The notes beneath the pieces were generated by a model. That model saw nothing but the letters and a program-made list of their open reading frames with translations, searched no databases and was not told the DNA's origin. Of a DNA stretch of 64,000 nucleotides, positions 1-64,000 are shown one piece after another. Source of the DNA: Liolophura sinensis (Eukaryota; Mollusca; Polyplacophora; Chitonida; Chitonidae); the NCBI RefSeq assembly GCF_032854445.1, contig NC_088297.1, positions 9,324,163 to 9,388,162 on the forward strand, in the 5' to 3' direction. A program made the translations under genes and the position numbers. Position 1 is the first letter of the stretch. Every line of letters begins with the position of its first letter.

Positions 1-1980
1 TTTCAAAAAGTTAAAAATGTGTATTCCTGCAAGTGTATGTCTTCTTAAAGCAATAAATCATAATCAACATTAAATTAACCTCTTCCAGTCCTCTCGGTAT
101 CTTCCGTATAGATATCCTGGCTCAGACGGTTAAAGGCAAAGAAAACTCTGAAATAAAGTATTCATCATGATAAAAGACCATTAAACATTGTCCAGGAAAA
201 TAGTTCGATTTATTTTTTTAGAATTTTTCTAACCAACTAAAATGCATTTAAAATATAGGATTCTATGGTGGTCTCTTGGGTATCAGCGACGTCACAGCAA
301 TAGTTCGTTTCAATACCCATTTGTTGATCACATTCATAGCTTTACAAGAAGATGCATTTTGAATGATGAAATATAACAATCTATGGGTGTCAAATGGCAA
401 ACAGCTAAATGGACTTCACTGATCCCAGTATGGTTGGAAAATGCCACATTAGAATCCAAAGTTGAAAATGCGTTTTAGTAGGTCAAAAATATTCTAAAAA
501 AAGTAAATCAAACTGTTTTCCCCGATAATATTTAATGGTCCTCCATCTGACCTACTTCCTGCTAGTGTGCTATTTGGCAATAAAGCGCGGGCATCCTACG
601 ACTTTCCGACATGGCTGAACAACAGTGTCAGCCATGGAGGGAGAGGTGCAAGCAGTGGTAGGTGCAGTAAACGCGCACCAGCTAATCCACCGTGGTCAAT
701 TAACACTATAATCAGTAGTAACTTAGAAAACACATCTGCCTTGGTTTTTGGTAGAATTTAAAAGTGGAGAAAACATAAAATGTACAAAAAGTTCAGATGA
801 AAGACTCGGAACAGTTAGTTGTAAATATGGTCTTTAATATTTTTTTTCTTTTTCCGATTTATCTTTAATAAGAAAGATATTGGAAAAAAATTCTGGCATG
901 GTTTTTGTTTGGAACCACCCGTTGGTATGTACTGCATTTCAGTTTGGTAATCATCTTTACGTAAGAAGAAAGATAAGATAATGGAGAAGCAAAATGTGAA
1001 ATGAAAATGACCCTGAGGGGATTCTTCTTTAGGATACTACAGAAATTTGGCTATTTAAAGGCTTTCTACCATAGGGACTAATGACATGAAATTCGGCATA
1101 AGCCTGCATGTAGCTGAATACCCGTTTGGAATGCGAAAAACAAAATACACGGGAAGTTTTATAACAAAATTCGGGGAATGGTTCTATCACATATGTAATT
1201 ACTGTCTACGTTATATTACACGAAGTGTGTTACATTATATAGAGTTTGTTACATTACATGAAGTTTGTTACATTACACTAATTGTGATTCAATACCTGAA
1301 GTCTGTTACATTTTCCGTGTATAGACATACATGTATTACATTATATACACTATATATCTATAAACAGTCTTATCATACATATGTACATAATGGAAAATTC
1401 TTCAGTAGCAGACCCACAAAACTTTTGCTTCTCAGAGGGCTGTGTTTTGATAAGGCAATGCACCTATCCCCCGACATGCTACGGGACGCAGTAATATAGA
1501 GGAAGAAGAAACGGAATTGGGCAATTCAAATCGGTAGCCACAGTGTCCAACCGATTGCCTCCTCATAATTTAGAACTGAGGTTGACTGATTATATTTACA
1601 GCAGCGTTATCAGATTTAACGTCTTGAAGAACAACATTCCACGCACTCGCATCTCCAAGACAAAACATGATATTATGTCCGTTGAAAGAGACCCTCTTCG
1701 TCTCAGATGGTACAGTTCAGTTGGAGAGGAGTCACGTACCTCGCGTGAAGCGAAAATATTATCACAATGTGGAAGCGGTGGTGGCCAAGTCTACCTTTGA
1801 AAGCCGAGGCATGACATAGCACAGCTGAAAGCAGGCGTACTGAACGCTAGGGCTGTCCTTACACTTGCTCAGAACTAAATGTTCCTCCGGTATGGTTAAC
1901 CGTGAAGCAGCTATAATTACCAGCACAGTTACTTTAGTTCTCCCTCTGTACCTTTCCATCCACCACGATGAAGTTAAGGG
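1..1980. other. No recognisable gene; AT-rich spacer
   Basis: I see no domain, splice-bounded exon or RNA gene here. Open frames are short and low-complexity. Around 1205-1320 there is a loose run of short repeats around 'gttacattac'. The rest is unremarkable AT-rich DNA. Confidence 0.5.
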
Positions 1981-2066
1981 TGCACGAAAAGATACTATAA
2001 AACGAAGAGTGCGGTTTTAAGGGAAATGAGGAAAGATATGACCAAAACAGCATCATATTTTAGGTT

Positions 2067-2161
<95 letters not shown>

Positions 2162-2490
2162 AAACCTAAATTTCCTTCATAAATTGCAATTATTCGGAAT
2201 TCACATCATCGATGAACATACCGTACTGGGAATGTGGGGCCAGATCAGCGCCACCATTTCGAGGTTTCCCGCCAACAATGTTGTTTTCACATGCAGCTAT
2301 CACCGTTGACGTCACTGTAGGAGTCTACTTAATTTTCGGACAGATCGCTTGGGCCTCGGGAAAACTTTTAAATTTTAACGCCATTTTCTCGCGCCAAGAG
2401 CTGAGAAGCCCTTTGTACCTTTATATGTTGGGCCACATCGTATACTTCATATTAAGAAGTCAAAATCAAGCGTTTCATGTATACCTTAGG
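1981..2490 (+). repeat. Dispersed repeat, copy 1, with internal (AT)n
   Basis: This stretch aligns by eye with 48590-48942. Shared blocks include 'cacgaaaag', 'ataaaacgaag', 'catcgat', 'catcgttgacgtcact' (here 'caccgttgacgtcact'), 'ctacttaatttccgg' (here with tttt) and 'aagcgtttcatgta'. Both copies lie in the same orientation. Copy 1 has gained a long AT microsatellite. No terminal repeats were identified, so the class is unknown. Confidence 0.6.
2069..2158. repeat. (AT)n microsatellite inside an inverted repeat
   Basis: About 45 AT dinucleotides in a row. They are flanked by 'tttaggttta' (2058-2067) and its reverse complement 'taaacctaaa' (2161-2170), so the whole stretch can extrude as one cruciform or hairpin. 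Confidence 0.95.
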
Positions 2491-2636
2491 AGAGGTACAT
2501 TACTGTATTTATATGATAGGTAGCTTTGCTGCCGTCTTCAATATATATATGATCTTGCGCTTATATACCATCATTGAGAATGTATCGTTGGACTCACTCT
2601 TTCCACCGGTATGTCCCTCACCTGACGTATAATTTA

Positions 2637-4192
2637 CTAATTTACTTTCTTTTTGTAACCTTTAAAACGGTTCCTACAGCTCCACCACAACCAGGTCACA
2701 GTTCTGTACAATAACAACATGGATGTAATGGCACACGATACTACAAAAATGAAAAAGTCGTATCCAAGTACCCAAATTGTGGACATCTCGGCTGCACGTG
2801 ATCTCAGGTGCTTGCCGCCAAACTTGAGCACGTGTTCCAGCCAGAATACCGCGGTTTCTCGCGAAGAGGACGGTCGGCTGTGATACATGGCAGAAGCTCT
2901 CGCCATGTTCCTTTTGTACGTGGAATTGTTGAGCACGCTAGTAATCGCAAAGAGTGTTTCATCCTCCGTTGCTTCTAGTAAGTTTACACTTTCTCCAACC
3001 CCCCCACCGCTTGATTCGAGCAGCATTGTGAAACTGATCAGAGAACAGCGGCGTGCACAGAATTGGTACGCCGTGGTACAAAGCCTCAAATATTCCATTA
3101 TTCCCGCAGTGGCTGATGAAGAGCTTGGTTTTGGGATGGCCCAAAATGTCGTTTTGCGGAAGCCATTTCATACAGCGAACGTTTCCCACAGTTTTGTCTT
3201 TGTCATATTTCAACAAAACAGTTGCACCAATACGTCTCAAAACGCTAATTAACGCCAGCTCCGCGCGTTCTGGTAGATTGCGAAAGATGGAGCCAAATGT
3301 CACCAGTACAATGTCTTTGGCAGAAGATGTTACCACATGATTTACCTCCCCTGACAAGGGGCTTGCTGTTTTGGTGGTCAGACCACCAATGTAAATGTGG
3401 TTGGGCATTATAGGTGATGGTACGCCCAGAACAAAGTCCCTGTTATACAAGAACAGCTCCGATTTCGCCACAACATTCAAAAGGTCCTGTCTGGACATGT
3501 CAGGAGCAACTTTGTTGATGATATCCATGGGCAAGAAATAATATTTGACAAGGGCGAAGAAACTGATAACGTCAAACGCATTATGAAGTCTTTCAAAAAA
3601 TGTCATTTCATCTGAATACGAGAGATGGACAGAAGGGGCAATACCGGGCAGAAATGGCCGACCGCTGATGAAATCCTCAAAGTGCGAACTGATTGAGACG
3701 TAGGGAATCCTTAGTGTGTGGGGGATTAAATACAAACAGTATGTGACGAAATCCCCATCTACAATAGCCAGATCAAAACCTTCTTGCTTCAGTTTTTGCA
3801 AACTTTGCGTGTCATGAACAACGTTTGCACAGATTGGAGCGTATTTGCAATTGGACCAAGTCCATCTCTTCTACTAGCCAGTTCTTCTTCCTGGAAGCCA
3901 TATTTTCGGATAGCTTACTCATTATAACTGAAGTAGTCACAGAATGTGGATCGGCTTGGAAGATGACTGTCCTGATGCGACCAGTCTGGTTGTGAGCGAA
4001 ATCTTCGTGACAATTTCTGTGCTCAAAATCTGAGTCAAAGACTATTGCCATTTCGTGTCCTCTTGACACAAGTTGGCTGCCCAGAGAGCTCATTTCACGA
4101 CAGTGGCTGTACGCAGGGCTCGGCAGAAGCAGGATCTTAGAGGCAATAGCCATGCCAGGTATCCACAAGCAGCATACAATCCACAACTGCAT
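2637..4192 (-). pseudogene. UDP-glucuronosyltransferase (UGT), full length but with two frameshifts
   Basis: UGTs transfer sugar from UDP-sugar to small lipophilic acceptors at the ER membrane. Read from ATG 4192 to the stop at 2637 this is about 518 codons, the usual family length, with no intron. Visible features are a hydrophobic signal sequence (MQLWIVCCLW), then KILLLPSPAYSH with the family's catalytic-type His, an RGHE motif, and the UGT signature (WLPQNDILGHP, then FISHCGNNG and the P...DQ end, near 3020-3110). The C-terminus has a membrane segment and a KKVN tail of the ER-retrieval KKXX type. The frame changes twice: within about 3850-3885, where the frame with CANVVHD takes over, and at the C7 run 2999-3005, where removing one base restores agreement with the family. 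Either this is a recent pseudogene or the assembly has indel errors. The family call is firm; activity is doubtful. Confidence 0.88.
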
Positions 4193-5226
4193 CCTACAAT
4201 GGTAAAGGAATATACCATATAAGTGTATAACTATCCATATCCACAAACAGCACACAATCCACGACTGCATCCTACAATGGTAAAGGAATATACCATATAA
4301 GTGTATAACTATCTATATCCCCAAACAGCATACAATCCACAACTGCATCCTACAATGGTAAAGGAATATACCATATAAGTGTATAGCTATCCATATCCAC
4401 ATACAGCATACAATCCACAACTGCATCCTACAATGGTAAAGGAATATACCATATAAGTGTATAACTATCTATATCCACAAACAGCACACAATCCACGACT
4501 GCATCCTACAATGGTAAAGGAATATACCATATAAGTGTATAACTATCTATATCCCCAAACAGCATACAATCCACAACTGCATCCTACAATAGTAAAGGAA
4601 TATACCATATAAGTGTATAGCTATCTGTATCCACAAACAGCACACAATCCACAACTGCATCCTACAATAGTAAAGGAATATACCATATAAGTGTATAACT
4701 ATCCATATCCACAAACAGCATACAATCCACAACTGCATTTTACAGAGGTAAAGGAATATACCATATACGTGTATAACTATCTATATCCACAAACAGCATA
4801 CAATCCCCAACTGTATCTTACAATTGTAAAGGAATATAAGTGTATAACTATCTATATCCCCAAACAGCATATAACGCACGGCTGCATCCTACAATGGTAA
4901 AGGAATATACCATATGAGTGTATAGCTATCCATTTCCACATACAGCATACAATCCACGGATGCATCCTACAGATGTAAAGGAATATGCCATATAAGTGTA
5001 TAAGTATCTATATCCCCAAACAGCATACAATCCACTGGTGGACCCTATAGATGTAAAGGAATATACCATATACGTGTATAACTATCTATATCCACAAACA
5101 GCATACAATCCACAACTGCATCCTACAATGGTAAAGGAATATACCATATACGTGTATAACTTTATATCCACAAACAGTATACAATCCACAGCTGCATCCT
5201 ACAATGGTAAAGGAATATACCATATA
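4160..5226 (-). repeat. 78-bp minisatellite made from the UGT start region
   Basis: About 13-14 tandem units of 78 bp; successive 'cagcatac/cagcacac' starts fall at 4326, 4404 and 4482. On the minus strand each complete unit holds an ATG followed by codons reading MQLWIVCCLW, the first codons of the UGT. Because 78 is 26 codons, upstream ATGs can stay in frame with the UGT. Later units are diverged or shortened. Confidence 0.9.
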
Positions 5227-5449
5227 CACTCTTCAAAAAAAGAAACGGAAAACCCAAATATCAATGTAAATTTGATGTTATTCAAGGACGTGTAGATCAG
5301 CGGAAAACAAAGATACATGAATAAAATTTTGTGGAGCAATGCATTGCTATGTTGTCCATATTTCATGAGAATAACAGTCATCACATATGTGTACAAAATT
5401 GTAAGTATCATTTTTGAATTTCATTTTGCGTTTCTTTTTTGGAAGAGTG
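5227..5449. mobile_element. Tc1/mariner-type MITE, 223 bp, TA target duplication
   Basis: The left end is cactcttcaaaaaaagaaac. The right end is its near-exact inverse (cgtttcttttttggaagagtg). TA lies directly outside both ends (5225-5226 and 5450-5451). The element splits the 78-bp array, so it inserted after the array formed. It has no coding capacity. Confidence 0.88.
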
Positions 5450-5451
5450 TA

Positions 5452-5625
5452 AGTGTATAGCTTTCTATATCCACAAAAAAGCATACAATCCACAACTGCA
5501 TGCTACAATGGTAAAGGAATATAAGTATATAACTATCTATATCCCCAAACAGCATATAATGCACGGCTGCATCCTACACTTGTAAAGGAATATACCATAT
5601 AAGTGTATAATCTATCATATCATTT
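5452..5625 (-). repeat. Continuation of the UGT-derived 78-bp array
   Basis: About two more diverged units of the array, separated from the main block by the MITE. The last unit decays near 5620. Confidence 0.85.
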
Positions 5626-5869
5626 CTTACCAACACACAAAGTTCTTTATGCATATTTAGTAAACATTAACAACATAACAACTTCAACAGCAGCTTAATT
5701 TTACCTCAATTAAAAGGAAAACGCAACTTGCCTACATGCATGACAATTAGTGATAATCCACTCAGACATTAACTTGGGGTCCCAAGCCTTGGGATTAACA
5801 GTTTTGGATAGTAAACTTCACCAATAGCTTGTTCCATGAAATTTTCGATACAAGCAAATATTTGTTATT

Positions 5870-6178
5870 ATTTTTCATATAAATGCACACAGTATTTGTT
5901 TTGGGTACAGTAGTTTTTATATGAATGCACACAGTAATTGTTGTTGGGTACAACAGTTTTTTATATAAATGCACACAGTAATTGTTGTTGGGTACAGCAG
6001 TTTTTATATAAATGCACACAGTAATTGTTGTTGGTACAGCAGTTTTTATATAAATGCACACAGTAATTGTTGTTGGGTACAGCAGTTTTTATATAAATGC
6101 ACGCAGTAATTATTTTTGGGGTCAGCAGTTTTTATATAAATGCACACAGTAATTGTTGTTGTGTACAGCAGTTTTTTA
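5870..6178 (+). repeat. About 43-bp tandem repeat, seven units
   Basis: Units contain 'atataaatgcacacagtaat' and 'tgttgttgggtacagcag', spaced 42-45 bp apart. The first and last copies are more diverged. No gene is associated. Confidence 0.9.
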
Positions 6179-6580
6179 TGTTCCACATTTTGACTCGGAG
6201 GATAAAGCAAACTGTTTGAAGATTTAAGACGAAGGCCTAATCATTAGTCGGAACTGTGGGCAGTGCAATATTGTTGAGTATGGCGTAAAACTCCAAATAA
6301 AGAAATAAATTATGAGTAAGAGCGACAAACAAAGTGGCATTACCACTTAAAGCTGATGAGACACACTATGGATCATAAAGCCAGAAGATCACTCAAGAAG
6401 AGAAAAAACCAAAACAAAACAAGGAACAAAGGAAACAACTGACTTTGAAAAAATCCTAAAAAATAAAGAAAATACATGTATGGCGAATATACATATGTAG
6501 CCTTATCATTAAGAACAAAATTATTCTGAAAATTGCAAGTTATTGAAAATAGACACATATGCATAATTTGAGATGCAAAA

Positions 6581-6674
6581 GAATGAATGAATGAATGAAT
6601 GAATGAATAAATAAATGAATGAAAGAATGAATGAATGAATGAATGAATGAATGAATGAATGAATGAATGAATGA
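6581..6674 (+). repeat. (GAAT)n microsatellite
   Basis: About 23 tetranucleotide units with a few 'aaat' and 'gaaa' variants. The reverse strand reads as a Phe-Ile-His-Ser run, which I do not consider coding. Confidence 0.97.
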
Positions 6675-7190
6675 ACAAAACTACTTTGGTAATATTGCAA
6701 CTATATCGTGGCGAGAACAGTTTTGAACCAGGACAAGGTTTTTGAAGGGAACAATGAGAACATCCAAAACCCAAATAAAAATGTATGATCTCTTTAAACC
6801 CAGCTACATGTAGAATCAAAATAACATACCAGATTCAATGAAATGTGACCGGTAAAAAACACTAGGATGGATTTTCATGTAACATAGTACTGTCAACATA
6901 ATCATAATTCGCCTGTTATCTTATACGTACGTTGTGACCCTTCTTTTATCAAACTTAATACATGTGTACATATTCAAACAGTGCATCAGAGTCACTTGTA
7001 CTTGACAAAAAAAAAACTTTCATGTTAGAAAGATAGGTTACATACCTGTTCATTTCTTTAAAGAGAGTCTTTTGTGTCTGAAGTGAAAACACTTATTCTT
7101 ATACAAACACTTTCCCGTGACTATGCACAATGATCGAAAATATAACATTCAGTGGCACACAAATACTCACGCTTGGTCATAACCAAGCAA

Positions 7191-7600
7191 GTATGGAAGC
7201 CGGCAGAGGCCGTCATAGTAACCTGGTGTTGTCGTTCCATCACCCGACGACAGAACGAAGCGATAGGATGATAATCCGCAGGGATGGAAAGATACCGCGA
7301 CATAGTACGAAGCGATGACACTATAGTGCGAAGCGCTTACATGATACTGCAAAGCGATGACAAGATAAAGTGGAACAAAGCGGAACAATGTATACTGCGG
7401 AGTGATGCAACGATGTTAGCATCGTTTCATCGTTTGACGGTATTATGTCATAGCATCGGTCCAATTTTCTATCGCTTTGTTATCGTATCATCATTTCGCA
7501 ATATTGTTCCATCACTTAGCAATATCGTGTTATCTTTTGGCAGTATCGTTCGATCACTTCTGCCCAAGGTCCTGTCAAGAATTCTGAATTGGCCAATACA
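7191..7600 (+). mobile_element. Foldback-element end with 'atcgttccatcgctt' repeats
   Basis: It begins with 'tatggaagccggcagaggcc', the same terminal motif as the small foldback at 7619-7745. It continues into diverged short repeats around 'atcgcttcgtactatcgttc' on one or the other strand. A matching inverted end ('gatgatggccttattcggcatcc') lies near 9219-9243, so 7191-9243 may be one large or composite element. Confidence 0.5.
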
Positions 7601-7618
7601 GTAAAACGTGGCCTCTAC

Positions 7619-7745
7619 TATGGGAGCCGCACAAGGCCATCATCGTTCTGTCGTTCCATGGTTCCATCGCCCGGCTACGGGCCATGGCACGATGATGCGA
7701 AGCGAAGGCACGATGGAACGATGATGGCCTTATCTGGCTTCCATA
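7619..7745. mobile_element. Small foldback MITE, about 127 bp
   Basis: The left arm 'tatgggagccgcacaaggcc' plus 'atcatcgtt' pairs with the right arm 'aacgatgatggccttatctgg' plus 'cttccata'. Inverted arms are about 30 bp. The interior contains the 'cgttccatcgc' motif. No clear target duplication was found. Confidence 0.7.
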
Positions 7746-8884
7746 ATACAGAGCACAATGTATAGTGCATTGGCCGCGAAGCGATCACACGATCACACTT
7801 TTTTTATAACAAATTCCCAGCTCTAAAACCATCTGCCATGAGGTCATATACTACAAGAGATGAAATAAAATTCATTTATTAAGGTAATATTATACTAAAA
7901 CGTGTGAACAATGCCGAATATGGCAGTGTCAGAAACATGGTTTAGATTAATGTCGTTAGTAGGTTAGGTAACTGCCATCACTCGACGTCAAAACATATTG
8001 CACTCCACCCAATGTCCAGCATGTCTCTGTTTTTTAATAATTAGGACGTCACATGAGGCAATGGGTTCTCGTCGTCGAAAACGAACTTTTGGAGTTTAAC
8101 ATTATAAATTAGAAAAAGTGTTCTAACTTCATTTTCTGTGCAAGAATATGGAATTCCAACATGTCCATGTGTAGAGCTCGTGTTGTTACATGTCAGTGAC
8201 TAAAGGCAATTTTGGTAGCTAGTATAACTTTTATTCAGACAGCTAAAAGAAATAGACTATAGTTCTGCTTCCTCTGTGTACAGGCTTAACGCTCGACCCT
8301 GAACAAATCCGCACGGGCATATGTTAACAATAATTTGGTAACTTTAAAAAAAATCAGTAGTGAAAATTGAAGATAAAGACCAAAATGCTCTGCTCTGGTC
8401 ACGTGAATATTCTTGGGCGAGCCAAGGCTTCGCATCATCGTGCTATCGCTTCACGTCATCGTGCCATCGCTTCGTGCCGTCGCCGAGTCATGGAACAATG
8501 TTTTCAAAAATATTGTGCCATATAAACTTGGCATTTAATTATTACCAGTATGCATTTCAATCTATACGTTACTGATATATTTTCTATTCATTTAAACACT
8601 ATTTTAGTTACTGTCTGACGTATCTCCTTGGATTGAGCGTCAGCTAGTATTTTAATGCTACCTCTGAGAATACAACGATTTCAGACAGTTCACATGTTAG
8701 TTATCTTAAAGCAATCTTAAGAACTAGGACTGAAGATAAATAGGAGGTTTCCTCATGAAACATTAATTGAACTTTTTATATGTTTTCACCAGATCCATAC
8801 CAAAAAGAACAAAAGCGTTTCAGAGAGCTATGCGGGTGGCTGTATGCGAGACTGCGCTACATGACTTCGTGTTTTTTATGCTGT
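7746..8884. other. Spacer without gene
   Basis: I see no gene. A short run at about 8425-8500 repeats 'atcgtgccatcgcttc', related to the arrays on either side, so this is probably the interior of, or debris from, the same repeat family. Confidence 0.45.
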
Positions 8885-9190
8885 TTTTTTTCGTTCCATC
8901 GATTCGTAGTATCATTCCACTGCCTCGCAGTATCGTTCCATCGCTTCACGGAATCGTTCCATCGCTTTGCAGTATCGTTACATCCTTTTACAGTATTGTT
9001 ACATTGCTTCTCTGTATAGTTCCATTGCTTCGCAGTATTGTTTCATCGCTTCACAGTAGCCCTACATCCCTTCACAGTATCGTTCTATCGCTTCGCAATA
9101 TCGTTCCATCGCTTCACGGTATGGTTATATCGCTTCTCTGTATAGTTAAATCGCTTGCAGTATCGTTCCATCTTTTCACAGTATCGCCCA
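8885..9190 (+). repeat. 21-bp tandem array 'atcgttccatcgcttcgcagt'
   Basis: About 14 diverged 21-bp units. Being 7 codons long, the unit keeps frames open (VPSLRSI-like), which explains the apparent open frame here. I do not treat it as a gene. Confidence 0.9.
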
Positions 9191-9621
9191 ATCGTCTAAC
9201 GATGGAACGATAGTCCGATGATACGATGATGGCCTTATTCGGCATCCGTATCAGTACATAATGCTCCTGAATTTTAACCCGCTGTTCTAATGTAACAGAT
9301 AAACAGGTTTGCAATGGCCGGAATTATTATTCATCACGGAACATCTACAGGTGAAACGCTTGTAATATTCTTCTTGTTTATCTATTTTGAGATCCATGCA
9401 ACATACAATGTCCATTTACTGGCTCGATAACAAAAAATTGCATATATAACGAGAGATGGTTCAAGAATGTAAATACATAAATTAAATAAATACCCAGGAT
9501 GAAAGAGATAAAAATTATAACAGATTTGTACGACGCCGAAATGTTAAATCTGAATTAGTAATATACGTAGATGAAATATCTAAAGTTCTCGACAATGGTC
9601 ATCGATGTTGAGCACCGTTCT

Positions 9622-9858
9622 TAAGAATATTTCACTTATTCGGTGGCGGGTTGAGGAAGTATGAGTGCCTGTGGAGTTTGCCATGGAGCCGATAAACCCT
9701 CCGACTTAAAGCCACAGCTCTTCTCCAGTCGTAAGTGGGAATGTCTGCTACCAGACTGCCGATAGTCGTGGGTTTTCTCCCACCATATAATGCTGGCCGT
9801 CTCCGTAAAACTGAAATATTCTTGAGTACGGCGTAAAACACCAATCAAATAAATAATC
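9622..9858 (+). mobile_element. SINE family 1, rearranged copy
   Basis: The right half is the family-1 tail: 'cataatgctggccg' (variant), 'gaaatattcttgagtacggc', 'gtaaaacaccaatcaaataaa'. The left edge (9628-9655) is an inverted piece of the same tail, so this copy is a foldback of SINE parts. Confidence 0.8.
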
Positions 9859-10002
9859 AGGTAGGTTTTAAATCATCCATTTAGTTTTTAAAACTAAATG
9901 TTAGATTTCACCTATGAATAGATCCAACGATATCTATGTCTGAACAAACTTGGAACGCGTGGTTATCCTCTCCCACCACTACACTACACTAAATAAAGTA
10001 AT

Positions 10003-10505
10003 CTGTTAATTTTAACAGAAAAACATGTTGGTTGAATAATGATAGAATGCATTCTGTAGTTGCAGCAGATTGTTCTGTTAAATGTAACACACATATTCTG
10101 TTAAATCAACGGTACCGTTCTATTAAACTAAACTATTATGTTAAATATGACAGAATATTGTTTTATAATCTATTTATTGATTGGTGTTTTACACCGTACT
10201 CAAGAATATTTCACTTATACGACGGCGGCCAGCATTATGGTGGGAGGGAACCGGGCAGAGCCCGGGGGAAACCCACGACCATCCACAGGTTGCTGGCAGA
10301 CCTTCCCACTTGTGGCCGGAGAGGAAGCCAGCATGTGCTGGACTTAAACTCACAGCGACCGCATTGGTGAGAGACCACTGGGTTATTACGCTGTGCTAGC
10401 GCGCTAACCAACTGAGCCACGGAGGCACCCTGTTTTATAATAACAAAATACATTCTAGCATCACTCAGACAACACCTTTCAAAGCCTCTCTGTTAAAATT
10501 AACAG
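10003..10505. mobile_element. MITE with 16-bp perfect terminal inverted repeats, split by a SINE
   Basis: The left end CTGTTAATTTTAACAG (10003-10018) is exactly complementary to the right end CTGTTAAAATTAACAG (10490-10505). Inside are several 'ctgttaaat' motifs. The SINE at 10170-10430 lies within it. A related palindrome, CTGTTAAATTTAACAG, occurs at about 12559-12574. Confidence 0.7.
10170..10430 (-). mobile_element. Full-length tRNA-derived SINE, family 1 reference copy
   Basis: 261 bp, flanked by an 11-bp target duplication TGTTTTATAAT (10159-10169 and 10431-10441). On the minus strand it starts with a tRNA-like head ('cctccgtggctcagttggtt', an A-box, then 'gtgagtttaagtcc', a B-box-like stretch). 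It ends in a conserved 3' region and an AAATA tail. At least ten more copies or pieces occur in this window. Confidence 0.92.
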
Positions 10506-13500
10506 CTTTTGTTTTTTGAGTGTACAGCCGAAATGATTGAGATAATACCATTTACTTTTTCAACATCAGTTCGTCAAAGATTTATCGTAAAACAAGAGAC
10601 AAAACAAGCTATATGCTTTTGTTTCACTTCTAGAGGGCATAACTTAGTGACGTCCATTGTATACACAGCACATTGTAATTTCTCCTATTTATGTCCACAG
10701 TGTGTTCATATATTTGTTTACAACGTTTTGATGTAACGGAATTCATTATGTTTAACGTGTCTTTAAGAACAAAGAATCCAAGGGTGGGGCCTACGTTGAA
10801 TGGGTAAACCATTTTTTAAACTGAGACAGCCCAGTTCAGAATGAGCTAAACATGCAAACTGAGAAAATCGAATCAACCATGATATTAATTTTAACCCACC
10901 AGGCGTGAGTTATTTCTATAACCCAAGAACACACCTGTTTTCGTTGACGTCACACGAACACTGTTTTGACATTTACTAATATGTTGACGCCTTGATCCCA
11001 TAGCCTCGTACGAATTCCAGATTAAAAACTGATTTCAAGACTTTTCGAAACTTGTTTCATTTCATTTAATTTTATTAACTGTATACCAATACATACATTG
11101 CCTATGTTATGGGATTAGGTCCTGAGGACTTGAGCTTCTCCACTGGACCTGTCAACAGAGGCGACCAAACCATTCCCAAGCCTTTTACGCGCTGCCTTTT
11201 GTCTGTGATCTTAACATGCATAGCGGTTTTTCTGTCATGCATTGGGATTTAAAAGTGAAAAAATATAAACAAAACATATATATACATATATAAAAAATAT
11301 ATTGTTACGGTATTAAAACAGCAACAGAAAACAGACTCAGTGACTCAATATTACAATGTAAACAATGCTTTATATATATAAAATGAGACGTACAGTTTTA
11401 CAGACAGTTCAACAACAACAACAACATAAAAAAAACATACACATCAGTATTACCGGTCTTTAAAAGTTTATGATCCAACGTAAAGACCATGGGATAAACA
11501 CACAATTCACACAAGTCACAAATTGTCCCAGTCAGGTACTTCGCTAGGTTAGCGAACGCAGTACACAGGTTACACAGAACAGTCACACCCGCAGAGCACA
11601 ACACAGGGTAAATCCAGGCATGGAGGTATAATCCACTTTAGAACAGTCACAGCTCCCGCAGAAACGAAACTGGCATCACCAGCTCATATCAATATAATGG
11701 ACTCGATACGAGAGCGTCGCACACTCTCCTGGCTCCCAGTGGATGCAGCAAAAATACCTTCCCTCTGCACAGAAAACACGGCTTATATACGTTCCAGGTG
11801 GATTCAACTATTCTTAAACACAGAATTAACAGCCAATGAAATAAACGAAGCATTGAACAAAGTGCTTTCCATCAGGTCCGCGCTGTACACATATATACCA
11901 ATATACATACCCAACATTCTCTCTTTTCCGGCTCGAAAGTTTAAGAGGCTAGAATACTGTTGTGAGAAAATAAAGGTAAAATAAGGTATGGTTCGACCCG
12001 GTTTTCTTAGTGAAGTTGTCCATGTGGAAGCCTATAATGACAGCTGCTGGCCTTTTGTCTTTCTCGCATATAAGGAATGCCTTTTCTGTTTTGTTTTATA
12101 AAATCCAGTAAAATCATTGAAACGCCGTGTTTAAGCCGAGGTGCATTCTCTAGGTCTTCGACGTTAGAGAGCTACTTGCAGCAAGCGTGACGTCACTTTC
12201 CTGTCGATAACGGAGACGCACTGAGGCTGTGACAAGACGAAGTTTTACTGAGTTGAAAAAAATCTAAAAAAAAAAAAATTGAATGCCGGTTTAATATACT
12301 TCGAATGGTAGTCTTTCAGTGAACATAAACATCAGTCAGGTGCTGTGTTTCACTTTAACAGAAGTCCCTTGCCTAAGCCCATGATTGGATGTATTGTTTT
12401 TATGACAATGTGCCGAAACCGTGTTATATTCAACATAGCATCCAGTTACTTTATCACAATATTTATGTTGAAGTAATACAGCAAGTGTTCTGTACATTTA
12501 ACGGAATGATCTGCTCAAAAAAATGAACGCTTTTCATCGTGACTTATGCAGCAGATTTTCTGTTAAATTTAACAGTATCCCAGAAAAAAAGCAACGAAAC
12601 CAATAAAATTTGCTACACCCAGAATAGAAATCTCAAAGCTATTCAGAAAACATACAATGTCCCACTGAGGAAACAATTGCATAATCACTCGTGTGTACTC
12701 CAGAAAATAGCACCAAAAAAAAAAAACCCATTCAGAAAACACCCAGTGTCCCAGAAAACTTACGACAGGCTATAGAACTGTCTCCAGGGTGGATGGAATT
12801 TTCCTTTAGTTTGGTCATCTTAGTGGAAACTGAGACGTGATCTGAGATAGATAAATAAATAAATAAATTCTGATCTTATTCTATGGTCAGCACAGCTCTG
12901 AAGACACATGCATGATCCAGCATAAATTTTTGCACGTCCAGGAAATGATTATATCCCTTCACCGGGTAACTCTTCAGAATAAATTGTGAGGCACATTTAG
13001 TATTCCCTGGAGAAAAAACAAAACGTGGAGTTCTTGAGGGTAATTCCCGACTGAATCTGAAGTTTTGGCGGGTAAATGCACGTCACCTACAGCTGATGTA
13101 GCACTCCCAAGGTATTTCTTAATTGATTTCTTTATTTTTATTAGTGTACACGGAGGTGTCACAAGCTTGTGTGAGTGTTGTTGTTGTTGTGAATTCTGCC
13201 TTGAGTTCAGTCGACCTACTGTCAGTAGCGTCCATCGTAAAGGTTCCTCACAGTACCTATAAATTCATAGTTTTGAGCACCCGGGTGCTCCCAAGGAGCA
13301 GGAGATGATGCATAGCATGGAGTTTAAAATGTTGATTTTTGCTGATTCCTGCAGTTTGAAGTACTACAAGACATCGAAACTATCATATCTGAAGATAAAA
13401 ACATACTAATTACTCTTTCAGGAAGAATTTCTTAACTGAAAGCTATAGGCCTATTATTCATATTTTAATTTATGCTAAATCTTCTTTAAAGCCTTTTACA

Positions 13501-13946
13501 CCTGAGTTAAATTACCTTTGTTTTCACCCACGTGATCAAAGCATGTTCTGATGATTGACTTGGATCAGCCATGGCATCACTACAAAATTATGAAATCAAC
13601 AGAGTTAAATGTTTCTCTAGATGTACATTCACCTCCATATTTTGTATTTCTTATATTCATTCAGTCTGTCATAACCTATACCACATGATGTAAACAGCGA
13701 AAATAACATCACAATTCCTAGAAAATTTAGACCATCCCCTGTCTTGTAGTAACGTGATGAACCCTCTAATAAAATTACGAATTTTATATATTTTAAAATT
13801 CTTGACAAAGGCCTTTAATCCTTTCAAAAATTAATATTCCTTCAATGGTAGGCCTATGCCAGCATCACATTCTTTCATAATTTACATTCACGATACATTG
13901 TTATTGACATACATGTATGTGTACGCTAATTTTATCCTTTTACAGA
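10506..13946. other. Intergenic or upstream intron; no gene seen
   Basis: I see no recognisable protein or RNA gene in 3.4 kb. There are short simple repeats (11280-11290 AT-rich, 12851-12870 AAAT) and the palindrome near 12559. This is presumably upstream or 5' intron sequence of the gene starting at 13947. Confidence 0.5.
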
Positions 13947-14142
13947 CTTCCCAGATGAAAATTGTGAGTATCTAGAGGACGATATCAAAGCGAAATTATG
14001 GGAGTTACGCTGGAGAGAGTGCAGAATAAATTTGCCTGTATTATCGGAGAACTCTGCAGTGAGCCAGACATCTTATCACAGTTTGCAATATGGGTGGATT
14101 TGAGAATAGCAGAGTACAAGTCCAAAGGTTACATATCTTTAG
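13947..14142 (+). CDS. Head exon A1 of an unrecognised two-copy gene (coding part 13998-14142)
   Basis: The acceptor is 'ccttttacag' before 13947; the donor 'gtgaga' follows 14142. The first in-frame ATG is 13998, with an in-frame TGA upstream, so the start codon lies in this exon and a 5' non-coding exon should exist further upstream. It encodes 48 residues (MGVTLERVQNK...WVDLRIAEYKSKG) and ends in phase 1. I do not recognise a named domain; it looks like a compact helical segment. Exon A2 at 54151-54295 has the same length. Codon comparison by hand gives 16 synonymous differences and 3 amino-acid changes, which argues for real coding under constraint. A six-codon upstream reading frame starts at 13956. 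Confidence 0.8.
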
Positions 14143-14951
14143 GTGAGATTCATAGATTAGCTCTTGTGTGGTATAGTGTTTTACACAACACTTGTAATTA
14201 TTTTTTTGACACCTGACATAGCGGGTTCTTGTGCTTGTTTGGCCGTTCGCATTAAATGTTTGCTGAAGGCCAGATTGCTTTCTGCCACTAAAATTGCTTG
14301 CAAGTCTCATATGTCATACATGTGTACAAGACAAATGACTTGCTGAAGGTTGGTGGTTTTCTCCGGATACTACATGAAGAAAACTTGAAAACAAATTATA
14401 TACGAGAAAAATTCTTGAATATGGTGTTGAACAGCGATCAGATGAATAAATAATGTGGTGTTGCATAGTGATCAAATGAATAATACAGCACTGAACAGCA
14501 ATCTAATAAATAAATAATAAAATGAAGTGAAATAATTGAACAATTTAAAGTAAATAATAAAATACATGTGAAATGTAATAAAATGTTCATTGCAAGCAAC
14601 AGGCCCATGACATTCGCATGAGTACACATATGTGAATCAGATTGTTTTTGGTTCAGCTGCAGGCTTAATAGACCATGAAGTTTATATCTAATACCTGACT
14701 TGAAGGGTAAAGGTTTCCTCCCCCTATAAACTAGTCTCTCTAAACCAGACTCCTAACCTACTGGTCTTCGGCCTGTCGAAATACCTATCACATTCATACA
14801 CAAGTGGTCAGTGATGTAATCAGTGTTAGCCAATGAATGCTCCGTACGAGAAAAACAGCCTTCGCGGAAGACTACAAACTTTCATTGGTTGAAGTGGGGG
14901 GTGTGTCTTATTAATATTCATCATAAAGAAAGAACTGGTAATTTAAGTAAG

Positions 14952-15260
14952 ATGTCAGCTGAAGAACACGAATGCAAGGAAATTAGCAGAGAAGCCGAGG
15001 CCCATGTTTGTCAGAAATTCAGGATAAAGGAGCTGCGCACATATCAGAGACAGTGTCTGCAAGCAGTTATACAGGATAAAGATGTTTTTGTGTGCCGGAA
15101 GACTGGAGCAGAGAAACAATTATGCTTCCAGGCGCTGACAACGGTAACCTTATACCAACAGTTACTACAGCAACAAGTCAACTGTCATTTACTGTTTACG
15201 ACTTCCCGCCAGGAGATAGTAGAGTCGTTTCCATTGGTTGACCAGGATTATGTTAAATAG
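14952..15260 (+). pseudogene. RecQ-like helicase N-terminal fragment
   Basis: 103 residues beginning MSAEEHE. The segment FRIKELRTYQRQCLQAV then DVFVCRKTGAEKQLCFQAL matches the Q motif and motif I region of RecQ-type DEAD/H helicases. The Walker A stretch, normally TGxGKS, reads TGAEKQ, so the phosphate-binding GKS is lost. The frame ends soon after and the remaining helicase motifs are absent. It sits in the intron between A1 and B1, so it is probably a decayed insert from a transposon-borne or retroposed helicase. Confidence 0.6.
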
Positions 15261-15492
15261 CTATGTTTCATCACCATATGCGAGATGTGCCGGCTTTTCT
15301 GCAGAGGTTGAGTAGACTTATGGCTACAGTCCTCTGCTTAAGGAGAGTACCTATAAACATATCCACGTATGTTGTCTTGAGTGTAGTTTAAAACCCCAAT
15401 CAGTCAAAAAAATGATTTTTATTTGCTCTGAAAATTCATTTGATTCATTCAGTTGTTCACTTAGCCATTCATTCATTCAATTATTTTTCTAG

Positions 15493-16122
15493 ACTGCTCG
15501 GGAGAGAATCCAAACCCCACCTGGCTAAGAGGGTTTAGACCACCGCCTTCTAATTGCAGCTCAAGGGAGAGAACCCAAGAGATTCATGATATACCCAGAC
15601 TTGATCAAAGACACCGTAGTGGATCGCATCAGAAGGTGGAGATATCCTGGGACAAGCAGACTTCACCTGTCGTTGTTTCCGACAGACTGTCTCCAGAGAT
15701 GGTGATGATTAAGCAGGAAAATGCAGATGTACAAGAGGTGCACCCTGTCGGTGTGATTCACACAAACGCCTCGCGTAAGAGAACAGTAACAGGTGGCGAT
15801 TCTCGTCTATTCCCCTCCCCTTCATCCTCAAACAAAATCAGACGAACAGACCCCTATGGGACAAGTGTCGATCGTTTGTCTGGAGCTGTGTTAGAACCTG
15901 TGCATGAGAGCCTCATGTCAATTATTGGGGGTGGTGATGCGGAGGACAGGGGTGGGGACAATAACAGTACCATTCCTACATGCACATATACGGACTCAAC
16001 AGCCTCAGGTCATGCTGACAATGCTCAAAACAACAGCTCAGTACATTTGCCCTCAACGTCCTCTGACGTAATGCCATCAACAACCAGGGGAGATAACTCT
16101 GCATCTAGTCATGTCTCTACAG
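15493..16122 (+). CDS. Exon B1: Ser-rich linker with SUMO-type motif
   Basis: Acceptor 'ttatttttctag', donor 'acag|gtgagc'. It is 630 nt, entering and leaving in phase 1, so it can be skipped without a frameshift. Spliced to A1 it starts DCSGENPNPTWL. It then has a psi-K-x-E motif (MVMIKQEN, IKQE), a basic RKR, an SNKIRR patch that may be a nuclear signal, ESLMSIIGG, and a Ser/Thr/Asn-rich end. B2 (55333-56034) shares the same landmarks in the same order (DCSGEDPEPGWL, IKDE, RKR, QSLMSIISG, EDNS). No folded domain is recognised. A transcription-factor linker is inferred from the SUMO and basic motifs and from the exons that follow. Confidence 0.8.
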
Positions 16123-16199
16123 GTGAGCGCAGCCTTTTTTTATGTGTTTACATGTTTCAGTAATTAATTGGAGGGTGGGGAAACATCATCACAACCACG

Positions 16200-16345
16200 T
16201 CAGCATAATGTAACCAGGTTGGTTGTCTTGTCTGGCACCTGCGTTGTGATTTTTCAGTGGTGGCTGCACTTTGGCGGCATGAACTCGCGCTGCCACAAGA
16301 AGAAACAGTAATTATGACTCCACGTTGTCCTATGACTGGAGAATT
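16200..16345 (+). mobile_element. Degenerate SINE family 3 fragment
   Basis: It matches the 3' half of the copy at 39785-40110: 'cagtggtggctgcactttgg', 'cggcatg...ctgccac', and 'atgactccacgttgtcctat' ahead of 'gactg'. No tail or target duplication is visible. Confidence 0.55.
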
Positions 16346-16924
16346 CAGGGTTTTCATTTAGAATTGGTGAAGGAGGTCAAAGTTCAAAAGTAGGCGGCTG
16401 AATTGAAAGTAACTATTGATTTAAATAGTAAGAACATTCCAAGTAGGCGGCTACGGGGACGGCAGAAGACACCTGCTGCAGCCCGCTACTCGCCCTTTTT
16501 GAACATCCTGAGAATTACAGTGTACAAGTATAATGTAAAACCCAAGCCATTTACATACACCCATTGTCAACAGAGTTGCGGGCCCTTGTACATCTCAAGG
16601 CACTGTTCTTGAACAACCCTTCGTGTAAATGTATCTGCAGTAATTAGCTGTGGGGATATCACCAGTAATCTGATATCTCTTATGCAGCTGTACATGTATG
16701 TTATCTGTAACAGTGTACACATGTAAACACGTACACGTTTGTATCAGTGAGAAATATGGACATATGTGTATGTCTGTCAGACAAGGTCCTGTACTGTGGG
16801 TTGAAATCAACCTTTTACATTGTGCATTTACCAGGGGGGGGGGTTAAAACACTGGTAGTAAATGTACATGTAGTTTAGTTAAGCACTGATATACCCTGCG
16901 ATTAATGGTTAAAAGGGGGTCTGT

Positions 16925-17045
16925 GTGGCCCAGTGATTAGCATGGTAGCACAGCGCAAAGTGCCAATGTGATTACTGTGAGTTCAAGTACAGCCCATGCT
17001 GGCTTGGTCTCCGTTCGTATGTGGGAAGGTCTGACATCAGCCTAT
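16925..17045 (+). mobile_element. SINE family 1, head fragment
   Basis: A tRNA-like start ('gtggcccagtgattagc', 'cacagcg', 'gtgagttcaagta') followed by 'catgctggc' and 'gtgggaaggtctg'. The 3' part is missing. Confidence 0.7.
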
Positions 17046-17609
17046 AGTACATGTAGCAAGGATACAGGTTGAGACTGAACAATTAATAAGGCATGTACAT
17101 GTAGAAAGAAGAGGTCTGCAGTTGTAAATAAAGATGTTTATACATGTAACTTTGGCTCTTAAGTTACATGTAAAGCATGCTAAAGCTTGGCTCGAGGTTA
17201 AAGAGCAGGTTTTTAGCTCACACTCCCTGCAGACGGAAATAATTATATAAGCTTTGCTTTTTAGTTTTATAGCTTCTGTCATGTTGCTTCATGTCTGTTT
17301 GTTGTTTTTTAGTTAGGTATTATTTAAGTAACTCAAATCAGTGTTATATGCTATTCTGCTGTGGGATATTTATCACAGCTGGATGTTCATGTATATTTCC
17401 TGTGAAATGCTTTCAAAGTACATCCAGTGACTCGGATGAGTGGAAGACCTATGAATGAGTTAATACATGTATGTAGGCTTCGCGATATGAGGTGAGCAAT
17501 GGCTTGCATCCACCTCACACATGCGTAATTTTCAGATATACAGTGTATACATGTAGGCCTTGTGATATGAGGTGAGCGATCGTTTGCACACCCCGCAGGC
17601 TTGCGCACC

Positions 17610-17695
17610 CAACAGGCTTAATGCTGGCCGCCGTCGTATAAGTGAAATATTCTTGAGTACATCGTAAAACACCAATCAAATAAATGAATAAATAC
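17610..17695 (+). mobile_element. SINE family 1, tail fragment
   Basis: 'taatgctggccgccgtcgta', 'gtgaaatattcttgagtac', 'gtaaaacaccaatcaaataaa', then an AAAT-type tail. 5' truncated. Confidence 0.85.
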
Positions 17696-17705
17696 ATTTT
17701 TGTGT

Positions 17706-17772
17706 AATTCTTGATGGACTAACCCTGTGAAAATAAACAAGCTAAATATTCCTGCTACAATTGCATGTACAG
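17706..17772 (+). mobile_element. Fragment of the 23.4/26.9-kb MITE family
   Basis: 'gatggactaaccctgtg' and 'ctaaatattcctgctacaat' parallel the interior of the MITE at 23427-23671. It is directly followed by the 25-bp minisatellite. Confidence 0.5.
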
Positions 17773-18560
17773 AGAATGAATCTGAATCAGTGTACAAAGA
17801 ATGAATCTGAATCAGTGTATAGGGAATGAATCTGAATCAGTGTACACAGAATGAATCTGAATCAGTGTACACAGAATGAATCTGAATCAGTGTACAGAGA
17901 ATGAATCTGAATCAGTGTACAGAGAATGAATCTGAATCAGTGTACAGAGAATGAATCTGTATCAGTGTACAGAGAATGAATCTGAATCAGTGTATAGGGA
18001 ATGATTCTGAATCAGTGTACAGAGAATGAATCTGAATCAGTGTACAGAGAATGAATCTGAATCAGTGTATAGGGAATGAATCTGAATCAGTGTACAGAGA
18101 ATGAATCTGAATCAGTGTACAGAGAATGAATCTGAATCAGTGTACAGAGAATGAATCTGAATCAGTGTATAGGGAATGAATCTGAATCAGTGTACAGAGA
18201 ATGAATCTGAATCAGTGTACAGAGAATGAATCTGAATCAGTGTACAGAGAATGAATCTGAATCAGTGTATAGGGAATGAATCTGAATCAGTGTACAGAGA
18301 ATGAATCTGAATCAGTGTACAGAGAATGAATCTGAATCAGTGTACAGAGAATGAATCTGAATCAGTGTACAGAGAATGAATCTGAATCAGTGTATAGGGA
18401 ATGAATCTGAATCAGTGTACAGAGAATGAATCTGAATCAGTGTACAGAGAATGAATCTGAATCAGTGTACAGAGAATGAATCTGAATCAGTGTACAGAGA
18501 ATGAATCTGAATCAGTGTATAGGGGATGAATCTGAATCAGTGTTCACAAAATGAATCTTA
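17765..18560 (+). repeat. 25-bp minisatellite, about 32 units
   Basis: The unit is tgtacagaga + atgaatctgaatcag. A variant with 'tgtataggga' recurs at about 17816, 17992, 18067, 18167, 18267, 18392 and 18517, spaced by 3-7 units. That pattern shows higher-order duplication of unit blocks. Confidence 0.97.
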
Positions 18561-18779
18561 ATCCATGTACACAGAATGTATTAAACAGTTGAAACTGTGA
18601 GTGAAAAAAGGTTCAGTCCAGAATGAAATATGAAAATCTTTAAACATTAGAAAGAATACATGTACGTATATATTATTGTCAAGAACAATATGGTTTGGAC
18701 AAAGCATGAAAGAAAAAAATAAACAAACACATTTAGAAAGCAGTTTTTGTTTGAGAAGTTAACTATCTTGAATAAAACT

Positions 18780-18889
18780 TATTTATTTGATTGGTGTTTT
18801 ACGTTGTACTCAAGAATATTTCACTTATACGGCAGCAGCCAGCAGTATGGTGAGAGGAAACCGGGCACAGCCCAGGGAAAACCCATAAC
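18780..18889 (-). mobile_element. SINE family 1, left part, split by a hAT element
   Basis: On the plus strand it reads tail to head from 'ttatttatttgattggtgtt' to 'gaaaacccataac', where it is cut by the hAT insertion. It resumes at 21266 ('cataaccatacacaggttgc') and ends near 21295. Confidence 0.88.
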
Positions 18890-21265
18890 CAGGCCTTGAA
18901 ATATAAGGAGCGCGATCGCGCTCGCGCTCCTACGCGCACCTAAACTCATTTTGGGGAGCTCTATAAATCGCACGCCAGCCGCCGTGACAGGGGAGGTAAC
19001 TTTAGGCAAACTCTTCTGTGTTGAAGGTGACAATCGTTGCCTCTGCAAGGCGAAAGGGAACGGCATGTGTACTGGTTAAGTGCACCGTACAGAACATTCA
19101 CGCTCTAGTCTTCAACAGGATGTCTTCCGTGAAGCTAAAAACCTTCCTTGCATGGCCAACAGGAAATGTGATAGGCTACAAAACGAGTAGCGAGGATGGA
19201 CTGACGCAAGTGACTGAGGTGTGGTGCAAAACCTGCGCTGCTCACGAGGCGCAGTTGGTACCCAAGCTCCATGGAAGAGCTGTCGCTGACTTCATGAAGT
19301 ATACAACGGGAACCAGCTTTATTACAAAACACACCGTCATGCGGCACCTTGAATCTAAAGTGCATCATATGGGTGTCGAACTTGAACAGTTGGCTGAGAC
19401 TGCTTTAGGTCAGGCACTGAAGACTGGTCAGAAACGCTTTGGAGATGAAACTTATCAGAGTGAGAGTAACCAGAGACCGGGCCCGGTGGCTTCTAAGACT
19501 ACTGTCACTAGTACACAGCCGAAAATTGACACTTCAATCAACAATGCAGCAAAAGATGCCTACAGGTGATTAATTTTTATTTTTTTTTAATTTTTTTTTT
19601 TTATTTGTTATTTTTTTTAAACACAGGCATGCAGTTTTCAATGTTGCTCAGCCCTCAAATGGCTCCATGTGTATAATTTATAAAACAAACTGCATGTATT
19701 GTACATTGTCTGTTTCTGAAAGCATTGAGTATTCAATGATACAGGTTATTTATCTGTCATGTGAAAATTAATGAGGTGTTCACTGGTTAATCATCATTCT
19801 TTATTTCTTTTTCAGAAAGCTGATTAGAACTGCTTACTTGTTAGCAGCCAGAGGACAACCAATGTCATCATTCCGAACGAGTGTGGAAATACAGAAAGCT
19901 AATGGTGTTCAGCTAATTTCTGGTAAAAGCAAGGTTGATTGTGATACTGAGACAGAAATCCAAGGCTCTGAGACTCACTCCGTTGTGAACTTACCTGGGA
20001 GTGTTGTTCATTTATCAGACTCTGACTCTTCTTCTGAGTACATGGACTGTGATATAGAGTCATAGAATGAACAATGAACATTGATTCATATCCGTCCAAG
20101 CTGGTGAACAGTGAACATTGATTCATGTCATTCATTTTTTTTTAATTGTTTTGTGATTTGCTGTTTCAAAATTAAAATGCTGACTTATTGTCCATGTATT
20201 TGGTCGAGTTTACTTAAAATAAGAATTATAAAATTGCACCAAAATCTAAAATTGCAGTCTGAGACCAGATTCCATACCATAATATTAAGTTACAGTAGAA
20301 CTTGGATATATCAAACCTCATGGGGCCAGTGTTTTCCGTCTGTTATACTGTGAAGTATGTCATATGTACATTTTTGTAGTATCAGTACAGAAATTTAGGC
20401 ATTTTATTACCTTGGGGCCAAATCTTTTGGTACAAAATTAAAGGAGGATCCAGTTTCATTTAGGCAAGGCTGGTATCATACAATTATATAGGCAAGTATA
20501 TGCAACTTCTAATGTAGTTGGTGCAATTTTACTGTGATTGGTCTATATTTTCAAGTAAATAAAGTTGATCAAATTTTGCCGCTTTGCATTAAGTACAAGA
20601 TCTTAAAATTTTGTTGAAACTTAGCCATGCAGGTAGTATCAAAGTTTCCATTCAATTTGAAACTGATCAATTGTTAGAATTATTACACATTTTTTCTCAG
20701 AACCATATTGATTCCTATACCCCTTCCCTGTCGAGACATCAATATTTAAACTAGGACTATAATAGGAGTTCATCATCAATGAATTAATTTAACCCAACAC
20801 TGCAAATTACAATTAATCCTGAAGAAAAAACGAACACAAAACACATGCTTTCAGCAGCTAATTACATCTTTATTGGGCAACAATGATGACTTCTCATATC
20901 TTTTGGAATTATATGCTGTTATTTTTTTTATTATTATTTTTTTTTTTCACAGCATTCAATGACACTTCTGACAATGACACTTCTGACTTGTGCTGTCTTC
21001 TGGTATTGAATTTACCCTCATTAAGACACCTGTTATCCACCCATGACCATGCAGGCCCTCAGTAAAATAGTCCAGGTCAAAGCCATTTAACTTACCAAAA
21101 CTATGGCAGCCATGTTTATATAGATTTTCAGTTTTTGTATATTTTATGAAATAGCTCTCCTGAAGTAATTTATGAGGACTATTTCCAGGAGAGCTTTTCA
21201 CACTCCTTGCTGAAATAAGGAGGACTGAAAATAGCACTCCTGGGATTTTCAAACGACGAGGCCTG
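18890..21265 (+). mobile_element. hAT-related transposon, 2.4 kb, inside a SINE
   Basis: The left end CAGGCCTTGAAAT and the right end AGGCCTG (inverse CAGGCCTCG) are short imperfect inverted ends. The flanks share CATAAC (18884-18889 and 21266-21271), extendable to CATAACCA if the terminal CA is counted as target. This fits the 8-bp duplications of hAT elements. Removing the element and one duplicate restores an uninterrupted SINE. Inside is a two-exon gene with a zinc finger but no catalytic domain (19120-20065). Confidence 0.75.
19120..20065 (+). CDS. Truncated hAT-transposase-like zinc-finger protein (exons 19120-19565 and 19816-20065)
   Basis: Exon 1 starts at ATG 19120 (MSSVKLKTFLAW). 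Its donor 'tacag|gtgatt' follows 19565, phase 2. Exon 2 follows the acceptor 'ttttcag' at 19815 and restores an Arg codon. Exon 1 carries VWCKTC...TVMRHLESKVHH, a C2-H2 (BED/TTF-like) finger as found at the N-terminus of hAT transposases. Exon 2 starts KLIRTAYLLAARGQPMSSF then VEIQKANGV, the family's 'RPF...LqkaNG' segment. The protein then ends in an acidic Ser-rich tail (SDSDSSSEYMDCD) and stops. The RNase-H catalytic and dimerisation regions are absent, giving about 231 residues. It may be a DNA-binding relic or a transposase-derived repressor. Coding structure is likely; function is unknown. Confidence 0.65.
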
Positions 21266-21295
21266 CATAACCATACACAGGTTGCTTGCAGACCA
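21266..21295 (-). mobile_element. SINE family 1, right part after the hAT insertion
   Basis: 'cataaccatacacaggttgc' + 'ttgcagacc' continues the SINE interrupted at 18889. The tRNA-like head is missing. Confidence 0.75.
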
Positions 21296-22449
21296 ATAAA
21301 ACTTAGAGACTATCTGTTGAAAATATTTGTTAGTTGTCTGTGTAATCAGAATTTTCTTCTGTGTGCAAATTGCACATATAAAAATGCATGTTTATGTTAC
21401 ATGTTATGTATAGTAAATGCCCGAACATCACTACATGGAAGTTGTACATTTTTCCTGGATCTGAGAGCTGTATTGATCTTAGAGAAGTGTTTTGAGGTTT
21501 GGTCGGAAGGTGCCTGGAGGATGATATTCTATGAATAAAACTGTTTCAGCACAAAAATTAATATTATTATTTGATTATGTGAATTTTCCAGCAAAAATTC
21601 ACTTTTTTGGAGCAAAACCATATTCAGGCATGGGCAACTCCAGAGCTTTAAGACAACACGGAGTATAGCAGTATGGAAACTCAGTCAGTATTTGCGGTCT
21701 TTTAATTTATTCACGGGTACATATTTATTGAGATCCGATAGTATGCCTTCTTTTTTAAGCCTATTTTCAGTGTAGTAACTCAATCACATGCTTCAGTAAT
21801 CCTATTAAGGCGAGCATAAAGAGCATGGCATTTTCCACTATAAACTCACTCATCAATAATTTGCTCCTCACCTGGTTTGAGATTTGTGTTAAATTTTGCA
21901 TGTTTAGTACAGTCTCAGTCTGAAATTAACATGTGGGTGCAGGACACTGTTGTATATGTGTCTGTGGGTTTACAAGAAAAGTCATAGAATGGGTAAAATG
22001 AATTTGAAATTGGTTAATAACCCCCAAGCAAGCGGACAAGCACCTCAATGAGGCCAGCTGTATTCATATATCATATGTTTTCGTGCAGTCTTACCTTGCC
22101 TGTAGCAATTTTTTTCCTTTATCGGGCGACAGTTTTATAAAACTGAACCAATGCAATGTCCATGAAGACCCTTCAACAAAACAGGTGTAAAAACAGGTGT
22201 AGCCTAAATGATAATTTCCTCTCCCAAAGCGGTTGTGTTTTTGTTGGCGTTCATTTGCCTGTCTGCCAATCGTGTCTGTCAGCAACTTTACGAAAAAGGC
22301 CAAGGACTGACTTGGATCAAATTTCGTGACCAAGTATGAATCAATTACATTTTTGGTGTTAACCTGTGGATCTGGGTTTAGGAATATTTTGAACAGTTCT
22401 TCACCATTTCCGGGCTGGGCATATATGGTTATATTTTGTATTTATATGT

Positions 22450-22565
22450 ATTTTATTTATTTATTCGATTGGTGTTTTACGCCGTACTCAAGAATGTTTC
22501 ACTTATACAATGGAGGTCAGCATTATGGTGGGTGGAAACCTGGCAGAGCCTGGGGGAGCTTTTAC
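22450..22565 (-). mobile_element. SINE family 1, 5'-truncated copy
   Basis: On the plus strand: 'ttatttattcgattggtgtt', 'cgccgtactcaagaatgtttc', 'cagcattatggtgggtgg', 'cctggcagagcctggggg'. It ends before the tRNA-like head. Confidence 0.85.
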
Positions 22566-22827
22566 ATGTACTGAGGATTGTCCCTGTATTGGAACTTAGA
22601 ACTCATCACCAGGCTTACGTGTACTTTACCTTGTGATAGACTCTATATATATACGCTCTATGTAAAGTGATATATACATTTGTATGTAGGCTTGAAGCAT
22701 GTAATGTCGAAGACAGTTTTTCACTTTAGCAACAGCAGTCAGGTTTATAGATGCAGCAAACCTGATTGCTCAAACTAAACCACTGTCAGGTACCTGATGA
22801 AACTCCTTTATACCTAAAGCTTCAGAG

Positions 22828-22935
22828 GCCTCTATGGCCAAGATGGTTAGTTTGCCAGCGCGGCACAATGACCAAGGAGCCTCTCACCAATACGATCGCT
22901 GTGAGCTGAACATTCGCCATTAACATGTACCCTGG
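22828..22935 (+). mobile_element. SINE family 1, head fragment
   Basis: 'cagaggcctctatggccaag', 'gccagcgcggcacaatgacc', 'aggagcctctcaccaatacg', 'atcgctgtgagctgaac' match the tRNA-like 5' end. No tail. Confidence 0.7.
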
Positions 22936-23426
22936 AAGTGATACATGTGTAACGTGGAACGACATAAAACTTGTGTCACAAATACAGCATCTGTTTATCA
23001 TGCACTGGACATCGGAACAAGGTAGCCAACAGTTCCTATCTTCCTAGACTTTTCCCAAGATCACCTGTTGGCTGACAGATTTCGCAAACCACGCTGGAGC
23101 GTTTATCTGTGTCAGACGTCTCGGAAGGCCATGGTAAGTTATCTTCTAACCTTGTACATCAAAAATGTAGACATGAACCATTTTATACTGAATTTATAGT
23201 TTCTGGTAATCTAGATTTTCTATCTTTCAGGTGATGATGGTACATATAAGCTCGTGTCTAGAACAGATTCCCTTGACTCTTGTGTAAGTTAGTACTGAAT
23301 GGATAATTGTTCCCACGCTTACATTTCAACAGTCAAATTGGTGTCTTTCACCATCAGTGTAGAACTAACCCTTCCATGTAAATGTATCTGCTTTATGTAC
23401 TCGGAACCATAGGGTTATATTTCAGT

Positions 23427-23671
23427 TTTACCCTAATTCTTCTAATTTTTGGGACAGATATTAGAAGCGCAGAAAACAGTATATTATGTTTATTTATTGA
23501 GGCCCGCTTTTTGAAATAAATAAGATATGAGTACACCTACTCTTTGTTCATTAGATGGTCTAACCATGTGGGAAAAAAAGAAACTAAATTTTCCTGCTAA
23601 AGTTACATGTACATACATATTGGCTGAAAGTAGCAGACCAGGTGTCCCAAAAATTAGAAGAAATAGGTAAA
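23427..23671. mobile_element. MITE, about 245 bp, copy 1
   Basis: The left end 'taccctaattcttctaattt' + 'ttgggaca' is the inverse of the right end 'tgtcccaaaaattagaagaa' + 'ataggta'. The inverted ends are about 28 bp. The interior has 'ggtctaaccatgtggg' and 'attggctgaaagtagcagac'. It is shared with 26898-27117 and in part with 17706-17772. Confidence 0.75.
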
Positions 23672-23679
23672 TATCAATT

Positions 23680-24714
23680 AAATGAAGTATTATTACGTGT
23701 ATTTTGAGGATCAGTAACATGATTGTTAACGTGATGGAAATCATGTTTAATTACATGTAACAGTTTCAGTGTAATAAGTGTAGTACATGTAATAATAAAT
23801 CAAAGAACTGACTGAAGTTAGGAATCATTGCTATGCTTGCATCTTACCAAAATGTGAAATTTGATATAAATGGTTGTTGCTGAACCCCAGTATTTACATG
23901 TAGCTTTGTAAGGCAAATATACCAGTTTGGACTTCCTGGGCAATAAACTATAGGCAGTATAGGGGTGTTACATTTTCACATTTATAAGTTATCTAATCCT
24001 CTGTAGAATCGATCCAAGATGAAGGTTTGAGATCAATATTTACGTGTGTCATTTCATTAAATGAATGGACTGCTCAAAAACTGTAGATTACGGTCAAATT
24101 TTCGGAATCATCATTCCGTATATTTGCATGTAAGTCAAATGAATAAGCATGCTACCAAAGAAGTGATCAAGTTGTAGGGCAGTCACTCATGTTAGTATAT
24201 TTGTATGTACCTTTTCATCTAACAACTGCTTGTTCTGCGAGGTCTCTTAACACCTACTTAACTTAAGTGAAGCTGACTTCTTTCCAAACACAGAACTACA
24301 TGTGCATTGTGGAAGGGCTTTTAATAGCTGTGACAAAGATTTTTAGAATTCTTTTACATGTTGAACGGTTATTTGCTCTCGTTTAGTAACAATAATCTTT
24401 TCTAAACAGCAGACATGATTTTTTTCCGCTTTTTCTTTGTTCAGTTTCGATTAATTTACCTGTTTTCCGTTTTTTTTTTTCTGTGTAGTAACATTTTGTA
24501 AAGTTCCGATTTATTTCCTCAAAATAAAGTCGAAGATTCTGTCAATTTGCCGATGCATGGCTACCGAAATCTGGCATTGCCGGAGGTTATAATGTTATCT
24601 GAATGGAGTCTATTGTCCAGTCAGATCGTGTGTTTCATTAAGCCGAACTGTTTCAACCAATCGGGAACAAGATACCATTATTCGAAGGCAGAAGCAGAGC
24701 CAGCCCGGTCAAAA
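23680..24714. other. Intronic spacer, no gene seen
   Basis: No recognisable gene, RNA or repeat. It lies in the presumed long intron between exon B1 and the BEN module, just upstream of the second hAT relic. T-rich runs occur at 24418-24480. Confidence 0.4.
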
Positions 24715-25645
24715 ATGGCGGCAACGTCTCGGAGTATCGTGGATCGATCAGATAAAGATTTTGATGCGCGTACAGTGGACAAGGGGTTGAAAAACATCTG
24801 GAGGTGGGATTGGCTTGAACGGAAGGTCGAAGGGGAATACGTGGGAAAATTCATGAGGAAGATAACATCAGCCGGTTTGGCTTTCTGCGAGTTGTGCCAC
24901 AAAGATGTGCATTATGGGGGTTGCGGATGGAAGGCGCTAGCACAGCACATCGGCCAGAAAATTCACTGAGATAACCTGAAATTACGGTCGTCTAACTACA
25001 GTCTATCTGGTAAGTTCTGTTCCCTTATCAACATTCAGGGTGGAGTAAGGTTTAGGGGTCCTCCAGTAAGCCCATTGTAGTCGGACAATAGAGGCGGACT
25101 TGAATGAATGGAGTGACGTAGAGGGCCGACGGACCGTTATTCTTTACCAGTTCCACCTGTGCAGAGATGATCACGTAGTAAGGGAGGTAACTCCCCACTC
25201 TTATCTTCTGCTTGTTGGTCAGCTTTTTGAACTTTCCGTTAAATATCAGGCTGTTCTGTCCTGTTTCCATGGACCCCAGGTTGAATCTTCCTTCAATGTA
25301 ATGAATGACGTCATTGATGCCAAATCTGGGAGACTCAACATTGAAACCTACCAAGCCATACAAAACATAAAATGTGGTTTGAAAGCTTCTGGTAAATCTG
25401 CTGTGGAGTATTTCAAGAAGAGGGACCATCTCCATGATAAGGTTGATCACACTCTTGTGAGGAATGTCAAGCGATCATTCAGCCAGTATAAGGCCATTCT
25501 TGAAGAGAAGAAATCAGTTGCCACAGAAAAACAGAAACAGCTGGACATTAGGGCACAGAGCACTTTGACGAAAAGGAAAGCCAAGGAGTTGTGTCAAAAG
25601 GCAGCCAAGAAAGCCAGAGTGGAACACCATGGTGCCATTGAATGA
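24715..25645 (+). pseudogene. hAT transposase relic: N-terminal finger and C-terminal dimerisation piece, core deleted
   Basis: ATG 24715 opens 85 codons (MAATSRSIVDR). The end of that frame, FCELCHKDVHYGG...ALAQHIGQKIH, is a C2-H2 BED-like finger. A TGA at 24967 stops it, but the same frame continues in family-like sequence to a good donor (ctg|gtaagt) at about 25011. From about 25085 a second frame ends at 25645. It contains LSCFHGPQVESSFNVMND and KSAVEYFKKRD, resembling the hAT C-terminal dimerisation region, then a Lys-rich tail. The roughly 400-500 residue catalytic middle is missing, since only about 115 bp separate the pieces. A GC-rich end-like stretch (25905-25985) may mark the 3' side of the element. 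Confidence 0.65.
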
Positions 25646-26175
25646 AAAACTGGACAGTTGTATTCTGTGCCATAACATGCCAATCTAAACATTTGACTGA
25701 AAATGACCTGTACACTACTAACAATGTCTGAACCAGAAAAAATCTGTTACATGTATTAAATTTTGGCTTTGGTACAAAAATGCATTCTTCTCTCTGTCCA
25801 GAAGATTAGAGTTCTGTGGGGACAAAGCAGATGGGAAAATCTGTAAGTCAGAAAACAGTGTTGGTTTTCTTCATATTTTACAGGATTCTAGTTTGATTTC
25901 AATAGCCAAAAACGTCCCAGAATCCATTTTCAGCCACGCAGATTTTTCTACCTTCCGGGGCCTAGGCGGCCCCTGGACCCCGGCCTTTTTGCGCTATGAT
26001 AGTAAATTTCAGCTATTTTCTTGGTTCACCACAATCATGTCTGAAACAGACATGCTTTTTCTTTTTTTTTTATTTTCTTTATTACATTGATTGCATCATT
26101 GTTGCCTTTTACATGTGGTTTAATTCAGGCAGAAAATTATCTGTTAATACATGTTGTACTAACTCTTATTTTCCA

Positions 26176-26390
26176 ATGCGGTCGCTGTGAGTTCAAGTCC
26201 ATCTCATGCTTGCTTCCTCTCCGGCCGAACGTGGGAAGGTCTGCCAGCAACATGCTGATGGTCGTGGGTTTCCCCCGGGCTCTGCCTGGTTTCCACACAC
26301 CATAATGCTGGCCGCCGTCGTATAAGTGAAATATTCTTGAGTACGGCGTAAAATACCAATCAAATAAATAAATAAATAAATAAATCTTTT
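26176..26390 (+). mobile_element. SINE family 1 copy, head partly lost
   Basis: 'atgcggtcgctgtgagttca', 'cctctccggccgaacgtggg', 'gggtttcccccgggctctgc', 'gctggccgccgtcgtataag', 'gtaaaataccaatcaaataa', with an AAAT tail. The first ~50 bp of the tRNA-like head are missing. Confidence 0.92.
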
Positions 26391-26897
26391 ATTTTCTTTA
26401 TGTGTTTTTTGTGTAGTTTAGTTGAGGCAGAACATTTTTCTGTTAGTACTAATAATTTTAACACAATCTCCCCAAATGATGATATAAGTTCCTGTGACTT
26501 TAATTTTAAAAATGAAAGTTTAAAATCAGTTTTCATATCTTTGTGAACGACCTAATTATTAAACAAACAGATCATTGAGGGTTATGTCTTAAAACGTAAC
26601 AGTCTGTGAGCGTGCTGTTTTAAAACAAAGGGGAACAAGCGAGTTTTGAAACCTATCACAGGGGTATAAGTTCATGCTTGCTGGAGGCATTTTGAGTTTG
26701 GTTGGTCTGGAAACCTTTTCAGTTTTCAGTTTTCAGTTTTTCGATCCTTTGTTTAGCAGAATGCTTCAGTAGTATTATGTTCAGTGTGACCCGAAAGAAC
26801 AAAAACATTGACAGAAATTATACTGACTACAGACAGTTTGTTTGCCCGGTCATTCATCTATTTGAAAAGCCGGTCAGGTGGTTGAAATTCTCAGTTA

Positions 26898-27117
26898 CCG
26901 TAATTCCTCTAAAATTTTGGACAGATACTAGTAGAGTTGAAAGTAGAATGTTACATTTCTTTACCAGCTTTTTGGAAGAGTAAATACATGAGTCTGTTCA
27001 CTAAATGGTTTAACCATGTCGGAAAAAGAAACTCAATATTCCTATACTCAGAATTACATATTTATTGGCTAAAATGAGCAGACCAGGTGTCCCAAATTTG
27101 AGAAGAAATAGGGTATG
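26898..27117. mobile_element. MITE, about 220 bp, copy 2
   Basis: Ends 'taccgtaattcctctaaaat' and 'gtcccaaatttgagaagaaa' are imperfect inverses. The interior 'ggtttaaccatgtcgg' and 'attggctaaaatgagcagac' match copy 1 at 23427-23671. Confidence 0.7.
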
Positions 27118-27299
27118 TGCACTAGTGAGTTAGACATTGTTTTCTATCATTGGCATACAATGTTTAGTTCATAAGACTGGTTCATTTGATTTATTTATAT
27201 TTATTTATTTTTGAAAATGCTCAGTTCCACTCAGTAAATCTGTTCTAACAAATGTGTTCATTTTTTTTTTATGACAGACATTGTTTGTCAGAGAAACAG

Positions 27300-27549
27300 A
27301 TATTATGACAAACACTTCATCTGACCATAACAGAAAACCCCAACATATCTTGGGCTCAGTAAATCATGACACCAAAACTGTTGTTGACCACAAGGGCCCA
27401 TCACTAAGGGAAGACACACTACCACATGGGTCTAGTTCGTTACCGTACAAAGTGACTGAGGATGGTGAAGGCCGTGGCCGAGTAACACAGTACGAGCACT
27501 CAGACAGGGTCAGAAAGGACATGGTGCATAAGTGCAGCAACAAATTCTT
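27300..27549 (+). CDS. BEN-module exon 1 (linker exon)
   Basis: The chosen acceptor is 'gagaaacag|at', the only nearby AG that keeps the phase-1 frame open from exon B. It gives DIMTNTSSDHNRK and ends KCSNKF in phase 2 before 'gtgagt'. Upstream AGs at 27277 and 27290 would run into a stop if entered in phase 1. 250 nt. The content is polar and charged with no domain. It joins cleanly to 29134. The main uncertainty is the exact acceptor and whether exon B1 is the true upstream partner. Confidence 0.6.
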
Positions 27550-28186
27550 GTGAGTCTTCACAATTTGAATGGCATTTCTTTACAAGTATATGTACTTTAT
27601 TTCACCTAAAGTTCAGCAGTTTACTTGATTCTTGCTACTGATTGATCCCATCTTATAGGGCCACTTATGGGATACATGAGACATGGTTTTTGTTTTTTTG
27701 CTACATGTTGTGTTATGTGTCTGTAAATATGGCTTTAAACTGTAGTTTCCTAAGGCCCCAGCGGTCAAGCAGGGGTAAATTAAGTAGTCTGACGTGGGGA
27801 AGGCAACTGTGATAGCTGTCAAAATAACTTTGCTGTAGGGTAGAGCCAGAGTTGGAGGCGCCAAGCTGGTACCGCATTTGATTAATTTCTTATGAAAAAC
27901 TTGGCACCAAGGGCTCTTCTGTATGCTTCTGAATGTGCATTTTTACATGCCAGTCTTCAGTAGAAGTACAGTAAATTTGCAATGTGTAAAGTATACGTGG
28001 TTAGAAGTTTTTCCTTTTTTCGCAAAAGCGGAAGAGTAAAATGTGGCTCCATTAATAGGGTTACAATGATTTTGGACAAGAAAACCTGTAAAATTTGTAC
28101 AGGAATACATTGCTCAAGAGGGGAATATTTGCTTAAACAGGTTGGTTGCAAGCTGTTTAAAAAAACATAATTTCTGTTGTTATGTG

Positions 28187-29052
28187 CTGGATTGGAGCCT
28201 GCAACTTTATTGTGTCAGTCCTTGCTGGCGATCCAACTGCCAGAGCAAGATTGGAGCTTGCAACTTTATTGTGTCAGTCCTTGCTGGCGACCCAACTGCC
28301 AGAGCAGGATTGTAGCCTGCAACTTTATTGTGTCAGTCTTTGCTGGCGACCCAACTGCCAGAGCAGGATTAAAGCTTGCAACTTTATTGTGTCTGTCCTT
28401 GCTGGCGACCCAACTGCCAGAGCAGGATTGGAGCCTGCAACTTTATTCTGTCAGTCCCTGCTGGCGACCCAACTGCCAGAGCAGGATTGGAGCTTGCAAC
28501 TTTATTGTGTCAGTCCTTGCTGGTGACCCAACTGCCAGAGCAGGATTGGAGCCTGCAACTTTATTATGTCAGTCCTTGCTGGTGACCCAACTGCAAGAGC
28601 AGGATTGGAGCTTGCAACTTAATTGTGTCATTTCTTGCTGGTGACCCAACTGCCAGAGCAGGATTGGAGCCTGCAACTTTATTGTGTCAGTCCCTGCTGG
28701 TGACCCAACTGCCAGAGCAGGATTGGAGCCTGCAACTTTATTGTGTCAGTCCTTGCTGGTGACCCAACTGCCAGAGCAGGATTGGAGCCTGCAACTTTAT
28801 TGTGTCAGTCCTTGCTGGTGACCCAACCGCCAGAGCAGGATTGGAGCCTGCAACTTTATTATGTCAGTCCTTGCTGGCGACCCAACTGCCAGAGCAGGAT
28901 TGGAGCCTGCAACTTTATTGTGTCAGTCCTTGCTGGTGACCCAACTGCCAGAGCAGGATTGGAGCCTGCAACTTTATTATGTCAGTCCTTGCTGGCGACC
29001 CAACTGCCAGAGCAGGATTGGAGCCTGCAACTTTATTGTGTCAGTCCTTGCT
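28187..29052 (+). repeat. 59-bp minisatellite, about 14.7 units
   Basis: The unit runs gagcaggattggagcctgca + actttattgtgtcagtcctt + gctggtgacccaactgcca. Since 59 is not a multiple of 3, the three frames cycle into one another every three units, and all three are stop-free. This creates several overlapping open frames that I regard as artefacts. It lies 82 bp before the next exon. Confidence 0.97.
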
Positions 29053-29133
29053 CCTTATAAAGAGGAATATATACACTCAGTATTTATCAAGAATCGGGTG
29101 CTATAAACTGATGACTGTTTTTGTCTGTGACAG

Positions 29134-29205
29134 GCCCTTTCATCCAGATGAATATGTGAAAATTGGAGATGATACAGAGCCTCTGTTGTTAATACCCAAA
29201 GAAAG
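29134..29205 (+). CDS. BEN-module exon 2 (72 nt)
   Basis: Acceptor 'ttgtctgtgacag'; donor 'gaaag|gtattt'. It enters and leaves in phase 2. Translation: PFHPDEYVKIGDDTEPLLLI then PKE, joined to R of the next exon. It supplies the acidic stretch immediately before the BEN domain. The frame is consistent on both sides, which supports the exon despite its small size. Confidence 0.75.
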
Positions 29206-29532
29206 GTATTTAAATTATTAAAGGGAGGACAAAACAGAAACTGACTGGTGACTGTGTAAGATAAGCAATCCTAGGCCTGGCAGAAGTTTAGCATTGTTAA
29301 TAAATTTCCTGTGTACTCAACTGTGATCAGTGTTGTACATGGACATATAGCAGATAATGTCAGGGCTCAAAATACATGCAAACACTTGATCCCAGACATG
29401 TAGGCTCAGTTTGCTTGCAACAGTCGCAGCTGTAGTAAGGGCTGTCATGGGGCATGCTTTCATAACGTGCGGTTGTATATTTCTAACCTTCAGGCAAGTT
29501 GTTTATTGGCAGCTGGAAAATCTACTTTTAGA

Positions 29533-29599
29533 AGTCTAAAACTTCTTCCACAGGGCTGGAAAATCTACTTTTCCAGCTCTGTGGAAGAAGTTTTAGACT
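29533..29599. repeat. Near-perfect hairpin, 31-bp arms, 5-nt loop
   Basis: The left arm 29533-29563 (agtctaaaacttcttccaca...) and right arm 29569-29599 pair with about one mismatch around the loop 'tctac'. It is intronic, between BEN-module exons 2 and 3, and transcribed with that gene if the gene model is right. Confidence 0.85.
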
Positions 29600-30120
29600 C
29601 AGAATCTCCGATCTCCACTGTTAGTCAAGCTGATTATGTAAGCCTTAAAACTGAGCTTTCTGTCACAGAGATTAGGCCTGGGTTGCCAAAGACTCTCATA
29701 TGTCTTCCACAAAATTGATATGCCTATTTGTGCATCACATACATGTATATGGCACAGTTTGTCATTATTTTGCCAGAGGTCAGTGATTTATGTCACTCAT
29801 AAAAGTGACCACTGTCGTATACATATGTTAATCTACAATCAGATAAATAAATACATACAATGTATAAAATGCATATCTGTTTGTCACATGTGGCAAAGTT
29901 CGTCAGTAACTTGCCAGAGGTCAGTGGCTTATTCCAAACCATCAAGTGGAAAATAAACTTGAGTGTAGTGTTAAAAAAACACAGCTGAATAAATAAACCA
30001 AATACTGACGTGTAAAGTTCAGCTGGTGTTTTTACTTAGCCAGCCAATATTACATAAATTCATGTCAGGAACAACCAAAATTTTTTTCCTCAAAGAAATA
30101 AATAAATGTTTGTGTTTTAC

Positions 30121-30411
30121 AGATATATCATTGCCAGAAAGAAGAATAGTCCTTCCTTGTTCATCAAGAAACTGATTGATGAGTTCTTTACCACAGAGGA
30201 ACTCGTGTTCTCTAATGAGTTCGGCAATGGATCTTTAGTTCTCAAGGATGGGACTATCATGCGGATGCGTCGCCTTGACCCTAGGAAGATCAAGGCTATC
30301 AAGGAGACCATGGAAAAAGAATTTCCGGGACAAAGAAACAATGCGTCAAAATTCTTGTCGGAGAAAGCACGGAAGATGCGATACTGTTACAGACAAAGGC
30401 ACAATATTTGA
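30121..30411 (+). CDS. BEN-domain terminal exon
   Basis: BEN domains bind DNA or mediate protein contacts in chromatin factors. Acceptor 'tgtgttttacag'; the first base completes Arg. The exon then reads YIIARKKNSPSLFIKKLIDE, FFTTEELVFSNEFG, and LDPRKIKAIKETMEKEFPG, followed by a basic end and a stop at 30411. The order Lxx-Lld-x-fFt-xeEL-xxSN-G...LDpxKi-xaI...fP is the BEN pattern. It covers nearly the whole exon (about 95 residues). It is the last exon of the BEN-ending transcript A1-B1-27300-29134-30121. An AATAAA lies near 30694. Confidence 0.78.
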   Translation, partial: RYIIARKKNSPSLFIKKLIDEFFTTEELVFSNEFGNGSLVLKDGTIMRMRRLDPRKIKAIKETMEKEFPGQRNNASKFLSEKARKMRYCYRQRHNI

Positions 30412-33400
30412 GTCCCAGATTAGTTTCTGCGTTTTTGGTTTGTATTGTTTGGAAAACACATTTTAGTCATACACAGGGCTTTGAATTCTGAGCTGAGCTA
30501 AAAAAAAGAAGTGTTGTTGTTAGGCTTAAAGAGCCGTTCCTCTTAGGGATGTGTTTCATTCATCAGTCTGACTGATGCAAATTCAAGGTGAGATGTCCCT
30601 ATATGTCGGAAGTCATGCCCAATCATGTGGGCTGAAATGATTTGAAAACTGGCCTCTAGATACATTATCACCTTATGTGACAGCACTAGAATCAAATAAA
30701 ATCTGTCAGCAATGGTTTTCTCCTCCTCCAGTTGTTTTGGGCTTTTCCACTAACCTTGAGCCCCATCAGTGACATAAGGTTCTGGTGACCTCAATCCATG
30801 ACCATGAATTTCTGTAATGACCTTCAGTTCTTCACGTGGCCATTAGAAAATGTTTGGAATGTACCTCATGCCCTGGGATCACAAAACAATCTTGGGCTTG
30901 GTCGAAATTTTAAATCACTTGAAAAATTCTTATTTGTTGTGTAACAAGATCGAAATATTGCTCAACAGTGTAATTTTTGGGTAAGTTATTGTAATACAAA
31001 TTTCAGAAAAAATAACAGAAAGGAACAAACCAAGTTTAATGATTGAAATTTTTACTTGAGTATAATGTTGCTTGTTGATCCCTGGGCCAGGAGACTAAGA
31101 TTATATATGTACACTTAAAGCCAAGATCTCACCACCAGGGCTGTAAATTTGAGTGTGAAAGCATATAAGATGATGAGAGAAATTCAGTCATTTCCATGCA
31201 GAGTAAAGCCCCACGTAATTAATGCATGTATAACTTGATGATATGGAAGGAAGGTGAATCAGGCGTGAATTGCCCATCCTGTAGCAAAATGGGACAAATT
31301 TAACAAAGGTGTTGGGATGAAATCCCAATGTGGCCAAGAAAACAGCTGACGTGCCGAAATTTCAGCATCTATTCTCATTTCACCAAGTTAGATAATGATA
31401 AGTACTGTTCATTGTGAACGCTGATAAATTTGCTGATTTAATTGCCAAGAGTTGCTTATCTTGCACAGAGACCTCTGAAACATTGTTGATGTGATGTTAG
31501 TCCAAAGATTCCTTAGGTCTTTAAGAGGCATTTCGTACATAACTTAAATACCGGCTACGTATTTGTTAAAAGTCCCCCAAACATGCAGAATGTGTCTGCA
31601 CGAGAATGTACAGGTCAGTGTGATTCGTAGAATACATGTATCAACCTTCTGGCTTGTGGTTTTTTTATCCTGTTGTCCTGTTTTCAAAATATCCTGTCTG
31701 AGCATAGCTTAAAATTTTACATGTTTTTATAAACTCATCTCATTGTGTAGCCATATACAGTAGATGAAATGTACTGAGGCCGCTTGTTAAGGGAAGAAAA
31801 CATGGAGAAGAACTTTGTTACTTGTTTGTTTTTCTGTTATTTTATTCATTTTTTGTATCCAGTGAGTGTCAGTGAAAACAAAAAAAGGCTATATAATGGC
31901 ATTGAATTAGATCCTTAACCTTCTAGTTACATGACTGTTATAAGGTAAAGCCTTTATTGGTATTTGTGGTCATTATTTGTTTTGACCAGTTTTGGAGGGT
32001 GATAATTTCATCTGTTATCTTGCTTTAATAACACACATACAGTTTATACTGTGTTGTGTTCCTGAGCGTGTTGAAATAAATGTTATCAAGTTTTCAACTG
32101 ATGTGGTTTTGTTATTCTCCTCTATGGATTTTGTGTTTGCATTATACCTTAATTAATCATTATGTTTTATGTAAAGCAATGTCAGTGCCAGTTAATTTCT
32201 TCCATGCCTAATTCCTACCCTTAAAGAAATGATGTGGTTAGTTACTTCCTTTCATGCTATGTTTTTTTTTTTATAGTAGGTATTTTCATGCTTCACGTGA
32301 ACCATTCACATGAACAGTTACTTTCTTCGCTGCTTAGTTCCCATTGGGAATTTCTCTCGGGGCATTTTCATGCCTTCATGTAAAACAATGTCATGAAGAT
32401 TTGGACTGAGGAGGCGAAAATGACACGTGCGTTGCACATATCAGTATTGTCGATTCTTGGTATTTGGTAGAAATATAAGGTCAAATGCCTGTCTCTGGGG
32501 GGTGTAGGTTGAAAACTCAGATTTAGAAGTGCCAAATTTTTAGCACTAAAATCTGTCCTCCATGTATACCAAGAATTGTAATTTAATATAAAGAATACGA
32601 AAGCCAATTTCCATCTGACATCCACTGATTTGTTCGCCGAATTTACATTACGTTCTTGTTCCTGATTCACCTAAGCATAGGTTGAGTTATCCCTTAGCTC
32701 AGAGTAGAAACGTTGAGTTATCCCCTCCAAGGTCGGATTTGAAGTATTGAGTTACAGGAAACAACGAGTTAATAGAAGAGATCAAAATGCAAGAGATCGA
32801 TATTGCACATATATGGAACAGTAGTAGTGACACACGAAATATCGTACGACAAATGTACGATAAAAAATGTCGTGTGCCGCTTTGTGAAGGTGGCCTCTGG
32901 TGTGTATATGGTAAGTGATGTTCGACAGTGGAGTATGTCTTCTGGAGAATGATTTCATTTGAATTTGCATCCTGTTTATGTTATTTATGAACTTTATGGG
33001 AAATTTGTATACATGTATACGATTGCTATAGTGATGGGTGTTCTAGTTGACAAATTGTATCATTAACAAATTAAGCGCTTCGACGATGTGCCAGAATGTG
33101 TAACACCACAGAAGACTTGCACGATAGATAATAAGAGGAGAGCAGATATATACACCTGTTTTCCAGTAGTTGAGTCCGAGAATTCAAAATTCACATATAA
33201 ATTGACAAACCTTGCCAAACTCGAAGAATAAGTATCTCAAATGCAAAATGTAGAACTTTTTTTTTGATGTATAGATGCATACATGTGCGGCTTATTTTGT
33301 AAGATTGGCCAGTGTTCGTAACGTGTAAAGTGCATTCCTTGGAGGATGCCCTTCTTTCTGTTGTATCAATCCTACTAATTGCACTTTTCCATGCAGCGAC

Positions 33401-33849
33401 TGTGGAGATGTTGCACACAGTGTTTACATTTACATGGTTATTACCGTTGCATTAACAGTCACTGAGATCAGTATATTGCTGATTATTCAACTGAACACGT
33501 TGATATAGGAATTGTGTTGCCCGCAAAAACGTGTCTAGTTAATTATCTACGACAGGTTGTTTCCGTTTATTGGTATATTTTCTCCGTGTGTAACTTCATG
33601 GAGAAAGTCATGCACCTTTTCGGATAAAATGGGCACATAACATGGCCTTGAAGGACCAGTCCATTACATTTTGGTGGTGATCAAGATCTGGATGCATGAG
33701 TTCTTCCAGATAATGCACAGTGCATATTTTTGTCTTTTGTCATGTATATAGTGCCTAGCACAGTATTGTCCCTTTGTTGGAACTTGTTATCTTTTCAAGA
33801 ACATTCGCGCTTGATTGTGTAAACGTGGATAAATAGTCAACACTGTATT
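30412..33849. other. 3' flank of the BEN exon; no further gene seen
   Basis: Probably 3' UTR and then intron sequence of the longer isoforms. AATAAA occurs near 30694 and 32076. I see no recognisable domain, RNA gene or repeat family in the rest. Confidence 0.4.
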
Positions 33850-34175
33850 GCTTGACGTATTGTCTGACAGCAGATTGGCGCTCGATATATAGGGTAAAAC
33901 GTCAGCATCGAGTTATTTACCATCATATATGTATCTCACAGCAAGTTGCCGTTTTATATAGTTGACAAATTTGTAAAAGTCAATTTGGTTTTACTTAGTG
34001 TAATATTTGACAGCAAGTTGGCGTTGTATATAGTAGATATGCGTGTGGAAGTAAACATGGTTGAATTTAGCCTGATATCTGACAGCATTTTGACGTTTAG
34101 TATAGACATACACGTATACTTATAAATGACAGTCAACTTATAGTATTGCCTAACGTGATATCACATCTGGCAGCT
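33850..34175 (+). repeat. Degenerate about 70-bp tandem repeat
   Basis: The motif 'atctgacagcaagttggcgt' or close variants recurs near 33864, 33936, 34004, 34076 and, weakly, 34160. The units between are diverged. Confidence 0.65.
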
Positions 34176-34230
34176 TTTAAACTACTGCTGTTGTTGCTGC
34201 AGTTGCAGTCTTATCTTGGTAATTGTTACA

Positions 34231-34374
34231 GGCGAGACTCTCACAAGGCTCAAGCGGCATTCCTACCCTACCCTCAGAAGGTTTCTCTCGTCTCCGAGTG
34301 CAGTTGCCCGAGTCTATGGGCCATCAGGAAAGTGGAGTGTGCGCGAGCATTACCATCAGGCTCCCTGACCTTAG
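34231..34374 (+). other. Possible additional exon, no domain
   Basis: A good acceptor (tggtaattgttacag) and a donor-like 'cttag|gttagt' bound about 144 nt. Entered in phase 1 it reads GETLTRLKRHSYPTLRRFL and stops before the donor; another frame stays open through it. I do not recognise either product. It is GC-richer than its surroundings. Listed because of its splice-like borders only. Confidence 0.25.
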
Positions 34375-36317
34375 GTTAGTGTTTGAGGTGTCGGGGCGGA
34401 GTTCATCATCTTAGCAGTTTTTGAGCTGAAGGTTTTAAGGGGATCTTGCGCGCACACTAACCTGGAACTCCTAAAACTCCTAGTTCCGGTCATTAACAAA
34501 GCGGTACAAAGACATCTGCTTTGTATCTCGTACCTAACAAAGCTGTACAAAGACATCTGCTTTGTTCTTTCCCGCAGTGTGTCACATGTATGTTGATGAA
34601 ACATTGAGGTAGCAGACAAACACTTCATTACAGCAGAAAATTATGTGTTTTAACTGCATTTTCGACGTCTTTGTGCTGTTCTCCAGGGTATCCCATTCCT
34701 GGGTTCTCTCTGAATATCATCTCTGGCCAAAACTGATTTGTTCGTTTGTTTACTTATTTGTAAGACATGTTTTTGATTTAGATCGGTTTGGGCAGAATTG
34801 ATCCGTTAAATTATACTGAGTGTAGGGCTCGTTTGGAACATTTTTACGTCGTGTTTATGACGTGTGTGGTTGGAATGTAGCGCGGACATAATCATCGGCC
34901 ATTATTCCATTTATGTGATCAAACTTTGTAGCATTTCGTTTTCTTGTGATCTTGTTAAATTGGTGTCTGGTTTTGAGAGAGTTTATATATCATATATATA
35001 TATGAGGACTTTTGATGCGTGTATTCTTAAGATCCATTATTTTTTTGCGAAACTTGTCGATTTACAGGTAAAATAATCGTTATAAGAAAAGACAGCGTAA
35101 ATATCTCGTAAATGGCGGGAATAAAGTCCGAGGGACTGAAGCACTTTTGCAATGGGGTTTTTTTTTGCATTGATAGTCAGAATGCTGCCACAGATATAAT
35201 ACAAGTTTGTCAGTAAGGAGTTAGTAAAATTATACATGATTTTACGCTCTGGTGGGCAGAAAGCTTCGTTCGTCACAATGTGAAATGTTGTCGTTCTTGA
35301 TGTACAAGTGACTTCCCTTTAGCAGATGTATATCTTCCGCACAAATGTGTCGAGGATAATGTTCAGAATAAATATGCCATTATTTATTTAATTAATTGAC
35401 ATTCAGTGTCTGTCTGCGCATGGTGATTTTGGATACTTTTCTCCTAATTCGATATATATCTGAGCTATCGCAATCGATGGCAAACTGTGATACGCGTACA
35501 TAATTTCGATGAACAAAAATTTCAAAACTAGGATGCGACACGGTTTGGATTGTAATCAAAGTTACGCACTTCCACAGCCTTTTCCGACTCTATCGAAAGC
35601 TGTCGACTGATTTTAAACCCTTTCTCGGGAATATATCGTTTAAATGACCACGGTAAAATTTATGGCTGACGGAAGCCAGAAACAGTCCTGCAGATAGAAT
35701 GTAAATAAGTTGTCTCTCTACTCGACCAATTGTTATCTAACAGTTTTGCCTTTCAAATGGTCTCTTCCATGTAAAAGATTCTATTTGTTTACTTGTTGTG
35801 CATTTTTTTTTCAGTTATTAAATAAAATCCATGCTTGAAAGATTTTTTCGAACCATGGTTAAATATTTCGTTACGGTCTACAATGTATTTGTGGACATTT
35901 GTAAGTAAAACGCGATCGTGGTACATTTAGTTCCAAGTGTTTATTCCCGGTACTCATCCAAGCATTGATTAGCTATAGAAGTCTAAGTGATTAGCATTTC
36001 ATGGATCACGAAAACATGTCCAGGAACTATTACAGATCGACGACATACACTGTATGTTGGAATTCCTTACTGTACTCATCATTTTTATAGTAAAATTTTA
36101 AACACACGCAGCAGCGCCTTCACACACGCGCAGTATCTTGATTTCCTCGATGAATATAGTACTTATTAAATATGCATGGCCGAAACGTTCAGTATCTCTG
36201 TCTCCATATACAGGAATTCCATTTTGGCGTTTCATTTATTGCACTTAATACCCGTGCTACAAACCATGAAAGGAAGTGTAATTGGAGATACAATCATGTA
36301 TAAATGTTTCGGTTGAA

Positions 36318-36475
36318 TGATTTATTTGTTTATTTGATTGGTGTTTTACGCCGTACCCAAGAGTACTTCACTCATACGACAGAGGCCAGCATTATGGTGG
36401 AGGAAGCCGTTCAAAGCCTGGGGAACAGCAACGACCATCCGCCGGTTGCTGGCAGACCTTGCCACGGTCACCATT
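36318..36475 (-). mobile_element. SINE family 1, 5'-truncated copy
   Basis: Plus-strand reading: 'tttatttgattggtgtttta', 'cgccgtacccaagagtactt', 'ccagcattatggtggaggaa', 'cgaccatccgccggttgctg'. It stops before the tRNA-like head. Confidence 0.85.
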
Positions 36476-37203
36476 TGTAAGACGATTTTGATATTGTGGT
36501 CTGTTGCTCAAAAACTGTATTCAAATTGTAACATACATCTCTGTAACGTGTGTAACATCAACCGAGTCTTTTAAAACTTCTAGTTACTCATAACGACTTA
36601 TAAAGATGACCAAAATTCCTTTTCTACATGTACTCTGTTGTTTCGTGGTGGTTTTTTGTTAACATTGCTTCGGAAAATGGCTTAGTGATTTCTGACCAGG
36701 ACTTTCCAACTGTGATTGCAAAAATATGAAAAGTTGACACCTTCGTTGTAGGTTGGCAAAAGTAAACGGGAAATTGGTTAGACCTACTTCGACTTCTTTC
36801 TTCGATATGATTATGGTACATTTAACCACAGGCATATCGGAACTAGGACTTACCTTCTGTCTGAATGAAAATGATTGAAACAGCAGTACTGTGGAGAAAA
36901 AAGAAAGAAACTGGAGACTATACTGTATTTTACCCACAGTTTCGACCATTTACTTATTTATGATTTGGATCATGACTAAGTTATTCATTTTACATGAATC
37001 AATGAGTTCTACAGGTCTTGAAAAGGTTTCGAGGTTTGTTTGGAATGTATAGAGTATTATTTTGGCGGGAAAGTCAAAGCACCAAGCGTAATATTTCATG
37101 ACCTATTTTGTCTTTAATATACTCGTTTTTTGTGCGAATTTGTAGGATAAATACGGTATTTGGCTGAGTCTCATCACCACCTTTTTGTTGTTACCCCTTG
37201 CAG

Positions 37204-37727
37204 GCGTGGTGGATGACGGGTTCTTGCCTAGATTCGGTTATTCGAGCCCACAGCAGACAGTTTACCCTCGGCGCCTGTCCTACCATAACATCCGGTCCAG
37301 AATCAATGCAGACCAAAAGACTCACCAGATTGTTAAGAATTTGACGAACGCTGTAGGCAACTTGGAACGCTGGCTGTGGAAGACGGCCGGCGAGTCTCGG
37401 AATTTAGAGGCGATACCTTCTGCAGAGCTCAACGAGTATCTTACCGAGTACTTTACAGTGGTGCAAAAACATTCAGGGGGAGAATACACCCCGATCTCTT
37501 TGACAAATCTCCGATGTCTTATAGAACGGTACCTGAAGGAAAAGAACTACGGATTTTCTATCATTCGCTCGCCGGAGTTCGGGTCGGCGCAGAGAGTGTT
37601 CACGCAGAGGCGTCAAATGTTGCGACAGCGCCAAAGTGCCGTGACTACTGCATCTCAGATTGAAAACGTTTTGTTGCTTGATGATTCTTATAGACCTAGT
37701 GCAACAGATCCCGAGAGTTCGTCCTAG
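37204..37727 (+). CDS. Terminal exon C1: Crypton-type core-binding domain
   Basis: Acceptor 'gttaccccttgcag'; entered in phase 1 it reads GVVDDGFLPRF and runs 174 residues to the stop. The central part (about residues 50-145) has LTNAVGNLERWLWK, IPSAELNEYLTEYF, an aromatic/Gly segment (SGGEYTPISLTNLRCLIERYL) and FSIIRSPEF...R. This 'elxxyLxeFfxxxxxxdGxeYxPxsL...RyL' pattern is what I know from the SAM-like core-binding half of Crypton tyrosine recombinases and the animal proteins derived from them (KCTD1, KIAA1958, QRICH1, ZMYM types). The catalytic half with the Arg and Tyr residues is absent, so DNA binding without recombination is inferred. AATAAA at 38437 is a likely poly(A) signal. Confidence 0.75.
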
Positions 37728-38436
37728 TGGCCGCCGATGCTGATAATTGTGATCAAGCGAATTTCCCGAGTCAGTGAATTAGAGAAAGTCTGTGTTTTTC
37801 CAACCGGCTGTCTCTACTGTCCAAATCGCTCGTAGAGTCACGTGCACATAACTGTATACACGTAGCGACCTTCAGGGCTGGCTTGCACGAAGACCTCTAA
37901 GCGTTGAATGCACGCAGCCACCATGCATAACCAGTACTATATGCATTATGTTGCCGTGGCTATTACGTTTGCTTGCAGGAAGACCTCTAAGGATTACAAT
38001 ATGAACATGTACACGTGACTACCTTGGCAAACCAGCACTATAGGTATGACCTCGCCATGCCAATTACCTGCTCGTAACGTCAAGATGGCCTCGTGCAAGT
38101 AAAGTCATAACGCCATCATGATACAATTTATTTAAGTGCAGTCACGGAACGCTACGAGGACATTGTGCTCGCGTGTGTTTTTGACGATACTTTTTTAAGT
38201 GTTAGAAAGCTGCGATCATAGGGTAGAGAGTAGAAAGCATGTTCGTAATTTCGCAGTTTGCTTCTAGCATAAAAACCATACTTCATATTATCACATGTTC
38301 GTGCAAATTGTACGAAGTGCGTTGTGTTTTGTTTTTTTGTTTGTTTTTTTTTTTGTTGTTTTTTTCCCCTTAGTGTAAAGACGTTATGTTCAATGCTCTG
38401 TTACGAATCTAGCTTTCCTATACGCTTTTTTTAAAC

Positions 38437-38442
38437 AATAAA
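38437..38442 (+). promoter_or_regulatory. Likely polyadenylation signal for exon C1
   Basis: AATAAA, 710 bp after the C1 stop, followed by 'agccttttaacgtgtgg'. Its position suits an exon C1 3' UTR. No transcript evidence. Confidence 0.45.
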
Positions 38443-38595
38443 AGCCTTTTAACGTGTGGAACCAATGACTTATGTTATTTAGTGATTGTTATTTTGCGTC
38501 ATGAAGTTAAAGCACCATACTGAACCTTATGTATAGATCATAAGATCAAGACGTAACGACCAGTACACGGCTTATCCCTTCATGTCATGCACCCC

Positions 38596-38695
38596 TAACC
38601 ATTACGGTGAGAGGAAGCCCGGCAGGGCCGGAAGGAAATCCACGACCATCCGCTGGTGGCTGACAGACCTCTCCACGTTCCGCCTGTAAACGTTA
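38596..38695 (-). mobile_element. SINE family 1 fragment
   Basis: 'taaccattacggtgagagga', 'agcccggcagggccgg', 'ccacgaccatccgctggtgg', 'agacctctccacgttccgcc' match the middle of the SINE. Neither end is present. Confidence 0.7.
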
Positions 38696-39094
38696 AGGTG
38701 AACTGGATTGGAAGTGTTTAATTATATGGTAGGATCTGTGCTTTATCCAGAAAGTGTAATACGTACAATGACGACCATACAGCTGACATCTGCCAAGATG
38801 ATACCTATCAAGTTGTAGCATTGAAGTGCTACATTCAGTGTTGTATGACTTATATTATGTCAGTATAATCTAGCGTATAGTACATATAGTCCACACTACT
38901 GTGTTATTGCTGACCGTGCAGAACTGATAAGCTCTACATTTAAATTTAGTTTGGATTTCTGACGTAGAAAATGTATATTATGTTGTCTGTTTCTTTCTGA
39001 CATTAGCTTTGTGGCTAGTAGATTATGAGTGACTGAAGACATGTTAAGTACGAGGTAAAACCCCCAAGCATGCATACATACATACTATGTTATA

Positions 39095-39465
39095 GGAGCC
39101 AGATTTGCTTGGGGTTTAACATCGTACTCAACAATTTTTCAGTCATATGACGAAGGAATCATTAGGGTGCATGTACGTGTAATGTGCCTCTTTGTTGCAG
39201 GACGGATTTCCACCGCTCTTTTATTTAGTTACCGGGGCGGCTTACTTGCCTACTTACCGAAGGCAAGTAAGCTGCCCCGCCCGAGCCATTATACTGATAC
39301 GGGTCAACCAGTCGTTGCACTATCCCCTTCATGCTGAACGCCAAGCGAGGAAGTTACAACTTAATCTCTTAAAGTCTTAGGTGTGACTCGATCAAGGATT
39401 GATCCTGGGTCTACCGGTCCCGAAGCGGACGCTCTACCAACTGTGCTATCCGGGCCGGTTAGATA
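39095..39465 (-). mobile_element. SINE family 2 copy with an internal inverted duplication
   Basis: On the minus strand it starts with a tRNA-like head ('cggcccggatagcacagttg', 'gtagagcgtccgcttcggg'). It shares 'cgactggttgacccgtatca' and 'taatggctcgggcgggg' with the copy at 44300, and ends with the common tail. A palindrome at 39233-39282 ('ggcggcttacttgcc' and inverse) is absent from the 44300 copy. Confidence 0.82.
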
Positions 39466-39784
39466 TTATACATTCATTTGTTGTCATCCTTCCATAAGCC
39501 ACTTGTCTATCCAGTGAAGTGTGGAGCATGAAATACAGATCAAATCCATCCATCAATATGGATGTGGCGAAACTGACCCATAAGTTGTGGGCCACGTGTA
39601 AAATAAACGTACATGTATTTTTTGTGCAAAGACTTTAGTTATTTATACCGCTTTGTTCAGGTTTTAATTAGTTATTATCAAGAAGTAAGGTATAATCCCG
39701 TCTCAAATAGAAGAGTCTGAGAGTTAAGAGTGCCTTTGTGCTAATGGGCTTACATGTAGTGTCATAACTCCAGGGACAAACGTG

Positions 39785-40110
39785 TAAAGCTTTACTACCG
39801 GGGATCAACCCAAGGTCGGGAGTCATGCCAAAGACTTTGAAAATGGTACTTGTTACTGCCTGGCTTAGTGCTCAGCACTGAGAGGTGAGAGCAAGGAAAC
39901 AGAACTGCTTGGCCCGGTGTCAGTATAAAGTGACTGGGTGGGGTGTCATGTCTGGTGTCTTCGGCATGATACTTCAGTGGCGGCAGCGCTTTGGTGGCAT
40001 CGCCCTGCCACGAGAAGACACAGCATATGAGCACAGATCTAATGGCTCCTCGTCATCATATGACTGAAAAATTGTAAAAGTACGACGTAAAACCCCAAGA
40101 ATGCATGCTT
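39785..40110 (+). mobile_element. SINE family 3 copy
   Basis: 'ggatcaacccaaggtcggga', 'gactttgaaaatggtacttg', 'gcttagtgctcagcactgag', 'gtgtcttcggcatgatactt', 'cgtcatcatatgactgaaaa', ending 'gtacgacgtaaaaccccaa'. The same family is seen at 50400-51200 and 16200-16345. Confidence 0.82.
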
Positions 40111-40808
40111 GCATGTAATGGGTCATCAAGGAAGGGTGCATATAGATTAATTTACAAAATCCAAAATACGTACTTCTTAAGTGAGAGAGTAAATCGGGCT
40201 GCTTGCGTCGTGTGGGATGTTTATTTTTTGTGTTATACCTGACTGCCTGGTGGAAGTCTTGTGAGTGAGACAATCTTGAGTAGGTATCGTCAGGTATATA
40301 GAATTCAGGACCGTGCCCCGGGACCATAAAGCGAACTTAAGTCAAAATTTCAAATCACTTTAAAATTTTGTTATTTCTTATGTAAAAGTGGTCATAATGT
40401 TGCTTGACAACGTAAGTTGTGGGTGATTTATTGTACAGCAAATTCCACCTAGAATACTGGAAAGGAATATACCAGATTTGATTATTGAAATTTTGGCTTA
40501 AACCTATAATCGCTTCGTGATCCCCGGGCCAAGGGTATATTCTGAAATCGAAATCTCACTTAAGCCAATATATAACACCTCGTTAAAATTCTTTAGTTTC
40601 CAGCACTGAACGATGGCATTTTGGCACATTCGCCATGACCTCACACTTGTGAGGTGGGCAGTGGTAATTTCTATCGCAGGAAAATAAGCTCCAAAGTCAG
40701 ATGTCAAATTAAGCGTAATCAGAAATGGCTGGTTTGTGGTCCCTGTGTTAGCTAAAGAGGATCATCCTTGAAGCTGTTTGAACCGTTATACATCCTATCC
40801 CGTTTCAG

Positions 40809-41296
40809 ATGAGGAAGACGACGCATTAAGACAGAAGATTCTAAGCCGCATTAACGTAGAAGACGAATTACAGTACCTCTACCCCAGAGCATATCCCAGT
40901 CGACTGTCCAAGGAAGCCGTCCGGAGAAGAGTCTCGAACGTCGGCTTACCTAAATCCCAGCAAACTATCATTAACATGGTCACAGTGGTTTGCCGACTGG
41001 AGAGATGGTGGTGGCTCAAGTACAACGAACATCGCCAGGTAGAGCGGATATCAGCGGAAGAACTGGACGCGTACCTTACCGAGTTTTTCACAGTTCTGGT
41101 GCGGCCTGACGGTCAAGAATTCGACGTGTGTCACTTGTCTAAGGCTCGTTCCAACCTCGACCGGTTTCTGCGTGAGTGCGGCTATTCTTACTCTATCTCC
41201 AAGTCCGAGAAATTTAGAGACAGTCAGGCTGTTGTCAAGAACAAGAGACAAATTCTGCAACAGAAACCATTTCGTGATGACTCTCATGCGACGTGA
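40809..41296 (+). CDS. Terminal exon C2: Crypton-type core-binding domain
   Basis: Acceptor 'catcctatcccgtttcag'; phase-1 entry gives DEEDDALRQKILSRIN and 162 residues to the stop. The core is QQTIINMVTVVCRLERWWW, ISAEELDAYLTEFF, RPDGQEF, SNLDRFLRECGYSYSISKS then EKFRDSQ and a basic end. It is paralogous to C1 and C3, with the same order of Trp, ELDxYLxEF, DG, RFL and SIxxSExF landmarks but a different N-terminal third. A tyrosine-recombinase-derived DNA-binding role is inferred; no catalytic residues are present. No AATAAA is obvious in the following few hundred bases. Confidence 0.75.
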
Positions 41297-41397
41297 ACTT
41301 CTGTACAGTTGACATTTTTTAAAAACTTAAAAACTGTGTATATGTTACACATCTGGTTTATTTTTAAAGGATTTTAGCTTGTCGTTAGAATTGATTG

Positions 41398-41620
41398 ATT
41401 CATTAGTATTTTACGCCGTAAGAATATTTCACATTCAAAAAACAGTATGAAAAAAAAAAAACAATAGCGGCAAAACATTATGGTGGGAGAGCCCAGGCGA
41501 AAACCCACGGCCATCCACAGGTTACTGAGAAACCTTTCGATGTACGACCGGAGAGGATGACAGCAAGAGCTGGACTTGAATTCACAGCGAGCGGATTGGT
41601 GAGAGTCCACGTTAAAGGAC
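41398..41620 (-). mobile_element. SINE family 1, diverged copy
   Basis: 'attttacgccgtaagaatat', 'aacattatggtgggagagcc', 'cacggccatccacaggttac', 'gtacgaccggagaggatgac', 'gaattcacagcgagcggatt'. It is diverged with an A-rich insertion at 41449-41463. Confidence 0.8.
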
Positions 41621-42255
41621 TAGACCAACGAATTTCGACTGGGTTTCAGTTGTTTCTAGATGCTTTTTTATGAACATAACACCAGCGCCCACTTAAATAA
41701 ATTTTAATGTAAGCGATTAATTAATTAATCCTAAAACGGAAGTGACACATGCGGTGCATGTATACAGTGCTAAGACAACATAATACTATACTGCCAGTAT
41801 GGATACCCTGTCTGGTGATGCGCTATATTTGGTGATACCCGATATGAGAGACGCATACATGTTTTGGCAAATAGCTACAACACCGCTCTCTCTGATAGCC
41901 AGAATGTGTGTGCTGACAGTAGTATTTCCCTATCTGCACCACATGCGTTTTGGGGATTAATTAATTACTCGCTTATATTAAAACTGATTTACATGGGCAC
42001 CGGTCTCATGTTTATGAAAAGGCATCTAGAAACGGCTGAAACACAGTTGAAATTCGTTGGTCTTATTCTTTAAGCAACTCGGCCACGGAGTCCCCGTCGC
42101 CGTTATGAAGTAAGGTGAGGTATTGTGAAAAGTGACTGTGTCGATGACCATGGGAATTTTTTTGTTAGGGTCTGCTATTCCGTTAACATGAAGTACCAAG
42201 GTAAGGTTTTATGTTTATACTTACTTTTCAGTATGTCTTCTTGATGGAATGACCC

Positions 42256-42475
42256 AGAAGCCTCTAACCAATGCAGTCGCTGTGAGCTCAAGTCCAGCTC
42301 ATGCTGGCTTCCTTTCCGGCTGTAAGTGGGAAGGTCTGCCAGCAACTTGCGGATTGTTGTGGGTTCCCTCCGGGCTCTGCCCGGATTGCTCCCACCATAT
42401 TGCTGACCGCCGTCGTATAAGTGAAATATTCTTGAGTACGGCGTAAAACATCAATCAAACAAATAAATAAATTCT
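42256..42475 (+). mobile_element. SINE family 1 copy
   Basis: 'aagcctctaaccaatgcagt', 'gtgagctcaagtccagctca', 'ggctgtaagtgggaaggtct', 'gaccgccgtcgtataagtga', 'acatcaatcaaacaaataaa'. Only the first ~45 bp of the head are missing. Confidence 0.92.
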
Positions 42476-42747
42476 TGATGGAGACAATTGATGCTGATTC
42501 TTAAAGATGAAAGCTGTATATATATTTTTTCAAAATTTGCAAAGTTTTGATTTGTATGCCAATTTCTTTGCATATAAACAGAGAGTAAGATATTATATTT
42601 GGATAAACTAAGCCTATAGATCTTAAGCTTTTAAATCTGAAATATTTATATGAATTTAGGCAAAAACACCAAGTTTTGGCCTTCTTAACATTTTGTGTTT
42701 AAATCAGATGTGTAGTCCACCTGCCATTTCCGTACTGCCATTTCCAT

Positions 42748-42903
42748 ACTTGGGAAGGTCTTTCAGCAACCTGCGGATGGTCGTGGATTTCCCCCCGGCT
42801 CTGCCAGGTTTCCACCCACCATAATGCTGGCCGCCGTCGTATAAGTGAAATATTCTTGAGTATGGCGTAAAACACCAATCAAATAAATAAATAAATAAAA
42901 ATA
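42748..42903 (+). mobile_element. SINE family 1, 5'-truncated copy
   Basis: 'cttgggaaggtctttcagca', 'ggtcgtggatttcc', 'gctggccgccgtcgtataag', 'aaacaccaatcaaataaata', AAAT tail. Confidence 0.92.
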
Positions 42904-43721
42904 AATATACTGCCATTTAAACTGAAGTACTAATCGGCAAGCCGACAGGTTTCTTATGACCCTTGTTTAGGCAACTCTAAAAGTAGCGGAGTATCATTAT
43001 GAACTATATAAAGCGTCACTGGGTCACGCATGTCCAAAAAACGCCTATTTCATTATAAAATTTCCGCATATTCGAATAAATGTTCACGGGTTAAATTTCA
43101 AATTATGAGAAGAATAAGACATATGTATTCTGTCAGCTTAACATTGCGTTTGAATTTATTTTGCATAATACATTTTCTGTTTTGGGATGATATAGGTTTT
43201 TTTTTGTCTTAGAGTCACCTATAATTTGTTAGTAATAATGTCCATGGAAAACGGTGTGTATGTACATTGATGATTGCATTAGTTGATTGGTATTTCAGGC
43301 CATCTCCAGATGCCTTAAATAAATCAAGGCTGTTTGATGTTCATATTGAAGAAATCAGTCACTGGAAAGTCCAAATGAATATAAAGATTACAACTACGAA
43401 CAGTGAAACTGTTAGTCGACAATAGGGTCCAATTTACTCCCATTGCTGAGTTACAGAAAGCAGTTCTTGATTGATTCCAGTGGTAAATAGTGGTAACGGT
43501 GAAAATATCTCAGCTGTTGTCATTTAAACGAAATATTCATAGGTGGAGATTAAGCTGTTCTTTCAGGCCGAACAGGAATTTAATATTTAAAACAGTGTCC
43601 ACAAAAATCACCAGGCTCAATTCAGCGTAATCCTGGAAAGCGGGACATTCATGTCGAGGAAAATATTTTTTAATAAAACTAAAATATGAAGTAAGGTTCA
43701 TCATACAGACAACTGAAAACT

Positions 43722-44095
43722 ATGCGTAAAAATACTTTCATTTATTTTTTTCAGATTTTTGAAGAGCCTTGAAAGGCATTCCAACATTTGAATACTGTGG
43801 TGGGCTTTATGAACTATACTGACGATATTTAGGAACTCTGGAACTCAGAACAAGGAAGAAAATTTTGGAAATCTTTTATCAGGAATCTTTTACTCATTGG
43901 TTAAAAGGGTTATTCCAACATTCAGTGTTGCCAGTAGAGATGAAAAACTCTTCCTGAGACGTCAGAGTTCCTAAACTCTGATAGTATGGTCCATAAAGCC
44001 CACTTAGGATTCAAATGTTTGAACGCCTTTAACTCTCTTCACAAAAAAAAAAATTAAACGAAACTAAATGAAAGTATATTTATGCATAGTTTTAA
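43722..44095. mobile_element. Large foldback element, arms about 140 bp
   Basis: Left arm 43722-43860 ('aactatgcgtaaaaatactt', 'catttgaatactgtggtggg', 'ctttatgaactatact', 'tttaggaactctg'). The right arm about 43960-44095 is its reverse complement with some mismatches ('cagagttcctaaactctgat', 'ggtccataaagcccac', 'gattcaaatgtttgaa', 'aagtatatttatgcatagtt'). About 100 bp of unrelated loop. No open frame. Confidence 0.82.
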
Positions 44096-44299
44096 GCGGT
44101 CTATTTAGTGATATCTACCTCGATTTTTTTCCTTAAAAAAGCACGTCGAATATTTATTAAATACGAGGTATATACTGGATGTGTTTGAAACATTGTAGAC
44201 CATCATGTAGTGGTGTGTTTCCACGGACAGTTGATTGAGTTTACCATTAATCCTCCGTCAACTCTTGGGGGAATGAGAGTTCGATACGGAATGCTGGAC

Positions 44300-44625
44300 T
44301 GACGCCGATAGCTCAGTTGGTAGAGCGATAGATCCAGGGTCAGGCCTTGGTCAGGTCACACCTAAGACCTTAAAGAAGAAGTTATATTTTCCTCGCTTAG
44401 CGTTCGGTATTAAGAGGAGAGTGCAACGACTGGTTGACCCGTATCAGTATAATGGCTCTGGCGGGGAAGCTTACTAGCCTTCGGTAAGTCGTCTCCGTGA
44501 AGCAGCGGTGGAAATTCGTTCTGCCACAAGGAGGCACATTACACTTCTTCGTCGTCATATGATTGAAAAATTGTTAAGTACGACGTTAAAGTTTAAGCAC
44601 TCACTCACTCACTCACTCAAAATGC
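44300..44625 (+). mobile_element. SINE family 2 copy with an (ACTC)n end
   Basis: The tRNA-like head 'gccgatagctcagttggtag' + 'agcg', then 'ggtcaggtcacacctaagac', 'cgactggttgacccgtatca', 'gcagcggtggaaattcgttc', 'gtcatatgattgaaaaattg', 'ttaagtacgacgttaaa', ending in a short (ACTC)n run. Confidence 0.88.
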
Positions 44626-44747
44626 TGGATTGTTTCCACATACTTCACGTAATTGTTCAAGCACGGGCAGAGCATTTATTGCTGGGTTGGATTGAAGGGG
44701 TAGTAGAAACATACACATAAATATAATAAAAGGCTCACAGTATAGAC

Positions 44748-44905
44748 GTAAGTGGGAAGGTCTCTCAGCAACCTGCGGATGGTCGTGGGTTTCCTCCGGG
44801 CTGCGCCAGGTTTCCACCCACCATAATACCGGCCGCCGTCGTATAAGTGAAATATTCTTTAGTACGGCGTAAAATACCAATCAAATAAATAAATAAATAA
44901 ATAAC
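44748..44905 (+). mobile_element. SINE family 1, 5'-truncated copy
   Basis: 'acgtaagtgggaaggtctct', 'cctgcggatggtcgtgggtt', 'ccggccgccgtcgtataagt', 'aataccaatcaaataaataa', AAAT tail. Confidence 0.92.
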
Positions 44906-46262
44906 AGTATAGAGAGTAAAAGCATCCATGACAGTGGGATAAATTAGCGCATGGTCAAGTAACCGGTGAAATACGGCCTCTTGTCAATTTACTTCCGTTT
45001 TGGTTTTATTCTAACTCTTCATGCTTAAATAGTAGCAAATCTGATACCCCTTAGCACTACTTAAGCAGAATTATGCAAAACTCAAAATGCAGTGATGTTA
45101 ATTGCAATTTATTAGATGTCACTGGTATAGAATTACTGGAAATACTGTCTTGTCACATTTGCATACAGTAACATTAAAACAAGACATGCGCCGTGGAATC
45201 ACTGTAACCAATGCGTCAAGGAAGCGTATGAACTAACGCAAACATAATCGCATCTCCCTGGAAAGCTGTACGTTAAAATTGTACACATCGAAGCTGGAGA
45301 GTTCTACTTGGACTATTCTAACATTTCCTCAGACGCCATTAATTCAGCTGTGTCACCGGGACATTGACTGTAAAGCTGGCAGGCAGCCGGGAGAAACCCC
45401 AGTCACGCTGAAATAGAACATACAGCATGAGCAACTGCTGGATTTCCTTTAAACATTGGCCTGTAAAATGTATTATGAGACGGACATCTCATAGTACATC
45501 TCTTAAAATAACACTTTTAATGCCAACTCTTTGAGTTTTTCTGATAAGGAATTAACTTTTACAAAAAGCTCTTAAGTGGCTTATAAGGTGGATGAATCAA
45601 TCAAAATGAAGCAAGATTTTTCACTTGACAAATGCTTAAGTTTAGGTGGATTTCAGTGTGTATTCTAAGAACCATGTCAAATGCCATGTGTCATTTTTTC
45701 TACCAATCACAATACTGCAGGATGTTATACGGTAATGTTATTACACGACATGAAAATTCACTCATTTCGTAATTAGACGCAAGGAATGTTCTAAGAAGTA
45801 AGTAAGTATCCAAATCGTGTACCATGCAAGTTTATTAATTGCCAATAATTGAACAACGATAATTCAAAGCGATGAATATAAAACCCCTAGAAACAGCCGG
45901 TCTGTATTTAGAACTACGACAGCAGAGGGACGAAATGACATCGCTTCTTCATAGCATGTAAGGTTTGCCTATATTTAGCACGGCAGTTTTTGTGTATAGA
46001 TATATCTACATGCAATTTACATTAATTTCGCAATATATGACACCCAAACCGACCCATGAACATCATTCAGAAGATTATGAATCTAATCCCTTTTAATAAC
46101 TTTAATAACTTTTGTATACATGTTCTCTATACAGCCTCCCCTCCCCACCCCAAAAAAAAAAAATGGCAAACCGACCCTACCGTCCCGTAAAACGACGACA
46201 TCATAAATGAGCGTCACCTTGTTGTCGTATCTCTAAACGCTCGTACTACATTCTGGTCGTAA
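44906..46262. other. 3' flank of the GPCR; no other gene seen
   Basis: Nothing recognised. A minus-strand AATAAA equivalent ('tttatt' at about 45833) could serve the GPCR transcript. A short 'gaccgaccc'/A-rich stretch at 46140-46180 is low complexity. Confidence 0.4.
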
Positions 46263-47384
46263 TCAGTTGAGGTGTTTACTACCCCCAAAGTGAGAATACA
46301 AACAGAAACAACGATAGATTCTGCGGATCTTGGAACGAATCTGATAACTTGTAAATATGACAATCAATGGATTTAGAGCTGATTGAAAGTAAGGCAAGTC
46401 CAACAAAATTTCACACATTAATTCTGGTATGCAGTTATTGCAGAATCCGTCCAAAGGAAACACAATGCAATATGGCAGCCAAAACACAAAGAATACCATG
46501 ACCATGAGGATGATCTTGAAACTGGAGGTGTTTCGAGAGCGCAACGTCTTGGGCGACTGGTTTTCGTGTTTGGGTGAAGTTTTCAAAGGTTCAAACGGCA
46601 TGGTGGAGAGCTCGATAATTCCACTTATCGTTGACATGTTCGTTAAGTTGTATCCGCTGTTTGAAGGTTGTTTCCGGGGTATCTGTGGCCTTCTTTTTAG
46701 CGTCCGCACCAAAATAACGTTCATTGCACCAAGGGCTAACAATGGAATAAAGTAGGCGACCGTTACCTGTAATATATCGAATACTTTGACACGAAAGATA
46801 ACATTGGGACAAGTGGTTTGGAATGGCTCGACATCGAAGGGCAAGTGCTTCATCAGTAAATATGGTATCCATATTAGAAACCCGACAATCCACACTGCTA
46901 GGGATACCCGCATTGCACGATTCGTTCGGAACTGAGAACGGTACTTGAGCGGGGCTCTCACACAGCGGTATCGGTCATAGCCCATGGCCAGAAACAGCAA
47001 CATGGATACAGAAGTCAAACCGAAGTCCAGAAGTTTCCACAGCACGCAGGACACCGGCGACCAGGTGGAGAAGTACGAACGCGTGACATTGATAGGCACA
47101 AGAACGACTCCTACCAAGAGATCGGTGATCGCCACGGACACAGCGTAAGTCGAGAAACCAGACACAGACGAGCTGGGATCTCGCCACAGGCAGATGATGA
47201 CCACAAGATTTGCTGGAATCGCCAGAATAGATAAACCGATCCCGTGAACCCTCTCCCAGAGAATGAGATCTGTGATCTGGCTCTGGGGGTCTTCGTAGAG
47301 AGATGTGGTTGAGTTAATATTGGAGCCGTTGGTTGGATCAATTTCCGCCATCGACGATGACATCGTTTCTACCGTTTCGGACAA
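46263..47384 (-). CDS. Class A (rhodopsin-like) GPCR, aminergic type, intronless
   Basis: 373 residues from ATG to stop in one exon, with seven hydrophobic segments. Class-A landmarks: Asn59 (1.50, in AN rather than GN), Asp88 in AITDLLVG (2.50), Cys113 paired with Cys192, Asp137-Arg138-Tyr139 (DRY), Pro214 (5.50), FWLPY with Trp302 and Pro304 (6.48, 6.50), and Asn338-Pro339 (7.49-7.50). Asp120 is 17 residues before the DRY Asp, i.e. position 3.32, the amine-binding Asp, and Tyr332 sits at 7.43. These suggest a biogenic amine, histamine or muscarinic-like receptor; the ligand cannot be named. Position 7.53, usually Tyr of NPxxY, is Val342. Two N-glycosylation sites (Asn19, Asn24) lie in the N-terminus. 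It lies antisense between the two copies of the A/B/C gene. Confidence 0.9.
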   Translation of the reverse strand: MSETVETMSSSMAEIDPTNGSNINSTTSLYEDPQSQITDLILWERVHGIGLSILAIPANLVVIICLWRDPSSSVSGFSTYAVSVAITDLLVGVVLVPINVTRSYFSTWSPVSCVLWKLLDFGLTSVSMLLFLAMGYDRYRCVRAPLKYRSQFRTNRAMRVSLAVWIVGFLIWIPYLLMKHLPFDVEPFQTTCPNVIFRVKVFDILQVTVAYFIPLLALGAMNVILVRTLKRRPQIPRKQPSNSGYNLTNMSTISGIIELSTMPFEPLKTSPKHENQSPKTLRSRNTSSFKIILMVMVFFVFWLPYCIVFPLDGFCNNCIPELMCEILLDLPYFQSALNPLIVIFTSYQIRSKIRRIYRCFCLYSHFGGSKHLN

Positions 47385-48589
47385 GCGTCCAGCTTTGCTT
47401 GCATCAGTGCATGTCAGTATTTTCCATAAAAGTTTATCTGTAAGAGATTTCCTTTCCAGCTCTTTACCTGTTCCCCTTTACAACTTTCCGAAATACACTT
47501 TCCAGAGTTCTAGAAAGTCATAACTTTGAACAGCGGTAGCTCTTCGCCATACTCTTTTAGAGTTCAAAAAAATTGCAACGCTGTTACTACGTTTTGGTTA
47601 GTCAGACATCAATTAAAAGGTATGTCCGTCTTCATAAAGACATGAGGTTCAGTTGAAGTTGAACAAGCCGTTTGTTGGTTCAGTATTGACATCGCCATCA
47701 TTTCTGTCCATTGGTATACTGTTCTCGAATCCAATGGTAAACCAAATTTCCATGAATGACTTGAGGATTCGCCTCTCCACTTTTCCATCGGACCTGACCT
47801 GTCCTTTTAAAAAAATTCGAAGAGTCTGGAGATCTGTTATTAGGTAGATGGTTTTGTTAGTAAACCCGTCAACTGAAAGTAAGTGAAGTACACCCTCTAC
47901 CTCTTCAACCAAAAATAGCGTTATCTGTAATATATTAATGATTGATTAAACATTAATGGCCTTAGTGGATGAATTTGTGTTAATGTGAATGCTTGTTGTG
48001 TGAATGTTTAAACAGGGAAAATATAATAATATGTACAGACCACTCCACAGATGGAAACCTCATATTTGAATGGTGGAAAGCAGCCGTGCTTCAAACTAGT
48101 GTACAAACGTTATTACACGGATTCTGTTTACATGGACAACAAGTTACAAGTTATTGTATATCCCCGAGGTGGCAAACATTGTTTCCTGGTGGGGTACATT
48201 ATTCTGGGCTAATGGATGTGCGGGTGTAATTTTATCTCAGTTATTGCGATGGTAGCCGAGTTTTCAATGCTCGTCTCATGTCATCAGGACATTATTGACA
48301 AGATCATGTGATGACCCCATGTGCGTGCATTACACATCTGCATTCAGTCAGTGTTAACGAAAAATATAACATAAAATGAAATCTGGACTTTCACTCGCTA
48401 AAACACACAAGGTACGGGTTCAAGTCCGGCTTTAAAATATGAAATTTGTAGAGTTCCCGGTTCTTACTGCTTGTTTTTTTTTCGGGCTGACAATAAGCGA
48501 TTGACCACGATTTACCATGGGCACTTCGGTTTCCTTCAGCCTGAAGACTGATCCCAAAATTACAAATTTTTCGGAATGATTTTAAAGAA
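47385..48589. other. GPCR upstream region; no gene assigned
   Basis: Presumably holds the GPCR promoter and 5' UTR. A minus-strand open frame at 47649-47912 (87 codons) has normal-looking composition, but I cannot place it in a family and see no clear splice context. Confidence 0.35.
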
Positions 48590-48942
48590 TACACGAAAAG
48601 TTACAATAAAACGAAGGTTCTAAGGAACATGAAGAAAGGCGTAGCAAAAGAATAATTATATTGTTTTTTCGTGTTTGAGGCATATTTTTTATTTATTAAA
48701 AACCCCTCAATTTATGCACATTTTCCGTCAATGGTCGGAAATATTCAGAAATGACGTCATCGATAAACACACCGGGAACGCGGGACAAGCTTATCGCCCC
48801 CAATTTGGGCTCTTTACCAACAAAAATTGTTTTGACAGCTGTCATCGTTGACGTCACTACAACAGGCTACTTAATTTCCGGACTGACCATCTATACTCCG
48901 TTTTATGAAATATAAACCAAGCGTTTCATGTACACTTTAAAT
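48590..48942 (+). repeat. Dispersed repeat, copy 2
   Basis: Matches 1981-2490 in the same orientation; key shared blocks are 'catcgttgacgtcact', 'ggctacttaatttccgga' and 'aagcgtttcatgta'. It lacks the AT expansion. Confidence 0.6.
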
Positions 48943-50399
48943 AATAATCAAATAAATAAATAAATAAATAAAATTATGTCATCACTGCTGTACACTTCGC
49001 TGTATACGTGTGTATACGTGTGTATTGTATCTGAAATACTTTCACATATTTTTGTTAAAAATACCAGAATTGATTCGAGAAATGCAGAAATACATTGGAG
49101 TTTTGGAATCTCAAGGTGGGCTTTATTCACAATCTTGAAACTGCTGAGCGCTACACCTGAAAATAAGTAATAGATTCATTTGGTGTTTTGGACCTTGCTT
49201 GCAATAGTTTCCCTGCTTGCGTTTTTCAATGTCAATGATTTTTCAAACGATTGCATGAGCCTATTCGCTTTTTTCAACCAGAGCAGCAGGCACTTCGAAT
49301 CAAGAAAAATATAGTCTGGCAGTTGTAATTTTCCCGTTAAAAGCAATTATCACATCAGTGGAGTTTATTAGTTTAAGCCTTTATTTATAAAAAAAAGCCT
49401 GAAAATTTGACCGACATGAATCCATTACAAGATATCCCTGGTCTAGAATGACCAAGATGTTGTGTCTGTTTAAGCGGTTGCCCTGACTGGACCCTGACTT
49501 GGTGTGTATACGGAACAACTTCGCCAAGGTCGCCTTCTTTGTCTTCCTGTCCACATGCTTGCTCGCACAAGTGCAAGACAGTTCTTCCAAACCCGCTAAA
49601 ATTCACATATGGTCATTCAACATGTTTAGACCGTCATTTCCATCATTTGGAGCATTTTCCAACTGAGGACAAAAGATTGATAAGGTCCATTTGTTAGTCG
49701 TATCATCTGTTGTAAGGTTGAAACGATGACGCTACAGTATGTTAAATGAGAACAAAACATAAAAATGGTGTCAAAATTAGATGAACGAGCATCAAACTTA
49801 TCTGCCAATATGATCTTACTATTTTTTTTTTTTTTTTTTTTTGCAAGAGAAAATGACACTTGAAAAATATTTTGGATGGTGGTTATTTGGTGCCACCATT
49901 TGGTATTTATCATCGTTGCATAATAACGTTCGGAATAATGATGTGATGCATGTCTAATAAAATTATTTGAATGTAAATATGTTGTTTATACCCAAACATA
50001 TGCATTGAATCTGAATTTTGGTAATATTTACGAATATATCAAAAATATAAATATGACCAACATCCAAGCTGACTTCGTTGGCTTAAAAAAAACTTTAGTG
50101 CAAATATATTTATTAAATATGTGTTACATCCTCATTTATAACTCATTCCTCATTTGTGCACTGTCTGTGTTGTTTTTTTCTTTGCATTTATATTTCAGCA
50201 TGGGTACACTACGGGTCCCAGTTGCGCACGGTTAGTGTTTTTTTAGCGAGGGTGGGGGTGGGGGGGGGATGAAGCTACTGGTAGTTGTTTCAGACAGTGT
50301 GTATATTTTGTTTTTCTATAAGAGATGCCCTTGAAATTAAAAAGTCAGTTCGTCATATGGTTTCAACTTAACCATATGGCAATTTAGTCACCATCTGCA
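48943..50399. other. Spacer without recognised gene
   Basis: A short AAAT run (48948-48972), a poly-T run (49819-49842) and a G-rich stretch near 50254-50268. The minus-strand open frames at 49381-49606 are not recognised. Confidence 0.4.
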
Positions 50400-51200
50400 C
50401 TTACGGTAGACCGCTTCGGTGGTCAAATAGTTTAAGCGTCCGCCTCGATCGAAGTCGGCCGGGATACCCGGAATCTTACCAAATTTAAGATCCCGTACCA
50501 AAGACTTTAAAATGGTACTTGTTGCTACCTCGCTTGGCGCTCAGCACTGAGAGATTAGAGCCACGAAACAGGGCTGGTTGGTCCGGTGTCAGTATATAAT
50601 GTGACATAACGATGACTGTAAAGGACTACACAGCACCTGTCTAAGACATATTTTAATCAAAAGCAGGATAGTCAAGCTTTCTGAAAAGTATCATACTTTA
50701 TTATTTTAATGAGATTTCACCGAATAACTGAAGACTATAAAGGGAAACACAACACCTGACTAAAACATATTTCAATCGAAAGCAGGATAGTCAAGCTTTC
50801 TGAAAAGTATCATATTTTATTATTTTAAAGAGATCTCACTGAATGACGTGTAGAAGAAAATGACAATGCTGCACAATTGACTGTTGTGAATCAAGGCAGC
50901 CATCTTGAGAATATTATCTAAGCAAACACATTGCTGTCAGATTTCGCGGCATAAGCTGTGACGTAGCATTTACCCATTCACTCCATGAAGTGTCAAATGA
51001 TAACACAGAAACAGCATTCTAATGTCTAATGTTTGGTGCCTTCGGCGTGATACTTCATTGGCGGCAGCACTCTTCAGCTTCATGGACTCGCCGTAAGAGG
51101 CAGAGAATATGTACATACACATAATGACTCCTCGTCGTCATATGACTGAAAAAATTGTTAAGAATGACGTTAAAACTGAAGCATACACATGCATACAAGC
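50400..51200 (+). mobile_element. SINE family 3, split by a roughly 415-bp insertion
   Basis: The head and middle at 50400-50605 ('gcttcggtggtcaaatagtt', 'gactttaaaatggtacttgt', 'gcttggcgctcagcactgag', 'tccggtgtcagtata') and the 3' half at 51022-51200 ('ggtgccttcggcgtgatact', 'cgtcgtcatatgactgaaaa', 'gttaagaatgacgttaaa') are contiguous in the intact copy at 39785-40110. Confidence 0.82.
50606..51021. mobile_element. Insertion in the SINE, with an internal 115-bp tandem duplication
   Basis: Two adjacent units starting near 50615 and 50731 share 'gcaggatagtcaagctttct' + 'gaaaagtatcata' and flanking sequence. The remaining ~170 bp are unique. No terminal repeats or target duplication could be fixed by eye. 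Confidence 0.65.
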
Positions 51201-52255
51201 ATGCTTACGTGTAGGCCTACACGGGGTGAGGTGAGACCTGCATGTATCTAGGCCTACTGGCACCAGTTGGCAAGATCAACTGTATAAACCGTATGAAAAT
51301 AATTAAAACAAAGGGTCAGTTAATGACTTATAAGTGAAAGAAAATACACACAATAAAGCATATAAGTGCTATCTGGACACTGCATTTATCTATCATAGCA
51401 ATGCGCTAACGCGCGTATCAACGAATGAAGTAATGACTGCTCCCTGGCTATTGAGGTTGGAACTCTCCTGTGTTTAAACAGATGTGGATTGCAGCGGTTG
51501 GCCGACACACCGAAAATTATGCATGCTTTATTTGATCTCAAAAATAACCGCAAATATTCGTCTATGTGTTTTCAGTTCCACTGACACGGGCTTTATTGGT
51601 AAGTATTATATAACAGTAACGTGATTTGGTTATGAAAAAAGATAAACTGATCCCTGTGAAGGCGGAAAAATGGTGTTGACGTTGGATGCTTTGTTCGACA
51701 ATGGCGGTCGGTTCGATGCTAATGAAGTATTCAGAAAGAGGCTGCGATTTACATATACGCTTCTCCCCTCAAATCGGGCGTTTTAGAAGACTTAGGTGCT
51801 GTTAAGGGCTAAAAAAAGGTTCATCTCTCCCTGCAGAGTTCAGCATACTTCAATCAGATATTCCAGATTCACGTACTGGGTGTGTTTCATCTTTACTACA
51901 TATAGGGTACATGTACATGTACATATACATGTAGGCCGTTCACGTTGTGCATGAGCGAATACCTGTAACAGCTACAACTTCTTTACACCATCGCCCACCT
52001 CCCTACCCGACACAGACACACGCCGTTTATAATTGTAATGCACTTTACACTAACAGCTGGGCACGATGAAAAACTAACGCAGATATTACCTTGCAATAGG
52101 TAATTTAACCCTTAGGTCAGGCATCCTGGGTGTAGTTAAGGTGTGAACGACATAGGTAAAAAATAGAGGGAATTTCTAAACAAATATTAGGTGTTGAAGG
52201 TCCAAATTACACATGCAGGATGGAAAATAACCAGCTAATCAGTAAGTCAGTAGGG
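51201..52255. other. Spacer without recognised gene
   Basis: Nothing coding recognised. A short alternating 'acatgtacatgtacatatac' run is at about 51908-51930. Confidence 0.4.
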
Positions 52256-52258
52256 CAT

Positions 52259-52544
52259 TGATTACATATACTATCACAGCCCTGTTTTGTTCCATAAGCT
52301 TACGTTGAACACTCCTGTATTTCTCGTATTGTCCTCAATATAATAATGCTGATGGTCAAATAATGTGTCTGTTCCCGGGGTCATGTGCAGAAATAAAGCG
52401 TGGATCCTATGGAGAAATGGACCTGGAATAGGGACAGACACATTAATTTGCTATCAGCAGTAGCATATTGAGGACATAACAGGAAGTACAGAGGCATTCA
52501 CTGTAAACTTATGGAACACAGGGCTGTGATAGTATATGTAATCA
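52259..52544. mobile_element. Long foldback element, arms about 120-130 bp
   Basis: Left arm from 'gattacatatactatcacag' + 'ccctg' and right arm ending 'cagggctgtgatagtatatg' + 'taatc' are inverted copies. Internal matches include 'tgttccataagcttac'/'gtaaacttatggaaca', 'tgtcctcaatat'/'atattgaggaca' and 'taatgtgtctgttccc'/'gggacagacacatta'. The unpaired centre is about 45 bp. Confidence 0.85.
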
Positions 52545-53659
52545 CAGCCCTGTAGACTTTGCTAATAAGTCTAATTGGCATTTCAGGAGTCTCACACAGG
52601 TTTATTCGAGATAGGGTGGGAGCTCTTGCAAACTAAGGTGACTGAAAGGTGTTATTTTACTGTAGCTGCTAGTGGTGCCTCCGAGCCAACAGACCCGACT
52701 GTGACGTAATATTTTCAGTCTAGCAACCACCGCATTATCATCTGGCACAGGGGGCTGTTTCTCATAAGTGTCTTAATTTTACAATGGCATAGGGAAATTC
52801 AGGCCTCGAAAATTCAAAAATTTATTTTACCTGAAAAAAGGTTACGTACAAAAAGACTCTAGGCGACCCATATTTCGTTGAATAAAAATTATTTGCTTAA
52901 CCGATAGGTAACGCAAAAGGGTTACCCTGGTTTCAGTTGTGGCACCTTGTAGATGCGATTTGGTCCAGTCGTGGATTCCCTCTGGCTTAACATGTCGTTA
53001 GATATTCATTTTGTGAACGTAAGAAATTTCGTTAGCGTAGTACGACAAATAGAATAGACGGCAAAATTGCACCTTTCATCGAACACCGTCTGGCCTCGTG
53101 TGTTTTTTTTTCGGCCAGGAGTTGGGCGCCCACTTTACGTCTGAACAAAGTTATTTTGCCCTCGGCGTTCACTTCATCTGAGAAATCATCTTTAAACCAC
53201 AACGTTTTGAAAGTTTTTACAGAGATGGTACATTTCAATGACATGCTGCCATTTGCAAAGCACTTTCTGCACATTATCCATATAAACCTTAGTCTCATAA
53301 CCAGTTCCATGCTGTCTTTACATGCACACGGAGTGCTCATCAGCTGATACAGTTGAAATTGCACATGTGAACAGGATGAATTATTACCCTTGAAATCTTA
53401 AATTAACTCCCTTGTTTAGAACTCTTTTGGCAGTGGAATTTGGGCAAAGCCCCTGCTGCGGCTGCAGTAGTGCGTTGATATGATTATGTTTTTAAGGTTA
53501 TGGTTACTTTTTTGCATGAATGAAAAAATTTTACGCGATTTTAATCTACTCGCGCGAAAAAAAATCAGAAGTAGTCGAACCAATTTAATGGCAACCAACA
53601 AAATGAAGGCCCACGCACACATACGTGCATTGTAGGTTGTTAAGCACGTAAAATTACAG

Positions 53660-53841
53660 TGGATCTATTTGGAGAATATAAACCCCGTAAAACGATTTCG
53701 GGGCATCTCCAGCGGTCTAGTATCGCAAAGGTTCGTGGCCCCTGGACCGTTACCTTTGATGCTGAAACAGTGGACAGACGGCCATACTACTTTCACATTC
53801 CTTACGAAGCCTATGATCAGGATGATCCTTTAAGAACTTGA
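53660..53841 (+). other. Possible terminal exon, product not recognised
   Basis: After the acceptor-like 'cgtaaaattacag' a phase-1 entry gives VDLFGEYKPRKTISGHLQRS and ends ...FHIPYEAYDQDDPLRT, stop at 53841 (about 61 residues). Composition is protein-like. The pyrimidine tract is weak. It could be a further alternative tail of the upstream gene copy or unrelated. I do not recognise a domain. Confidence 0.3.
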
Positions 53842-54080
53842 TAAGAAATTTTAATTAGTAAAATTATGTGAAGTTTTAGTGTTTACAACATAAACACGAA
53901 AAAATGTTGAGTTTTTAAATTTTTTCAAGACTGTTTCTTAAAGAAAATTAGCTAGATAACCCCCAGAGATAGAGTTTTAGTTCAGTATTCAGTGCATGAT
54001 ATTCTAATTAACAATTTAATAATGCTAAGCACTTCTGTTCACATTTATTTAACTACATGTAGCTATGTTTTTCTTTGCAG

Positions 54081-54295
54081 TTTCTGGCTTCAAACTGGGT
54101 GTTAAACAGACTGAGAGATTCTACTTGGAATTGACGGCTCTATAATAACCATGGGAGTGACACTGGAGCGAGTACAAAACAAATTTGCCTGTATAATTGG
54201 AGAACTCTGCAGTGAGCCTGTCATCTTGTCACAGTTCGCAATATGGGTGGACCTGAGGATAGCAGAGTACAAGGCTAAAGGAGCTATATCATTAG
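54081..54295 (+). CDS. Head exon A2 (coding part 54151-54295), paralogue of A1
   Basis: Acceptor 'ttttctttgcag'; donor 'attag|gtaatg'. ATG 54151 sits in ACCATGG, a good Kozak context, and an in-frame TGA lies upstream in the exon. It encodes 48 residues identical to A1 except D/V, S/A and Y/A, and ends in phase 1. The 5' leader part of the exon is unlike A1's, while the coding part is conserved, as expected for a duplicated coding exon. The end of this exon and its donor are reiterated downstream (54256-54812). Confidence 0.82.
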
Positions 54296-54812
54296 GTAAT
54301 GTGTAAGGATAGCAGAGTACAGGGCTAAAGGAGCTATATCATTAGGCAATGTGTAAGGATAGCAGAGTACAAGGCTAAAGGATCTATATCATTAGGTAAT
54401 GTGTAAGGATAGCAGAGTACAAGGCTAAAGGCGCTATATCGTTAGGTAATGTACAAGGATAGCAGAGTACAAGGCTAAAGGAGCTATATCATTAGATAAT
54501 GTATAAGGACAGCAGAGTACAAGGCTAAAGGAGCTAGATCATTAGGTAATGTATGAGGATAGCAGAGTACAAGGCTAAAGGAGCTAGATCATTAGGTAAT
54601 GTATGAGGATAGTTGAGTACGAGGCTAAAGGAGCTGTATCAGTAGGTAATATATGAGGATAGCAGAGTACAAGGCTAACAGGACTATAACATTAGGTAAT
54701 GTGTAAGAATAGCAGGCAGAGTACAAGGCTGAAGGAGCTATATCATTAGGTAATGTATAAGGACAGCAGAGTACAAGGCTAAAGGAGCTAGATCATTAGG
54801 TAATGTACTGGG
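54256..54812 (+). repeat. 50-bp minisatellite derived from the exon A2 3' end and splice donor
   Basis: About 11 units of 'ggatagcagagtacaaggct' + 'aaaggagctatatcattagg' + 'taatgtgtaa', starting at 54256, 54306, 54356 and so on. The first unit is the exon itself. Every unit repeats the last codons plus 'ag|gtaatg'. An isolated extra unit is at 55078-55115. Confidence 0.95.
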
Positions 54813-55332
54813 ATATTCATTAGCTAATCCATGAGTAAATAGTTCATTTTATATTGGATATTTTTGATTAATTCAGATGCAGGTAGTTGCTTGATTTTTG
54901 TACCATTGGTAGAGATTTGGTCTCAAGGAGTCTGAAAATACTTATTAAATATCTAATACTCCTCTATCAACAATTATCCCTAAATTTTGGGGGAAATCAC
55001 AGCACTGATGGCACCCATCTATAGACAAGCCTTGTCTCGGTACCATAGGATCACGTAGAAAGGCACGTGATCTCTAATGATATGAGGGTAGCAGAGTACA
55101 AGGCTAAAGGGGCTACCCGTTTGCGCTGTCTGGTGTGTGGAAGTCCATTTGTCTTCTTCCTCAAAAATGGTGTGCTTATATGTGTGTGAACAACTGGCTA
55201 ATGGTCAGTGTGTCAGCCTGAGTATTGGTCAGTATTACCGATACTGACTGCCAGCATACTCAAACAGTCTTGTCTATGGCATTATACAACGTGTAGTGGA
55301 CAAATAAATTCATGTACTTTATGTGTTTGCAG

Positions 55333-56034
55333 ATTGCTCAGGAGAAGACCCAGAGCCAGGGTGGTTAAATGGTCACAGACTGCATCGAAAAAATGAGTCA
55401 CGGGACAGAATGGTGGCGAGAACGCCTGTGCGGAAGTCCTTGTCACGACCGATGGGTCATCCTTCCTCCATGCACTCGTCACCTGTGTCTCTGTATGACC
55501 AGTCCCCAGCCAGCAGCCAGGTAGATTCAGATCAGGGCTTTTTAGGGGAAACCCGCCTCTCACCAAATTTAATGGTCATCAAAGACGAACCCACTGACGG
55601 GACGGCAAGCACAGGTGTTTATCCCACCGGCATTCACGCCCATGGGGCAGTGACGCCAACACGCAAAAGGCCAGCGTCAGAAACAGTGTCTCAGGCAGAC
55701 AGCAGTTTTTATGAGCAACAGAACACCTCAGTACATTCCCCGTCAAAAGTTCAAAGACTCTCGTCAACAGGTGAAAGTCCTCACCCAGGTGACACAACAT
55801 CAAATCAAAGCCTCATGTCCATAATAAGTGGTGAGATCGACGAAGGAAACCAGACCGCAGGAAACCTGAACGATCGGGATATTGACATTATTCTGGACTA
55901 TGAGAGCAAAAACACATTTCCAGCTCAAAGAGAAGATAACTCTGTCAGTGCAGCATCCCGATTACCAGAAGCATCATCCAGTTCCACGGCAGACATCGGT
56001 GATACATTTAGTCAGGAGGGTAGCAGCAATACAG
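55333..56034 (+). CDS. Exon B2: Ser-rich linker with SUMO-type motif, paralogue of B1
   Basis: Acceptor 'atgtgtttgcag'; donor 'acag|gtgagg'. 702 nt, phase 1 to phase 1. Spliced to A2 it reads DCSGEDPEPGWLNGHRL. It then carries a Ser-rich stretch with SLSRPMGHPSSMHSSPVSLY, LMVIKDEPTDG (IKDE, a consensus sumoylation motif), TPTRKRPASE (basic), SPSKVQRLSS, QSLMSIISG, and a Ser/Ala-rich end. Landmarks match B1 in order, while the intervening sequence has diverged, which points to selection on the short motifs. No folded domain recognised. Confidence 0.82.
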
Positions 56035-57257
56035 GTGAGGGTTGACAACCTTATTTCTACACAGTCCACATATCACCTTTGCCTTTGTTTAAGCTAATAC
56101 ACCCATGGAAAGATTTTGGGCTACTCCTGTGAAAACTTTAGGCAGCCATTCATGTACGAGTGTGTACATTAACTTTGTGTGCCCAAGAAATTCTGCATGC
56201 TAAGTAGCCAATATCACGAGAAATTTCAGTGCTACAGGTATACCCTAGAAGTTCCCTAGTTACTGGGTGACAACAGTGAACACAGCTCAAAGGCCATCGT
56301 TAAAAATATTTTTGTTAGGCATAGCCTGACTGACCCTACAAGAAAGGGCGCTCCACTAATACATAATTTAATTTGATTTTGATAGAAGTGTTGTTTTTAA
56401 TTTTCTCTTAATGCTCATTTGTGTAAAACCTCAATAAAATAACAATAATAATAATGAGAACGATTTCCACGGCCTACTGAGCTCTACCTGTGCTCTTTTT
56501 AGTCTGGTTTCGCCCAACAAAGTATGGTGTAAGGATTTCCTATACGCCTTGTGATTTGCCAGGTCTGTTATCATCATACGCTACATGCAGATATTTACCT
56601 GAAAGAATGACCATGTAAGATGTCTTGGCACGTAAGATGTCTTGGCACGTAAACTGTGAGCCCGAAATGTTTCAAACTATTTCACATTTCACTGTAAGGT
56701 GTGCAACAGAATGTATTTTGGAGAGACTGTTTAAACTTATCTCCATTTTCGAGGGAAAAGGGCATTGCTTGACAGCATAAATTCTTGGTACATGTACTAA
56801 GGTACTTTTCAGAAGCCGTGATAAATTACTTGGGAGAAAACAAAGGCAAATGTGTGTTTGTGGACTTTGATGTTGTATGTGTGTTCATTTGAAATACGTG
56901 TACATGTACATGTACATGTACAGCAAGGCTTCAGGCAACCTGTCTTCACATACACAGACATGCGATAGATTATTTCACAATCTCATTAAATCTCATTATG
57001 AAAGAGCTACTTTTGATTTTTTGCACCTTTTTAATTGGATTTTAGAAGCAAATCTACATGGGCTGACAAATTTCAGGGCTTTCCAGAAAATATATTTTAT
57101 CATTCTATAAAGAATAAAGCTCTCAGATTGGGCTTGGATGAATCATCTTGCAAACATGTGAGAAGGTCGAATGACAGTACAGCAAGATTTCAGGCAGCGT
57201 TTTTACAGGCTTACAGAGGTACACATGTACATGATGGTGTCCTGTATTCACACAGCA
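56035..57257. other. Intronic spacer, no gene seen
   Basis: No recognisable exon or repeat family; 'tacatgtacatgtacatgta' at about 56899-56919 is low complexity. Confidence 0.4.
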
Positions 57258-57258
57258 T

Positions 57259-57580
57259 GTGACACCCCAGAGACTACATGTGACACACCAGAGACTACAT
57301 GTGACACACCAGAGACTACATGTGACACACCAGAAACTACATGTGACACACCATATACTACGTATGACACACCAGAGACTACATGTGACACACCGGAGAC
57401 TACATGTGACACACCAGAGACTACACGTGACACTCCAGAGACTACATGTGACACACCAGAGACTACATGTGACACACCAGAGACTACATGTGACACACCA
57501 GAGACTACACATGACACACCAGAGACTACGTATGACACACCAGAGACTACACGTGACACTCCAGAGACTACATGTACATT
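57259..57580 (+). repeat. 21-bp minisatellite, about 15 units
   Basis: The unit 'acatgtgacacaccagagac' + 't' encodes (CDTPETT)n in one frame. Because it is 7 codons long and stop-free it leaves several other frames open too (for example VVSGVSH on the reverse strand). I regard the open frames as by-products. Confidence 0.95.
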
Positions 57581-57599
57581 GAAATGAAAACATTGTCAG

Positions 57600-60300
57600 T
57601 TGTTAAGAGGTTTATAACAGGAAAGCCAGGAAAATGTGCCCAATTTTTATTCTTGTGCATACCTTGTGCACTAGAATGCAATACTTGTGTGTAAATTTTA
57701 GCAGGTAGAAGTCTGGCTGAATTTGTAGCAGACGGATTGGCCTTCTTACACATTACAGATATCCAGCATATACACTGTTGTATGTATATTCAGCTGATCC
57801 GGCATTTTAGGAGGGATCTTGCAAACTAATGCGACTCGGTGGTGTGATTTTAAGGTAGTTGTTAGATTGAGTATTATATCTTGCATTGCCAGGTCTATCA
57901 GCTGAGTGGCACAGATAAATCATGTCTTTAGCTGCATTAGTTTGAAGAGTTTCCATCTTATGTCCCCAAAACGTACAGACATGTACCCTAATTCCTCCAC
58001 CTTTTCGCATATGAAAGAGCCACTCTGTGTGCAGTTTATGCACATGTTTACTTTGATTTTGGACACAAAACTACATTGGGTTAATTGGTCAGTTTAAGGG
58101 CTTCATCACAAAAAGTATAATTTTATCCATCTACACGCGAGTTATGCTTTCAGAATATGCTTGGATAAACACAAACATGCGAAAAGGTAGAAGAATGACA
58201 GTGACCTGTGCACATGTACATTCATGTTGACCCACTTATCACTTTGCCTGAAGCCATTGCTGTTTATACTGTAAATGTGTGTACATTCATTACGGTATCA
58301 AATGTACCGGAATGCTGTTACACATGATGATGTAGATACATGTGCATCAAACCCAAATTTCACTGCCTATTTGCACATTCTCACATTGTATAAGTTGTTA
58401 TGTTTTGTGGTTTTCATCTGCAGAGAAAAATCCCTGTGAAAATACTGTATAAGTCCCCCCCCCCCCATAAAGCAACCCAGAATTAGCTTGCCTAGCAAAC
58501 TATTTTTGTTTGAAGGAAAACATAACTATTTCATAATAATAGTCACTTTAAGTTTCCCGTTTGTGTGCGAAAAGGCTGTGAAATTTGAGTACATGTTCAT
58601 GAATGTTTTTGTTGTCATACTAACTGTATGTTTTATACAATGTGAAAAAAATTCATCCAGAGGAAAAGGTTTTGACTACCTGCCAGAGTGTTCGCACAGG
58701 ACATGTACGGGAAATTGTCATGTTACTGCACGGGAAAAGATTTACAGCTATTATTATCTATGAGATAGTGGATGGAAATATATTTGATGTTTTTGCGAAG
58801 ACTAAAATCCTGTGCAATTGGACTGTGTTGCAAACAAAGAGAAGTGTTCATAGTCGATCAGTACCAATGCACAAAACGACTGTAGACTATTAGCTACATG
58901 CATATAGCTATGTAGGTAACTTTACTTACAAATACTCCTTAATAAGAATAGTGTATTACATTTTTTATGAGTTTGGTGCATGTACATGTACTGATAAGTT
59001 ACTATTGTCTCTAGGGAGAAATGACAGCAACCAATTTATAGAAAGCCTTTGTGACCGTGTTATTGGTGGTGTGTCACACGTGAAGGGAGATAACTGAGGA
59101 TATCACCAGTCTGAATAGATTCTCTCCCTTGACTTTGCCATTGCCTGTACCATGGAGAATGTGTGTATCATATGCTCAGTGTCTCCACACACATTGTTGA
59201 TCTCTTTCAGTTTGTATGAGTATCTGTTTGGTCTGTGTTGAGACCACTTGAGGCTATTGCAGGAAGACACATTTGTGTTATCGTTATATAAACCAGTAAA
59301 TAATGCTGATTTATATGCATCACCTGTATTCGCATCTACACATACAGGTATGTAACATGCCGCTTTAGAAGTGTGCAACGTGGTTTTGATGTAGTCAAAG
59401 ATACAAGTGTACACGTAAGTTATACAGGGGTGGCTTCGGCTGGACGTACGTGGGTGAAAGTTTTACCTACATGTTGATGTAGGTGCATATTGACTAATAT
59501 ATTTGCTACATACTCAACTTAAACGAAAACTTAAAAACATGACACTATAGGCTGAAAAACAGTTTTTTCTATCTGGTGGTGCCTGCTGCATAATTTTGCG
59601 ATTTTTCCTTGCTATACACATGAAGGCTGAAAACGGCAAAGCTGGCATAAATCGCTGAGTTCATCGCGTCCTTCATCTTTAACACCGTGTAATTTATGCT
59701 GGGGGTGTGTTGCCTCTCAGCCAATGAGAATCCTTAAAACTGCCGGTTTGTTCGTGTAAACTCGGCACCTACGTCCAACATTTCTGGTTTTCCGATCATC
59801 AAGCGGAGAATGAACTGTACTGTTAACTACCTTCTGGGAAGAAGATTTCTACCGGAAATGTACGAACTGCACTTCGGCGGTTTCCAACGGCAATTCTCCT
59901 CCTAACACAGAAGACTTCAGGATAAGTTCTTAGGCAAAATGGAGTCGCCCACAGCGGATTTTGGCGCTGACTTGAGGTACATGTGAGAATTTTTTTTTTT
60001 TTTATGGCATGCACCTGCGAGGAAATGCATACTCTTTTCAGTGGTATTTGTTTGATATTTAAATTTTCTTCTGTAAGTCTTGACATGCTCTGCATTTAAA
60101 CTTGCCTCAGATCAGCACTGAGCCCTTGTTAGTATATGTAGGAGAACACTTAGCTTGATGTGTGAACCCATTACATATATTGTTCTTGTACAACCATGTA
60201 ATCAGTTACAGTGCTCTGGCTTAACACCTGAAGTGAAAGTACATGAGAACTGGTCAAATGTTCCCCCTTCCACATACATGTGTGTGTCATATATTTAATA
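57600..60300. other. Intronic spacer; possible promoter or first exon near 59.9 kb
   Basis: Mostly nothing recognised. At 59941-59978 an 'aaaATGG' start (MESPTADFGADL) follows a less AT-rich leader and precedes a donor-like 'gag|gtacat'. It would leave in phase 2 and so does not fit exon C3 directly. Weak evidence. Confidence 0.25.
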
Positions 60301-60304
60301 TATA

Positions 60305-60880
60305 CATGAAATTTTTATCTTTATGAATACCATCATTAGGCTTTGTTCAGCTTTACCAGACAAACTAGCGTACATGGTACTATGAACTGCTGGGCAGGTA
60401 CATGTATGTCTCTACTCGATTGAAGTGGGTTGACGCATATCGAGGACAGACACAACACTTTATCTTTATGAATACCATCATTAGGCTTTGTTCAGCTTTA
60501 CCAGGCAAACTAGCGTACATGGTACTATGAACTGCTGTGCAGGTACATGTATGTCTCTACTCGATTGAAGTGGGTTGACGCATATCGAGGACAGACACAT
60601 CACTTTATATTTATTAATACCATCATAATGCTTTGTTCAGCTTTACCAGACAAACTAGCGTACATGGCACTATGAACTGCTGGGCAGGTACATGTATGTC
60701 TCTACTCGATTGAAGTGGGTTGACGCATATCGAGGACAGACACAACACTTTATGTTTATGAATACCATCATTAGGCTTTGTTCAGCTTTACCAGGCAAAC
60801 TAGCGTACATGGTACTATGAACTGCTGGGCAGGTACATGTATGTCTCTACTCGATTGAAGTGGGTTGACATAAATCGTGT
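60305..60880 (+). repeat. About 145-bp tandem repeat, four units
   Basis: Units start with 'tatctttatgaataccatca' or variants at 60316, 60461, 60605 and 60751. They contain 'ttgttcagctttaccag', 'actagcgtacatgg' and 'ctactcgattgaagtgggtt'. Divergence is only a few bases per unit, so the amplification is recent. Confidence 0.95.
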
Positions 60881-62770
60881 ATATTACACATTCCTACATT
60901 AGGTAGAATTTCAAGCATGGTTATTTCTCATTTTTAGGAATGGGGAATTTTAACACTCAATTCACATTATAGCTCTCTTTTGGACCTGTTTTATGCATCT
61001 TCCTGTCAACAAGGTTGATGCTCACTTTAGGCTTTGTAATCACCCTTGCTTAACAGTATATATGAAAGTTAGAAACCTGTTCTATGGACAGCTAATGACA
61101 TCGCGACCCACATACTTTCGCCAGGGCAATTTCAGCCAATCATTGATCGTCCCTCGTGTGCATTTCCTTGTTTCAAAGCAAATGCACATACGTTTGGATC
61201 CAGTTTATTCCTTGACACAACATTATACAACACCAATAGGCAGTGCTATGAACGGTGATCGATATGCTTTTATTGAAAGGAATAGGCAGGGGAAAGCCAC
61301 TGTGCTATCAGGAAATATTGGTTATAGCGAAATGGCCGAACAGCCGATCAATGTAACCTATACTGTTGTTGTTTAACAACTGATTTCTATCGAACCTATT
61401 TTGCCTCAAAATGACCGTCGCCCTGATAACCCTGAACATGTCGATGTGCAGAGAGTAACTCTTTGTGTTAGCCCTTCTATGTCAGGTCTGAAATAAATTT
61501 ATTCATCGCATTTCCCATTACAGCCACATCCTATGTCGTTTTGAACTTTCAGTGTCAGTAACTGAGGTAGAATCTGATTGGACAATGAGTCATGCATATT
61601 TATAAAGGAAAAGTTCTGGGTTTTGAAGAGTTAATGTGGCTCAGTAAATCAAGGTAGATGATGTTGGGCATCTCTAGCCTGATTAAATGAAGATGGTCTT
61701 ATGAACCAATCACAAATTGTGCGAAGTTGTGTGTGACATAAGAGATAGATTTATTGGTGACCGTGTATTGACCAGTGAAGATTAGGTATCACTCAGTTAG
61801 GTATAAGTAGAGGTCAAAATGTTTGATATTTTGAGCTCTTCACAGTGATGACCTCGAGAAATCCGAGGTAATCCAATATGATTTAAAGGTGTGAAGATTT
61901 GATTCAGAAACATTGTAACACAACATGGAAATGTATAAATTGTAACAGTCATTTATGTGTCATTTATTTGTGATTTAGGGAGAGCTTACATGTATATTTG
62001 AATTGTGTGTTTGGTTTCATTTAATGAATGAATGGAATGAATGAATGAATGAAGGATATGGTTTAATGCAAGAGTCGCAATATTTCAGCCATATCGTGGC
62101 AAGCTGTATTAGCTGATAGAAACCAGTGTAACTGTATGTACATTGTAGCCATGTTCGTTATAATCCACAGGGTACAGGATTACATGCTTGTTGTGGAACA
62201 GACCATTTCATGTTACCGGTATTAATGTGGAAAGCTTGATAAAATCACAGGTTCTGTTAAAGACAACAGTGTGGAATAAAATTGCATTGCTGCTTTTAAA
62301 CTGATTCTTGTGGTCAACTGATCACTTATAGAGTAAAGGTGCACTCCATCTTCATGGGGTGGACAGGTGTGACATTCAACACAGTTGTTGAAAGTGTTGG
62401 CATGTACATTATAACATACATGTGGCTGATCCTGATATATTTACCTGTACATAATGAAGGAAAGCTCTATTTTGCATGTTTACAAGTCAGACCTGCATAT
62501 CATACATGTGTGTTGTAGGTTTCATTTTTCTCCAGATGTATTGTTTTTTGTTTCTGTAACACGATGGTACAATTTGATTTACATATCAAAAATGATAGCG
62601 CACCCCTCCTTCAGCAAAATACATCAGTCCTTTTTTTGGGAGCTTTGTTTAGGATAGTTCGTCATCATTTGGTTGATGAATGACAATGAATCACCAGAGA
62701 CATTGCTCTGTTTCACTGACGATACAACTCCTCTAGCTCAGCGGCATTGTCTTTCCTTTGTACTTTCCAG
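60881..62770. other. Spacer before exon C3, no gene assigned
   Basis: A plus-strand open frame at 60993-61376 ends SEMAEQPINVTYTVVV, which is protein-like but not recognised. A GAATG microsatellite lies at about 62025-62053. Nothing else seen. Confidence 0.35.
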
Positions 62771-63303
62771 CCGAAGGAAAGAGGAATTCATCCCAGATTT
62801 CTGAGTGTGGATGGCACACGGTGCATATAGCGACAGGAGATAAAGTGATCAAATGTACAGGAGCACCTCAGGAGAACAGTGTTATGCTTGCCATGTGTAA
62901 CGCTGATTTATTGGCACAAGCAAAGCACAGCGCCAGAGAGCGTCTTGTCCTGGAAGGAGAGGAATTACCGGGGAATTCCCGTGATCTTATTGCTGCCGCT
63001 GGCACCCTGGAATGCTGGCTTGACATAACCAAAGGAGAACAGAGGAAAATAGAGACAATTCCTCCTCAAGAGCTGGATGAGTATCTGGTGGAGTTCTTCT
63101 CTCTCTTGAAGAGAAGAGACGGACGTGATTTTGACCCAAGTGGCTTTGGCAAATACCGATCTGCGATGGACAACTTTCTAACAAGGAAGAAGTATCCTGT
63201 TTCCATCAGGCGCTCGGAACTTTTTCTCCGAAGTCAGATGATTTTCAAGGGGAGGGTGAAGGAACTTTCTGAAAGTTTGCGTTATGTATTGAAGCCTCCT
63301 TGA
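62771..63303 (+). CDS. Terminal exon C3: Crypton-type core-binding domain
   Basis: Acceptor 'tttgtactttccag'; phase-1 entry gives AEGKRNSSQISECGW and about 177 residues to the stop. The core is LIAAAGTLECWLDITKGEQ, IPPQELDEYLVEFFSLLKRR, DGRDFDPSGFGKYRSAMDNF and KYPVSIRRSELF...QMIFKGR. It is the clearest of the three core-binding copies (ELDEYLxEFF...DGxDFxP). It belongs with A2/B2 in the second gene copy. As in C1 and C2, the recombinase catalytic half is absent. No AATAAA was seen before the window end, and further alternative tails may lie beyond it. Confidence 0.78.
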
Positions 63304-64000
63304 AAAATTTTGGTATGTGTATTTTGTTCTTCAAACAAATTGTCCCACAGTTATGTATCAAGTAAAACTGCTTCAACGAACTTCACATGCTAGCGTACCA
63401 AACCTACGACAGCATTCAGCTATGCTTTAAAATCGGCACAGAACGTATATTTCATCAGTTATTTGCAACCATTTGCAAATTACTACACTGTCATGGCTGA
63501 TCTGGCTTTACTCTCTTTACTGTAAGTCTCTTATGATTCCTCAATGAGGAAATGTTTACTTGAGTTGAGTCCTAAAACTGTGTTGCTGAGTATCCTTAGT
63601 TCTTTTCCACTTCAATACTACCACCCCAAACCCTCCATATTTGCACAGCACAATGAGTTAATGTGTAACATAGTGTTTTAAAGTAGATTGTCATGAATAG
63701 AAGTCTATGGCATTCACCATGCTAAGACTATTATAATTTACGATTTGTAACAGCTGGATGGACTGCTTCTGCTTCCTTGTTATAGCTGGATATCATCCCT
63801 CTACCTGTAGACTCTTGTGCTTTAGAATAGGCACGACCATGTATTTCGCTGGTTTCTTGTGACCATTTTCCAACAATCACACTGTCATCGCTGCTCTGTG
63901 TTTACCCTCTATGCCGTAGTCTTATAATATTTATGTATTTCAAGTTTTTCATTCATACTGCACATGGTTATGCAACTTGAACTACTGTCCAGGAATTGGA
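63304..64000. other. 3' flank of exon C3
   Basis: Nothing recognised. Two loosely similar blocks ('accatttgcaaattactaca' near 63470 and 'ccattttccaacaatcacac' near 63865, each followed by 'ctgtcat') suggest an old roughly 390-bp duplication. Confidence 0.35.

Follow-up and report, generated by a model that had tools for sequence, protein, structure and literature searches.

The 64,000-nt stretch of Liolophura sinensis DNA analyzed here (hereafter, the window) very probably carries two adjacent genes that belong to an extensive chiton family, characterized by a constant head and a linker that are spliced to alternative terminal tails. The sequence basis of this reading consists of the exon anatomy and its phases, the identity to two database proteins, the combination of shared heads with variable tails among family proteins and the predicted fold of one of the tails (D). 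The window harbors two head genes, composed respectively of exons A1 and B1 (gene 1, LOC135463668) and A2 and B2 (gene 2, LOC135463599), and these two heads lie among four tails (BEN-like, C1, C2 and D), with all elements on a single strand (+).

The coding part of the constant head exon of gene 1 (A1, 13998..14142) opens at the ATG at 13998 and spans 145 coding nt, the 48 codons of which encode a segment identical to residues 1-48 of the database protein P0001. It ends in phase 1 at the donor TAG|GTGAGA, and a possible 5' acceptor is located at 13946/13947. The start of coding was placed at 13998 because the upstream frame contains stops and because the ungapped nucleotide match between A1 and A2 begins at this ATG. 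The linker exon B1 (15493..16122; 630 nt, phase 1-1) starts with a [D/E]CSGxxPDPxW-like segment, contains a psiKxE (SUMO-consensus) motif and, as judged from low model confidence (low pLDDT), is probably disordered. Both phases, as well as the length of B1, had been correctly called by an earlier interpretation made from the DNA letters alone (the sequence-only reading). In gene 2, the head exon A2 (54151..54295) encodes a protein segment 94% identical to that of A1 and is followed by the linker exon B2 (55333..56034; 702 nt, phase 1-1). For A1 versus A2, dN (0.036-0.041) is far below dS (1.04-1.09), and the head is therefore a coding exon under strong constraint. The predicted model of the head consists of two helices; the A1 head alone matched no Pfam family, and no BTB domain was detected in the 20 proteins scanned against Pfam (19 head-bearing proteins and P0118, which comprises a tail only). 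The psiKxE motif occurs in 31 of 33 genes, versus at most 12 in 200 shuffles, and its interpretation as a chance motif was hence rejected.

Isoform X2 of LOC135463668 (P0001), the only isoform of this gene retrieved, is matched letter for letter by the succession of A1, B1, a 53-nt exon and the BEN-like tail. The 53-nt exon (23231..23283), the first of the BEN-like tail, leads from phase 1 to phase 0 and is the sole splice solution yielding P0001 among the sites tried. It is followed by exon 2 (27278..27549, phase 0 acceptor), exon 3 (29134..29205, phase 2 acceptor) and exon 4 (30123..30411, phase 2 acceptor), which holds the stretch matching Pfam BEN and the stop anticipated after 30411; an AATAAA signal is found past the tail end, at 30695. 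The 53-nt exon is needed as an adaptor because splicing A or B straight to 27278 would break the reading frame. The proposal that the first BEN exon has a phase-1 acceptor, which had been made without exon coordinates, thus holds for 23231-23283 and fails for 27278 (phase 0), and the broader expectation that every join from A or A-B to a tail stays in frame is borne out for C1, C2 and the adaptor, but not for a direct join to 27278. The isolated tail matches Pfam BEN (PF10523) with an E-value of 2.3e-4 and 21.8 bits and, because this score lies under the curated cut-off of 23.2, the tail is termed BEN-like, a weaker assignment than the BEN domain originally put forward. The whole P0001 protein scores 18.6 bits, and a paralogous tail in P0106 also matches Pfam BEN (19.5 bits). 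A Foldseek search with the whole P0001 model returned no BEN match standing out, an absence that does not constitute evidence.

The head is borne by 121 distinct L. sinensis proteins falling into 33 gene groups. Each of these proteins represents a cluster built at 90% identity, so that near-identical isoforms are merged and the retrieved isoforms differ by construction, and the proteins derive from searches at 238-756 and 245-779 aa; a further search at 199-633 aa added P0118 only. Genes and isoforms are hence undercounted, because of both the 90% clustering and the length limits. The 121 do not include P0113-P0117 (KIAA1958 and one recombinase) or P0118. Proteins whose first 110 residues were more than 93% identical were assigned to one gene group, P0101 being separated by name and the differently named P0016, P0102 and P0103 placed by head identity; LOC names were transcribed manually from the protein search listings. 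In the 14 groups with one protein, all residues beyond 230 were counted as tail. The nearest-tail count included 110 of 111, D being omitted as identical to the tail of P0033, and the charge count excluded 3 of 111 tails because of their short length. Several tails per head are present in 19 of the 33 gene groups, in agreement with the shared head and differing tails posited by the sequence-only reading, and one gene presents 24 retrieved isoforms with numbering up to X31. Crypton core-binding-like tails account for 108 of the 121, the remainder being C2H2, BEN-like or CENP-B/Tc5 tails, sometimes mixed within one gene. The start of B was confirmed in all 121 family proteins, none of which joins A to a tail by skipping B; the direct splices that had also been envisaged are thus unseen among these proteins. 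In groups with at least three isoforms (95 of the 121), 89 of the 95 isoforms follow the junction residue rule, in which the split codon begins with G, and shared prefixes end at one point per gene.

The Crypton-type tail of gene 2 is documented by isoform X6 of LOC135463599 (P0033), which is identical to A2-B2-D. The terminal exon D (62771..63303) has a phase-1 acceptor and its own stop, and matches residues 283-459 of this protein at 100%; neither AATAAA nor ATTAAA is found between D and the window end. This second head (A2, B2) and the third Crypton-type tail, D, were absent from the sequence-only reading. The predicted fold of D matches the core-binding domain of Cre and QRICH1, and a profile of the tails matches the KIAA1958/Crypton recombinase with a probability of 99.4 in profile comparison, upholding the Crypton assignment made earlier. 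On profile and model grounds, C1, C2 and D would thus adopt the tyrosine-recombinase core-binding fold of Crypton type. Unlike Cre and other tyrosine recombinases, the three window tails lack a catalytic domain: the catalytic-like PF12012 gave no match at E-values up to 1, and C1, C2 and D stop where the core-binding part ends. The complete recombinase with an R-H-R-Y tetrad that marks an active Crypton is hence not found in them. In P0105 (724 aa), the sole long family tail, the H and R of HxxR are apparently lost, as assessed by eye against P0117. Searching the tails and a whole-family profile against solved structures produced no relevant match, one of these searches giving a single row, a low-complexity match to TBP. 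A tail-profile search of the opposite strand, where trans-spliced loci may carry tails, detected no Crypton-type tails in the window; matches of C1, C2 and D to this profile are circular because these tails are part of it, and only the absence of further matches counts as a result. Beyond the window edge, the number and order of tails are known from database proteins alone. Splice sites were also ranked with a simple, self-written scoring matrix. Among 4092 GT sites on the + strand, the donors of B2, B1, A1 and A2 ranked 1st, 2nd, 22nd and 248th, and those of the BEN-tail exons 273rd, 96th and 317th; among 3859 AG sites, the acceptors of C1, D, C2 and the last BEN exon ranked 4th, 11th, 100th and 326th. 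Splice score alone proves nothing here, because other sites of both database proteins rank worse.

The two remaining tails, C1 (37204..37727, 524 nt) and C2 (40809..41296, 488 nt), are Crypton core-binding-like terminal exons with phase-1 acceptors and their own stops, as had been described, and are followed by AATAAA signals at 38437 and 41696, respectively. Given their phase-1 acceptors and open frames, and a sequence from another source with which C1 shares 90% identity, C1 and C2 are probably unannotated tails of gene 1. The related sequence, P0118, is a C1 relative from another source, on a 3.1-kb contig that reads like unspliced DNA. A separate gene for C1 was rejected, the first in-frame ATG appearing only after 137 tail residues; the case is less clear for C2, which has no ATG ahead of the domain and one seven residues inside it. 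It is nonetheless conceivable, if unlikely, that gene 1 makes the BEN-like form only and that C1 and C2 are dead or orphan exons left by tail turnover. No protein joining C1 or C2 to a head was found in the searches at 238-756 aa (query A1-B1-C1) and 199-633 aa (query string A1, C1, C2, the only one to include C2), P0118 being the sole exception for the tail, so that, of the alternative tails originally proposed for this locus, A1-B1-BEN is matched by P0001 while joins of C1 or C2 to A1/B1 are unseen in database proteins. Moreover, LOC135463668 was retrieved as isoform X2 only, and the closest family tails belong to other genes (LOC135463325, 45%, and LOC135463292, 43%), with no close relative found for C2. 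Against disuse, however, both frames are intact from acceptor to stop, C1 and P0118 share 156 of 173 residues downstream of the acceptor versus 7 of 35 (ungapped) just upstream, and tails of this kind are used repeatedly in paralogous genes.

Constant heads with alternative C-terminal exons are also found, as in Drosophila lola, in mod(mdg4), broad, tramtrack and fruitless. In lola, many alternative C-terminal exons, most of them encoding zinc fingers, can follow the constant N-terminal part, and 20 isoforms are predicted, which arise via cis- and trans-splicing (PMC1947980). The chiton genes resemble lola in that their constant N-terminal exons can be read in frame into several alternative terminal exons, all of one phase, but lola has a BTB domain as its head whereas the chiton head, predicted to form two helices, matches no Pfam family, and tails are mostly zinc fingers in the former and mostly Crypton core-binding domains in the latter. 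The scale also differs, with at least 33 gene groups and 24 retrieved isoforms in one gene in the chiton. Outside L. sinensis, the tails find their best named match in the core-binding part of KIAA1958. Isoforms a and b of KIAA1958 carry different Crypton-derived DUF3504 domains, encoded in separate intron-free exons and 26% identical to each other, their splicing being without experimental confirmation (PMC3212892). KIAA1958 thus has two tails with a whole recombinase-like domain, whereas the chiton window tails contain the core-binding part only, and no similarity between the chiton head and the KIAA1958 N-terminus (P0113, P0116) is evident by eye. QRICH1, ZMYM2-4 and WOC carry other N-terminal domains. 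They are listed as Crypton-derived genes (PMC3212892). In the chiton, by contrast, the domain is an interchangeable terminal exon. A published description of the chiton family was not present among the matches listed from open-licence papers, and the terms KIAA1958, Crypton, splicing and isoform are absent from the available portion of the L. sinensis genome paper.

We propose that a conserved 48-residue helical head (A) and a probably disordered linker (B) would be joined to one of many tails at phase-1 junctions with a G-first split codon, every tail bringing its own stop. Gene 1 would use the BEN-like tail and most likely C1 and C2 too, and gene 2 would use D and at least six other tails outside the window. 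From a Crypton-type tyrosine recombinase, most tails would retain the core-binding half but not the catalytic half, and a minority would be BEN-like, C2H2, CENP-B/Tc5 or other small domains; new tails may arise mainly by duplication of terminal exons within a gene, followed by divergence. The isoforms could instead be annotation artefacts chaining separate neighboring genes to one upstream head, since they are predicted models, as the X numbering indicates. This is very improbable: no ATG precedes the C1 or C2 domain, just two heads accompany the four same-strand tails of the window, and adherence to the junction rule together with prefixes ending at one point per gene fits alternative splicing from one donor.

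In the splicing model that we favor, the head may recruit, or oligomerize with, a common partner and the tail may direct the protein to a site on DNA or to a partner bound there, in which case one recruiter could serve many targets, with repression possibly exerted via the SUMO-type motif. The tails are probably DNA-binding and mostly transposon-derived. By analogy with the Zincore work, in which the core-binding domain in the QRICH1-SEPHS1 complex has reportedly been proposed to grip other factors, a tentative alternative is that the tails do not read DNA and instead grip zinc-finger proteins or factors on DNA, acting as interchangeable co-regulators. Somewhat more doubtful is a genome-defence repertoire, analogous to KRAB zinc-finger proteins, in which transposon-derived tails would recognize transposons or invading DNA and the common head would silence them. 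Such a role is consistent with tails that are mostly of a transposon-derived kind and that multiply within genes and diverge, as well as with the SUMO-type motif of the linker, but there is no known target, expression pattern or silencing partner, and the divergence of tails is also expected of developmental regulators such as lola.

Swapping of DNA-binding domains via alternative terminal exons is best known in arthropod BTB-zinc-finger loci. The same logic would operate here in a mollusc with another head, with transposon recombinase domains as raw material and on a far larger scale, and one exon slot that preserves the frame (phase 1, split codon starting with G) would let the genome capture and multiply domains. 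On balance, we lean slightly towards a combinatorial system of the chiton's own, with a lineage-specific helical head, at least 33 genes and more than 120 tails, mainly domesticated Crypton core-binding domains, which would have grown by exon duplication into the largest known repertoire of alternative DNA- or partner-binding ends. Its approximately 100 related core-binding domains would provide a natural set with which to establish whether domains of this type read DNA themselves or grip other factors and, if this interpretation is true, the combinatorial system may constitute a genome-defence or cell-identity code.

The sequence-only reading held that one constant head is joined to a BEN-like tail or to either of two Crypton core-binding-like tails, C1 and C2, through alternative terminal exons. 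The arrangement is indeed present in the sequence, and the finding proved to be understated: the coding part of the head exon A1 (from the ATG at 13998 to 14142, + strand) ends in phase 1, the linker exon B1 (15493-16122, +; 630 nt) is phase 1-1, and these ends fit the phase-1 starts of the BEN tail, C1 and C2. A database search with an A1-B1-C1 query retrieved P0001, LOC135463668 isoform X2 [Liolophura sinensis], a predicted model, with 99% identity and 61% of the query covered. A1, B1, a 53-nt exon (23231-23283, +; phase 1 to phase 0), for which the sequence-only reading had stated no coordinates, and three further BEN exons (27278-27549, 29134-29205 and 30123-30411, all +) reproduce P0001 letter for letter, as the one solution among the splice-site combinations tried; at the level of predicted sequence, the join from A1-B1 to the BEN tail is thus borne out. 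The introns of this gene also hold open frames at 24502-25645 and 19006-19569 (both +), which by eye resemble remnants of hAT-type or zinc-finger transposon-related genes and had no Pfam match.

The same window also contains a second head (A2, 54151-54295, +) with a separate linker (B2, 55333-56034, +), as well as D (62771-63303, +; phase 1), which brings the number of Crypton-like tails to three; none of these parts had been listed previously. A2-B2-D equals P0033, the predicted LOC135463599 isoform X6, letter for letter. A2 and A1 share 94% protein and 85% DNA identity (dN 0.036-0.041, dS 1.04-1.09). The A2-B2 head is common to six other retrieved proteins, the tails of which were not found in the window, and in P0102, a protein named zinc finger protein 16-like, it precedes C2H2 fingers. 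With a head profile, A1 and A2 emerged as the only whole heads of the window; the profile also picked up the first parts of B1 and of B2, repeat-derived fragments downstream of A2 and a single row attributable to chance (E 0.6). A tail profile whose members included C1, C2 and D gave no tail beyond the known ones in six frames of the window. All heads and tails found by profile are on the + strand. When splice sites were ranked by a simple self-made score, the B1 and B2 donors took the first two places among 4092 GT sites; of 3859 AG sites, those that open C1, D and C2 came 4th, 11th and 100th. Several splice sites of P0001 and P0033 fell only within the top tenth.

A 50-bp minisatellite (54296-54810, with a lone copy near 55085-55120) adjoins A2 directly and repeats its end together with its splice donor. 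The resulting 11 junction-like sites, A2's own included, are spaced by 50 bp, once by 54 bp, with TAG|GTAAT kept in nine and the GT changed in two, forming a row of possible decoy donors. Further intronic minisatellites of the two genes lie at 28186-29050 (59 bp), 17760-18540 (25 bp) and 57193-57600 (21 bp). The interval from C2 to A2 contains an intronless rhodopsin-type GPCR frame on the reverse strand (46263-47477, -; 404 codons; PF00001, E 1.6e-33), and a UDP-glucuronosyl/glucosyltransferase frame (2959-3870, -; PF00201, E 1.2e-58) adjoins a 78-bp minisatellite (4061-5289).

C1 (37204-37727, +) and C2 (40809-41296, +) each have a phase-1 acceptor and their own stop, and database searches of A1-B1-C1 and of A1, C1 and C2 returned no head-joined protein carrying either. 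In C1, 137 tail residues precede the first in-frame ATG; in C2, no ATG stands ahead of the domain and one occurs seven residues into it, so an upstream exon is almost certainly needed by C1 and probably by C2; A1-B1 is the sole family head that the head profile places upstream of them within the window. Past the acceptor, C1 is identical to P0118, a database protein from a source other than the L. sinensis set, at 156 of 173 residues, versus 7 of 35 (ungapped) ahead of it, as would be expected if selection acts on the exon alone; no comparable relative was found for C2. Those to which C1 and C2 are most closely related are tails annotated in paralogous genes, LOC135463325 (45%) and LOC135463292 (43%). 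The ATG positions, the conservation of C1 in P0118 and these paralogous relatives together argue that both are real tails, and their use by gene 1 (LOC135463668) is quite likely.

Two database searches, with the A1-B1-C1 and head-only queries, yielded 121 distinct L. sinensis proteins with the head, sorted into 33 gene groups. The head-only search of 5.8 billion sequences scored 97 candidates, and all 95 listed were from L. sinensis, although restriction to this species does not follow, given that length limits were applied and other chiton proteomes are possibly absent. Nineteen groups contain more than one isoform, and within each of them the proteins are identical over their first 228-316 residues and diverge thereafter; for LOC135463552 (including P0016, assigned to it by its identical head), 24 isoforms were retrieved, with numbers reaching X31. 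Tails that all follow one phase-1 donor ending in G must begin with G, A, V, D or E, and such a residue opens 89 of 95 tails (groups of at least three isoforms), versus a background of 32% and 25-46 of 95 at the next seven positions; the six exceptions all belong to a single gene in which V is already the last residue of the common prefix.

The Crypton-tail profile matched 108 of the 121 tails, the remainder being C2H2 (four, plus one weak), BEN-like (two), CENP-B/Tc5 helix-turn-helix (one) and unclassified (five). Tail types mix within some genes: LOC135463852 combines a BEN-like and a CENP-B/Tc5 tail with two Crypton tails, and a single C2H2 tail accompanies six Crypton tails in LOC135463599 and four in LOC135463699. 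For 67 of 110 Crypton tails, the closest relative is another tail of the same gene (9.1 expected; maximum 21 in 2000 shuffles), which suggests that tails mostly arise within genes. Outside the window, the tail of P0105 (LOC135463632 isoform X1, 724 aa) seems to retain an almost complete recombinase-like domain, its catalytic H and R of HxxR apparently replaced, as judged by eye. P0097, P0099 and P0101, also outside the window, carry small-domain tails in the same slot with no Pfam match; by eye, they resemble a transposon-type helix-turn-helix, part of SAMD3-type proteins and a short basic segment, respectively.

In its logic of a common part with alternative C-terminal ends, the family resembles Drosophila lola, for which PMC1947980 gives 20 predicted isoforms that join a shared BTB region to C-terminal exons of their own. 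Vertebrate KIAA1958, with two isoforms bearing different Crypton-derived domains on different exons (PMC3212892), is the same logic in miniature. The chiton system differs in head, material and scale, and classification as a lola homologue was set aside because a BTB domain was sought in the A1 head and in 19 head-bearing proteins and not found. No description of this family was present among the open-licence literature matches listed. The genome itself first appeared under the name L. japonica, which was subsequently corrected to L. sinensis.

As far as predicted models go, the sequences show one head with many in-frame tails, and two database proteins that the window reproduces exactly. The head would bind a common partner. 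Repressors may be recruited through the linker, where a psiKxE motif occurs within residues 49-300 in 31 of 33 gene representatives versus 3.7 in shuffles. DNA is what Cre, BEN, C2H2 and CENP-B domains address, and Zincore, by the title of Bianchi et al. 2025, reportedly binds transcription factors of the zinc-finger type; the tail would putatively serve as the address, which may be either DNA itself or a factor sitting on it.
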